Of a stretch of 64,000 bases of DNA, positions 1 to 64,000 are shown piece by piece. Made by a program: the position numbers and the translations under genes. Origin of the DNA: Ailurus styani. Taxonomy: Eukaryota > Chordata > Mammalia > Carnivora > Ailuridae. The stretch covers positions 1 through 64,000 of the forward strand of contig LNAC01001938.1 of the NCBI GenBank assembly GCA_002007465.1, written 5' to 3'. Positions within the stretch are counted from its first letter, which is position 1; each line of letters starts with the position of its first letter. The notes beneath the pieces were generated by a model, which ran no database searches, was not told where the DNA came from, and saw only the letters and a list, made by a program, of their open reading frames with translations.

Positions 1-19
1 CAAAGAATAAAAATAAAAT

Positions 20-88
20 TAAATAAATAAATAAATAGATAGGTAGATAGATAGATAGATAAATAAATAAATAAATAAATAAATAAAA
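20..88. repeat. AAAT/GATA microsatellite
   Basis: Tandem AAAT units surround a short run of GATA units. It is a simple repeat and may be the A-rich tail of an older retroelement lying before the window start, which cannot be decided from here. Confidence 0.85.
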
Positions 89-149
89 TCACTAAAAGAA
101 ATAATAAAAAAAGAAAGAAAATGTTTTTTATATATAAATATAAATACAC

Positions 150-385
150 ATACACACACAAAGGTAACACAAAGGTGATGGATTTGTTAAGTAACCATAT
201 TGTGGTTATCATTTCACACTAAAATATAAATATAAAAATATAAAATATTTAAAAGATAAAAATAAAAATATATTTATGTATAAATATAAAACATACATTT
301 ATATATATATGTAATCATCACATTGAATAACTTAAACTTACACAATGTCATTTGTAAATTGTATCTCAATAAAGACGGAAAAAAT
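150..385 (+). mobile_element. 3' end of an old L1 (L1M-like)
   Basis: The words for a GTGATGGAT..GTTAA block, a TTGTGGTTATCATTTCACA block and a terminal GTATCTCAATAAAG followed by A-rich sequence appear in the order typical of the 3' untranslated end of ancient mammalian L1 subfamilies. An AT-rich expansion (about 215-315) interrupts it. No coding sequence is present. Subfamily assignment is from memory of the consensus and is approximate. Confidence 0.6.
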
Positions 386-734
386 GACCATAAGTAAGTT
401 TACTTGCTCCAAAAGTTTTTAGGATGCTATATGAGACCTAGAGAAGAACAAAACAGGGAAATCACATTCATTTTAAACTTTATATTAATTTTCATCCTGT
501 TTTTGCAGATAGTGATTTTCATAAGTGAGGTGTTAGTTACGTTAACTTGTTTCTAGAGAGATTTGTGTTATACCTGCACAGTTGTCTGCTCTAGAATGCC
601 ATTTCTGGTGCAACTACTGACTACAGTTCATTATCTACAAGCAATATGCCAAAAATAAATTTGTCCAAGTTCAATTTCTCAAAGACAGCAAACTTTTAAA
701 CTCATTCACTCATATCACTGACTTACAAAACACT
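386..734. other. Unassigned non-coding sequence
   Basis: AT-rich single-copy-looking DNA. I see no open frame, no RNA gene and no repeat that I can name. Confidence 0.5.
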
Positions 735-972
735 TATTTTTTCTTTAATTTAATTTTATTTTTTCAGTGTTCCAAGATTCATTGTTTATGCACCACACAC
801 TGCTCCATGCAATATGTGTCCTCCTTAATACCCATAACCAGGCTCACCCATCCCCCAACTCCCCTCTCTTCCAAAACCCTCAGTTTGTTTCTCAGAGTCC
901 ACAGTCTCTCATGGTTCATCTCCCCCCTCTGATTTCCCCCAATTCACTTTTCCTTTCCCTCCCATATACTTA
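735..972 (-). mobile_element. L1 3'-end fragment, minus strand
   Basis: The complement of a carnivore L1 3' terminal region: T-rich run, then TTTTCAGTGTTCCAAGATTC and a C-rich block with CTCAGTTTGTTTCTCAGAGTC. The same landmarks recur at 28.3 kb and 34.65 kb, where they continue into ORF2. Here the element stops after about 240 bp, so only the 3' untranslated region is kept. The short open frame inside it (767-973, plus strand) is antisense to L1 and not a gene. Confidence 0.8.
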
Positions 973-1148
973 GTTTTGTCATAATAAATTTCAAATGAAT
1001 TTGAAGTCAATACATATTTGGTTGGGATAATTTCTAAAACTGTTAAATTTAGCTAGGAAAGATAGTTAACCAGTTTTCATTTTGTCTAATGGAACCTTTA
1101 ATGAATTGTTATTTGTTCACTGCCATAGTGGCTTGGCGCTTTCATGAA

Positions 1149-1224
1149 TGTAATATTTATCTAAAAATGTATACTCATCAATATCTAATTACACACTGAA
1201 GTAGAAAATTAGATAAATATTACA
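1149..1224. repeat. Short inverted repeat (16-bp arms)
   Basis: Arms at 1149-1164 and 1209-1224 are perfect reverse complements (TGTAATATTTATCTAA and its complement) around a 44-bp AT-rich loop. It could fold as a hairpin. It may be the remnant of a small palindromic transposon or chance in AT-rich DNA. No target duplication is obvious. Confidence 0.5.
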
Positions 1225-1377
1225 AAAGAAACCACAAACAAAAAAGCAAAAGCAGGTCTCAGTTGAAAAAATAGAATTAAGAAATCTGCTCAGAGAATGC
1301 CTTGCCATATTTGGAGGAAAGAGTTCCCACTGTAGAGAAATTTCTATGAAAATGTCCAGTAGTTTAAAAAGTCAAGC
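1225..1377. other. Unassigned sequence between repeats
   Basis: With 973-1148 this spacer separates two L1 3'-end fragments. No gene or nameable repeat is seen. Confidence 0.4.
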
Positions 1378-1690
1378 AGAGAAAGTCAATTATCGTATGG
1401 TTTCACTTACTTGTGGAACATAAGGAGGACATTAGGAGAAGGAAAGGAAAAGTGAATTGGTGGAAATTGGAGGGGGAGACAAACCATGAAAGACTGTGGA
1501 CTTGGAGAAACAAACTGAGGGTTTTAGAGGGGAGGGGGGTAGAGGGATGAGTGAGCCTGGTGGTGGGTATTAAGGAGGGCACTTATTGCATGGGGCACTG
1601 GGTGTTGTACATAAACAATGAATCTTGGAACACTGCATCAAAAACTAATGATGTATCGTATGGTGACTAATGACACAATAAAAAAAAAAT
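1378..1690 (+). mobile_element. L1 3'-end fragment, plus strand
   Basis: Sense-strand L1 3' end: TATGGTTTCACTTACTTGTGG, a G-rich purine tract, AAACTGAGGGTTTT, GGTGGGTATTAAGGAGGGCA and a terminal ACACAATAAAAAAAAAAT. It is the same subfamily as the minus-strand copy at 735-972, in opposite orientation. The poly-A tail is about ten bases. Only the terminal 310 bp is present, a normal severe 5' truncation. Confidence 0.85.
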
Positions 1691-2094
1691 CAAGAAACTC
1701 CAAGTGATGGAGACACTGAAGCCAACTCCAAAGACTACTAAACCAAGGCAATTTAGGGTGTCAAAAAATACAAGAGACAGGGCAACACAGAATTTTAGGT
1801 CTTAAAGGGAAACCACAGATAAGTGATAAGAGATGTGGAAAGTTATATTTCACTGATTTCAATTATTCACTGATGTATATTTTATTTTTACCAAAACTAT
1901 TTAAATATATTCTAGTCTCTTCATTTATAAGAGTCAGTTTAGGAGATGTGCATATGGCTCTTCCCAGTTTCAGTCCTACCCCTTCTAAGTAAGCCCCCAC
2001 ACCTGTTCAATCTCTGAGGAAAGAATGACAAAAGAAAACGTGAGGAAGTGATCCATCTATAAAGTCAGAAATAAGTCCATCAATCAATTCCTGT
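1691..2094. other. Unassigned non-coding sequence
   Basis: AT-rich, apparently unique DNA between an L1 tail and the GC-rich block. No convincing frame or RNA gene is seen. If the CpG-dense block is a promoter, this is one of its two flanks. Confidence 0.4.
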
Positions 2095-2159
2095 GAAAGA
2101 CTGCGTCCATTCTACTTGGCCCTGGAGGAGGAGGAGCAGCCAGGAGCAGGGAGGCCACA

Positions 2160-2850
2160 AAGTGAGGGTCTTGGCATGCCGAGGCGGCTGGGAGGGGCAA
2201 GGGGCCCAGGAGGTCCAGGGCTGGCGCACCGAGGAAGCAGCTGTGTCTTGGGGCCCGGGGCGGCCATGCTCGGGCCTAGGTTGTCCAAGATGTGCCCAGC
2301 TTCCTACCCTTGGTGCAGGAGCCTTTAGGGCTGTGCGGCCAGCCCTCCGGCCGTTCGATGTCCCGCGGGGGGCTCCTGGACCTCTCCTGCCCCCGCTGCA
2401 GTACCTGTGCCCCCTGACAGAAAGGTTGCGGCGAGCGAGAGAGAGCGCACCGCGGCCCTAACCCTGCAGTTCCTCCTGCCCCAGGGGCGGCCTCTACCTC
2501 CGACTACCAGGGCCTGTCGAAGGTGGGCATCCTCCTGCCCGGCTCCAGGGTGCCACTGGCTTGCATGCAGAGGAGCCCGGGCTGGCAGGTCCTCGGCTGA
2601 CGGGCGGTCTCCTAAGGACACAGGGTGCGGCGTCTCCGGACGGACGTGGCGGCTGCAACCTCAGGTTTTCCAGGGTGCCGTCTGGCCCAGGACCTGACCA
2701 CCATAGTGAACTTTCTCCTCTGGCGCCTACGGGAGACCCGCTGGGGGGTTGAACCTGCCCGCAGCTTCGGAAGGCCGAGTTCCAAGAATTCTTGGGGACA
2801 GAGTGGGAGACGACTTTCTGGAAGTCGGGGGCTCTCTTCCTTTGCCGCCC
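2160..2850. promoter_or_regulatory. CpG-dense block (candidate CpG island)
   Basis: Roughly 40 CpG dinucleotides were counted by eye between 2221 and 2820, with clearly elevated GC, while DNA on either side is AT-rich and CpG-poor. In mammals such density normally marks an unmethylated CpG-island promoter. Several overlapping open frames exist on both strands (for example 2093-2461 plus and 2494-2859 minus), but GC-rich DNA is poor in stop codons and these frames show no recognisable domain. No downstream coding exon can be identified. Alternatives are a first exon of a gene outside the window, an lncRNA promoter, or a methylated GC-rich relic. Confidence 0.55.
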
Positions 2851-4108
2851 CATGCCCACTGCTCCCAGCTGGGCTGCGCCTTCATGCCCAGGGAGCTCCT
2901 GGGGTGGGTAGCTCCGGCTCTTTTAGGAGACAGTGGCTAGGGCAAAGCCTTGCTCCTGCCCTGGAGGTTGACCCCAGAGTCTCTGGAGGGTGGCGGAGCA
3001 GTTTTCTTTCTGCTGCTGCCTAGGCCTGAGTGTCCCCCAGGCTGGCGCGCTATGGAGAAAACACTCCTACTAGGGAGGGAGGAGGTGGCCAGCACACCGC
3101 CTTTTCCTTCCATTCCTTCCTCCCCGAACTTCAGCTCTGCACTCCCACACCCCGCCCTCCCTCTCTCCCGGGCTCCAATCCCACTTAGAAAATGACCCAT
3201 CTGTGTTTCTGAAAACTGAAGCCCTGAGCTATTACCCTTTCCGGCCTCGGCGCTGCACGGGTGGGCTTTGGCGAGTCAGACCAAGGCCATGCAGGGTATC
3301 GGACACGACCCACAGCAGAGCTCCCACCAGAGCAAGAGTGGTCTTCACTTTTCCACACTCTCCTGCTGGGTATTGCGGGAAGGAATAGGAAGGGACCCTT
3401 GAAGCTGGGCTGGTGCCCACCATAAACATATAGCCTCCCTCCATGGAAAAGATTGTGCAAATGGCCTTTTAAAAAAAAAAAGAATATTTGTTCACAAATG
3501 CACAAAAAATAAAGTCAAGTTTGGGCAGACATTTACCAGATTCTAGTTAAGAGAAAAGACCACCAGCCTAGCATCCACCACACACCCCATCCTGTTTCTC
3601 TGAGAAGTAGGCCAGCCAGGTGCCAGGTGCTAAGGCCCTAAGCATTAGCCTGTGTCAAAGAGCCAGATTTTTGTTCCTTCCCTGGGAGTCTCCAAGCAAG
3701 CTTCAAGAGCTAAAACACAACATCTGTGCTTAAAAAAACAAATCCCAGAGGCTTTATAGCTGTACTCAGATGTCAGGAGCTTTTTCTTGGAGGAAGCTAT
3801 TGCTCAAGGCCTTGGGGATTTGGATCTTGGCTCTGGGAGAAAGGGGGGTGAGGTCACCAGGCCCAGCACTGAGAGGAGGTTGTCAGGTTCCACTCTGCTC
3901 CTTGTCCCTTGCCCTAGTGACAAGAAATAGCTTTAAGTTTGTTTTGTTTTGCTTCCTTTTCAAAAATGTCCCACCTGCCCACACTCTGATTTGTTTGGGG
4001 GTCATATATTTTGACCCAGGGCTTTACTTACAAACAGATGTTTGCCTTACCATAGTGTTACCTATTTTCCCACGTACCTTATAAGGTCAAAGTTGAGGCT
4101 CTAGTCCA
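2851..4108. other. GC-moderate unassigned sequence
   Basis: GC declines gradually from about 2.85 to 3.4 kb, then becomes ordinary. There is an A11 run at 3471-3481. No domain-bearing frame, RNA gene or familiar repeat was recognised. It could hold untranslated exon or intron sequence tied to the CpG-dense block, but no splice structure can be defended. Confidence 0.4.
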
Positions 4109-4278
4109 TTTTTTTAAGACTTTATTTATTTATTTGAGAGGGAGAGAGAGAGAAAAAATGAGCAGTGGGGAGAGGCAGAAGGAGAGGGAGAAACAGGCTG
4201 CCTGCTGATCAGGGAGGACCTGGATCAGAGGACCCTGAGATGATGACCTGTGCCGAAGGCTGAGCCACCCAGACCCCC
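4109..4278 (-). mobile_element. Carnivore tRNA-derived SINE (SINEC), minus strand
   Basis: The complement of a carnivore SINE: AAGACTTTATTTATTTATTT tail, GA-rich (complement of CT-rich) segment, AACAGGCTGCCTGCTGATCA, and the tRNA-like head ending in GGCTGAGCCACCCAGACCC. It is diverged from the younger copies at 12.5 and 24.4 kb. Imperfect flanking repeats CTAGTCCATTTT (4101-4112) and CTAGTCTGTTTT (4279-4290) match at 10 of 12 bases and look like an aged target duplication. Confidence 0.9.
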
Positions 4279-4290
4279 CTAGTCTGTTTT

Positions 4291-6099
4291 GAAATGTGAC
4301 ATCAAACAGCTTCTGCAGGGAGCAGAGAAAAAGCAAATACAGTGAAAGTTTCCTACAGCAGTGACCTGGCCAGAAACCTGTACTACAGAAGGTAGAGCTT
4401 GGAAAAAGTTACTAAGGAATCATAGATACTCTCTCGCCATTGCCTCCCACAGTGGTCCCATATTCCCTCAGAGTGCTGAAGAGCTGGCTGTTTACTGTCT
4501 TCATGTCGCAGGGCAACAACTGTTGATCATCTGGTCAGAGAGGTCAGGGAAGTCTCTCTGAGGAAGGTGGGTGAGAGTTTACAGATAGAACATTTAAAGA
4601 AAGAACATTTCAGTCCACATAGTCCCAAAGTAGGGAATGTGGTAGGGAGGGACAGAAACAAGTCTTGTGTGACCCAGACAGAGAGCAAGAAGGAGCCGAG
4701 GGAGCTGATGGAAAGGTAGGGAGGAGCCAGCCACTGGGCCTTGAACAATGAGAAGCCATGAAGGATTATGAATCATGTTTATGATTAACTGGATTTAAGG
4801 TTTGAAAAAAATCATTCTGGTTGAGGCTGAAGAACAGAATTCCAGGAATGGAGACAATATAGGTGGATTCAATATAGGAGGCTATGACAGTCAATGGAGT
4901 GAATGGCGATCATACTTAGGTTGAGAGTGGTGATGATAACAGTGGGGTGGCCAGATTTGAGAACGCTTAGGAGCAAAAACCATCATGAGACAATTAGGGA
5001 TCCATATGGATGTAGTTGAAGGGGAGGAAACTGCTGAGGCTAACTCAGGATTCAGATAAGAGCTGTTATGTACAAGCAGCAGCAGACACTGTGTGGGAAA
5101 CAGCAGAGGAAGAACAGAGGAAGGGCAAGGTCATGAATCTCGACTTGGACAGATAGAGCTTAATCAGATATGTAGATGTGTAGCTTGAAGAAGAAAGGGA
5201 AGGGAAGGCCTAGCACTAAATTTTGATTAAGTCTGACATTTAAAAAACAAGAATATGAGCTTGCAAAGCGATAGACAATAAACAGCCAGAAGGGTTGGAG
5301 GGAAAGAGGGGAGTGGTCCCTAAGAAGCTAAGAAAAGACTTCAAAGGCAGTAGTAAACGTCCAACTTGTGGCCCTTGAGGACTTAGGATCCCTCCCTTGC
5401 CCACTTAAAGGTGTGGAAATGATGGGTAGTCTCTGGTTCCCACCCCACATCTCTGCTCTGGCATATTCATTATTGCAGATGACTTCTCACCTGGGCTCGC
5501 TGTCCCCCAAGCATCCACCTGAGACAAGGTCCAGGTCTTTTCTACTCTGGGAGTAGTTAAATGATGTGACATGCAAAGTGATTTTTTAAAATTTAGACCC
5601 TGTAGTACACCTGCTGAATTGTGTTTAGTTCTACCTCAAATATCATATGCCTCAGCAGCTAAAATATTTTCTCCAGGCATTCAGAGTCTCCTGTCTTTAC
5701 CATGAGTTCTAATTATCTATTCCTACAAATAACTACCAAAATATATTAACTTATCAAAATAACAACAGTGTTTATTTTGTGCATGAATTTACAAATTGGG
5801 CAGGACTTCCTAGCGGACATTTTATTTCTTTTCTATTTGTGGTGGCTTAAAAGCTGGAGCTGGGATCAACCAGTTAATTCCTAGCTCTCATGCCTGGACT
5901 AGGAAATCTCAAAGGTGAGACTGGAACTGCTGGTATTCCTAAGGTATCTCCGGGTGGTATCCAGCAACGTGGCTTCAGGGCAGGGAGACATGTAAGCTGT
6001 CAGCTCAAAGAGAGAGAAGCTCTATCACTTTTTATGACCTATCCTTAGAAGTGTCACAGTGTCTCTTCTGCAACATTCTGTTCCTTAGAAGTGAGTCAC
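4291..6099. other. Mostly unassigned sequence with possible old repeats
   Basis: No gene is visible. Around 4.55-5.25 kb a G/A-rich stretch contains an AAATCATTCTGGTTGAGGCT-like phrase reminiscent of a common ancient mammalian interspersed repeat. Around 5.73-6.0 kb a phrase with a CTTATCAAAATAACAACAGT-like core and GTGGTGGCTTAAAAGCTGGA resembles another old element. I cannot name either family with confidence. A 62-codon frame at 5368-5556 has no recognisable features. Confidence 0.35.
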
Positions 6100-7512
6100 T
6101 GGACATTACCAAGATGGTAGAATAGGAGACTTCAACCTCCATCTCTGATGAGGAGAACGAAGGCAAGAAAAAGGCAGGAATACACACCAATAGCCAAATC
6201 CTCCACAGCTGTCTGAGGACTTGGATCCAGCCCTGAATTCTTTTATTACCCGATATCATTGAGCTCACAAGCAGGTAACCCCTCTAGCTATGCACCTGTA
6301 AAGCCCAGACCTGACTCATGTCACCAGATTCTACTGCCATGTGAGTGCCTCTGGCAAAACTTAATAGCCACAGGAGAGCATACTACCAGGGACCCTGTAG
6401 CTGCTTGTGCACCTGTATTTGACCCCCGCCACTGATGGTGTATCTGCAACTGGCCTCTGACACTACAAAGGCACATGCATGCCAGCCTATACAACTGAGT
6501 GTTTTTTCACCAAATTTAGCCACTACTGCTAGAGGCCAGAATCATTTGCCTTTAGACCTGGAGGCACTGTTAAGGACCCCAAAGGCTCTTGCAGCCACAG
6601 TGGAGCCTCTGCAGCACTAGCTAAAGACCATTTAGTTGTTGAGGCTATAAACCCCAGCAGCCTGGGCTGATAGGACATCATCCTCTCCTGGACTCCAAAC
6701 TGCCACATGTCCAGGATTTGGCAGTCTGCACCACTAGACCAGTGGTTATAGCATGTTCCAATATGCTCTCACTTTCAGATTAAGGTCTTTCCTTCTGAAC
6801 TTATCCCATAAAGTCTGGAAGAGGTGATTGCTTGTTCAAATGCATAGATAACTACATATGGCTATAGGGATCATGAAGAATAAAGGAATCATGAAACCAC
6901 CAAAGGGACACAGTAAACTTCCAGTAGCTGACCCAAAGAAATGGATATCCATGAATTGCCTAATAATACAAAATAATTGTTCTAAAGATCCTCAGAAAGC
7001 TAGAAGAGAACATAGATAAACTGTTTAAGAAAATTAGGAAAACAATATAAGAACAAAATAAAAAGTTTGACAAAGAGATAAGAGCAAAATAAAAAGTTCA
7101 ACAAAGAGATAGAAAAGAGAAAAAAGAATCAAATAGAATTTTTGAAGCTGAAAAATAAAATTACTGCCTGCAGATGTCAGTACAGAGCTTCAATAGAAGA
7201 CTCGATCAAACAGAAGACAAGATCAATGAACTCAAAAAGGATACCTTACAATTCTTCAGTCAGAGTCAAAAGAAAAAAAGAATGAAATGAATCAAGACAA
7301 CCTGTGGGACTTACATGACACCATTAAGAAAAACAATTTATGTGTCACTGAAGTCCCAGAGAGAAAACTTGGAGAAAAAGGCTAAAAGCTTACATAAAGA
7401 AATAATGGCTAAGAAGTTCTCAAATGGGGGGAGAGCTCTGCACATTCAGGTTGATGAAATTCAAAAACACACTGGTAAAGACAAGTATATGGTCATATTC
7501 CAAATACACTAG
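6100..7512 (+). mobile_element. Old L1 5' region with decayed ORF1
   Basis: Starts near ACCAAGATGGTAGAATAGGA, the typical start of an ancient L1 5' untranslated region, and runs about 0.75 kb to an ORF1-like segment from about 6.86 kb (GGGACACAGTAAACTTCCAG, then lysine/glutamate-rich coiled-coil coding sequence). The stretch 7290-7510 corresponds to the ORF1 RNA-binding part but is frameshifted. A small direct duplication is visible at about 7045-7115. It is inactive. ORF2 is absent; an AT-rich block follows directly. The 65-codon frame at 7315-7512 is a remnant, not a gene. Confidence 0.7.
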
Positions 7513-7544
7513 TACAAAAACATCCTGGTATGTTAACAATTAGG

Positions 7545-7990
7545 ACTGGAGCAAATGTTATTTATTATTAATAATTATTAAAGAACTATTAGTATTAAAT
7601 ATAGATTAAATAAATCAATTAAATTAATTTAAAAAATAATTATATATACTACAATAATATATTATAGTATTAATATATAATAATTATATACATTATATAA
7701 TAATTATATTTTGTGATTATATTATAAATTATAAATTATATATTATTATATATTTATTATTTAGTATATATAATAATATATTATGTATTTTATTATTATA
7801 TATAAAATATATGACATGTATTTTTATATATTTTATGATTTTATATATTTTATAATTATATAATATATAATATACAACATATGTTATAGAATTACATATG
7901 ATATAATAATACAATAATATATAAATAATATAAATAATTAAATAATTAATTAGATAAATTATATAAATACAGAATTATTTAAAATAGCTA
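7545..7990. repeat. AT-rich low-complexity block
   Basis: Nearly pure A/T for about 450 bp with runs of TATA, ATTA and TAATAT. Frames such as 7729-7914 (minus) consist almost wholly of I, Y, N and K and are artefacts of composition. It may be an expanded L1 tail or microsatellite. Confidence 0.9.
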
Positions 7991-8045
7991 CACATATAAT
8001 AATTTGGTATTGCATAACAATATAAAAAGAGGTAAATTGTGTATG

Positions 8046-8096
8046 TGCCATTGACCCTTGAATAACATGGATTTGAACTGCATGGATCTTTCTCTT
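8046..8096. mobile_element. Possible old DNA-transposon end
   Basis: The phrase TGACCCTTGAATAACATGG followed by TTTGAACTGCATGG resembles the end of a common mammalian non-autonomous DNA transposon. The rest of the element is missing, and an L1 3' end follows directly. Confidence 0.35.
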
Positions 8097-8099
8097 TTT

Positions 8100-8523
8100 T
8101 CTTTCTAAATTGTTATTTAAATTAAATCTTTAACATAGGGTGTATTATTAGTTTCAGGGGTAGAATTTAGTGACTCATCATTGGCGTACAACACCCACTG
8201 CTCATTACACCATGTGCCTTCCTTAGTGTCCATCACATATTTATCTCACACACCTCCCACACACTTCCCCTCCATCAACCCTCAGTTTCTTCCCTATAGT
8301 TAAAGAGCCTCTTATGGTTTGCCTCCCTTTTTGTTTATGCCTTATTTTATTTTTCTTTCCCTTCCCCTATGTTCATCTGTTTGTTTCTTAATTTCTACAT
8401 GTGAGTGAAATCATATGGTATTTGTCTTTCTCTGACTTGTTTGGCTTAGGATAATACCCTCTAGTTCCATCCACATCTTTGCAATGACAACATTTCATTC
8501 TTGTTGATGGCTGACTAATATTC

Positions 8524-8525
<2 letters not shown>
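8100..8525 (-). mobile_element. L1 3' end, older carnivore subfamily, minus strand
   Basis: Complement of an L1 3' end: T-rich tail, AGGGTGTATTATTAGTTTCA, then ACACCCACTGCTCATTACAC, a C-rich region, and ORF2 C-terminal coding up to TGATGGCTGACTAATATTCC. The last part normally continues into TATATA. Here that position is occupied by a TG microsatellite. Confidence 0.8.

Positions 8526-8562
<37 letters not shown>
8526..8562. repeat. (TG)n microsatellite
   Basis: About 18 uninterrupted TG units at the point where L1 ORF2 normally has a TATA-rich stretch. It probably expanded from that stretch. The same replacement is seen in the L1 fragment at 59.57-59.60 kb. Confidence 0.95.
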
Positions 8563-8563
<1 letters not shown>

Positions 8564-8632
8564 ACAAAACTTGTTCTTTTTTTTAATTCTTCAAGATCAA
8601 CTTTTATTTATTTATTTCAATTTTTTATTTTA

Positions 8633-8669
<37 letters not shown>

Positions 8670-8914
8670 TGCCCCAGGGGTACAGGTCTGTGAATCATCA
8701 GGCTTACACCTTTCATAGCATTTGCCAAAGCACAAACCATCCCCAATGTCCATAACCCATCCACCCTATCCCTACCCTCCCACCCCCCAGTAACCCTCAG
8801 TTTGTTTTGTGAGATTAGGAGTCTCTTATGGTTTGTCTCTGTCCCCACCCCATCTTGCTTCATTATTTTTCCCTTCCTATCCCCCATGACCCCCCGCCCT
8901 AACTCTCAAGTTCC

Positions 8915-9607
8915 TCATATCAGAGATATCATATGATAATTATCTTTCTCTGATTGACTTATTTCGCTCAGCATAATACCCTCTTGTTCCACCCACATAG
9001 TTGCAAATGGCAAGATTTCGTTTCTTCTGATGGATGCATAGTATTCCATTGTATATATATACCACATCTTTATCCATTCATCTGTTGAGGGACATCTAGG
9101 TTCTTTCCATAGTTTGGCTATTGTGGACATTGCTGCTATAAACATTCGGGTGCATGTGCCCCTAAGGATCACTATATTTTCATCCTTAGGGTAAATATCC
9201 AGTAGTGCTATTGCTGGGTCGTAGGGTAGCTTTATTTTCAACTTTTTGAGGAACCTCCACACTGTTTTCCAGAGTGACTGTACCAGCTTGCATTCCCAAC
9301 AGTGTAGGAAGGTTCTCCTTTCTCCACATCCTCTCCAACATCTGTCATTTCCTGACTTGTTGATTTTATTAGCCATTCTGACTGGTGTGAGGTGGTATCT
9401 CACTGTGGTTTTGATTTGTATTTCTCTGATGCCGAGTGATGTTGAGCACTTTCTCATGTGTCTGTTGGCCATTTGGATGTCTTCTTTGGAGAAATGTCTG
9501 TTCATGTCTTCTGCCCATTTCTTGACTGGGTTATTTGTTTTATGGGTGTTGAGTTTGAGAAGCTCTAGGTTTGGATACAAGCCCTTTATCTGAGATGTCA
9601 TTTGCAA
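8915..9607 (-). pseudogene. L1 ORF2 C-terminal fragment
   Basis: A 230-codon frame that is the carboxyl end of L1 ORF2p, downstream of the reverse transcriptase. It includes the cysteine-bearing segment [20 protein letters not shown], matching the C-terminal Cys-rich region of ORF2p, and a [20 protein letters not shown] stretch. It begins within ORF2, so the start methionine is only an internal codon. The upstream frame is shifted relative to it, so it is a broken piece. Confidence 0.9.
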
Positions 9608-10302
9608 GTATCTTCTCCCAGTCTGTCAGTTGTCTTTTGGTTTTGTTGACTCTTTCCTTTGCTGTGCAAAAGCTTTTAATCTTGATGAAGTCCCAATAGT
9701 TCATTTTTGCCCTTGCTTCCCTTGCCTTTGGTGATGTTCCTAGGAAGAAGTTGCTGNCTGCTGTGGTTGAGGTCAAAGAGGTTGCTCCCTGTGTTCTCCT
9801 CAAGGATTTTTGATGGATTCCTTTCTCACATTGAGATCTTTTATCCATTTTGAGTCTATTTTTGTGTGTGGTGTCAGGAAATGATCCAGTTTCATTTTTC
9901 TGCATGTGGCTGACCAGTTTTCCCAACACCATTTGTTGAAGAGACTGTCTTTTTCCCACTGGACATTCTTTCCTGCTTTGTCGAAGATTAGTTGGCCACT
10001 GAGTTGAGGGTCCATTTTGGGGCTCTCTATTCTGTTCCACTGATATATGTGTCTGTTTTTGTGCCAGTACCATACTGTCTTGATGATGACAGCTTTGTAA
10101 TAGAGCTTGAAATCTGGAATTGTGATGCCGCCAACTTTGCTTTTTTTTTTCAACATTCCTTTGGCTATTCAGCGTCTTTTCTGGTTCCATATAAATTTTA
10201 GGATTATTTGTTCCATTTCTTTGAAATAAATTGCTGGTATTTTGATGGGGATTGCATTAAATGTGTAGATTGCTCTAGGTAGCATAGACATTTTCACAAT
10301 AT

Positions 10303-11274
10303 TTATNCGATTGTTCTAGGTAACATAGACATTTTCACATTGTTTGTTCTTCCAGTCGATAAGCATGGAATGTTTTTCCACTTCTGTGTGTCTTCCTCAA
10401 TTTCTTTCATGAGTACTTTATAGTTTTCTGAATACAGATTCTTTGCCTCTTTGGTTAGGTTTATTCCTAGGTATCTTATGGTTTTGGGTGCAATTGTAAA
10501 TGGGATTGACTCTTTAATTTCTCTTTCTTCTGTTTTGTTGTTGGTATATAGAAATGCAACTGATTTCTGTGCATTGATTTTATATCCTGACACTTGACTG
10601 AATTCCTGTATGAGTGCTAGCAGTTTTGGAGTGGAGTCCTTTGGGTTTTCCACATAAAGTATCATATCATCTGCAAAGAGTGAGAGTTTGACCTCTTCCT
10701 TGCCGATTTGGATGCCTTTTATTTCTTTTTGTTGTCTGATTGCTGAGGCTAGGACTTCTAGTTTTATGTTGAAGAGCACTGGTGATAGTGGACAGCCCTG
10801 CCGTGTTCCTGACTTTAGGGGGAAAGTTCTCAGTTTTTCTCCATTGAGAATGATATTCGCTGTGGGTTTTTCGTAGATGGCTTTGATGATATTGAGGTAT
10901 GTACCCTCTATGCCTACACTATGAAGAGTTTTGATTAAGAAAGGGTGCTGTACTTTGTCAAATGCTTTTTCAGCATCTATTGAGAGGATCATATGGTTCT
11001 TGTTCTTTCTTTTATTAATGTCTTGTATCACATTGATTGATTTGCGAATGTTAAACCAACCTTGCATCCCAGGAATAAATCCCACTTGGTCGTGGTGAAT
11101 AATCCTTTTTATGTGCTGCTGGATCCTATTGGCTAGTATTTTGTTGAGGATTTTTGCATCCGTATTCATCAAAGATATTTGTCTGTAATTCTCCTTTTTG
11201 ATGGGGTGTTTGCCTGGTTTGGGGATCAAGGTAATGCTGGCGTCATAAAAGGAGTTTGGAAGTTTTCCTTCCAA
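10303..11274 (-). pseudogene. L1 ORF2 reverse transcriptase fragment
   Basis: The longest uninterrupted L1 frame in the window (about 323 codons). It carries fingers and palm of the L1 reverse transcriptase: an [15 protein letters not shown] start, [15 protein letters not shown] (first catalytic aspartate region), [15 protein letters not shown], and the catalytic FADD box in [11 protein letters not shown]. The catalytic aspartates appear intact here, but the endonuclease domain and C-terminus lie in other frames, and the frame ends at the n near 10306. It is not functional as it stands. Confidence 0.92.
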
Positions 11275-13030
11275 TTCTATTTTTTGGAACAGTTTCAGGA
11301 GAATAGGTATTAATTCTTCTTTAAATGTTTGGTAGAATTCCCCTGGGAAGCCGTCTGGCCCTGGGCTCTTGTTCGTTGGGAGATTTTTGATGACTGCTTC
11401 AATCTCTCTTACCGATTATGGGTCTATTAGGTTTTCAATTTCTTCCTGGTTCAGTTTTGGTAGTTTATATGTCTCTAGGAATGCATCCATTTCTTCCAGA
11501 TTGTCAAATTTGCTGGTGTAGAGTTGCTCATAATATGTTCTTATACTTGCGTATATTTCTTTGGTGTTGTTTGTGATCTCTCCTCTTTCATTCATGATTT
11601 TATTAATTTGAGTCCTTTCTCTTTTCTTTTGGATAAGTCTGGCCAGGGGTTTATCAATCTTATTAATTCTTTCAAAGAACCAGCTCCTAGTTTCGTTGAT
11701 TTGTTCCACTGTTCTTTTGGTTTCTATTTCATTGATTTCTGCTCTGATCTTTATTATTTCTCTTCTCCTGTTGGGTGTAGGCTTTCTTTGCTGTTCTTTC
11801 TCTAGCTTTTGTAGGTGTAGAGTTAGGTTGTGTACTTGAGACCTTTCTTGTTTCTTGAGAAAGGCTTGTATTGCTATATACTTTCCTCTCAGGACTGCTT
11901 TTGCTGTGTCCCAAAGATTTTGAACAGTTGTGTTTTCATTTTCATTTGTTTCCATGAATTTTTTAAATCCTTCTTTAATTTCCCATTTGACCCATTCATT
12001 CTTTAGTAGGATGTTCTTTCCAACCTTCCATGTATTTGAGTTCTTTCCAACTTTCCTCTTGTGGTTGAGTTCTAGTTTCAGAGCATTATGGTCTGAAAAT
12101 ATCCAGGGAATGATTCCATCTTTTGGTGCCTATTGAGACCTGATTTGTGACCCAGAATATGGTCTATTCTGGAGAATGTTCCATGTGCACTAGAGAAGAA
12201 TGTGTATTCTGTTGTTTGGGGATGGAATGTTGTGAATGTATCTGTGATGTCAAACTGGTCAGGGTGTCATTTAAAGCCTTTATTTCCTTGTTGATCTTTT
12301 GCTTCGATGATCTGTCCATTTCAGTAAGGGGGGGTGTTAAAGTCCCCTACTAATATTGTATTATTGTCAATGTGTTTCTTTGATTTTGTTATTAATTGGT
12401 TTATATAATTGGCTGCTCCCATGTTAGGGGCATAGATATTTACAATTGTTAGATCTTCTTGTTGGACTGATCCTTTTAGTGTGATATCGTGTCCTTCCTC
12501 ATCTCCTATGATATTCTTTGGCTTAAAATCTAATTTTTCTTTTTTTTCTTTAAAGCTTCTTTTTTTTTAAAGATTTTATTTATTTATTTGACAGAGAGAG
12601 AGAGATTACAAGTAGGCAGAGAGGCAGGCAGAGAGACAGGGAGAGGAGGAAGCAGGCTTCCTGCCGAGCAGAGAGCCCGATGCGGGCCTCGATCCCAGGA
12701 TGCTGAGATCATGACCTGAGCCGAAAGCAGAGGCTTTAACCCACTGAGCCACTCAGGCGCCCAAAATCTAATTTTTCTGATATAAGGATTGCCACTCCAG
12801 CTTTCCTTTGATGTCCATTAGCATGGTAAATTGTTTCCCACCCTCTCACTTTCAATCTGGATGTGTCTTTGGATGTAAAATGAGTTTCTTGTAGACAGCA
12901 TTTCAATGGGTCTTATTTTTTTATCCATTCTGATACCCTGTGTCTTTCAGTTGGGGCATTTATTCCATTTACATTCAGGGTAACTATTGAGAGATATGCA
13001 TTTAGAGCCATTGTATTGCCTGTAAGGTGA
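11275..13030 (-). pseudogene. L1 ORF2 N-terminal (endonuclease to RT linker) remnant
   Basis: Minus-strand L1 coding from the reverse-transcriptase start back through the apurinic endonuclease-like domain. The piece 11416-11955 (minus, about 179 codons) includes IKIRAEINEIETKRTVEQIN and [20 protein letters not shown], the usual ORF2 linker between endonuclease and RT. The endonuclease part is interrupted by the SINE at 12541-12762 and by frameshifts. Confidence 0.85.
12525..12778 (-). mobile_element. Carnivore SINE (SINEC) with perfect 16-bp target duplication
   Basis: The SINE body is at 12541-12762, inserted on the minus strand into L1 ORF2. Features are AAAGATTTTATTTATTTATT, a GA-rich tract, AGGCAGAGAGGCAGGCAGAG, AGGAAGCAGGCTTCCTGCCG and the tRNA-derived head ending GAGCCACTCAGGCGCCC. 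Exact direct repeats AAAATCTAATTTTTCT flank it at 12525-12540 and 12763-12778. This proves L1-type target-primed insertion, later than the host L1. Confidence 0.97.
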
Positions 13031-13165
13031 CTGTTACTGTATATTGTGTCTCTTCCTTTCTGGTCTATATTTCTTTTAGGTTCTCTTTGCTTAGGGCACC
13101 CTTTTCAGTATTTCCCGTAAGGCTGGCTTGGTGTTTGCAAATTCCTTTAGTTTTTGTTTATCCTG

Positions 13166-13274
13166 GAAACCTTTTTTAAATTATTCTTTGCCCCAGGGAT
13201 ACAGGTCTGTGAATCATCAGGCTTACACCTTTCACAGCACTCACCATAGCACAAACCCTCCCCAATGTCCATAA
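13166..13274 (-). mobile_element. Terminal fragment of a younger L1, minus strand
   Basis: About 100 bp: T-rich run, TTGCCCCAGGGATACAGGTC, ATCAGGCTTACACCTTTCAC and ACAAACCCTCCCCAATGTCC. This is the same 3' untranslated end as the copies at 8.6 and 44.6 kb, but it stops abruptly and joins another L1 3' end. Confidence 0.8.
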
Positions 13275-14341
13275 TGCATCTACTCTGTATCATTAGTTTT
13301 TGATGTAGTGTTCAAAGATTCATTAGTTGTATATAATACCCAGTTCTTATCACATCACCTCCTTAATATCCATCACCTGGTTACTTCATCCCCCCCACCC
13401 CCTTCCCCTCTGTAATTCTTAATTTTTTTCCCAGAGTCCATAGTCTCTCATGGTTTATTTCCCTCTCTGATTTCTTCCCACTCTGTTTTCTCTCTTTTTC
13501 CCGATGATCCTCTGCATTATTCCTTATGTTCCACATATGAGTGAAACCATATGATAATTGTCTTTCTCTGCTTGAATTATTTCACTTAGCATAATCCCCT
13601 CCAGTTCCATCCATGTCAACGCAAATTTTGAGTAGTCATCCTTTCTGATGACTGGATAATATTCCATTGTATACATGAACCCCATCTTTATTATCCACAC
13701 ATCCACTGAAGGACATGTCATCACCTTCCACAGTTTGGATATTGTGAATATTGCTGTTATGAACATTGGGGTGCATGTGCCCCTTCTTTTCATTACTTAG
13801 GTATCTTTGAGGTAAATACCCACCAGTGCAATTGCTGGGTCATAGGATATCTCTATTTTTAACATCTTGAAGAATCTCCATATAGTTTTCTGTAGTGACT
13901 ATACCAGCATGCATTCCCACCAACAGTTTAAGAGGGATCCCCTTTCTCTACGACCTTGCCAACATTTTTTGTTTCCTGTCTTGTTAATGTTAGCCATTCT
14001 GATTTGCGTGATGTGGTATTTCCTTGTGATTTTAATTTGAATATCCCTGTTGGAAAGTTGTGTGGAACATTCTTTCATGTGTTTTTTGGCCATTTGTATG
14101 TATTCTTGGGAGAAGTGTCTGTTCATGTCTTCTGTCCATTTATTGACTGGTTTATTACTTTTTTAGGTGTTGAGTTTGAGAAGTTCTTTATAGATCTTGG
14201 ATACCAGACCTTTATTTGTAATGTCATTTGCAACTATCTTCTCCCATTCTTTAGCTTGCCTTTTAGTTTTGTTGACTGTTTCCTTTGCAGTACAGATGTT
14301 TGAGTCCCAATAGTTCATTTTTGCTTTTGTTTTGGTTTGCC
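13275..14341 (-). mobile_element. L1 3' portion, older subfamily, minus strand
   Basis: Begins with the complement of the L1 3' end also seen at 1.38-1.69 kb (ATCATTAGTTTTTGATGTAG), then ORF2 C-terminal sequence in broken minus-strand frames (13524-13793, 13899-14126, 14163-14369). Those encode recognisable ORF2p pieces such as [20 protein letters not shown]. It ends near 14.34 kb, where satellite DNA starts directly. This is the boundary between interspersed-repeat DNA and satellite. Confidence 0.85.
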
Positions 14342-17300
14342 TCTGTGTTCTTGCCTGAGTTGTTGGCATTGTCCAAGTGTGGCAAATACATTTTAACCTC
14401 AGACTTAGGGTTTGGGTCCTTTCACTTCAGGGTTAGGGTGAGTGCACAGGAGGCAGAAGGAGTTTATCGAATGGCAGCATGGATACCTGTCATGAGGGCT
14501 ATGTTAATGACTAATATTAAGGTGAAGCTCCAGTTTCTGGTTTGGCCTCAAGGTGATGCTGATGGTTTTGGTGAGGATTTGATTTTTGATAGAATCCTGC
14601 TTTTCTGCTCAAATCTGGGGATTTCATGAGGCAGTTTCCTTTTTCTCTTTATGTTTGAGTTGTATAACATTTTACAGGTGACCCAAATCTATTGTGCACT
14701 CAGACTTTTTTTTTCAGGACATGTCAGTGCCAAAGCCAGGATGGGGTTAGGCTTCCTGGCTAGGAGATGTTAGTGGCTGATTCAAATGCATTACAGAGAC
14801 CAACCTGGGGGGATTAATTGAGGAATATTTAGGTGAAGCTCCCAGTTCTGGCTTGACTTTAGGGGGATGATGATGCTGCACTGACCTTAGAATGTTGCCT
14901 AGAATCATGCCCTCATGATAGAAGAAGAAGAAGGGTACTGCACATGGCACAGTTTCCTTTTGTGTCCCTGCCTTAATAGTCTGGCAATGAATATGTGTTG
15001 CAATTCATTGTGCCCTCAGGCTTAGAGTTCCACCCTTTCAGCAACAGAAGGCAGGCTAGGATAAAGATGGGTGCCCAGAAGGCAGTTGGGCCTACCTAAG
15101 GGCAGAGAGGAGACCTGCTCTGAAGACTGAGTTGAGAACTGGAATGGGGATGAGGCTCCTGCTTCCAGTTTGGCTTCAGTTGGATGCAATTGGTGTTGGT
15201 GAGGGTTCAATTTCTGATAGAAACCTGCTCTCCTGCACTAAATGGGGATTTCATGTGCAAGGTTTCCTCCTATATTCCTCCTATATTCCAGAAGACTGAG
15301 GGAGTGGGCTAGCATTAGGGTGAAGCTCAGGCTTTGGGTTTGACCTCCGGGAGATGCTCCTTGTTTTCCTGAGGATTACTGTCTTAACTGTAATCATGGT
15401 CTCCAGCAACTATCCGAGGGTTGCAAGTCCCAGGGTTTCCTTCTTTTTTCTTCCCTTGATTAGCCTGGCATTGCCTGGTGTGTAAAATCCATTCTAGCCT
15501 CATAACTGTGCTTTGGGTAAGGGCCACATCCAAGCATCGGAAATGGTTTACAGTCCTGAAGATGATGGGGACCAATTCGGTGGCACTGTAGAGTCTTAAA
15601 CTGAGGGTGGCGTGGAGGGCTAGAATTAAGGTGAGGCTCAGGCTTTGTTTTGGAAACCAGGAGGGGTGCTCTTAATGTTGTTGAGTTTCAGGTTTTGGGC
15701 TAGAATCCTGCTCTCCAGCAACACCGGAGTATTACAAGTGGCATGGTTCTTTCTGTATTCCTAACTGATTAAAGTGGCAACCCTAGAGATCTAGGGTTGG
15801 GCACAGTAAGTTCCACAGCCAGGGCTAGGATAAGGGTTTGGTCTGGGAAATAGTAGGAGTCTATCTGATGGCAGTGGGGAGACCTGCCCTGAGAACTGTG
15901 GTAAGGGTGAGATTTAGGGTGAAGCTCAGTGTTAGGGTTTGGTCTCAGGGCCTTGGCCCATTGTGGCTTTGAGAGTCAGATTTTCACCATGCTATTATCT
16001 CCACCATGGTGATTATCTGTGACATGTCTTGTTTCTGTATTCTTGCAGGATTTGTTCTGCACCAGTCTGTGTCCCATCTCCCATTGTTCCTTAGACTTAC
16101 CATTCGACCCCAGGTAGGACCAGAGTCATGCCTAAGGTTAAAGCAAAAAATTGGGAAATGATAGACACCTACCCAATGCCAGTGCCAAGAGGTGCCCTGA
16201 GGGCTAAGTTGAGGCCTAGGATTAGGGTGAGCATACGGATTCTGATTTGTCCTTAGGGAGATGCTCCTTGTGTTAACTGAGGTTTAGGTTCTGCACTAGA
16301 GTCATGGTCTCCAGCAAATACCAGGGGCAGGGGAGTTGCAAGTCACACCATTTCCTTCTTTGTTCTTCCTTCATTACCAGGCATTGCTCTGGTGTCCAAA
16401 ATTCACTGTAGTCTCACACCAAGGTTTCAGGTGTGCTCAGGGACACATCCATGGTTAAGGTTTGTGTAATAGTCCTGAGGAAGTTAGGGGTCAATTACAT
16501 AGTAGCCCAAAGTCTTACTCCAAAGGCTGAGTGGAGGGCTAGCATTATGGTAAAACTCAGACTTCGGGTTTGGCCTCATGGGAGATGCTCATAGTTTTAC
16601 TGATTTTCAGGTTTGAGGCTAGAATCCTGTTCTGAAATACCCAGAGGTTGCAAGTGGCACTATTTCTGTTTTCCTAACAGATTAGTGTGATCTCTATCAG
16701 ATGATCCAACTTCATGGGCATTCAGAACTAGGGCGGCACAGTAATTTCCACAACCAGGGCTAGCTTTAAGATTATGATCTGGGGTAGGATTCTATCCAAA
16801 TCCATGTGGAGACCTATCCTGAGGTGGGAGTTGAGGGGTACGCATTAGGGTGAAGCTCGGTATTAGGGTTTGGTCTCAGGGCTTAGGTGCATTGTGCATT
16901 CGAGGGTCAAGTTTTCACCAGAAACCTGCTCTTCCCACCACCGTGGTGGTTACATGTCATAGCTTGATTCTGGATTCTTGCCAGATTTGTCCTACACCAG
17001 TTTTAGTTTTGAATCCTGTCGTTAGACCGACTTACCATTCGGGCCCAGGTAGGACCAGAGTCATGACTAAGGTTAGGGTGAAAGTCTTTGAGAGGCTACA
17101 CACCTGTCCAGTGGTGATCTGGATAAGTGTCCTGAGTGCTGAGTTGAAGGCCAGCATTTGGGTGAGTATCTGACTTCCAATTTGGCAAAAGAGAGTTGAT
17201 GCTTCTATTGTTCCTGAGGTTTAGGGTTTAAACTAGAAACAGTCTCCAGCATATTCCCCAGGGTTTGTGAGTTACAAGGTTTCCTTCTTTGTTCTTACAT

Positions 17301-19205
17301 GATTACCTGGCATTGCTCAAATGTCCAAAATGCACTGTAGCCTCACAAGAACTCTTTGAGTTTTACTCAGGGCCACATCTAGGGCTAGAGTTTGGATTAT
17401 AGTCCTGAAGACTTCAGGGGACAATTAGATGGTAGCCCAGAGTTTTACCCCAAAGGCAGAGTGGAGGTCTAGTATTACAGTGAGGCTCAGGAGTCGGGTT
17501 TGGCCTCATGAGAGATGCTCATAGTGTTGCTGAGTTTCAGATTTTTGGCTAGAATCCTGGTCTCCTGAAACACCAGGCATTGCAACTGACACTCTTTCTT
17601 TCCATGTTCCTAACAGGTTAGTCTGACATTAGTGAGTTGAGCCAAATTCATACACACACAGAGCAAGTGTTCTGGCACAGTAATTTCCACAACCAGGGCT
17701 AGGGTTAGGGTTATGATCTAGGAGATGGTAAGAGTCTATCTGATGGCAGTATGAAGACATGTCTTGAGGCTTGATTTGAGGGTGAGCTTTAGTGTGAAGC
17801 TCAGGCTTAGGGTTTAGTCTCTAGTATCAGGAGCATTGTCCAGTCAACATTCAGGTTTTCACCAGATTCATGTTATTCGCCCTACCATGGTGATTATCAG
17901 TGGCACGATTTGCTTCTGTAATCTTGCAGGATTTGTCCTGCACCAGCTTTGTCTCCTGAATCCCATCATTCGGCAGACTTAGCCTTCGGGGTGGGGTAGG
18001 GCCAGAGTCATGTCTAGTAGGTTAGGGTGAGAGTCACAGAAAGGGTAGGCACCTATCTGGTGGAGATCTGGGTAAGCGTCCTGAGCCCTGAGTTGAGGAT
18101 TAGTGTTAGGGTGAGCATCTGGCTTCCGATTTGGCCTCAAAGAGATACTCAGTGTTACTGAGTTTTAAGTTCTAAATTAGAATCATAGTTTCCAGCATAT
18201 TCCCAGGGGTTGTAATTCACAATATTTCCTTCTTTGTTCTTGCCTGATTAGCTTGGTTTGCTCATTTGTGAAAATCCCTTGTAACCGCAAGTAGTGTTTC
18301 ATTCTGGTCAGGGCCATATCCAGGACTAAGATTTCAGTTATAGTCCTGAAGACATAAGGGGCCAATTCAATGGAAGCAGAGAATACTGTCCTGAAGGATG
18401 GGTAGAGGGCTAGAATTAGGGTTAGGCTCAGGCTTTGGGTTTGGCCTCATGGTGATGCTCATAGTTTCACTAAGTTTCAGTATTTGACTACAATCCTCTT
18501 CTCCAGAAACACCAGGGATTTGCAAATGGCATGGTTTCCTTCATTGTTCCTGACTTTTGTCTGGCATCAGTCAAGTGAGCCAAGTCCATTGAGCTCTCAT
18601 ACCTAGGGTTTGGGCACAGTAGTTTCACAGCCAGGGCTAGGGTTATGGTTACTGTCCTGATATGGTAAGAATCTATCTGACGGCAACGTGTAGACTAAGG
18701 TTGGGGCAAAGATCAGACAAGGAGAACTGTGAAGTTAGGAGGTTTTTGCTAGAATCATGCTATGCGCACCACCATGGTTGTTGCCTGTGATATGGTTTGC
18801 TTCTGTATTCTTGGATGATTTGTTCTGCACCAGTCTTATGTCCTAAATCCCTTTACTTCAGGCTACACTTTTGTGTACAGGTGTGGGCAGAGCTTTGCTT
18901 ACGTTCACTTGAGTATCTGGGAGAGAGTAGGGACATATCTGATGGCTGTATGGAGAAGTGCCCTGAGGGCTGAGTTGAAGTTTAGTTTTAGGGTGAACAT
19001 CTGCCTTCCTATTTGTTCAGACAAATACTCTTAGTGTTCCTGAAGTTTAGAGTCTTCACTAGAATCATGGTCTCCCGGACATCCCTTGTGGCTGCACGTT
19101 GAGGATTTCCCTCTTTGTTCTTGCCTAGCATGGTCCAGGTGTGCAAAATCCATTATAGCCTCAAAAGTAAGATTTGGGTCTTGTCACAGCTGCACCCAGG
19201 GCTAG
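14342..19205 (+). repeat. sat310 satellite, forward block
   Basis: A diverged tandem satellite of three alternating monomer types, each about 310 bp. Type C carries TTCCTTCTTTGTTCTTGCCT and CAAAATCCATTGTAGCCTCA-like phrases; type A carries AACCAGGGCTAGGGTTAGGG-like phrases; type B carries TTCTTGCAGGATTTGTCCTG. Equivalent type C points fall near 15421, 16336, 17264, 18210 and 19092, and type A points near 15731, 16648, 17580 and 18520, so the higher-order period is about 0.88-0.95 kb. All frames in it are short. Copies look roughly 15-25 percent diverged by eye. Confidence 0.85.
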
Positions 19206-21147
19206 CGAACCCTAATGTTAAGCCCTCTACTCAGCCCTCAAGATAGTACTCTGTGCTGCTATTGAAAAGGACCCTAAAATATTCAGGACTGTAACCCAAC
19301 CTTAGCCCTTGATATTGCCCTGACCAGACACAATCCCTCCTGCCAATCTCTCCACCCACAACATTAACCCTTGCCCTTGTAGTGGAATTTACTCTAGCCC
19401 AACCTTAATTCAGAGGGTGCAATGGATTTGGCTCATCTGACCCATGCCAAGCTAAATTTCAGGAGCAAAAATGGAAACCATGCAACTTGCAACCATGCCT
19501 GGGTGCACCTACCCTCTCCTGGAATCTCCCACTAACCCTAGGCATGGATCTGGCCCTACCTGAGCCTGAATGCTAAGTAGGAGGAATGAAGTGATTCAGA
19601 CACAGGCTAAAACAGGACAATCCTCCAAGATTACAGAAGCAAGCCATACCATGGGCAACTACCGCGATGGAGTGAATAGCATGATTCTGGTGAAAACCTG
19701 ACCATCAACCCCACAATGTTCCTAGTCTCTGAGACCAAAGCCTAAGCCTGAGCTTCACCCTAAATCTCACCCTTCACTCAGGTCTTAGGGCAGGTCTCCA
19801 GACTACCATCCAACAGACCCAAACACTCCCCAGAATAAAACCCTAACCCTAGCCCTTCCTGTGGAACTTACTGTGCACAAACTCTAGTTCTGAAGGTGCA
19901 AACGATTTGGTATTATTGTCTGATGCCACAATAAAGTCAGGGACACAGAAGTAAAACATGTCAATTGCCAAGCCAGGGTGTTCTGGAGAACAGCATTCTA
20001 GCTGGAGAACAGTATTCTTTAGATCCCTGAAACCCAGAAACACTATGAGCATCCTACTGTGGCGAAACCTGAAGCCTAAGCTTCACGGTTATTCTACCCC
20101 CCGACTCAGCCTTCAGGAAAGGACTGTGCACTACCATCTGACTGGCCCCTAACTTCTTCAGAACTATAATCCAAATCCTAGCCTTGAATGTTGCCCTGAC
20201 CAGACCCAAACCCTACTTGTGAGGATGCAATGGATTTTGCACACACATGCAATGCCAGGCTAATCAGGCAATAACAAAGAAGGAAACCATGTGACTTGCA
20301 AACCCTGGTGCTATTGCTGGAGACTGTGGCTCTAGTGAACACGTTAAACTTCAGAAACACTAGGACCATTTCCCTGAGGCCAGTTCAGAAGCCAGAGATT
20401 CATTGAAATGCAAATCTGCAACTCAACCCTCAGGCCATTTCTCCTCACTGCCAGGGGAATGGTGCCTACCCTCTCCTGGATTCTCACCCTATCCCTAGGC
20501 TTGGATTTTGCCTCACTAGAACCTGAATTCTAAGCCTTGAGGATCGACAGGAGTTGGGACACAGACTGGTGCAGGACAGTTCCTGCAAGAATGCAGAAGC
20601 AAGCCATTCCAGCCTAAACCACCTCTGTGGAGCAAATATCTTGATTCTGGTGAAAACCCGACCCTCAAACCCACAATTGGCCTAGACTCTGAGACCAAAA
20701 ACTTAGACTGATCTTCACACTAAAGTCACCCTCAACTCAGGCCTCATGGCAGGTCTCCACACTGCCATTTGATGGACTCTTACCATCTCCCAGACCATAA
20801 CCCTAATCCCGGCCCTAGCTGTGATACTCAATGTGCACGAACCCTACTCCTGAGAGTGCAATGGATGTGGCTCATCTGACCAATGCCAGACTAATCACTC
20901 AGGAACAAAAGATGAATCTGTGCCACCATCAACACCTAGGAGAACAGGAATCTAGCCAAAAAACCTGAAACTCAGCAACATTATGAGCAGACCACTGAGG
21001 TTGCCCACAGAGTGAGCCTCATGCTAATATTAGCCCTCCACTCAGCCATAAGGTATGACTTCATTGCCATGGAATTTGGATCTTAACATGTTCAGGGCTG
21101 TAATCAAAACCATAACCATAGATGTGGCCCTGACCAGACCCAAACAA
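19206..21147 (-). repeat. sat310 satellite, inverted block
   Basis: The same repeat reads in reverse complement from about 19206 (change after CACCCAGGGCTAG to CCCTAATGTTAAGCCCTCTA) to about 21147. It spans roughly two higher-order units, with phrases such as CCCTGACCAGACCCAAACCC and ACCATCTCCCAGACCATAAC. Forward-oriented DNA resumes at AATGGTCTCCAGCAACATCT. Confidence 0.85.
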
Positions 21148-23411
21148 TGGTCTCCAGCAACATCTCCATGTGCCCTAAATCCCGTCATTCCTCAAACTTA
21201 GCCTTCAGGTTCAGGTAGGGTCAGAGTCATGCCTAGGGTTATGGTGAGAACCATGGAGAGAGGATAGACACTTATCTGATGGCAGTACAGAGAAAAGCCC
21301 TAAGAGCTGAGTTGCAGATCAGCATCACACTGGGCATTTGGATTCCAACTTGGCCTCAGGGAAAGGCTCCTCACTGTCCCTGATGTATAGGTCTTAACTA
21401 AGATCATTGTCTCCAGCAATGTCTCCTGTGGTTCCAGGTCACACGGAATATTTTTATCTTGCTTGATTAGCCTGACATTGCCCATGTGTGCAAAATCCAT
21501 CATGGCCTCACAACCAGTGTTTGGGTCTGGTCAGGACCACATCCAGAGAAAGGGTTTGTGTGGTAATCCTGAAGAAGTTATGAGACCATTCAGGACTGGT
21601 GCAGAATCCTATCCTGAGGGCTGAGTGCAGTGTTAACAGGAAGGCGAGGTTCAGCCTTCAGGATTGGCCTCAGGGAGTATGCTCATAGTGTTGCTGAGTT
21701 TCAGATTTTGGATTAGAATCTTATTCTCTACCCACACCCAGGAGTTGCAAGTCTCATGTTTTTCTTCTGTGTCCCAGACTGATTAGTCTGTCTTCCATCA
21801 GGTGAGCCAAATATATTTTGCCCTCAGAACTAGGGTTCATACATGGATAAGTTCCCCCAGGCATGTCAGGGATACTTTGCCATTAGGGAAATGGTAAGAG
21901 TCTATCCACTGGAATTCTGGAGAGCGCCCTGAAGCCTGCATTGTGGGAGATCTATGGGTTGAAGTTCAAGCTTCGGGTTTGGTCTCAGATACTAAGCCAA
22001 TTATAGGGTGGTCGGTCAGTTTACCCAAATACACATTGTGATTCAGATGCTTAGGATTTTCACTAGAACCAAGTGCTACAGCACCAAACTAGGGGTTACA
22101 AGTGTTGTGACATCAATCTAAGTTTCTTATTGAGGAGTATACTGTTGGTCATGTGAGCCAAAATCATTGTGCCCAGAAAACTAGGGCTCGGGCACCTTTA
22201 GTTCCACAACCAGGTCTAGAATTAACATTCCTTATGGTCTGGGAGATGGCATGAGTCTCTCCAGTGGAGACCTGCTCTGAGGACCAAATTGACTATGAGT
22301 TTTGGGTGAAGCTCTGCATTCATATTCGTCCCAGGGACTGGGTCTATTGTGGGGTCGAGGGTCAGTTTTTCACCAGAATCATTCTACAGACTCAACCTTG
22401 GTGGTGGCCCGTGGCATGACTTGCTTCTGCATTTTGGAGGTTTTGTCCTGAGCCATCTTTGTGTCCCCAGTTCCGTCCATCCTCAGCCTTAGCATCCAGG
22501 CCCAGATAAGGGCTAAGATGAGGGTAGGAATCCAGGTGGTGGTAGGCACTATCCAATGGCGGTGCAGAGAATTACTGCAAAGGCCAAGTTGAGAGCTTGT
22601 GGGAATGAGAGTATCTGGATTACCATTTGGCCTCAAGGAGATGTCCCTAATGTTCTTGAGTTTTAGGTTCTCACAGGAATCATCATCCTCAGCAACACCC
22701 CTGGGGGTTGCAAGTAGCACAGTTTCCTTCTTTGTTCTTGCCTATTTTGCCTGGCATGGACCAGCTGTCCAAACTCCATTGTAGCCTCACAACTAATGTT
22801 CTCTACTGCTGAGGCCCATCTCCAGGGCTAGGGTTTGGGTTATAGTCATGAAGACATAAAAGGCAAATTCAATGACAGTGTAGAGTCCTCTTCTGAGAGC
22901 TGCTTGGAGGCTCAGTGTAACAGAGAGGCTCAGACTTTAGTTTTGACCTCAGGTGAATGCTCAATGTGTTGCTGAGTTTCTGGCTGGGGGCTCGAATCCT
23001 GTTTGTCCAGGAACACCGAGGGATTTCATGTGGTTTGGCTTCCTTCTGTGCTCCTCACTGATTCCTCTGGCATCTGTCTTGGAGCCAAATCCATTACGCC
23101 CTAAGAACTAGGGCTCCATTAGTTCCACAGCCATGGCTAGGGTTGGGTTGCACTGCCACAGGTGGTAGGAGTCTAGGCATTGGCAGTGTGGAAACTTGTC
23201 CTGAGGCCAGAGTTGAGGGGAGCCTTAAGGGGAAGCCAGGGTTTAGGGTTGTATCTCCGCAGCAAGGCCCATTGTTGGGTCCAGAGTCAGCTTTCCCTCA
23301 GAATAATGCTATTTCATCTACCCTTGTAGATGTCTGTAGGTGCTTCTTTGGCCTCTGAGGATTTGCTCTGCACCTTTCTTGTGTCCCACCTCCCTTCGAT
23401 GCTCAGACTTT
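21148..23411 (+). repeat. sat310 satellite, second forward block
   Basis: Forward C/A/B monomers continue with more divergence and small indels. Typical phrases are GGTTTGTGTGGTAATCCTGA, TGTTGCTGAGTTTCAGATTT and GATTTGCTCTGCACCTTTCT. The block ends inside a type B monomer near 23411, where the unrelated 110-bp satellite begins. Confidence 0.8.
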
Positions 23412-24343
23412 GAGCTGGAAGACGCCTTGTACATACACTCCTTTCTCAGACTGATGTGTGGGGCCGTTTTCTTGTGCATTCACACACACTTTTGAAAATG
23501 CTTCTATCTTCTGGAGAGTAGAGGCTGGTTGAAAAATGGTTTCTCCACAGTCTTGTTCCATACAGGTAAGTGGATGGCACCTAGGCTTCCACACACACAA
23601 ACTGATAACATCTCTGTTGCCCAGAAATGAAATGTGAGTTGAAACAGACATGACATCTAAGCAGATTTGGTTCTCCCTTAACAATGAAGTATAGGCTACA
23701 TTCCTTGTGCTTTCACACACATATTTGAAAATTCTCCTGTCCTCAGGAATGATGATGTTGGTTAGAGCATGGTTTCTCTACAGTGTTGTTTCTTAGAGGG
23801 AAGTAGACGGCACTCTCTTAGCTTCCACGCATATATTGGAAAAGGGGTTCGTCTTCATGATACAAGATGTTGGACAAAGGTTCCATGCTACACAAACTGC
23901 TTTCTCAGAGTCACGTATGTGTGCCTCTCCTTGTGCTTTTACACCCAATGTGGAAAGTACACCCATCTTCCTGAAAGACATGAGTGGAAGGAGGCATTCT
24001 CTATAGTGTTGCTTCTCAGAGTCATAGACATGGCACTTTCCTTATGATATCAGACACACTTTTAAAATGCCTCCATTTTTATGACAGAATATGGGAGTTT
24101 AAAGATGGTCTTCATGAACAAATATGTGACTTGAAAGAGGCTATCGACATTGACATTGATATGGCACTTGCCGTCAGCTTTAGTACATACATATGAAACT
24201 GCTTCCCTTCATGAGAAGGCCTTTTGGTCAAAGAGGTTCTTGTCTAGAGTGTGCACTCTTTTTGACAATTACAGGACCCTTTCTCTGTGCTTTCACACAC
24301 AGATTTTGATGATTGCTTCTATCTATATAAATGATGTTAGTGA
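23412..24343 (+). repeat. sat110 satellite, first block
   Basis: First appearance of the second satellite: monomers of about 108-113 bp each containing a core like TTTCTCTACAGTGTTGTTTC, a GTAAGTATATGGCACT-like middle and a CACACTTTTGAAAATGCTTC-like end. Comparison with later blocks shows fixed-order monomer types. It is interrupted by a SINE at 24359. Confidence 0.8.
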
Positions 24344-24566
24344 AAAAAGTGTCTTCTCGTGCACCTGGGTGGCTCAGTGGGTTAAAGCCTCTGCCTTCGG
24401 CTCAGGTCATGATCTCAGGGTCCTGGGATCAAGGCCCGCATTGGGCTCCCTGCTCAGCCAGGAGCCTGCTTCCTCCTCTCTCTCTGCCTGCCTCTCTGCC
24501 TACTTGTGATCTCTCTCTCTCTCTGTCAAGTAAATAAATAAAATATTTTTTAAAAAGTGTCTTCTC
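24344..24566 (+). mobile_element. Carnivore SINE (SINEC) in satellite, perfect 15-bp target duplication
   Basis: The body at 24359-24551 begins GCACCTGGGTGGCTCAGTGG, has CTTCGGCTCAGGTCATGATC (RNA polymerase III internal promoter region of the tRNA-like head), then TGCCTACTTGTGATCTCTCT, a CT run and an AAATAAATAAAAT tail. Direct repeats AAAAAGTGTCTTCTC occupy 24344-24358 and 24552-24566. It is the least diverged SINE in the window and the best lineage marker. Confidence 0.97.
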
Positions 24567-24802
24567 ATAGGTGTTATTTTTTAGAGTTAAGGAGTAGCCA
24601 CTTTCCTTATGTTTCCTTATGTTTCCACAGCTCTTTCCTCATGCTTCCCTGGAGAGTTTTGAAAATGCTTCCTCATCCTGAAAGACATGAATTCAAGGAC
24701 GGTTTCTACAGAGTATTCTTTCTGAGCCTTAAGGACGTGGCAGATGGCCTGCATCAGCAAACAGCTCCTTCAACACACTTCTGTTTTGATTTGTCATATC
24801 CC
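24567..24802 (+). repeat. sat110 satellite, continuation after the SINE
   Basis: The interrupted monomer resumes directly after the target duplication and is followed by about two further monomers. The block ends near 24802 within a TCATATCCCTTGTGCCTTGA stretch, where sat310 resumes. Confidence 0.75.
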
Positions 24803-25310
24803 TTGTGCCTTGAGTCCTAGGGTTCAGGTCCTTTTGGCCCCATAGCTCTCTTTATTGTTAAGATGATTACTCCTGAGCTCTTTGTTGCTTCTTTGATGGT
24901 GGTGTATAGATATGTTACAATGGCTGAATTGAGGACTGGCATTAGGGTGTGTCTCTGGCTTTTGTCATGGCCTTAGGTTTAGCTGAAGTCTATGGTAAAG
25001 GTTCAATTTTTTCTTCCATCCTGCTCTCAGACTGCATTCTGGGGGTTGCAATATGGCACGGTCTCCTTTTGTATTCCTGACTTAGTAGTCTGCCCTCTGT
25101 CTGGTGAGCTAATCCCATTGCACCCTGAGGCACAGTATTCAGGGACCTTCAATTCCAAAGCCAGGGCTAGGTTTAGGGTTCCCTAGGGTCCTGGAGATGG
25201 TATGAGGCTATCCAATGGCAGTGTTGAGACTCCCCTAAGGCCTCAGTTGGGGGCAAGCTTTAGGGTGAAGCTCTCAAGTATTTTTGGATCACAGGTGCTA
25301 GCCCCATTGT
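24803..25310 (+). repeat. sat310 island between sat110 blocks
   Basis: About 0.5 kb of sat310 in forward orientation, recognised by TGAGTCCTAGGGTTCAGG, CCAAAGCCAGGGCTAGGTTT, GGTCCTGGAGATGGTATGAG and TTTAGGGTGAAGCTCTC. It lies between two sat110 blocks, so the two satellites are interleaved rather than meeting at a single border. Confidence 0.8.
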
Positions 25311-28280
25311 TATATTTTCTTGGCATTTCACTTTTCTTTATGTTTCAGACACACTTTCTAATGTAGTTCTATCTTCTGGCGAGAACGTATAGTTGAAAGA
25401 TGGTTGCTCTACATTGCTGCTGTGAGTTGAAAGGTGCAATATAAACAGACTTGTTTCTCCCTCAGTGCAAAGTCTCTGACACATTCCTCAAGATTTAATA
25501 CACCCTTTTGATGAAGGCCTCTGTCTTCACGGTTGTGGCCATTCCTTGAAACAGGGTTTCTCTACACTGTTGCTTCTTAGTGTTAAGTTGATGGTTCACA
25601 CTCTGGCTTCCACACCTACATTGGAAAACTCTTGTCTTCATAATGCAAGATGTGGGTTGAAAGTTCCATACTACAAGAACTAATTTCTCAGAGTCAAGTA
25701 TACATCACTTATGTGCTGTCACACACAGTTTGGAAATCACCCCTGTATCCTGAAAGAGGGTAGTGGAAGAATGTCCCTCCACAGGGTTGATTGCCAGTTA
25801 TACACATGGCACTTTCCTAATGTTATCACACACATTTGGGAAAGTGTTTCTATCTTCAGGAAAGATGTTTTGAAACCATTCTTTCTGGCAGTGAGGTTTC
25901 TAAGAGATAAGTTATGGCACTCTGCTTAGGCCTCCACACATACACTTGAAATTATTTCTATCTTCACGGAAGAAGATTCAAGTGGGAAGATGGATTAAAC
26001 ACAGGCTTATTTCTCCCAGGTATGTACATAGCAATCTCTGTATACTTTCACACACACATTTTTACATGTTCCCACCTTCAGGAGAGACAATGTTAGTTGA
26101 AATTCAGTTGCTCTCCCATGTTGATTCATAGAGTTACATTGATGGCACTTTCCTTCTTCAAAATATACACCTGATCACTCTTCTGTCTTTGTGAAACCAC
26201 AAAATCGTTCAAGTTAGATTTGCTACACACATGGACCTCCTATTTAAGGATAGTCATTCAAATTAGCATTCTACACACACTTTGTCATCTGAGTTAAGTA
26301 TATATCACTTTCCTTATGCTTCATACATACTTTTGAACATACTTCTATATTCTGGCGCACACTTACAGATTTCTCTACAGTGTTGTTTTGAATTCAAAGG
26401 TGCATTCTAAACAGATTTGTTTCTCTCTCCGAGTGAAGTCTAGGACATGTTCCTCTAGCTTTCATACACACTTTTCATAAATGCCTTTTTCGTCTTTAAA
26501 ACAGTGTTTTTCTACTGTGTTGTTTCTTAGTTTTAGGTGGATGGCATACACCTTGACTTCCACACCTCCATTTGAAAACACCTCTGTCTTCACGATGCAA
26601 GATGGGAGTTAAAATTTCCACACTTCACGAACTGGTTTCTCAGAGACCAGTATATGTCACATACCCTGTGTTGTCACACACAGTTTGGAAAAAACTCTCA
26701 TCTTCCTGAAGTGTGAAAGTGGAAGGATGGTTTCTTGACAGGATTTCTTTTCAGGGTTATGTATACAGCACTTTCCTGATGCTATCACACTCACTTTGGA
26801 ACGTGCTTCCATCTTCAGGAAAGATGGTCATTGAAACCATTGTTTTTTGCCTTGAGGTTTCTTAGACATAAGTATACAACATTCTGCTTAGACTTGCACA
26901 TGTACACTTGAAATCCTTTCTATCTTCATAACACAAGAGTTTAGTGGGAATGTGCATTCCACACAGACTTCGTTCTCCCACATAATACATGGAACTTTAT
27001 GTGTACTTTCACACACCATTGAACATGATTCCATCTTCAGGAGAATTGATGTTGGCTGAAATTTGGTTTCTCTTCCGTGTTGTTTGACAGTTACATTCAT
27101 TGCACATTCCTTACACTTCCATACCTACACCAAAAACACTTCTCTTTGTAAAATCAGTTATTCATTCAAATTTGCATTCTATAAACACTTGTTCATTGAA
27201 ACTGTTGTTTTCGACCCTGAGGTTTCTTAGAGGTAAGTATATGGCACTCTGCTTAGACTTCCACATGTACACTTGAAATCTTTCTATCTTCGTGACACAA
27301 GATTTTGGTAGGAATACGCATTCCACACTGACTTCATTCTCCCAGATAAATACAGGGCACTCTGTGTTTTTTTGAAAATGATTCCATCTTCAGGAGAGAC
27401 GATGTTGGTTGAAATTTTGTTTCTCTACTGTGTTACAGTCATGGCACTTCCCTTACACATCCATACATACACTTGAAACCACTTCTATCTTTGTGAAACC
27501 AGATACTTTTTGGAATTTGCCTTTAATACAGACTTGGTCCTCCAAGTAAAGATCATTTCACTTTTCCATATGGTTCATACACACTTTTGAATGTACTTCT
27601 ATCTCCTGGCAAGAATATGTTAGTTAATGGTAGAGAGATGGCATTGTTTTGAGTTGAAAGGTGCATTCTGAACAGAAGTGTTTCTCCCTCAGAGTAAAGT
27701 CTCTGACACGTTCCTCAAGCTTACATACACACTTTTGATAAAGGCTTTTGTCCTCACCGTTGTTGTTCTTTGAAATACTGTTTTTCGATAGTTTTGTTTC
27801 TTAGCGTTAAGTGGATGGCTCATACTCTGGCTTCCACACCTTCATTGGAAAACACCTCTGTCTTCATGATGCAAGATGTGAGTTGAAATCTCCATACTAC
27901 ATGAACTTGTTTCTCACAGTCGAGTATATGTCACTTACCTTGCCCTGTCACAAACACTGTTCAGAAAACACTTCAGCTTTCCTGAAATGTGGTAGTGGAA
28001 GGGTAGTTTGTAGATGGTTTGATTCTCAGAGTTAGGTATATGGCACTTTACTGATGCTATCACCAATTTGGAAAGTGCTTCCATCTGCAGGAAAGAAGAT
28101 GTTCATTGAAACCATTTTTTTGACACTGAGTTTTCTTGAGTTAAGTATACCTCACTTGGCTATGCATCCACACATACATTTGAAAGCATTTTTATCTTTA
28201 TGACAAAAGATTTTCACGGGAAGCTGCTTTCCACACAGAGTTCTTTCCCCCAGGTCAGTATGTGGCACTCTCTGTATACA
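25311..28280 (+). repeat. sat110 satellite, main forward block
   Basis: Shows the higher-order repeat most clearly. Eight monomer types follow each other: A (ends in TTCATTGAAACC), B (AAGTATATGGCACTCTGCTT), C (TTCTCCCAGGTATGTACATA), D (CATAGAGTTACATTGATGGC), E (TTATGCTTCATACACACTTT), F (AACAGACTTGTTTCTCCCTC), G (TTAAGTGGATGGC, CTTCATGATGCAAGATG), H (ATATGTCACTTACCTTG). Equivalent A/B borders near 25870 and 26831 are 961 bp apart, and near 27196 and 28106 are 910 bp apart. The 365 bp between the pairs is a partial unit, showing unequal exchange. Confidence 0.85.
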
Positions 28281-28489
28281 TTATTTTATTTTTTCAGTGA
28301 TCCAAGATTCATTGTTTATGTACCACACCCAGGGCTCCATGCAATACGTGCCCAACTTAATACCCACCACCAGGCTCACCTATCCCCTTCCCCCCCCTTC
28401 ATAACCCTTAGTTTGTTTCTCAGAGTCCACAGTCTTTCATGGTTAATCTCCCTTTCTGATTTACCCCACTTCACCTTTCCTTCCCTTCC

Positions 28490-31400
28490 CCTAGAGTCCT
28501 CCATCTTATTCCTTATGTTCCAAAAGTAAGTGAAACAAAGTAATTGACTTTCTCTGCTTGACTTATATCACTCAGCATAATCTCCAGACCCATCCATGTT
28601 GATACAAAAGCTGGGTATTCATCCTTTCTGATGGCTGGGTAATACTCCATTATATATCTGGACCACATCTTCTTTATCCACTTGTCTGTTAAAGTGCATC
28701 TCAGCTCTTTCCACAGTTTGGCAAATGTGGACATTGCTGCTATGAATGTTGTGGTATATATGGACCTTCTTTTCAATACATCTGTATCTTGGGGTAAATA
28801 CTTGGTTGTGGAATTACAGGGTCATAGGATAGCTCTATTTTTCATTTTTGGAGGTTGCACCAACTTGTATCCCCATCAACCTCTCCAACACTTGTTGTTT
28901 CATTGATTTCGTCCTGTTGATTTTGGCCATTCTAGCTGTTACAAGGTGGCATTTCAATGTATTTTTTATTTTAGTTTCCCTAAACTAAAATAGTGATGAT
29001 TAACCTTTTTTCATTTGTCTGTTAGCCATTTGCATGTCCTCTTTGGAGAAGTTCCGTTCATGTCTTCTGCTCCTTTTTTGGCATGATTATCTGTTTTTTG
29101 GGTGTTGAGTTTGAAATGTTCTTTATAGATCTTTGATATCAAACCTTTGTCTATAGTGTCACTTGCAAATATCTTCTCCCATTCCATGGGTAATCTCTCT
29201 GTTTTGTTGAATGTTTCCTTTGCTGTGCAGAAGCTTTTTATCTTGATGAAGTCCCAAAAGTTCATGTTCACTTTGTTTCCTTGGCCTTTGGAGACGTGTC
29301 TTGAAAGAAGTTCCTGTGGCCAATGCTGAAGAGGTTACTGCCTACATTCTCCTCTAGGATTTTGAGAGATTCCTTTCTCACATTGAGGTCTTCATCCATT
29401 TTGGTTTTATCTTTGTATATGGTGTGAGAGAATGGTCAGGTTTCACTCTTGTATACATAGCTGTCCAATTTTCCCAGGACTGTTTATTGAAGAGACTGTT
29501 TTTGTTTCACTGGATACTTTTCCTGCTTTGTTGAAGATTACTTGCCCATAGAGTTGAGGGTCCATATCTGGACTCTCTACTCTGTTCCATTAGTCTATGT
29601 GTCTGTTTTTGTACTAGTACCATGATGTCCTTGTGATCACAGCTTTGTAGTAAAGCTTGAAATCAGACATCATGATGTCACTCAGCTTTGTTTTTCTTTT
29701 CCAACATTTCCTTAGTGATTCTGGGTCTTTTTTGGTTCCTTACAAATTTTAGGATTCTTTATTCCAGCACTTTGAAAAATGCTGGTGTACTTTTGATTGT
29801 AATGACCTTGAAAATATAGATTGCTCTGGGTACTGTAGGCATTTTAACAATGTTTATTCTTCTAATCCATGAACATGGGATGCTTTTCCATCCTTTTGAG
29901 TCTTCTTCAATTTCTTTTGTGAATGTTCTGTAGTTCCTCGAGTACAGATCCTTTACCTCTTCAGTTATGTTTATTCCAAGGTATCTTATGGTTCTTGGTG
30001 CCACAGTAAATGGAATCAGTTCTCTAATTTCCTTTTCTATATTTTCATTGCTAGTGTATAAGAAAGCAACTGATATCTGTGGGTTGATTTTGTATCCTGC
30101 CACATTACTGAATTGCTGTATGAGGTCTAGTAATCTGAAGGTGAAGTCTTTTGGGTTTTCCACACAGCATATTATGTCACCTACAAAGAGAGAGTTTGAC
30201 TTCTTTGTCAATTGGAATACATTTTATTTCTTTTTGTTCTCTGATTGTTGTTGCTAGGACTTCTAGTACTATGTTGAACAAGAGTGGCAAGAGTGGGCAT
30301 CTTTGTCTTGTTCCAAATCTCAATGGGAATGCTGTCAGTTTTCCCCATTGAGAATGATATTTGCTGTGGATTTTTCATAATTTTATGAAGTTGAGGAATG
30401 TTCCCTCTATCCATGTATTTGAAGAGTTTTAATCAGGAACAGTTGCTCTATTTTGTCAAATGCTTTTTCAGCATCAATTGAGAGGACCATGTGGCTCTTC
30501 TCTCTTCTTTTATTGATTTGTTCTATCAAATTGATTCGTGAATGTTGAACCACACTTTCATCCCAGGGATCAATCCCACCTAGTTGTGGGGCATAATCTT
30601 TTTAATGTACTGTTGGATCCTATTAGCTAGGATCTTGTTGAGAATCTTGGTATCCATATTCATCGGTGATATTGGGCAGAAATTCTCCTTTTTGATGGGA
30701 TCTTTGCCTGCTATGGGGATCAAGGTAATACTCTTCATAGAAAGAGTCAGGAAGTTTTCCCTCTCTTTCTATTTTTTGAAACAGGTTGAAGAGAATAGTA
30801 TTATTTCATCTTTGAATGTTTAGTAGAATTCCCCAAGGAATCTGTCTGGTCCTGGACTCTTGTTGTTTGGGAGGTTTTTATTACTGCTTCAATCTTGTTA
30901 CTAGATATTGGTCTATTCAGGTTGTCAATTTCTTCCTGTTTCAGTTGTGGAAGTTTATAAGTTTCCAGGAATGTATCCATTTCTTTTGGTTGCTTAACTT
31001 ACTGGCATAGAGCTGTTGATAATAGTTTCTGATGCTTGTTTCAATATCCTTGGTGTTAGTCGTGATCTTAAACCTTTTGTTCATAATTTTATTAATATGA
31101 GTCATCTCTCTTTTCTTTTGGATTAGTTTGGCCAGTGGTTTATTGATCTTATTAATTATTTCAAAGAACTAACTTCTAGTTTCATTGATGTGTTCTATTG
31201 TATCTCTAGTTTCTAACTCATTGATCTCTGCTCTAATCTTAATTATCTCCCTTCTTGTGTGTGGAGTTGACTTATTTTGTGTTGATTTTCTAGCCCCTTA
31301 AAGTATAAAGAGAGTTGGTGTATTCGGTATCTTTCAATTTTTTGAGTGATGCTTGGATGGATATGGGTTTCCCCCTTAAGATCATCTTTGCCTTATTCCA

Positions 31401-32230
31401 GAGGTTTTGAACTGATATATCTTCATTCTCACTGGTTTTCATGAATTAAGTTCTTCTTTGATTTCTTGGTTGACCCAAACATTCTTGTGTAGGATGGTCT
31501 TTAGCTTCCAAGTGTTTGATTTCCTTCCTTTTTCTTGTGGTTGAGTTTCAGTTTCAAAGCACTGTAGTCTGAGAATATACAGTGGATAATCTCAATCTTT
31601 TGGTATCAGTTGGGCCCTGATTTGTGGGCCCCGAGTATGTGGTCTAGTCTGGAAATGTTTGATGTGCACCCAAGAAGAATGAGTATTCTGTTGTTTTAAG
31701 GTGGAATGCTCTATGTATCTATGACGTCCATCTGATCCAGTGTGTCATTCAAAGTTCTTGTTTCTTTGTTCATTTTCTGTTTAGATGGCCTGTCTGTTGC
31801 TGAGAGTGGCATGTTAAGATCTCTTACAATTAATGTATTCATATCAATGTGACTCTTTATTTTGTTTAACAGCTGGTTTATGTAGTTGGCTGCTCCCATG
31901 TTGGGGGCACAAATATTTACATTCGTTAGATTGTTTTGGTTGATAGACCCTTTAAGAATGATGTAGTGTCCTTCTGTATCTCTGACTACAGTTTTTAGCT
32001 TAAAATCTAATTTATCTGATATAAGAATAGCTACCTCAACTTTCTTTTGAGGCCCATTGGCATGAAATATGGTTTTCCATCCCTTCACTTTCAGTCTGGA
32101 TATCTTTAGGCTCATAATATGGCTCTTGTAGACAGCATATGGATGGGTCCTGTCATTTTATCCAGTCTGCAACTCTGTGCTTTTTATGGGAGCATTTAGT
32201 CCATTCACATTGAGAGTGATTACTGAAAAG
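28490..32230 (-). pseudogene. Decayed ORF2 of the 28-36 kb L1
   Basis: Minus-strand ORF2p pieces are in order: C-terminus (28513-28776), intermediate (29011-29271), reverse transcriptase (29759-30211), and an endonuclease-end piece (31711-32115) containing VNICAPNMGAANYINQLLNK. The catalytic RT box is altered, with [14 protein letters not shown] where other copies have [12 protein letters not shown]. The protein is dead. Confidence 0.85.
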
Positions 32231-32299
32231 TAAGTTTTTATTGACATTGTGTTTCTATGCATTGTTTCCATAAATTTCTCTTCTAGTCACTTTCAGGTT

Positions 32300-33230
32300 C
32301 TTTGTTTTTTATAGAACCCTCCCTTAATATTTCTTGTAATGCCAGGTTTTTGGTCACCTAATCTTTAGACCTTGCCAATCTTGGGATCTCTTTATCTCTC
32401 CATCCATTCTGAATGTCAGCCTTGCTGGAGAAAATATTCTTGGCTGCATGTTCTTCTCATTTAGTGCCCTGAATATGTCTTGCCTGACTTTTCTGGCTTG
32501 CCACGTTTCTGTGGACAGGTCAGACCTTGTTCCGAGGGTCCTTCCTCTATATGTAAGGGATCTCTTCTCCTAGCTGCCCTTAAGACCTCCTGTCTGAATT
32601 TATGATTCATGAATCTGACAATTAAATGTCTGGGGTTCTTTCTAGACTCATTGATTTTGGGGGGGTGTCCTCTTTGCCTGTAGGACATGAACACTTATTC
32701 CATTTCCCCAATTAGGGAAATTTTCATCCAGTATTTGATTAACCATCTCTTTGAGTCTTCGCTCTTTCTCCACCCCCTCAGCGATCCCAATAATTCTGAC
32801 ATTGCAACACTTCATGTTGTCCTTTATTTCCCTAATTCTATTTTCATGGCTTCTAAGTTGTTTGTTCCATGCCTTCTCCTGATCTTTCTTCTCTATCAGT
32901 CTTCTAGATTACTAATTCAATCTTCTGCCTCAGTTATCGAAGCTGTTAAAGCATTTAGATTTGATTGGATCTCCTTGATAGTATTTTTTACTTCAGCCTG
33001 ATCAGTCTCCCTTCTCCCCTTAGAGATTATATGTTGCCACTAATGTTCTTCTCCAATCTAGCCACCGCCTGGACAATTTTTACCCTGCATTCCATTTCTG
33101 ACATATTGTCTAGGTCCATATTCAATAGTTCTGTGGCAGAGGTCACAGGCTCTCAATTTCTCCTCTGCTGGGTGTTCCTCCTCCTAGTCATTTTGGTGAG
33201 AGGTGGGATGAATAACTGAATATATCAACC
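32300..33230 (-). pseudogene. Decayed ORF1 of the 28-36 kb L1
   Basis: The minus-strand piece 32461-32694 includes HPPKINESRKNPRHLIVRFM, corresponding to the RNA-recognition part of L1 ORF1p. Further upstream are stop-laden coiled-coil segments. ORF1p normally forms trimers and coats L1 RNA; this copy cannot. Confidence 0.7.
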
Positions 33231-34615
33231 ATGATCCAGTCATGGTTCCCCTTTGAAAGTTTGGGAGCAATTCGACATCACCACCAAAAAGGAAAAGAAA
33301 GAAAAAGAGAGGTAAAAAAATAGCAGCCAAAATGAGTCCCAATATATAAGGTACAAAACCAAAACTGAACAAAAAGACTGACAAATGTAAGAGACAAGAA
33401 AGAAAAAAGAATACCCAGCCAAAATGAACCACAATAATAAGATTATATGGTACAATAACAAAAGCAAGTTCACAGAAGCACTGAAAGAAAAATAAGATGG
33501 GAAGATGGTTATAAACCCTTGATGTGGGTGAGGAAGGTTATTTCAGTACTTCCTAGGTGTATGTTGTTTTCTTTGTAGGAAAATCGAAACTAGCTTATAT
33601 ATAGGGGTTGTATTGAATAGGGAAAAGGATTACCCTGAAACCTATATCTATATATATTAAGAAGAAAACAAGAAGAAGAGAAAGAAGCCCAGGTATGTGT
33701 ATGAAAAAAATTCAAGTTAAAAAGTTATTATGAAATATGTTGTATTAAATATCTAGTTGTAATGGTAAATAGATTAAAAAATAAAAGAAGAATCATGAGA
33801 ACAAATTTAAAAAAGTTGTATATATGAAATATACAGGTTTTGAGGCTATACCAGGAGATTAATATACTGTTTTCCCCGTGATGTTTGGGTTTTACAGTTT
33901 CCTGGGGACCCTGTGGTTATTGTCCTCTCATTCTTTTGGCTTGTCTTCTGGGGGAGGGGCCTGCCGCATTGTTTTTTCATCAGTCTTGCTTGGCCTGAGT
34001 AGCCAAGTCCTCAAGGGGCTGGGCTCTGAGGAAACCGGTTTTTTGGTTTTTGTTCTCTGGATGTTTTTGTTCTTGGGCAGCTTTTTGAGGCTTTTCAGAG
34101 GGCTAGTAGAGAGAAAAAACTCTGCCCCCAGTCCTTTTCCTCAAAGAGAATCCTCAGTGTACTCCCCCTTGCATGGTCCAGAATGCACACTCCTCCTCTG
34201 CAGTCTCCACTGAACACCAAAACATCCCAGCCACCATGTCAGTGGTCGCCCAAGGCCCCCACTTGTCTCTGCACCCCTGTGCCACCAAGACTGAAAGTGA
34301 TATTGGTTCCCAGAAGCCTGGTCCTGGCGGCTGTCAGGACTGCTGTCTGTGGTCCATGCCCAGTACCCGGTAGTGGTACAAGTCGCGGATGGCTGTCAAT
34401 TCAGAGAAAGTCACGGATGTCTTTCAAGCACAGGCAGGGGTGTGCTCAGCCCAGAGAGCCACAGTCCCAGGGACCACAGACTGGGTCCCCCGCCAGGCTC
34501 TCCCAGGCGTGGGTGGTGGTCACCGGCTCTGATTGTCCTGGACCCATGGCATTAGGACAGTGCCAGTGTCCACCCAATTCCACCAGTTGTCCCTTAAAAC
34601 CTTTGGGTCTTTTTG
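33230..34615 (-). promoter_or_regulatory. L1 5' untranslated region (internal promoter region)
   Basis: Sequence between ORF1 and the nested insertion. An A-rich part (33.25-33.85 kb) is followed by a GC-richer part (33.9-34.6 kb). In L1 the 5' untranslated region carries the internal RNA polymerase II promoter. Plus-strand frames here (for example 34183-34626) are antisense to L1, and I assign them no function. Confidence 0.6.
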
Positions 34616-35647
34616 AGTGCTTTTAATTATTTTTTTAATTTTATTTTTTCAGTGATCCAAGATTCATTGCTTTTGCACCACACCCAGTGGTCCATGCAAT
34701 ATCAGCTCTCCTTAATACCCACCCCTCCATTCCATAACTTTCAGTTTGTTTCTCAGAGTCCACAGTCTCTGGTGGTTCATCTCCCCTTCCAATTTACCCC
34801 AATTCACTTTTCCTTCCTTTCCCTGAGAGTCCTCCATTTTATACTTTATGTTCCACAAGTAAGTGAAACCATATGATAATTGACTTTCACTGCTTGACTT
34901 ATTTCATGCAGCATAATCTCCTCCAGACCCGTCCATATTGATACAAAAGCAGGGTATTCACCCTTCCTAATGGCTGTGTAATATTCCATTGTATATATGA
35001 ACCACATCTTCTTTATCCATTCGTCTGTTGAAGGGCATCTCAGCTCCTTCCACAGTTTGGCGATTGTGGACATTGCTCCTATGAACATTGGGGTATATAT
35101 GGCCCTTCTTTTCACTACATCTGTATCTTTGGGGTAAATACCAAGTAATGGAATTACAGGGTCATTGGGTAGTACTATTTTTAGCTTTTTTTGAGGAATT
35201 CCCACACTATTTTCAAAGTGGCTGCACCAACCTGCATTCCCGCCAACAGTGAAAGAGGGTTCCCCTTTTTCCACGTCCTCTCGAACACTTGTTGCTTGAT
35301 GTCTTGTCAATTTTGGCCATTCTAACTGTGGTAAGTTGGTATCTCAATGTGGTTTTGATTTGCGTTTCACTGATGGCTATTGGTGATAAACTGTTTTTCA
35401 TGTGTCTGCTGGCCATTTATATGTCTTCTTTGGAGAAGTGTTTGCTCATGTCTTCTGCCCATGTTTTAACATAATTATCTGGTTTTTGGGCACTGAGCTT
35501 GAGAAGTTCTTCATGGATCTTGGATATCAGTCTTTTGTCTGTTGTGTCATTTGTGAATATCTTCTCCCATTCTTTGGGTTGCTGCTTTGTTTTGTTGACT
35601 GTTTCCTTTGCTGTGCAGAAACCTGTTATCTTTTTTAGTGCTTTTAA
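34616..35647 (-). mobile_element. Nested 5'-truncated L1 with 11-bp target duplication
   Basis: The body is 34627-35636, an L1 3' end (CAGTGATCCAAGATTCATTG again) through ORF2 C-terminal sequence. It is inserted into the 5' untranslated region of the larger L1, on the same strand. AGTGCTTTTAA is present at both 34616-34626 and 35637-35647. The frame 34846-35310 (minus) encodes the ORF2p C-terminal region with [20 protein letters not shown]. Confidence 0.9.
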
Positions 35648-35949
35648 CCAGACTTCAAGTTAAAGGTAGTCCCCAAGCACAGGGCACTTTTGTATTGGGG
35701 TATTCCTTTCCAGTGTGTCGCTCCTGGTGGCTCCCTCCCCCCTTCTGTTTATCCTCAGATATCAGTCCCAGCACTCCCACCTCGCTTTACCTCACTGGTG
35801 ATGATCTGCATCTGTAGAGATCCAGAAGTATATAATCTTACTTCTTGGGCTGATTTCATGGGACCTTAGAGTGTTCTGGTAGTTATTTAGCTCACTTCAG
35901 GGGACCCAGTGAAACAGGGACTCCCACTATTCCACCATCTTGCCCCTCT

Positions 35950-37136
35950 TCTGCTTCATATACAATTTGAAAGTAATTCTATCTTCTGGCAAGAATATAC
36001 TAGTTGAAACATGGTTCTCTGTAGCACTCTTTCATTGTGTAAAGTATATCACCCTTAGTATGGGCCCCTACACATATATTTGAAATCACTTCTGAGCTCA
36101 GGAAACAAGTTTTCAGGGGAAAGACACATACTACATTTCCTTGTTTCCCCCAGGTAATTACATATCACTGTGTACTTTCACAGAAACCTTTAAGCATGAT
36201 TCCACCTTCAGGAGAGATGATGTTAGCAGAATTTCGGTATCTCTCCAGTGTTGTTTCATAGAGTTACATTCAGAGCCCTTTACTTACACTTCTATACATA
36301 CAGCTAAAATCCCATCTATCTATATGAAACCAGATATTCATTCAAATTAGCCTTCTATACACACGTGGTCCTCCAAGTTAAGAATATTTCACTTTTCCTT
36401 ATGCTTCATATACTTTTTGAACATACCTCTATCTTCTGACAAGAATGTGTTTGCTGAAGGACGGTTTTGCTACACTGTTCAATATTGAGAGGTGTATTCT
36501 AAACAGACATGTTTCTCCCTCAGAGTGAAGTGTCTGGTGAGTCGCTAAAGCTTTCATATACACTTTAGAAATGCTTCATTATGCAGGGTTGTTGCTGTTC
36601 TTTGATACAAGGTTTCTCTACAGTTTTGCTTCATAGTGTCAAGAGAAAGGCACACACCTTGACTTCCACACCAACATCAGAAAACAGCTCTGTCTTCTTA
36701 ATGTAGGATAAAGGTAAAAAAGTTCCATACTACACGAATTGGTTTCTCAGAATCAAGTATATGTCCCATACCCTGTGCTGTCACACCGTTTGGAAAACAA
36801 GACCATCGCCTTGAAATGAAGTATTCGAAGGTGGTTTTTTGAAGGGGTTGCTTCTCAGTTATGTAACATGGCACATTCCTGATGTTATCTCACACATTTT
36901 GGAAAGTGCTTCCATTTTCAGGAAAGACGTTCACTGAAACTGTTTTTTTCCTGACAGGGGGGTTTCTTAAAGGTAAGTGTAGGGCACTCTTGTTGGCCGC
37001 CACACATACACTCGAAATCGTTACCTTCATGGAACAAGATTTTAGTGGGAAGTCGCATTCCACACAGACTTCTTTCTTCCATGTATGTACGTGGCACTCT
37101 CTGTATACTTTCACACACTCTTTTGAAAATGATTAC
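35950..37136 (+). repeat. sat110 satellite, forward block between two L1 copies
   Basis: Starts in an E-type monomer and includes the variant B'-C'-D'-E' run (AAATCACTTCTGAGCTCAGG, GGTAATTACATATCACTGTG) followed by F, G, H, A, B and C types. It ends within C at TTTTGAAAATGATT, next to the 5' start of a plus-strand L1. Confidence 0.82.
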
Positions 37137-38630
37137 AAGGAGGAGGAGCAAAATGGAAGAGGAGTAGGTGACCAATTATCATCAGATCCCAGGATTTCAC
37201 CCAGCTAGTTATGAAACAGTTCCAAACACCCACAAATTCAACAGGACATTGAAGAGAATAGCAGCAATTCTAGGAACAAAAAAATCGACCACTGTCCATA
37301 GGTAAGACGTGTGGAGAAGTGAATCTGAAGTAACAGGAAGTTAGTCCCCGGGGAGAGGGATGGGCTCCCGGCAAGTGAGAGAGCAAAGGAGCACAAAATC
37401 AGAACTTTTAGAAGTCTGCTTCACTGAGGGATGTCACCCCAGAGGCTAAGTGGGGGGTGAAGCCCTCACAGGGACAGTGTGATCTCAGGACCCAGAGGGA
37501 CACAAAAAGGCCACTGGTGTCTGAGAGTGACAGAGCTCCCAGGTATTGGAGGGGGGAAGCCAACTGGAGGATGGGGCCAAGCAGTGGACTCTCAACTCAG
37601 TGTTAACTTAAGCCATGATACAAAGCACAGTTGGGCCACTGCTTTTTGAGCAGGGACCACACAAGTGGTGGATCTGGAGAGACCCCCTCCTTCCTCCTCT
37701 GGGAGGAGTGGCATGGGAGCGTGCTGCAGGAATCTGCTGGGTTTGGAAACTCCAAACAGGGCTGTGCCAGAGATAGAAATGCTCGATCATAGGCTGGGTG
37801 AGCTCCGAGTGCAACTGGAGACCAGGGAGATGGGACAGACTGACTGTTTTTCTCTGAGGATGCACTGAGGAGTGAGATCCCGAGCACTACACTCCTCCAG
37901 GTCAGAGACTGGGAGGCCGCCATGTTCGTTCCCATCCTCCAATGCTGTACAGAAAGTGTTCAGGAATAAAAAGCTCCAGAGAGCGAATGTGAGCTGATTA
38001 CTTAGCCTGACCCCTGGCAAGGGCAGCTCAATTCCACCTCGGGCAAAGACAATTGAGCATCACAGCCACAGGCCCCTCCTACAGAAGATTTGCAAGTATA
38101 TCCAGCCAATACCAAGTTCACCAATCACTGAGAATTGTGGAACTCCAGAGCTAGAGGAAAGCAACATATCCACGACCCTTTATTCTTTCATAGTTAAATA
38201 CTTTGAATTTTTTTCTTACTCTTCTCTATTAAAATTTTTCTTCTTTCCTACATTAACGTTTTTTATACTATTTTATCTGATCAATACATTTTAAAAATCT
38301 TTTTAAATTTTCATTCTTATAGTAATACTTTATACATGCATTGTATTTAACATTACTTTTTTACACATATAAGGTCTGTTAAATTCACCAGTCTAATATA
38401 GATATACATATACATATACATATAGATGTAGATATAGACATATAGATATGGAAGTAGAGATAGAGAAAGAAATAGATATATAGATACAGGTTTTTTTCTT
38501 TTCTTTTCCTTTATTTGCCCTCTTCCTTCTCCCCCCAGTTTTGGGTCTCTTCTGATTTGGTTACTGTATATTTTTCTAGGGTTCTTGCCACACTTTAGTA
38601 TTTTGTTCTCTCATCCATCTATTCTTATCT
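37137..38630 (+). promoter_or_regulatory. L1 5' untranslated region
   Basis: GC-richer first kilobase (37.3-38.1 kb) followed by AT-rich sequence and the GATA/TACATA simple repeat. It corresponds, inverted, to 56.5-58.18 kb in the other L1 with a 5' end. It would carry the L1 internal promoter. Frames such as 37603-37935 (minus) are antisense and unconvincing as genes. Confidence 0.6.
38396..38489. repeat. Simple repeat in L1 5' untranslated region
   Basis: TATAGATA, TACATA and AGAGATAG units. The equivalent position of the L1 at 52.2-58.2 kb holds the complementary type of repeat (56668-56731), so this tract belongs to the L1 subfamily and is not a local event. Confidence 0.8.
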
Positions 38631-38639
38631 GCATAAAAT

Positions 38640-39535
38640 GACAAGGTGGGAAAAAACACGAAAAGAAAAAGAACAAGAGGCAGTAACGACAGCTAAGGAC
38701 CTAATCAATGTGGACATTAGTAATATGTCAGGAAAAGAGATCTGAATGACGATTATCAAAGTGATAGCTGGGCTCATAAAATGCATGGAAGATAATAGAG
38801 AATCCCTCTCTAGAGAAATAAAAGAACTAAAATCTAACAAAGTTGAAATCAAAAAATCTATTAATGAGGTGCAATAAAAAATGGAGGCTCTTACTGCCAG
38901 GATAAATGAGGAAGAAGAGAGAATTATTGATATAGAAGACCAAATGATAGAGAATAAAGAAGCTGAGGAAAAGAGAGACAAACAACTACTGGACCATGAG
39001 GGGAGAATTTGAAAGTTAAGAGATACCATAAGATGAAAGAATATTAGAATAATTGGGATCCCAGAAGAAGAAGAAAGAGAGGGGCAGAAGGTATATTGGA
39101 GCAAATTATAGTACAGAATTTCCCTAATTTGGTGAAGGGAACAAGCATTAAAATCCAGGAGGCCCAGAGAACCTCCCTCAAAATCAATAAAAATAGGTCC
39201 ACAGCCTGTCATCTAATAGTAAAACTTACAAGTCTTAGTGACAAATAGAATATCCTGAGAGCAGCTCAGGACAAAAGGTCTGTAAAATACAATGGTGGCA
39301 ATATTAGACTGACAGCAGACCTATCCACAGAGACCTAATAGGCCAGAAAGGACTGGCATGATATATTCAGAACATGAAAAGAGAAAAATATGAAGCCAAG
39401 AATACTATATCCAGCTAGGCTGTCATTGAAAATAGAAGGAGAGATAAAAAGCTTCCAGGACAAACAAAAACTAAAGGAATTGGCAAACACCAAGCCGATC
39501 CTACGGGAAATGTTGAAACGGGTTCTCTAAGCAAA
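38640..39535 (+). pseudogene. Decayed L1 ORF1
   Basis: Plus-strand ORF1 with a coiled-coil-coding stretch (about 38.75-39.0 kb), then an RNA-binding core (ATTGGGATCCCAGAAGAAGA, GGCCCAGAGAACCTCCCTCA). Several in-frame stops are present. The large antisense frame 38625-39212 is a by-product of A-rich sense coding and is not a gene. Confidence 0.8.
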
Positions 39536-39609
39536 GAGAGAGCCTAAAAGAAACATAGACCAAAAAGGAAGAGACACAGTATACAGTAGCAGTCACCTTA
39601 CAGGCAATA

Positions 39610-41752
39610 CAATGGCACTAAAGTCCTATCTTTTAATAGTTACCCTGAATGTAAATGGGCTAAATGCCCCCAATCAAAGGACTTAGGGTATCACAATGGA
39701 TGAAAAAACAAGATCCATCAATATGCAGTCAACAAGAAACTCATTTCAGACCCAAAGACACCTAGAGACATAAAGTGAAGCAGTGGAAAAGAATTTACCA
39801 TGCATCAAAAGAAAGCTGGGGTGGCAATCCTTATAGCAGATAAATTAGATTTTAAGCCAAGGACTGTAAAAAGAGATGAGGAAGGACATTATATCATACT
39901 TAAATGGTCTCTCTGAGAAGAAGATCTAACTATTTTAAATATCTATGACCCTAACATGGGAGCAGCCAATTATATAAACCACTTAATAACAAAATCAAAG
40001 AAACACATCAACAATAATAGAGTAATAGTAGGGGACGTTAACAACACCCCCTTACTGAAATGGTCAGGTCATCTAAGCAAAAGATCAACAAGGAAATAAA
40101 GGCTTGAAGTGACACCCTGGACCAAATATATTCAGAACATTCCATTCCAAAACAACAGAATACATATTCTTCTCTAGTACACATGGAACATTCTCCAGAA
40201 TAGACCATATTCTGGGTCACAAATCAGGTCTCAACCACTACCAAAAGACTGGAATCATTCCCTGCATATTTTCAGACCATAATGCTCTGAAACTAGAACT
40301 CAACCACAAGAGGAAATTTGGAAAGAACTCAAATACATGGAGGGTAAAGAACATTCTACTAAAGAATGAATGGGTCAAATGGGAAATTAAAGAAGGATTT
40401 AAAAATTCATGGAAAAATGGAAATAAAAACACAACTATTCAAAATCTTTGGGACACAGCAAAAGCAGTCATGAGAGGAAAGTATATAGCAATACAAGCCT
40501 TTCTCAAGAAACAAGAAAGTTCTCAAGCACACAGCCTAACCTGACACCTAAAGGAGCTGGAGAAAGAACAGCAAAGAAAGCCTAAATCCAGCAGAAGAGA
40601 AATAGGAAAGATTAGAGTGGAAATCATTGAAATAGAAACCAAAAGAACAGTAGAACAAATCAAAAAACTAGGAGCTGGTTCTTTGCAAGTATTAATAAGA
40701 GTGATAAACCCCTGACCAGACATATCCAAAAGAAAAGAGAAAGGATTCAAATTAATAAAACCATGAATGAAGGAGGAGAGATTACAAACAACACCAAAGA
40801 AATACAATTATATATAAGGACATATGTGGAGCACCTCTACAGCAGCAAATTTGACAACCTGGAAGAAATGGATGCAGTCCTAGAGAAATATAAACAACCA
40901 AAATGGAACCAAGAAGAAATAGAACACATGAATAGACCCATAACCAGTAAGGAGATCGAAGCAGTCATCAAACATCTCCCAGCAAACAAGAACCCAGGGC
41001 CAGAAGGCTTCCCAGGGGAATTCTACCAAACATTTGAAGAATTAATACCTATTCTCCTGAAACTGGTCCAAAAAACAGAAGTGGAAGAAAAACTTCCAAA
41101 CTCATTTTATGAGGCCAGCTAATGACCTTGATCCTCAAACCGGCAAACACCCCATCAAAAAGGAGAGTTACAGACCAATATCTTTGATGAACACGGATTC
41201 AAAAATCGTCAACAAAATACTAGCCAATAGGCTCCAACAACACATTACAAGGATTATTCACCGCAACCAAGTGGGATTTAATCCCGGGCTCCATGGTTGG
41301 TTTAACTTCTGCAAGTCAATCAATGTGATATGAAACATTAATAAAAGAAAGAATGATAACAATATGTTCGCTCTCAATAGATGCTGAAAAAACATTTGAC
41401 AAAGTACAGCACACTTCCTTGATCAAAACTCTTCACAGTGCAGGCATAGAGGGTTCATACCTCAATAGCATCAAAGCCATCTACCATAAAACCACAGCAA
41501 ATATCATTCCCAATGGGGAAAAACTGAGAGCTTTTCCCCTAGTGTCAGGAACACAGCAGGGCTGTCCACTATCACCACTGCTATTCAACATAGTACTAGA
41601 AGTCTTAGCCTTAGCAATCAGACTACAAAAAGAAATAAAAGTCATCCAAATTGGCAAGGAAGAAGTCAGACTTTCACTAATTGCAGATGATAGGATACTT
41701 TATGTGGAAAAACAAAAGGACTCCACTCCAAAATTGCTGGAACTCCTACACG
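39610..41752 (+). pseudogene. Decayed, 3'-truncated L1 ORF2
   Basis: Endonuclease region with stops (39.6-40.5 kb), linker (frame 40763-41122), and RT palm (frames 41109-41333 and 41353-41790) with [20 protein letters not shown] and [15 protein letters not shown]. The catalytic box reads IADDRILYV instead of FADDMILYV, so phenylalanine and methionine are replaced though both aspartates remain. The coding ends soon after this box. Confidence 0.88.
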
Positions 41753-42100
41753 AAAGTTCATTTCTCTCCACACTTGGTCCTCCAAGTTAAAAATATTTCA
41801 CAATTTCTTATGCTTCATATACACTTTTGTAAGTAGTTTTATTCTCTGGCAAACATGTCATTGCTGAAGTACGGTTTCTCTACTGTGTTTTATGTTGAAA
41901 GTGGCACTTTTAACTTTCTTGTTTCTCCCTCAGTGGGAAGTGCCAGGTGTGTTGCTCAAGCTTTCATAGAGACACTGGAAAATGCTTCAGTCTTCAGGGT
42001 TGATGCTGTTCATTAAACATGGTTTCTGTACAGTGTTGTTTTGTAGTGTAAAGTGGCTGACATGCACTCTGATTGCCACAACTAGATCAGGAAAAGCTCA
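41753..42100 (+). repeat. sat110 satellite, short forward block
   Basis: Forward E, F and G monomers (CACACTTGGTCCTCCAAGTT, TGTTTCTCCCTCAGTGGGAA, TTGCTCAAGCTTTCATAGAG) end near 42100, where orientation flips. The forward part ends mid-G monomer. Confidence 0.85.
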
Positions 42101-44610
42101 GCATGAAAGTTTCAATGTACATCTTTACTGGAGATAGAAGCCCTTCCCAAAGTGTGTGCAATAGAATAAGGAGAGTGTCACGTACATAAAGCTGAGAAGC
42201 AGCACTGTCAAAATCATATTTGACTACATTTCAGGAATACGGGTGTCATTTCCAAATGGTGTGTGACAACACAGACCATGGGCATATGCTTGCTTCTGAG
42301 AAAACCAATTATTGAACCTCATCTTGCATCATGAAGACGGAGCTGTTTTACGATGTAAGTGTGGACGTTAAAGAGTGTGCCATCTTGTTATTACTAAGAA
42401 GCAATCATGTTTCAAAGAACAGCAACAAAGCTGAAGACAGAAGCGATTTCTTGGGTGCATATGAAAGCTTCACAGTGCAGCCGATAGTTCACTCGAGGGA
42501 GAAACTTCTGTTTAGAATGCAACTTTCAACATACAACACTCTAGAGATACCATCCTTCAGCAAACATGTTCTTAAAAGAAGATGGAAGTACGTTCAAAAG
42601 TGTGTAGGAACCATAAGGCAAAGTGATGTTTTCTTGACTCAGAGGACCAGCTGTGTATACAAGGCAAATATGAATGAATACCTTGTCTCACGAAGACAGG
42701 TGGGATTTCAGGTGTATATATGGAAGCATGAGGACAGTGCTGTGAAGGTAACTGGGAAACCACACAGTAGAGAAATCCAATTCCAGGTAAGATAGGCTTT
42801 CCTGAAGGGGAAGGCACCTTCAGTGCTTTCTGTGAAAGTACACAGAGAGTGCCATGTACTTACTTGGGAAAAAGGCTCTGTGGAATGCGTCTCACTAGTG
42901 CCATTTTTTTCTGAAGACAGAAATTATTTAAGGGCTATTTGCAGAGGCTAAACCAGAGTGCCATATACTTACTTTTTATATACCTCCCTGTGGGAAAATA
43001 ATGATTTCAACAAACATCTTTCATGAAGATGGAAACGCATTCCAAATTATGTGTGATAGCATCAGAAGAGTGCCACGTTCATAACTCAGAGAACCAAAAC
43101 CATGAAGATACAATTCTACTAACACTTTTCAGGAAGACAGGTGTGGGGAGAACAGCAAAAACAGTGAAAAACGGGGAAGACAGAAGCAATATCTCAAGAG
43201 TGTATGAAATCTTCCAAAAGGCACCAGGCAGTTCACTACAAGGGGGAAACTCTTCTGTTTAGAATGCAACTTCCAACATACAACACTGTATGGAAATCAT
43301 CCTTTAGCCAAAATGTTCTTGTCAGAATATGGAAGGACCTTCAAAAGTGTGTATGAAGCAAAAGAAAAAGAAATGTATTCTTAATTCAGAGGACAAGTTT
43401 GTAAAGAAGGCAAATAAAAATGAACACCTGGTTTCACAAAGAGAGATGGGATTTCAGGTGTAAGTATGGAAGCATGAGGACAATGGTTTGTAGATAAATT
43501 GTGAAACAACATGGTAGAGAAACCGAATCCCACCTAACCTAGTGGCTCCTGATGGTGGAATCACATGCAGTTCTGTGTGTGAAAGTACAAAGAGAGTGTG
43601 ATGTTCTAACATGTGAAAAAAGAAGTGTGGAATGCATCTTCTCAATAATACCTTCCCTCCAAAAATAGAAAGGATTTCAATTTTACATGTGAAAGTAAAA
43701 GCAGAGCACCCTAAATTTACACGAGGGAAACATGACATTTAAAAGTGTCTTTGAAGCATAAAGGCAAAGTGACCTCTTCTTAACTTGTGTCTAGATGGCA
43801 AATTTGAATGAGAGTATCTGCTTTTACGAAGAGAGATGGAATTTCTGCTGTATGTGTGGAAGGATATGGAGAGTGCTATGAAGGTAACTCTGTGAAACAA
43901 CATGGTAGAGAAACCGAATTCCAGCTCATCTTAGGTGGGAGAAAGAATGCTGTGTGGAATGCATCTTCTCACTAACACATTTTCTCCAGAAGATTGAAAG
44001 CATGTCAAGTCCACGTGTGGAGAGCAGGCAGAGTCCCCTATACTTACGCCCAAAGAGACCTCCCTGTGGGAGAAAACGGCTTCATTGAACGTCCTTCCTG
44101 GAGATGGAAGCGTGTTCCAAAGTGTGTGCCATAGCATCCAGAAAGGGAAGCAGCGCAGTCAAGAAACCACCTACAACTGCCACACTTCAGGAAGACGGGT
44201 GTTATTTCCCAATGGTGTGTGACAACACAGGGCATGGGACATATACTTGACTCTGAGAAAACCAGTTCTTGTAGTATGGAACGTGCAACCCTCGTCTCTC
44301 ATCATGAATACAGAGCTGCTCTCCAATGTAGGTGTGGAAGTCAGGGTGCGTGTGCCGTCCTCTTAAATGCTAAGATGCAACACTGTCTAGAAAGCCTGTT
44401 TCAAAGAGCACCAACAATGCTGAAGACAGAGGCGTTATCTAAAGTGTGCATGACAGCTTCAGCAACACACCAGAACATTCCCCCCGACAAAGAAACACTT
44501 TTGTTCAGAACGCACCTTTCAACATACAAAATTTCTGTAGAGAAACCGTCCTTCAGCACACATGTTATCCCAGAAGATAGAAGTACATTCAAAAGTCTGA
44601 AGAGTTAGGA
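42101..44610 (-). repeat. sat110 satellite, reverse block 1
   Basis: The same monomers in reverse complement: for example AAGTGTGTGCAATAGAATAA (A), TTCAGGAATACGGGTGTCAT (H) and CATCATGAAGACGGAGCTGT (G). The order A-H-G-F-E-D-C-B confirms true inversion. The 154-codon frame 42331-42795 and the 129-codon frame 44219-44608 lie here. They cross several monomers and have no known domain. Confidence 0.85.
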
Positions 44611-44883
44611 AAGGTGACATATTCTTTTTTTATTTTATTTTTATTCTTGGCCCAAGGGGTACAGGTCTGTGAACCATTAGGCATACATCTTTCACAGCAT
44701 TCACCAAAGCACAAACCCTCCCCAATGTCCATAGCCCATCCACCCTATCCCTACCCTCCCACCCCCCAGTAACCCTCAGTTTGTTTTGTGAGATTAGGAG
44801 TCTCTTATGGTTTGTCTCCTTCCCCATCCCATCTTGTTTCATTATTTTTCCCTCCCTACCCCCCTGACACCCCACCCTGCCCC

Positions 44884-47404
44884 TCAAGTTCCTCACATCA
44901 GAGATCATATGATAATTTTCTTTCTCTGATTGACTTATTTCGCTCAGCATAATACACTCCAGTTCCATCCATGTCGTTGCAAACGGCAAGATTTCGTTTC
45001 TTTTGATAGCTGCATAGTATTCCATTGTATATATATANNNNNNNNNNNNNNNNNNNNNNNNNNNNNNNNNNNNNNNNNNNNNNNNNNNNNNNNNNNNNNN
45101 NNNNNNNNNNNNNNNNNNNNNNNNNNNNNNNNNNNNNNNNNNNNNNNNNNNNNNNNNNNNNNNNNNNNNNNNNNNNNNNNNNNNNNNNNNNNNNNNNNNN
45201 NNNNNNNNNNNNNNNNNNNNNNNNNNNNNNNNNNNNNNNNNNNNNNNNNNNNNNNNNNNNNNNNNNNNNNNNNNNNNNNNNNCACTACCTTTGTGTCTTT
45301 AGGATAAATACCCAGTAGTGCGATTGCTGGGTCGTAGGGTAGCTCCATTTTCAACTTTTTGAGGAATCTCCATACTGTTTTCCAGAGTGGCTGCACCAGT
45401 TTGCATTCCCACCAACAGTGTAGGAGGGTTCCCCTTTCTCCGCAACCTCGCCAACATCTGTCATTTCCTGACTTGTTGATTTTAGCCATTCTGAGTGGTG
45501 TGAGGTGGTATCTAGCTGTGGTTTTGATTTGTATTTCTCTGATGCCGAGTGATGTTGAGCACTTTCTCATGTGTCTGTTGGCCATTTGGATGTCTTCTTG
45601 GGAGAAATGTCTGTTCAGGTCTTCTGCCCATTTCTTGACTGGGTTACTTGTTTTATGGGTGTTGAGTTTGAGAAGCTCTTTATAGATTTTGGATACTAGC
45701 CCTTTATCTGATATGTCATTTGCAAATATCTTCTCCCATTCTGTCAGTTGTCTTTTGGTTTTGTTGACTGTTTCCTTTGCTGTGCAAAAGCTTTTAATCT
45801 TGATGAAGTCCCAATAGTTCATTTTTGCCCTTGCTTCCCTTGCCTTTGGTGAGGTTCCTAGGAAGAAGTTGCTGCGGTTGAGGTCGAAGAGGTTGCCACC
45901 TGTGTTCTCCTCAAGGATTTTGATGGATTCCTTTTTCACATTGAGGTCTTTGATCCATTTTGAGTCTATTTTTGTGTGTGGTGTCAGGAAATGATCCAGT
46001 TTCATTTTTCTGCATAGTGGCTGTCCAGTTTACCAACACCATTTGTTGAAAAGACTGTCTTTTTCCCACTAGACATTCTTTCCTGCTTTGTCAAAGATTA
46101 GTTGACCATAGAGTTGAGGGTCCATTTTTGGGTTCTCTATTCTGTTCCACTGGTCTATGTGTCTGTTTTTGTGCCAGTACCATACTGTCTTGATGATGAC
46201 GGCTTTGTAATAGAGCTTGAAATCTGGAATTGTGATGCCGCCAACTTTGCTTTTTTTTTTCAACATTCCTTTGGCTATTCGGGGTCTTTTCTGGTTCCAT
46301 ATAAATTTTAGGATTATTTGTTCCATTTCTTTGAAATAAATTGCTGGTATTTTGATGGGGATTGCATTAAATGTGTAGATTGTTCTAGGTAACATAGACA
46401 TTTTCACATCATTTGTTCTTCCAGTCGATAAGCATGGAATGTTTTTCCACTTCTGTGTGTCTTCCTCAATTTCTTTCATGAGTACTTTATAGTTTTCTGA
46501 ATACAGATTCTTTGCCTCTTTGGTTAGGTTTATTCCTAGGTATCTTATGGTTTTGGGTGCAATTGTAAATGGGATTGACTCTTTAATTTCTCTTTCTTCT
46601 GTTTTGTTGTTGGTATATAGAAATGCAACTGATTTCTGTGCATTGATTTTATATCCTGACACTTGACTGAATTCCTGTATGAGTGCTAGCAGTTTTGGAG
46701 TGGAGTCCTTTGGGTTTTCCACATAAAGTATCATATCATCTGCAAAGAGTGAGAGTTTGACCTCTTCCTTGCCGATTTGGATGCCTTTTATTTCTTTTTG
46801 TTGTCTGATTGCTGAGGCTAGGACTTCTAGTACTATGTTGAATAGCAGTGGTGATAGTGGACAGCCTTGCCGTGTTCCTGACTTTAGGGNACTTCTAGTA
46901 CTATGTTGAATAACAGTGGTGATAGTGGACAGCCTTGCCGTGTTCCCGACTTTAGGGGAAAAGCTCTCAGTTTTTCTCCATTGAGAATGATATTCGCTGT
47001 GGGTTTTTCGTAGATGGCTTTGATGATATTGAGGTATGTACCCTCTATGCCTACACTATGAAGAGTTTTGATTAAGAAAGGGTGCTGTACTTTGTCAAAT
47101 GCTTTTTCAGCATCTATTGAGAGGAACATATGGTTCTTGTTCTTTTATTAATGTCTTGTATCACATTGATTGATTTGCGAATGTTAAACCAACCTTGCAT
47201 CCCAGGAATAAATCCCACTTGGTCGTGGTGAAAAATCCTTTTAATGTGCTGCTGGATCCTATTGGCTAGTATTTTGTTGAGGATTTTTGCTTCCGTGTTC
47301 ATCAAATGTATTGGTCTGTAATTCTTCTTGATGGGGTCTTTGCCTGGTTTGGGGATCAAAGTAATGCTGGCCTCATAAAAGAAGTTTGGAAGTTTTCCTT
47401 CCAA
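44884..47404 (-). pseudogene. Partial L1 ORF2 (RT and C-terminus)
   Basis: Minus-strand ORF2p from the RT start (47114-47404, [17 protein letters not shown]) through catalytic segments (46884-47129, [20 protein letters not shown]) and thumb (46069-46734) to the C-terminal cysteine region ([14 protein letters not shown] in 45283-46005). The LFADDMIL coding is at about 46.73-46.76 kb. The endonuclease is absent because of truncation. Several frame breaks coincide with the assembly joins, so the true gene may be less damaged than it appears. Confidence 0.9.
45038..45282. other. Assembly gap (245 N)
   Basis: A run of N falls inside L1 ORF2. By comparison with 9060-9170 the missing part should be about 110 bp of ORF2 C-terminal coding, so the gap size may be nominal or the gap may hold extra sequence. 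Confidence 0.95.
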
Positions 47405-47457
47405 TTCTATTTTTTGGAACAGTTTCAGGAGAATAGGTATTAATAAGGTGACATATT

Positions 47458-50420
47458 ATTAACTCGCAGAAACAGGTGTGTAATAACTTGCATGCCCACC
47501 TGGCCTCACAGATATAGATGGGCGTTCATGTGGATGCATAGAAGCATAATCAAAGGGCTATGATTGGAACTCTATGAAATTAGACCAGAGAGAAACTGAA
47601 ATCCAGCTAACATTGTCTCTCCTGAAAGTGGAATCATCCCCAAGGTGGTGTGTGAAAGTACACAGTGCCATGTACTTACCCTGGGGGGAATGAGTTGGTG
47701 TAGTAGACTCTTTCCACTAAAACCCTGTTTCCTGAGCTTAGAGGGGGTATCACATGTACATGTATTGAGAAACTTGTGCGAAGGGTGATAGACTTTATGC
47801 TAAGGGAGAACGCTGTGAGGAAACCACCTTTCAACTCATATGCTCTTGCCACTACATCAAGCACTTTCAAGAGTGTATATGAAGCATAAGAAAAGGTGAA
47901 CTATTCTTAATTAGGTGGACCAAGTGTGGAGAGAAACGAACTGGAACGAGTATGTGGTTTCACAAAGACAGCAGCATTTTCACGTGTATCGCTGGAGACT
48001 GAGGAACGTGGCATTGTTGTATCTCTATGAACCATGGGAAAGCAACTGACTTTCAATGAACAAAGACTCTCCTGAAGTGGGACTTTTGTTCAAAGGTGTG
48101 TGTGAAAGTATACGGAGAGTGCCATGTAATTACATGGAAAATAAGAAGTCAGTGTGGAATGCGACTTCCACACAAACTCTTGTTGCATGAAGACAGAAAC
48201 AATTTCGAGTCTAGGTGTGGAAGCCCAGCGGAATGCCCCACATGTACCCCAAAGAAACGCCCCTGTCAGAACAAAATGGTTTCAACGAACGTCTTTCCTG
48301 AAGATGGAAGCACGTTCCAAAGTGTGTGCCATAGCATCAGAAATGTGCCGCATCCATAACTCTGAGCAGCAACCCCGTCAGGAAAACACTTTCAACCGCC
48401 ACATTTCTGAATGATGGGCGTCATTGCCAAACAGTGTGTGAAAGCCCTGGGCAAACAATATATAAATGACTCTGAGAAACCAATTTGCAAAGTGTGCAAC
48501 TTTCGACCCTCCTCCTGCTTCATTCATGAAGACAGAGCTGTTTTCCGATGTAAGCGTGAAAGTCAGAGTCTGGGCCTCCCACTCACTTAATGCTAAGAAG
48601 CAACACGGTAGAGAGACCCTGTTACAGAGAACAGCAATAACCCTGAAGACTGACGCATTGTCTATAGTGTGTTTGAAAGCTTGAGTAAGGTGGCAGACCC
48701 TTCACTCCGAGGGAGAAACAAAGTTGTTTAGCATGCACCTTTCAACATACAACACTGTAGAGGAATCGTCCTTCTACAAACACGTTCTTGCCAGAAGACA
48801 GTAGAACGTTCAAAAGTGTCTATGAAGCATAAGGAATGGGAATTATTCTTAACTCAGAGGACCAGGTGTGTGTAGAAGGCATATATGAATTACTATTTGG
48901 CATCCTGAAGAGAGATGGGATTTCAGGTGTATATATGGAAGCATGAAGGCAGTGTTTTGTAGATAACTGTGTGAAACAACATGGTAGAGAAACCGAATTG
49001 TAGCTAACCTAGTCGCTCCTGAAGGTGGAATCATTTTCAGTGCTTTTTGTAAAAGTATACAGAGTGCCATGTACTTACATGGGAGAAAGAAGGCTGTGTG
49101 GAATGCATCGTCTCTCTAACACCTTTTCTCCATAAGATAGAAACCATTTCAAGTCCACGTGTGGAGAGCATGCAGAGTGCCATATACTTACCCAGAGAAA
49201 CCTTGCTGTTGGATAAAAGTTTCACTGAATGACCTTTCTGGAGATGGAAGCGTGTTCCAAAGTGTGTGCCATAATATCAGGAAGGTTCCACACACTTAAC
49301 TTTGAGAAGCAACGCTGTTAAGAAACCACCTTCAATTACCACATTTCAGGAAGACGGGTGTCATTTCCCAATGCTGTGTGACAACACAGGGCATGAGACA
49401 TATACTTGACTCTGAGAAAACCAGTTCTTATAGTATGGAACAGTCAACCCTCATCTCGCATCATGAAGACAGAGCTGTTCTCCAATCTAGGTGTGGAAGT
49501 CAGGGTGTGTGTCATTTCCTTAACCCTACGAAGCAACCCTGTTTCAAAGAACAGGATCAACCTTGAAGACAGGAACTATTTCTCAAGTGTGTAGTAATGT
49601 TTCTCAAAGCTCCAAAAAATTCATTCCAAGGGAGAAGCTTTTCTGTTTAGAATACATCCTTCGGGAAACAAGTTCTTGCCAGAAGATATTAGTACATTTA
49701 AAAGTGTCTATGAAGCAGATGTAAAGTGGAGTATTCTAAACTTTGAGTTCCATATGTGTATAGAAGGCCCCTACGAATACCTATCTGGTTTCACGTAGAT
49801 ACATTGGATTATAGGTGTATGTATAGAAGCATAAGGAAAGGGATCTGAGTGGTATTCTTCGTACCTACAATGGAGGGAAACCTAAATTCAGCAAACGTCA
49901 TCTTTCCTGAACTTAGAATGATGCTCATAGGTGTGTGTGAAAGTAGAGAGTGCCCTGTACTTTCCTGGCATTAATAAGTCAGTACAATATGCTTCTTTCC
50001 ATCAAATCGCTCAGAAGCGTTTTCACATAAACATGAAGAACAGGTGAAGGGTGACATATTTTACCCTAAGAGTGCAATAGAGAAAACGTGGTTCAATTCA
50101 TGTTCTTACCAGAAGATAGAAGAACTTTCAAAAGTGTACATGAAGCATAAGGAAAGCTGTAAAATTCTAAACTCTGAGTACCACGTGTGGAGACAAATGA
50201 ACTTGAACCAGAATGTGGTTTCACGGCAATAGCAGCATTTTCACGTGTATGAATGGAGGATTAAGGAAAGCACCATCATTGTATCTCTGTGAAACAAAAC
50301 TGGAAAGCGAGAGACTTTCATTTAACACTGACTCTTGTGAAGGTGGAATCATGTTCAAAGATGTGAGTGAAAGTGTATGGAGTGCCATGTACTTACATGT
50401 TAGAAAGATTTCATGGTGGA
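47458..50420 (-). repeat. sat110 satellite, reverse block 2
   Basis: Continues exactly where the L1 interrupted a monomer. It contains the longer variant run B'-C'-D'-E' in reverse (47.46-47.9 kb, ATTGTCTCTCCTGAAAGTGG, CTGAGCTTAGAGGGGGTATC), then standard monomers. Short frames such as 48096-48359 arise in this orientation. Confidence 0.85.
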
Positions 50421-51127
50421 AAGAGACTTCCCAGTAAGCGAGGATGAGGAGAAAGGGGAACCCATACTGTTGGTGGGAATGCAAGTTGGTGCAGCCACTC
50501 TGGAAAACAGTATGAAGGTTGCTCAAAAAGTTGGAAATAGAGCTACCCTACGACCCAGCAATCACACTACTGGGTATTTACCCTAAAGATACAAAGGTAG
50601 TGATCCTCAGGGGCACATGCACCCGAATGTTTAGAGCAGCAATGTCCACAATAGCCAAACTATGGAGAAAGCCTAGATGTCCATCAACAGATGAATGGAT
50701 AAAGAAGTTGTGGTATATATACACAATGGAATGCTATGCAGCTTTCAAAAGAAATGAAATCTTGCCTTTTTTAACAATGTGGATGGAACTAGAGGGTATT
50801 ATGCTGAGCGAAATAAGTCAGTCAGAGAAAGACAATAATCATATGATCTCTCTGATAGGAGGAACTTGAGGGGCAAGGTGGGGGAGTCATGGGGGCTAGG
50901 GACGGAAAAATAATGAAACAAGATGGGATGGGGAAGGAGACAAACCATAAGAGACTCCTAATATCGCAAAACAAACTGAAGCTTACTGGGGGCTCGGAGG
51001 GTAGGGATAGGGTGGATGAGTTATGAACATTGGGTAGAGTTTGTGCTTTGGTGAATGCTGTGAAAGTTGTAAGCCTGATGATTCACAGACCTGTACCCTG
51101 GGGCAAATAAAAAAAAGAGACTTCCCA
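50421..51127 (+). mobile_element. Short L1 3' end, plus strand, 13-bp target duplication
   Basis: The body is about 50434-51114, the last 680 bp of an L1: ORF2 C-terminus from GGGGAACCCATACTGTTGGT, the stop after [20 protein letters not shown], the 3' untranslated region, and the tail GGGCAAATAAAAAAAAG. Direct repeats AAGAGACTTCCCA lie at 50421-50433 and 51115-51127. It is inserted opposite to the local satellite orientation. Confidence 0.95.
50519..50869 (+). pseudogene. L1 ORF2 C-terminal fragment
   Basis: A 116-codon open stretch of ORF2p C-terminus with [20 protein letters not shown] and [20 protein letters not shown]. It is open because the insertion is young, not because it is expressed. 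The RT and endonuclease are missing. Confidence 0.9.
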
Positions 51128-52176
51128 CTAAAATCTTGTTCTATGAAGATACAAATGATTTAAACTCTACATGTGGAGGCCAAGCAGAGGGCTGTCCACT
51201 TACCTCAAAGAAACCTCCCTGACAGAAAAAAATGGTTTCAATGAATATCTTTCCTGAAAATGGAAGTGTGTTCCAAATGTGTGCCATAGCATCAGAAAAG
51301 TACCACGTACATAAATTGGAGAAGCAACTCTGTAAAAACCTTCTACTACCACATTTCAGGAAGATGGGCGTGTTTTCAAAACGGTGAGTGACAGCACATG
51401 GAGACATATACTTGACTCTGAGAAGCCAATTTTTGTAGTATGCAACTTTCTATCCTCATCCTGCATCATGACAATAGTGCTGTTTCCCGATATATGTGGA
51501 AGTCAGAGTATGGGGCATCCACTTAACGCCTAGAAGCAAAAATGTAGAGAAAACCCTGTTTCAAAGAGCACCAACAAGCTGGTGTGAAGCATTGTCTAAA
51601 CAATGCATGAAAGCTTGAGTAAAGTATCCGACGGAGAATCAAGTCTGTTTTACATGCCCCTTTCAACAGTCAATTCTGTAAGAAACAATCTGTGAACAAA
51701 TAAATTCTTCCCAAAAGATAGAAGTAGGTTTTAAAGTATCTTAGAACCATAAGGCAAAGTGAAGTCTTCCGAACTCTAAGGACCACTTGTGTATTGAAGG
51801 CAAATTTGAATGAGTATCTGCAATTGTGAAGAGAGATGGGATTTGCTGTATGTATGGAAGTGTATGGACAGTGTTATGAAGGTAACTTTGTGAAACAACA
51901 GGGGAGAGAAGCCGAATTCAGGTAGATACTCTTGCTCCAGAAGGTGGAATTATATTTGGTGCATGGTGTAAAAGTACACAGAGAGTGCCATGTTCTTACT
52001 TGGAAGAAAGAAGGCTGAGTGGAATGCCTCTTTTCACTAATACCTTTTTTCCTGGAGATAGAAATGGCTTCAAATGTGTAGCGAGGCCAAAGCAGAATAA
52101 CATATTCTTTCCTCACAAAAACGACCCTGTTGGAAAACAGAATTCTGAGCAAATCTTTCTTGAATGTGTGAATATG
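51128..52176 (-). repeat. sat110 satellite, reverse block 3
   Basis: Reverse-oriented monomers B through A. Subtype features (CCATCTCTCTTCACAATTGC in complement, GGAAAAAAGGTATTAGTGAA in complement) match the forward block at 59.8-61 kb rather than the block at 25-28 kb. It ends at GTGTGAATATGT, next to an L1 lacking its poly-A end. Confidence 0.85.
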
Positions 52177-52249
52177 TTCCCAATCCCATTTTCTTTCTTT
52201 TTTCACTGCTGACCTACCATGATCTGGCTCTACTGCTCAAGTTCCTCAT

Positions 52250-55200
52250 ATCAGAGAGATCATAGCATAATTGTTTTTCTCTGGTTGACTCATTTCGCTT
52301 AACATAATACCCTCTAGTTCCATCCACGTCATTGCAAAAGGCAAGATCTGGTTTCTTTTGATGGCTGCATAGTATTCCATTCTGTATATATATGCTATAT
52401 CTTCATCCATTCATATGTTGATGGACATCTAGGTTCTTTCCATACTTTGGCTCCAGTGGACATTTTGCATTGAGGAAGTCCTAATAAGTCCTAGGAAGAA
52501 GACGCTGGGGCTGAGGTTGAAGCGATTGCTCCCTGTGTTCTCCTCAAGGATTTGGATGGATTCCTTTCTCACATTGAGGTCTTTCATCCATTATGAGTCT
52601 ACTTTTGTGTGTGGTGTAAGAAATTGATCCAGTTCCATTTTTTCTACATATGCCTGTTCAGTTTTCGCAACACCATTTGTTGAAGAGGCTTTTTTTCCAT
52701 TGGATATTCTTTCTTGCATTGTCAAAGATGAGTTGACCATAGAGTTGAGGGTCCATTTCTGGGTTCTCTATTCTTTCCACTAATCTATGTGTCTGTTTTT
52801 GTGCCAGGACCATACTATCTTGATGATGACAGCTTTTTAATACAGCTTAAAGTCTGGAATTGTGATGCCAATAACTTTGGTTTTCTTTTTCAAGATTCTT
52901 TTGGCTATTTGGGGTCTTTTCTGGTTGCATATAAATTCTAGGATTATTTGTTCCATTACTTGGAGATAAATTGCTGGTATTTTGATGGGGATTGCATTAA
53001 ATACGTAGATTGCTCTAGGTAGTATAGACATTTTCACAATATTTGCTCTTCCCATCCATGAGCATGGAATGTTTTTCCACTTCTTTCTGTCTTCCTCAAT
53101 TTCTTACATGAGTACTTTATAGTTTTCTGAATACAGACTCTTTACTTCTTTGCTTAGGTTTATTCCTAGGTATGTTATTGTTTGGGGTTCAAATGTCAAA
53201 GGGATTTACCCTTTAATTTCTCTTTCCTCTATCTTGCTGTTGGTATATAGAAGTGCACGTGATTTCTGTACATTGATTTTATATCCACACGTTACTGAAT
53301 TCCTATATAAGTTCTAGCAGCTTCCGAGTGGAGTCCTTTGGGTTTTCCACATAAAGTATCCTTTCATCTGTAGAGTTAGAGTTTGACTTCTTCCTTGACG
53401 ATTTGGATGCCATTTATTTCACTGTGTTGTCTGATTGCTGGAGGCTAAGACTTCTAGTACCATGCCGAATACCAGTGGTGGTAGTGGACAGCCCTGCCAT
53501 GTTCTTGACTTTAGGGGAAAAGCTCTGTTTTTCTCCATTGAGAATGATATTCACTGTGGGCTTTTCATAGATGGCTTTGATGATATTAAGGTATGTACCC
53601 TCTATGCCTACACTGTGAAGAGTTTTGATCAAAAAGGGTGCTGTGCTTTGTCAAATGCCTTTTCAGGATCTATTGAGAGGATCATATGGTTTTTGTTCTT
53701 TCTTTTATTAATGTCTTGTATCACATTGGTTGATTTGTGAATGTTAAACCAACTTTGCATCCCAGGAATAAATCCCACTTGGTCATGGTGAACAATCCCT
53801 GTAATGTGCTGTTGGATCCTATTGGTTAGTATTTTGTTGAGGATTTTTGCTTCCGTGTTCATCAAGGATATTGGTCTGTAATCCTACTTTTTGATGGGGT
53901 GTTTGCCTGGTTTTGGGATCAAGGCAATGATGGCGTCATAAAATGAATTTGGAAATTTTCCTTCCATTTCTATTTTTTGGAACAGATTCGGGTGAATAGG
54001 TATTAATTCTTCTTTAAATGTTTGGTAGAATTCCCCTGGGAAGCCGTCTGGTCCTGGGCTCTTGTTTGTTGGGAGATTTTTGATGACTGCTTCCATCTCC
54101 TTACTGATTATGGTTCTATTAGGTTTTCAATTTCTTCCTGGTTCAGTTTTGGTATTTTATATGTCTCTAGGAATGCATCCATTTCTTCCAGATTGTCCAA
54201 TTTGCTGGTGTGGAGTTGTTCCTTATATGTTCTTATACTTGTGTATATTTCTTTGGTGTTGTTTGTGATCTCTCCTCTTTCATTCATGATTTTATTAATT
54301 TAAGTCCTTCCTCTTTTCTTTTGGGTAAGTCTGGCCAGGGGGTTATAGATCTTATTAATTCTTTCAGTGAATCAGCTCGTAGTTTCATTGATTTATTCCA
54401 CTGTTCTTTTGGTTTCTATTTCATTGATTTCTGCTCTGACCTTTATTATTTCTCTTCTCCTGTTGGGTATAGGCTTTCTTTGCTGTTCTTTCTCTAGCTC
54501 CTTTAGTTGTAGAGTTAGGTTGTGTACTTGAGACCTTTCTTGTTTCTTGAGAGAGGCTTGTATTGCTATATACTTTCCTCTCAGGACTGCTTTTCTGTGT
54601 CCCAAAGATTTTGAATAGTTGTGTTTTTATTTCCATCTGTTTCCATGAATTTTTTTTACATTCTTCTTTAATCTGCTGGCTGACCCATTCATTCTGTAGT
54701 AGGATGTTCTTTAGCCTCCATATATTTAAGTTCTTTCCAACTTTCCTCTTGTGGTTGAGTTCTAGTTTTAGAGAATTATGGTCTGAAAATATGCAGGGAA
54801 TGATCCCAATATTTTGATACCTGTTGAGACCTGATTTGTGACCCAGAATATCTTCTATTCAGGAGAATGTTCCATGTGCACTAGAGAAGACTGTGTATTC
54901 TGTTGTTTTGGGATGGAATGTTCTGAATATATCTGTGATGTCCAACTGGTCCAGGGTGTCATTTCAAGCCTTTATTTCCTTACTGATCTTTTGCTTTGAT
55001 GATCTTTCCATTTCAGTAAGGGGGGTGTTAAAGTCCCCTACTAATGTATTATTGTCCATGTGTTTCTTTGATTTTGTTATTAATTGGTTTATATAATTGG
55101 CTGCTCCCATGTTAGGGGCGTAGATATTTACAGTTGTTAGATCTTACTGTTGGACAGATCCTTTAAGTATGATATAGTGTCCTTCCTCATCTCTTATGAT

Positions 55201-55500
55201 ATTCTTTGGCTTGAAATCTAATTTATCTGATATAAAGATTGCCACCTCAGCTTTCTTTTGATGTCCACTTGCATTGTAAATTGTTTTCCGCCCCTTCAAT
55301 TTAAATCTGGAGTTTTCTTTGCATGTAAAATGAGTTTCTTGTGGACAGTATATCAATGGGTCTTGTTTTTTTATCCATTCCGATGCCTTGTGTCTTTTAG
55401 TTGGGGCATTTAGTCCATTTACAGTCAGGGTAACTATTGAGAAATGTGAATTTAGAGCCACTGTATTGCCTGTAAAGTGCCTATTACTGTATATTGCGTC
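52250..55500 (-). pseudogene. Decayed L1 ORF2 with internal deletion
   Basis: Pieces in order from the 5' side: endonuclease (55144-55635 frame, with HFSIVTLTVNGLNAPTKRHK and YCPQETHFTCKENSRFKLKG, the start of the endonuclease domain including its QET motif), linker (54393-54605), RT (53884-54096, 53629-53865, 53414-53632, 52837-53055). The C-terminal part is deleted. Stops and frameshifts separate the pieces. Confidence 0.88.
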
Positions 55501-55559
55501 TCTTACTTTCTGGTCTGTTTCTTTTAGGCTCTCTTTGCTAAGGGGCCCCTTTCGATATT

Positions 55560-56470
55560 TCCTGTAAGGCTGGCTTGGTGTTTTCAAATTCCTTGAGTTT
55601 TTGTTTGTCCTGGAAGCTTTTAATCTCTCCTTCAATTTTCACTGACAGCCTAGCTCGATATATTATTCTTAACTGTATATTTTTCTTGTTTAGTGCTCTG
55701 AATATATCACGCCATTTCTTTCAGTCCTGCCAGGTCTCTGTGGATAGGTCTGCTGTCAATCTAATATTTCTACCATTGTATGTTATAGACCCCTTGTCCC
55801 AAGCCACTTTTCAGGATTTTCTCTTTGTCACCAAAACTTGTAAGTTTTACTATTAGATGATGGGGTGTGGAGCTATTTTTATTGATTTTGAGGGGGGTTC
55901 TCTGTGCCTCCTGGATTTTGATTGTTCCCTTTGCTGAATTAGGGATATTCTTTACTGTAGTTTGTTCCAATATACTTCTCCCCCTCACTCTCTCTCTTCT
56001 TCTTCTGAGATCCCAATTATTCTAATATTGTTTCATCTTATATGATCAACTTATCTCTCGAATTCTCTAACTGATCTAAGTGTGATCAACTTATTCTTGA
56101 ATTCTTATCTCTACTACATGGTCCAGGAGTTGTTTGTCTCTCTTTTTCTCCTCTCTATTCTATGTCATTTTGTCTTCTAAATCACTAATTCTCTCTTCTG
56201 CCTCATTTATCCTAGCGGTAAGAGCCTCCATTTTTTATTGCACCTCATTAATAGCTTTTATTATTTCAGCTTGGTTAGATTTTTGTTCTTTTATTTTTCC
56301 AGAAAGGGTTTTTTATTTCTCTAGAGATGGCTTCTCTATTATCTTCCTTGTTTTTTTTTGAACCCTGCCCGTCATTCTGAACTCTAGTTCTGTCATACTA
56401 CTAATGTCTGCACTGATTAGTTCCCTAGCCATCATTACTGCCTCTTGTTCTTTTTTTGTTTGTGTTGATT
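55560..56470 (-). pseudogene. Decayed L1 ORF1
   Basis: The minus-strand frame 55770-55988 encodes the ORF1p RNA-binding core region (STPHHLIVKLTSFGDKEKIL). Upstream A-rich (here T-rich) coiled-coil coding has stops. Antisense plus-strand frames (55575-55856, 56134-56361) are by-products. Confidence 0.8.
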
Positions 56471-56667
56471 TTTTCCACCTTGTCCTTTTTTGCAGATAAG
56501 AATGGATGAGAGAACAAAATACTAAAGGGTAGCAATGACCCCAGAGAAATATACACTAACCTAATCAGAAGAGACCTGGAGCTGGGAGGAGAAGAAAGAG
56601 GGAAAAAAACAAAAAGCAAAAACAACAACAAAAAATAACAATAACAAAATAAAGCAAAACCTATATT

Positions 56668-56731
56668 TATATCAATATCATCTATTTCTGTCTCTATATC
56701 TCTATCTCTACATCTATCTCTACATCTATTA
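56668..56731. repeat. Simple repeat in L1 5' untranslated region
   Basis: TATCTCTA/CATCTA units, complementary in kind to 38396-38489 in the plus-strand L1 and at the same place in the element. Confidence 0.8.
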
Positions 56732-57009
56732 GACTGGTAAATTGAACAGACCTTATATGCATAAAATAAATAAGGTTAAATACAATGAAGGGATAAAATA
56801 TGGGTATAACAATGAAAGTTGAAAAAGATTAAAAAGTTTGGTAAGATATAATAGTTAAAAAACATTGAAATAGGAAAGAGGGAAAAATTTAAATGAAAAG
56901 AATAAGAAAAAATAAAATTCAAAGAATTTAACTTTGAACGACTAAAGAATCATGGGGGAAATGCCATTAATTAACTGCGTTGCTTTCCCCTTGCTCTGGA
57001 GTTCCACAA

Positions 57010-57228
57010 TTCTCAGTGATCTTTTTTTTAATAGATTTTAATTATTTGACAGAGAGAGAGGGAGAGAACACGGCAGAGCGGCAGGCAAAGGGAAACGGAG
57101 AAGCAGGCTTTCTGCCGAGCAGGGAACCTGATGTGGGTTTCAATCCCAGGATGCTGGGATCATGAACTGAGCTGAAGTCAGCTGCTTAACTGACTGAGTC
57201 ACCCAGGCACCCAGTTCTCAGTGATCTT
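57010..57228 (-). mobile_element. Carnivore SINE (SINEC) in L1 5' region, 14-bp target duplication
   Basis: The body is 57024-57214: ATAGATTTTAATTATTTGAC, a GA tract, AAGCAGGCTTTCTGCCGAGC and the head ending GAGTCACCCAGGCACCC. Exact repeats TTCTCAGTGATCTT are at 57010-57023 and 57215-57228. It is more diverged than the SINE at 24.36 kb. Confidence 0.96.
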
Positions 57229-58183
57229 GAATTTGGCTTTGGCTGGATGTTCTTGCTGGTCTTCTGGGGGAGGAGCCTATTGTTGATTCTCAAGTGTCTT
57301 TGTCCAAAGTGGAATTTCACCGCCCTAGCCAGGGGCCAGACTAAGTAATCAGGTCGGGTTCGATCTCAGGAGCTTTTGTTCCCTGAACTCCTTCTGTACA
57401 GCTTTGGGGGATGAGAATGAAAATGGCGGCCTCCCAATCTCCGACCCGGAGGCGCCAAGAACTTGGGGCCTAACTCCTCAGTGCATCTTCAGAGAAAAGC
57501 AGTCAGTCCTTCCTGTCTTCCTGGTCTCCAGCCACACTGAGCTCACCCGGCCTGTGAACATTTCTATCTCTGGCACACAGCGCCATTTAGAATCTCCAAA
57601 CCTGGCAGATTCCTGCAGCCGCTCCCATACCACTAATCCCAGATGAGGTAGGAGGGGATCTATCCGAGTCTGCCGCCCATGAGGTGCCCGCTCGAAGTGC
57701 AGTGGCCCGACTGTTCTTTGCATCACAGCCCAACCCAACACCAAGCTGAGAGACACCGTCTCAGTTTGGACCCCCCATCTCTCCAGATCCATGGGAGCTC
57801 TGTTGGGCTCAAACACCCCTGGTCCCTTTGTGTGGGTCCTGAGACCGCACTGTCCCTGTGAGGGCTTCACCCCCCACTTGGCCCCTGGGGGGACATCCCT
57901 CAGTGGAGCAGACTACTAAAAGGTCTGATTTTGTGCTCTCCTGCTCTCTCTTTCTGGGAGCCAGCCCCTCCCCCCGGGGTCTATCTTCCTGTCACTTCAG
58001 ATTCACTTCTCTGCATGTCCTACCTTCTGGGAAGTGGTCAATTTTCTGTTCCTAGTATTGCTACTCCTCTTCATCTCCTGTAGAATTTGTAGGTGTTCAG
58101 AATAGTTTGATAGCTCTCTGGGTGAATTTCTTGGACCTGATGATAATCTGTGTCCTACTCCTCCGCCATCTTGCTCTTCCTCC

Positions 58184-59503
58184 AACACTTCTGTTTAGAA
58201 TGTACCTTTCAACATACAGCACTGAAGAGAAACCGTTCTTCAACACGCACGTTTCTTGCCGCAGGATAGAAGTATGTTCAAAAGTGTGGAAGCATTAGGA
58301 AAAGTGAAATATTCTTAACGCAGAGGAACAAGCGTGTATAGAAGGCTAATTTGATTGAGTATCTGGTTTCACGAAGATAGATGGGATTTCAGGTGTATGT
58401 ATAGAAGCTTAAGGAAAGGGCCATGAATGTAACTCTACAAAATAACACCAGAGAAAACCCGAAATTCAGCTAACCCTGTCTCTCTGAAGGTAGAATCATG
58501 TACACAGAGTGCCATGTATTGCCCCTGGAGTTAAAAGTCAGTGTAGTATGCGTCTTTCCAGTAAAAAGTTGTTTCCTGAGCACAGAAACATTTTCAAATG
58601 TACAGGTTGGGTCCCAAAGGGTCATATGTGTAACACTAAGAAACAGTGCTGTACAGAAATCGACTTTCAACTCATTTGTTCTTGCCAGAATATAGAAGTA
58701 CTTTCCAAAGTATGTATGAAGCATAAGGAAAGGTGAAATATTCTTAACTCAGAGGACCAGCCAACTGTGTAGAGAAACTAACTTGAATGAATATGTGTTT
58801 GTCACGAAGATAGAAGCGTTTTCATGTGTATGTTTGGACGAAAGGGAAAGTGCAATCATTGTAACTCTATGAAACAACACGGGAGAGCAACCTAATTTCA
58901 GCTAACATTGATTCACTTATAGGTGGAAGCATGTTCAAAGGTGAGCATGAAAGTATACAGAGAGTGCAGTGTATGTACCTGGAAAAAGAAGGCTGCATGG
59001 AATGCATCTTGCCACTCTAATATTTTGTCACGTAGAAATGATTGCAATTATACGTGAGGAGGATGAAACAGCGACCTCTACTTACCTCTAAGAAACCTCT
59101 CTGACTGATAAAACGGTTCAAATTAACATATTTCCTGAAGATGGAAGCACTTTCCAAAGTGTATATGATAACATCAGGAAAGTGCCATGTACTTAACTCT
59201 GAGAAGCAGCCCTGCAGAGATATCAATCTTCCACTACCACATTCTGGGAAGACTAGTGTTTTCCAAACTGTGTGACAGCAAATTGTAGTGAAATATACTT
59301 GACTCTGAGAAGCCCGTGGCTATAGAATGGAACATTCAACCCACATCCTGCTTTGTGAAGATAGATGTGTTTTCCAGTGTGGATTTGGAAGCCAGATGTT
59401 GTGTCATCCACTTAACGCTAAGAAGCAACATTGTAAAGAAAACCATTTTCAAAGAACAGCATCAACCCAGAAGACAGAAGTATTTTCAAAAGTCTGTGTG
59501 AAA
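58184..59503 (-). repeat. sat110 satellite, reverse block 4
   Basis: Starts in an F-type monomer in reverse (ACACTTCTGTTTAGAATGTA) and continues through the reverse series with a B'-E' variant (58.4-58.7 kb) to a further F/G monomer (AAGAACAGCATCAACCCAGA). It ends where an L1 fragment begins near 59504. Confidence 0.82.
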
Positions 59504-59567
59504 CAATAGCCAAACTGTGGAAAGAACCTAGATGTCCATCAACAGATGAATGGATAAAGAAGATGTG

Positions 59568-59604
<37 letters not shown>

Positions 59605-59800
59605 GGAATACTATGCAGCTAACAAAAGAAACGCAATATTGCCGTTTGCAATGACTTGAATGGAACTAGAGGGTATTATGCTGAGCGAAATAAGTCAATC
59701 AGAGAAAGACAATTATCTCTCTGATCTGAGGAACTTTAGAAGTATGGCTGGGGTCGTGGGTGGTCGGGAGGGAAAAAAAGAATCAAGATGTGATCGGGAA
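59504..59800 (+). mobile_element. Internal L1 fragment at an orientation flip, plus strand
   Basis: About 295 bp: AATAGCCAAACTGTGGAAAG through ORF2 C-terminus and part of the 3' untranslated region, ending at GATCGGGAAC without poly-A. A TG microsatellite (about 59570-59600) replaces the TATA stretch. Satellite is reverse to its left and forward to its right. Its right junction (59796-59810) is identical over 15 bp to the complement of 52167-52181, where the minus-strand L1 meets satellite. No target duplication was found. Confidence 0.9.
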
Positions 59801-62800
59801 CATATTCACATATTAATGAAAGATTTACATTGAAACCGTTTTTTTGACAGGGAAGTCCCCGTTAATTAAATGTATGGTACTCTGCTTTGGCCTCCCCACA
59901 GACTTGGAGTCCTTTCTCTCTTCAGGAAAAAAGGGATAAGTGAGAAGACGCAGTCCACACAGACTTCTTTCTCCCACATAAGAACACGGCACTCTCTGTG
60001 TACTTTCACACCCAGCAGTACGATTCTATTTTCAGTAACACCCAGGTTAGCTGGAATTCGGTTTCTCTACCATGTTATTTCACAGAGTTACTTTCACAGC
60101 ATTGTCCTTATACTTTAGTACATACAGCAGAAATCTCATCTCTCTTCATAAAAGCAAATACCCGTTGAAATTTGCCTTCTATACATAAGTGGTCCTATGA
60201 GTAAAAAGACTTCACTTTGCCTTAAGCTTCAAAGACAACTTGAAAGTAGTATCTTCTGACAAGAACATATTTGTTGAAGGACTGTCTTGCTCGAGTGTTA
60301 ACTGTTGAGAGGGACATGATAAACAAAATAGACTTCTTTCTCCCTCGGAGTGTTTTCTGATGCTTTACTCAAGCCTTCATACACACTTTACACAATTCTT
60401 CAGTCTTCAGGGTTCCTTGAGACAGGGTTTCTCTGCATTGTTGCTTCTAAGCATTAGGTGGGTGGCCCACTCCCTGACTTCCACACCTATATCGGAAAAG
60501 AGCTCTGTCTTCATGATGCAAGATGAGGGTCAAAATTTACATATTACAACAATTGGTTTCTCACACTCAAGTACTGTATGTTCCATCCCATGTGCTGTCA
60601 TTCTCTGTTTGGAAAACACGCCCATCTTCCTGAAATGTGGTATTCACAAGATGTTCTGACAGTGTTGCTTTTCAGAGTTATATATGTGCCACTTTCCTGA
60701 TGCTATGGAACACGCTTCCATCTTCCAGAAAGACGTTCATTGAAAGCGTTTTTCCCAACAGGGAAGTTTCTTTGGGGCAAGTGTAGGGCAATCTGCTTTG
60801 GCCTCCACACGGAGACTTCAAATGGTTTCTATCTTCTGGTGATATGGTATTAGTAAGAAGATGCATACCACACATTCTTCTTTCTCCCACCCAAGAATAT
60901 GGCACTGGGCACTTTGACACGAAACACTGTATATGATTCCACCATCAGGAGAGACTAGGATAGCTGGAATTTGGTTTCCATACCATGTTGTTTCACACAG
61001 TTACCTTAAAAGCACTGTCCTCATCCTTCCATACCTTCAACTGAAATCCTCTCTTCATGAAATCAGGTATTCATTCATATTTGCCTCCTGCACGCAAGTG
61101 GTCTTATGAGTTAAAAAGACTTCACTTTGGTTTATGCTTCAAGGACACTTTTGAACGTACTTCTATCTTATGACAAGAACATATTTGTTGAAGGACTGTT
61201 TCGCTACGTGGTGACTATTGTAAGGGGCATGTAAAACAAAACAGAATTGTATTTTTCGGAGTGAACTGACACTTTACTCAAGCTTTCATACACACTTTCA
61301 ACAATGCTTCAGTCTTCAGTGTTATTGCTGTTTCTTGAAACAGGGTTTGACTACATTGTTGCTTCTAAGTTTTAAGTGGATGGCCCACACTCTGACTTCC
61401 ATACCTACATAGGGAAACAGCTCTATCGTCGTGATGCAGGATGATGGTGGAGAATTGCGAACTATGCCAAATGGTTTTTCAGAGTCCAGTAGCATATATC
61501 CCATCAGATGTGCTGTCATTCACCGTTTGGAAAACATGCCTGTCTTCCTGAAATGTGGTAGTCGCAGGGTGTTCTGATGGAGTTGCTTCTCAGAGTTATG
61601 TATGTGGCACTATTCTGATTCTATGGCACACACTTTGGAACGTGCTTCCATCTTCAGGAAAAACGTTCGTTGAAACCGTTTTGTTCTGACAGGGAGTTTT
61701 CCTTGGGGTAAGTGTCAGGCACTCTGCTGGGCCTCCACACCTAGACTTGAAATTGTTTCTATCTTCATGGAACAAGAGTTGAGTGGAAGGTCGCATTCCA
61801 CACTGACTTCTTATTTCTCTGTAATTACATGGCACTCTGCAAACTTTCACACACATCTTTGAACAAGAATCCCCCTTCATGAGAGTCAATGTTCAATGAA
61901 AGTCGGTTGCTGTCCTGTGGTTCATAGGGGTACGATGATGGCACGTTCCTTAATCTTCAGTCATACAACGTGAAAATGCTGCTATCTTTGTGAAATCAGA
62001 TACTCATTCCAGTTCTTTTCTCTCCACACTTGGTCCTCCTATTTAAGAATACTTTGCCTTTCCCTAGGCTGCATATTCACTTTTGAAAGTACTTGATCTA
62101 TTGGCAAGAATGTATGAGTTGAAAGGCAGTTTTGTTATAGCGTTGTCCTTAGCATAAAATCTATCATCCTTCTCATGGTCTCTTTCTACATGTACATGTG
62201 ATACCCGCTCTAAGCTCAGGAAACAGGGTTTTGGTGGAAAGAGGCCTACAACACCAACTTGTTCCCCTCAGGGTAAGTACATGGCACTGTGTACTTTCAC
62301 TCACCACCTCGAGGATCACTCCACCGTCAGGAGAGATGATGTTAGCTTATTTCAGATTCTCTCTAGTCTTGTTTCATAGAGTTCTACTCTTTCCTTACGG
62401 TTCTATGCATCCACCTGAAATGCCATCCATCTTCGTGAGACCTGGCAGTCATGCAAATTATTACGCACCGGGGCCCAAGAGTTTAGAATATTTCACAAAT
62501 CCTAATGCTACACAGAGTTTTGATTGAACTATCTTCTGGAAATACCTGTGTGCTGACAATGGTTTCTCTACAGTATTGTATGTTGAACATTGCATTCTGA
62601 ACAGAAGTGTTTCTCTCTCAGAGAGAACAGTCTGGTGCGTTGCTGAAGCAGTCATACGGACTTTAGAAAACGCCTCTGTCTTCAGCGTCGTTGGTGCACT
62701 TTCGAACAGGGTTTCTCCACAGTGTTGCCTTTTAACGTTAAAGAGGATGGCACACACCCTGACTTCCACACCTACATCGGAAAACAGCTGTTTTCATGAT

Positions 62801-64000
62801 GCGAGATCAGGGTTGAAGGTTCCTTACTATGAGAACTGGTTTTCTCAGTGTCAAGTATATGTCCAAAGCCATGTGTTGTCATGTACCAGTGGGAAATGAC
62901 ACCCGTCTTCCAGAAATGTGGTAGTCCAATGTGGTTTCTTGATGGCATTGATTTTCAGAGTTAGACACGTGGAATCTTCTATATACCATGGCACACACTT
63001 TGGAACACACTTCCATCCCCAGGAAGGACGTTCAGTGAAACTGTTTTATCGGACAAGGAGATTTCTTGGCGTAAGTGTAAGGCACTCTGCATGCTCTCCA
63101 CACGTGGACATGGAATCATTTCTATCTTCTGGAGACCAGGTGTTAGTGAGAAGATGCATTCCACACAGCCTTCTTTCTCCCATGTAAAAACATGGCACTC
63201 TCTGTTTACTTTCCCACAAGCACTGCATATGAGCGAGTAGGTTAGCTTGAATTTGGTGGTGTTACTGTGTGGTTTCCACTACCTAATGGCAAAGTCCTTA
63301 TCCTTCTATATATACAGCAGAGATCCCATCTCTCTTCATCAACGCAGATACTCATTGAAATTTGCCTTCTATACGAAAGTGTTCCTATGAGTTTAGAAGG
63401 CTTCACTTTGCCTTTATGCTTCAAAGACACTTTTGAACGTAGTATCTTCTGACAAGAACATATTTGTCGAAGAACTGTCTTGCTACAGTGTTGACTGGTG
63501 AAAAGGGTATGATAAAACAGATTTGTTTCTCCCTCAGAGTGAAGTGTCTGACGCTTTACTCAAGCTTTTATACACACATTCGAAAATGCTTCAGTTTTCA
63601 GGGTTACTGCTTTTCCTTGAAATAGTGATTCACTACATTGTGGCTTCTAAGCATTAAGTGGATGGTTGATACTCTTACTTCCATACCTAAATCAGGAAAC
63701 AGCTCTATCGTCATAATGCAGGATGAGCGCTGAAATTTGCATACTACACTAATTAGTTTCTCACAGTCAAGTAGTATATGCCCCATTATATGTGCTTTCA
63801 CTCTCCTCCTGGACAAAAGCCTGTCTTTCTTGAAAAGTGGAATCGCAAGCTGTTCAGTCAGCGTTGCTTCTCAGAGTTAGGTAATTGGTACTTTTCTGAT
63901 GCTATAGCACAAAATTTGGAAACATCTTCCATCTCCAAGAAAGACGTTCATTGAAACCATTTTTTCCAACAGGGAAGTTTCTTTGGGGCAAGTGTAGGGC
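59801..64000 (+). repeat. sat110 satellite, terminal forward block
   Basis: Forward monomers run to the window end, so the array continues beyond it. A/B borders near 59830, 60740, 61670, 63035 and 63951 give spacings of about 910, 930, 1365 and 916 bp. The 1365-bp unit carries the extra four-monomer run B'-C'-D'-E' (about 62.1-62.55 kb). Minus-strand frames such as 62461-62769 and 61596-61889 arise across monomers. Confidence 0.87.

What the first reader, a model, noticed from the sequence alone, without database searches (positions are those of the whole stretch)
23412..64000. Satellite of ~110-bp monomers organised in an eight-type higher-order repeat of ~0.93 kb
Seen directly: eight distinguishable monomer types (A-H) recur in the same order, with spacings of about 961 and 910 bp in the 25-28 kb block and 910, 930 and 916 bp in the 60-64 kb block. 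Copies differ noticeably, so it is an old or slowly homogenised array. Higher-order structure is typical of centromeric and pericentromeric satellites. I do not recognise this monomer as a published family.
Basis: partly seen in the sequence, partly recalled or inferred. Interest (0 to 1): 0.75.

Follow-up and report, generated by a model that had tools for sequence, protein, structure and literature searches.

The report
Old two-level satellite array, relic heterochromatin
A stretch of carnivore DNA is built from an old tandem repeat whose roughly 110-letter units recur in a fixed order of eight, with a shortened four-unit form; the same repeat sits at many places in the genome, has long drifted apart, and looks like a relic of old heterochromatin rather than a gene.

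Summary
The core observation holds. From 23.4 kb to the contig end lies a tandem repeat of ~111-bp monomers. Clustering blind to order gives eight types in a fixed order (925-bp unit), above chance (lag 8 z 5.5, lag 20 z 7.6; 1000 permutations).

Corrections: only ~17.5 of 40.6 kb is satellite, broken by L1/SINE; 42.1-59.5 kb is inverted; unit spacing alternates between 0.91-0.98 and 1.25-1.37 kb, because a 4-mer (A/E-hybrid + F-G-H) is often added, as unequal crossing-over would leave.

In this genome it lies on at least 16 contigs, in locus-specific forms (8)n, (8-4)n, (8-4-4-4)n; mean identity 66-78% within locus groups, 60-68% between. So it is an old, multi-locus higher-order satellite that is no longer homogenised, comparable in style to divergent alpha satellite but not of that family.

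A second, unrelated satellite (~312-bp monomers, 937-bp trimer, TTAGGG-rich) abuts it at 14.3-23.4 kb. Pericentromeric location is likely but unproven; whether Dfam/Repbase already lists it could not be tested.

The parts
23405..24349 (+). S110 satellite, edge block (unit pieces 23405-23633 and 23633-24340); the most diverged unit, next to S310
   Evidence: best match among 82 units only 0.665; groups with C2004:6829-7693, which also lies next to an S310 fragment (support 0.773)
24344..24566 (+). SINE inserted in S110, 15-17 bp target-site duplication
   Evidence: copies at 24344 and 24552; the name Can-SINE is recalled
24540..24770 (+). S110 remnant after the SINE
24792..25311 (+). S310 fragment between two S110 blocks
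   Evidence: 340 bits
25346..28282 (+). S110 block: 8-mer 25346-26253, near-full 8-mer 26322-27193, short 4-mer-like piece 27191-27564, partial 8-mer 27576-28282
35942..37142 (+). S110 block: 4-mer then partial 8-mer
41754..42099 (+). S110 remnant up to the inversion point
42069..44603 (-). S110 block, inverted
44611..47457 (.). L1 insertion with target-site duplication; unit phase continues across it (925 | L1 | 5)
   Evidence: AAGGTGACATATT at 44611 and 47445; L1 by similarity to the L1 at 8.6-12.5 kb
47442..50437 (-). S110 block, inverted: two 8-mers and 4-mers
50420..51131 (.). Short L1 piece with an 18-bp target-site duplication (one mismatch)
   Evidence: copies at 50420 and 51114; similar to 8659-9333
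51090..52183 (-). S110 block, inverted
58184..59503 (-). S110 block, inverted; ends at the inversion point, followed by a non-satellite piece 59504-59794 (looks like an L1 end)
59795..64000 (+). S110 block 4-8-8-4-8-8..., continuing to C1938:69130
14334..23412 (+). S310: second satellite, ~312-bp monomers in a 937-bp trimer unit, TTAGGG-rich; 19209-21151 inverted
   Evidence: lag 3 z 5.0, TTAGGG 32 against 6.3 expected, maximum 12 of 200 simulations

Best explanation
S110 is an old non-coding satellite family, most likely of pericentromeric heterochromatin, with two-level order. Steps: (1) ~111-bp monomers diverged into eight types and an 8-mer (A-H) became the amplified unit; type A carries ~34 bp twice (anatomy shown, history inferred). 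(2) A misaligned exchange between A and E gave a 4-mer, A/E-hybrid + F + G + H (anatomy shown in outline; mechanism and direction inferred). (3) Blocks spread to many loci and groups of loci came to differ in pattern: (8)n, (8-4)n, (8-4-4-4)n or mixed (patterns shown, spread inferred). (4) Homogenisation slowed or stopped, so copies drifted to mean identities of 60-78%, and L1s, a SINE and inversions broke the array (state shown). It is now probably passive: heterochromatin and a substrate for recombination, not a working centromere (inferred).
For: Order and chance controls. At least 16 contigs of the same 2.318-Gb assembly (lower bound, 40 of 212 and 40 of 107 candidates scored). Near-full 8-mers on 10 of 12 contigs read (9, C1299). 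Locus groups: mean within-group identity 0.66-0.78, between 0.60-0.68; nearest neighbour in the same contig 40 of 82, permuted mean 12.3, max 26. In a tree of the 82 units g1 (41 of 42), g2 (14 of 14), g3 (7 of 7) and g4 (8 of 9) each form a clade. Patterns per contig. Hybrid first monomer of the 4-mer. Three TE insertions with target-site duplications. In 9 of 12 contigs read S110 comes within 10 kb of a contig end.
Against: No chromatin, FISH or chromosome assignment; contig ends mark any hard sequence, and three of the nine contigs are under 60 kb (C1996, C2004, C2298). Groups are imperfect: g5 splits into two clades, g6 is not one clade, the g4 clade has support 0.39 and deep nodes 0.41-0.60; C1536 is 0.66-0.68 to other groups. 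A single origin of the 4-mer is weak: its mean identity is 0.594 to 4-mers of other groups, 0.588 to their 8-mers, but 0.623 to 8-mers of its own group. The hybrid test had no shuffled control; type A is longer and scores high by length, and B edges A in the first 28 bases of g5 and g6.
Confidence: 0.72

Rival explanations
1. S110 is the fossil of a former active centromere satellite: its locus groups correspond to suprachromosomal families, and the window is an outer layer beside a live centromere or a dead one.
For: Multi-type units, locus-specific variants, most diverged unit at the array edge (0.665), decay and TE insertion; a similar picture is described for old alpha satellite in human (passages of PMC9859433).
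Against: No CENP-B box in the window at up to one mismatch (1.8 expected by chance). No young, homogeneous part of the family was seen in the two genome searches, though such a part is the likeliest to be missing from an assembly.
Confidence: 0.33
2. S110 and S310 are subtelomeric or interstitial heterochromatin; the TTAGGG-like motifs of S310 come from chromosome ends or an old end fusion.
For: S310 has TTAGGG 32 times against 6.3 expected and abuts S110 in the window; S310 scraps also adjoin S110 on C2004 and C1727.
Against: TTAGGG occurs scattered inside 312-bp monomers, not as telomeric runs. The request for telomere runs in the genome did not complete.
Confidence: 0.2
3. The pattern is an assembly artefact (collapsed or mis-joined repeats).
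For: N at 9757, 10307, 45038-45282 and 46890; many of the contigs are small.
Against: Copies 60-78% identical do not arise from collapse; near-full 8-mers in the same order lie on 10 of 12 contigs read, one of 1.16 Mb; insertions have target-site duplications.
Confidence: 0.04

Closest known systems
Alpha satellite, divergent and old layers (primates)
   Same: Multi-type higher-order units, older decayed copies at array edges (passages of the review PMC9859433)
   Different: Monomer 171 bp (recalled; also in a listing), ~111 bp here; no CENP-B box in the window at up to one mismatch; no homogeneous core seen
CarSat1 / CarSat2 (dog, carnivore centromere satellites)
   Same: Carnivore tandem repeats, centromere-linked in dog (passages of PMC3422206)
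   Different: 738 and 1466 bp, no detectable internal repeat; both CarSat1 primers 0 matches with up to 3 mismatches in the window
Stone-marten macrosatellite S46L (PMC9957230, Table 2)
   Same: Lowest G+C of the eleven listed (44.9%); centromeric on several chromosomes and interstitial on Xq
Dog SAT1CF and Sat2CF-Sat6CF
   Same: Satellites linked to centromere gaps in dog (passages of PMC3422206)
   Different: Unit lengths not seen; no sequence comparison made (the SAT1CF primers were not tried)

Membership tests
Higher-order-repeat satellite (general kind) | Distinct monomer types recur in fixed order above chance | tested here: met
   (lag 8 z 5.5, lag 20 z 7.6, blind clusters)
Higher-order-repeat satellite (general kind) | Units much more alike than monomer types, through homogenisation | tested here: inconclusive
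   0.707 same type against 0.642 different type in the window; units within groups 0.66-0.78: real but weak, an old state
Higher-order-repeat satellite (general kind) | Multi-locus with locus-specific variants | tested here: met
Alpha satellite | ~171-bp monomer | tested here: not met
   111-bp model
Alpha satellite | CENP-B box in a subset of monomers (motif recalled) | tested here: not met
   0 in the 64-kb window with up to 1 mismatch, (old alpha layers may lack it too, recalled)
CarSat1 | Primer sites of the published amplicon | tested here: not met
   0 matches for 2 of 2 CarSat1 primers; window only
CarSat1 | 738-bp unit without internal repeats | tested here: not met
   925-bp unit made of eight related monomers
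Stone-marten S46L | Sequence identity with its consensus | not testable with these tools
   sequence not in the parts of the paper that I read; supplements could not be read
Any Dfam/Repbase satellite | Match to a named consensus | not testable with these tools
   no such library here; Rfam gave 0 matches in the window
Centromeric or pericentromeric satellite | Location at a primary constriction, or CENP-A / H3K9me3 chromatin | not testable with these tools
   only indirect: within 10 kb of a contig end in 9 of 12 contigs read

The most novel reading that the evidence does not exclude
S110 was a main centromere satellite of an early carnivore or older ancestor, with its own analogue of alpha-satellite suprachromosomal families; it was replaced, and its dead layers still record the unequal exchange (A x E) and the branching of higher-order forms. 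If so it is a non-primate record of centromere turnover reaching back tens of millions of years.
Probability: 0.3. Interest if true: 0.72.

Novelty: new member of a known kind. Interest (0 to 1): 0.48.

Why it matters
Higher-order satellites are best studied in young, homogeneous primate arrays (recalled). Here the order survives in copies with mean identities of 60-78%, and related forms (8-mer, 8-4, 8-4-4-4) sit at different loci of one genome, so the steps by which a higher-order repeat forms, spreads and dies can be read side by side. The divergence predicts that the same A-H order should be found in other carnivore families, which is directly testable on public assemblies.

Tried and rejected
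Coding origin: 10 of 32 ORFs of 110 aa or more were scanned against Pfam; one match, RVT_1 in 10303-11274 (L1). RNA family: 0 matches at Rfam's gathering scores. TRF lists no ~110-bp or ~0.9-kb array; its longest period was 500 and it needs copies more alike than these. S110 and S310 as one family: consensus against consensus gives only weak matches (best E 0.13). Relatives in other collections: two 20-base patterns in genome contigs and three patterns in viral contigs gave 0 matches; the pattern left out one base of the consensus by my slip, so its zero means little. A loose pattern gave 81 stretches in viral contigs; 0 of 81 were confirmed by the three models. No other carnivore could be searched: the tool states that the genome has no relatives in its collection. 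Free-end lag test: discarded.

Literature: eight searches, of which I saw listings with titles and starts of abstracts; none of these names a ~110-bp carnivore satellite with an eight-type order. Of papers I opened PMC9957230 (outline, results, discussion, figures and tables) and, as passages only, PMC3422206, PMC10887555, PMC7763226 and PMC9859433. PMC10887555 tells of an X-chromosome repeat (KDEXr) of bovids with relatives in Carnivora; I had no sequence to compare.

Age is rough. K2P without CpG-like sites: 0.397 between groups, 0.276 in g1, 0.188 in g2, 0.186 in g3; with all sites 0.530, 0.377, 0.271, 0.257. With a recalled neutral rate of 2.2e-9 per site and year this is about 90, 63, 43 and 42 million years (all sites 120, 86, 62, 58). 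Alignment error and conversion can move it either way.
Full report
What is there. The window is the first 64.0 kb of contig C1938 (69,308 bp) of a 2.318-Gb assembly in 2389 contigs. In 1-8.6 kb no satellite was found; it has a G+C-rich part (0.571 over 2-4 kb). 8.6-14.3 kb is mostly L1 (reverse transcriptase at 10303-11274; the stretch is similar to 28.5-35.6 kb and other interruptions). From 23405 to the contig end lies the satellite of the finding (S110), broken by L1s, one SINE and an inverted stretch.

S110 monomers. A profile started from 12 pieces of the 25.3-28.3 kb block and iterated (111 positions in the last round) gave 181 hits at E up to 10, dense from 23409 to 64000; the hits before 23.4 kb and inside the L1s all have E above 1. 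Orientation is + at 23.4-42.1 kb, - at 42.1-59.5 kb, + from 59.8 kb. Satellite in the window: 16,931 bp in 32 unit-model hits wholly inside it plus 579 bp of a hit crossing its end.

Higher order, against chance. 143 monomers cut only by the 111-bp profile (runs of at least 5; where a gap had room for one missed monomer a placeholder was set) were compared globally. Lags 8 (z 5.5) and 20 (z 7.6) were not reached in 1000 within-run permutations; lag 19 (z 3.0) equals the largest permuted value; no lag from 1 to 7 exceeds z 0.5; lag 16, two units, is only z 1.2, since 4-mers shift the register. Hierarchical clustering without order information labels the runs hmcfkgeb-hmcfkge... with an interposed 'haeb'. 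A 925-bp unit model finds the same eight types (A 147 bp, B-H 102-114 bp). Type A carries monomer positions 43-76 twice (hits 1-76 and 43-109), which explains its length.

The 4-mer. Matches to unit positions ~470-925 only lie between full units. Its first monomer is nearer to type A than to E (best type A in 16 of 20 in g1, 9 of 11 in g4, 6 of 6 in g3, 2 of 2 in g5, 1 of 2 in g6, 1 of 1 in g2; A gains from its length). In 28-base windows A leads in bases ~15-56 in g1, g3, g4, g5 and g6, and E leads at the end in g1, g3, g4 and g6 and ties in g5; B edges A in the first window of g5 and g6, other types lead between the two parts in g3 and g4, the single g2 case is unclear, and no shuffled control was run. 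An exchange between A and E of misaligned units would leave just this, removing four monomers' worth and giving A/E-F-G-H. A tree of 133 half-units puts 50 of the 64 4-mers in one clade (support 0.836, midpoint root), in favour of one old origin; against it, mean identity of 4-mers is 0.594 to 4-mers of other groups, 0.588 to 8-mers of other groups and 0.623 to 8-mers of their own group. I hold a single origin only tentatively.

Elsewhere in the genome. Two unit queries hit 16 contigs, 13 and three more (lower bounds). I read parts of 12 of the 16. Patterns: C1878 and the main run of C1727 are pure 8-mers; C2004 mostly alternates 8-4; C525 runs 8-4-4-4, period mostly about 2.5 kb; C1938 and C1996 are mixed. 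82 of 223 rows with at least 600 model columns, from 10 contigs, were compared; the 141 shorter rows were left out. Mean identities: {C1727, C1878} 0.77-0.78, C525 0.78, C2004 0.72, {C1938, C1996} 0.71, {C2298, C1293} 0.66-0.71, C1528 0.69; C1536 (two units) 0.75 within and 0.71-0.73 to C1938 and C1996. Between groups 0.60-0.65, with C1536 0.66-0.68. I named the groups after seeing this table. Nearest neighbour in the same contig: 40 of 82, permuted mean 12.3, maximum 26. Window 59601-62994 and C1996:186-3579 are 88% identical over 3.4 kb, a later duplication. The edge unit 23633-24340 clusters with C2004:6829-7693 (support 0.773), and both lie beside S310 sequence.

Insertions. Target-site duplications flank the SINE (24344/24552), the L1 of 44.6-47.4 kb (44611/47445) and the piece of 50.4-51.1 kb (50420/51114); at five other pairs of edges the best direct repeats were 9-10 bp (no chance control). 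The unit phase continues across the 44.6-47.4 kb L1 (925 | 5). So at least these three landed in an existing array.

S310. Monomer model 314 positions, 38 hits; trimer unit 937 bp. In 24 monomers lag 3 stands out (0.720 against 0.664 +- 0.011, z 5.0; not reached in 1000 permutations); blind clustering into three gives 'bba' repeats, so it separates two classes, not three. TTAGGG occurs 32 times against 6.3 expected, maximum 12 of 200. A genome search finds it on 10 contigs, all 18 candidates scored; C1851 has it in tandem too. S110 and S310 are not related by sequence. Their units are nearly equal in length (925 and 937 bp); I have no explanation and no evidence that this is more than coincidence.

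How it works, and what is inferred. Shown: order, outline of the hybrid 4-mer, locus-specific patterns, divergence, insertions, inverted orientation. Inferred: unequal exchange as the mechanism, spread between chromosomes, loss of homogenisation, heterochromatic and pericentromeric location. The nearest model is the divergent outer layers of primate alpha satellite (passages of PMC9859433). The likeness is in way of evolution; descent from it is not suggested by anything seen.

Known or not. PMC3422206 (passages) gives CarSat1 738 bp and CarSat2 1466 bp without detectable internal repeats. PMC9957230 (results, discussion, tables) lists eleven marten macrosatellites of 356-2949 bp; of these only S46L (1210 bp) is near in G+C. 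Neither source matches in length; sequences could not be compared apart from the CarSat1 primers. I therefore file it as a new member of a known kind, with the reservation that a named entry may exist in Dfam/Repbase.

Noticed in passing
window 14334-23412: Second, unrelated satellite (S310): ~312-bp monomers in a 937-bp trimer, five-fold excess of TTAGGG, inverted between 19209 and 21151; on at least 10 contigs.
   Followed up: partly
window 23405-23412, 24770-24792, 25311-25346; C2004:6592-6621; C1727:30552-30611: S110 and S310 adjoin at several places and on three contigs, at different unit positions.
   Followed up: partly
L106 and L105 (parts of C525:1-22000 of 1,161,539): A longer pattern, 8-4-4-4 with a period of mostly ~2.5 kb, at the very end of a 1.16-Mb contig.
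   Followed up: partly
window 59601-62994 and C1996:186-3579: 88% identical over 3.4 kb, above the 71% mean of these two contigs: a later duplication between loci.
   Followed up: no
window 8962-9068 and 44938-45032: The S310 monomer model gives two weak hits (28.9 and 19.9 bits) at like places of two related L1 copies; chance, or a shared stretch.
   Followed up: no
C1851:17444-18455 and C1482:29157-30162: S310 hits at the same relative spacing on two contigs: possibly a duplicated or doubly assembled locus.
   Followed up: no
window 46821-46957: 68-bp tandem duplication (95% match) with a single N at 46890, inside an L1: possibly an assembly scar.
   Followed up: no
window 2100-3400: G+C-rich stretch; three ORFs of 110 aa or more there had no Pfam match.
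   Followed up: partly
window 7635-7977: Long AT-rich degenerate microsatellite tract.
   Followed up: no
window 25346-28282 against 60231-64000: CpG observed/expected 0.21 against 0.38: the S110 block farther from S310 may be younger or less methylated.
   Followed up: no
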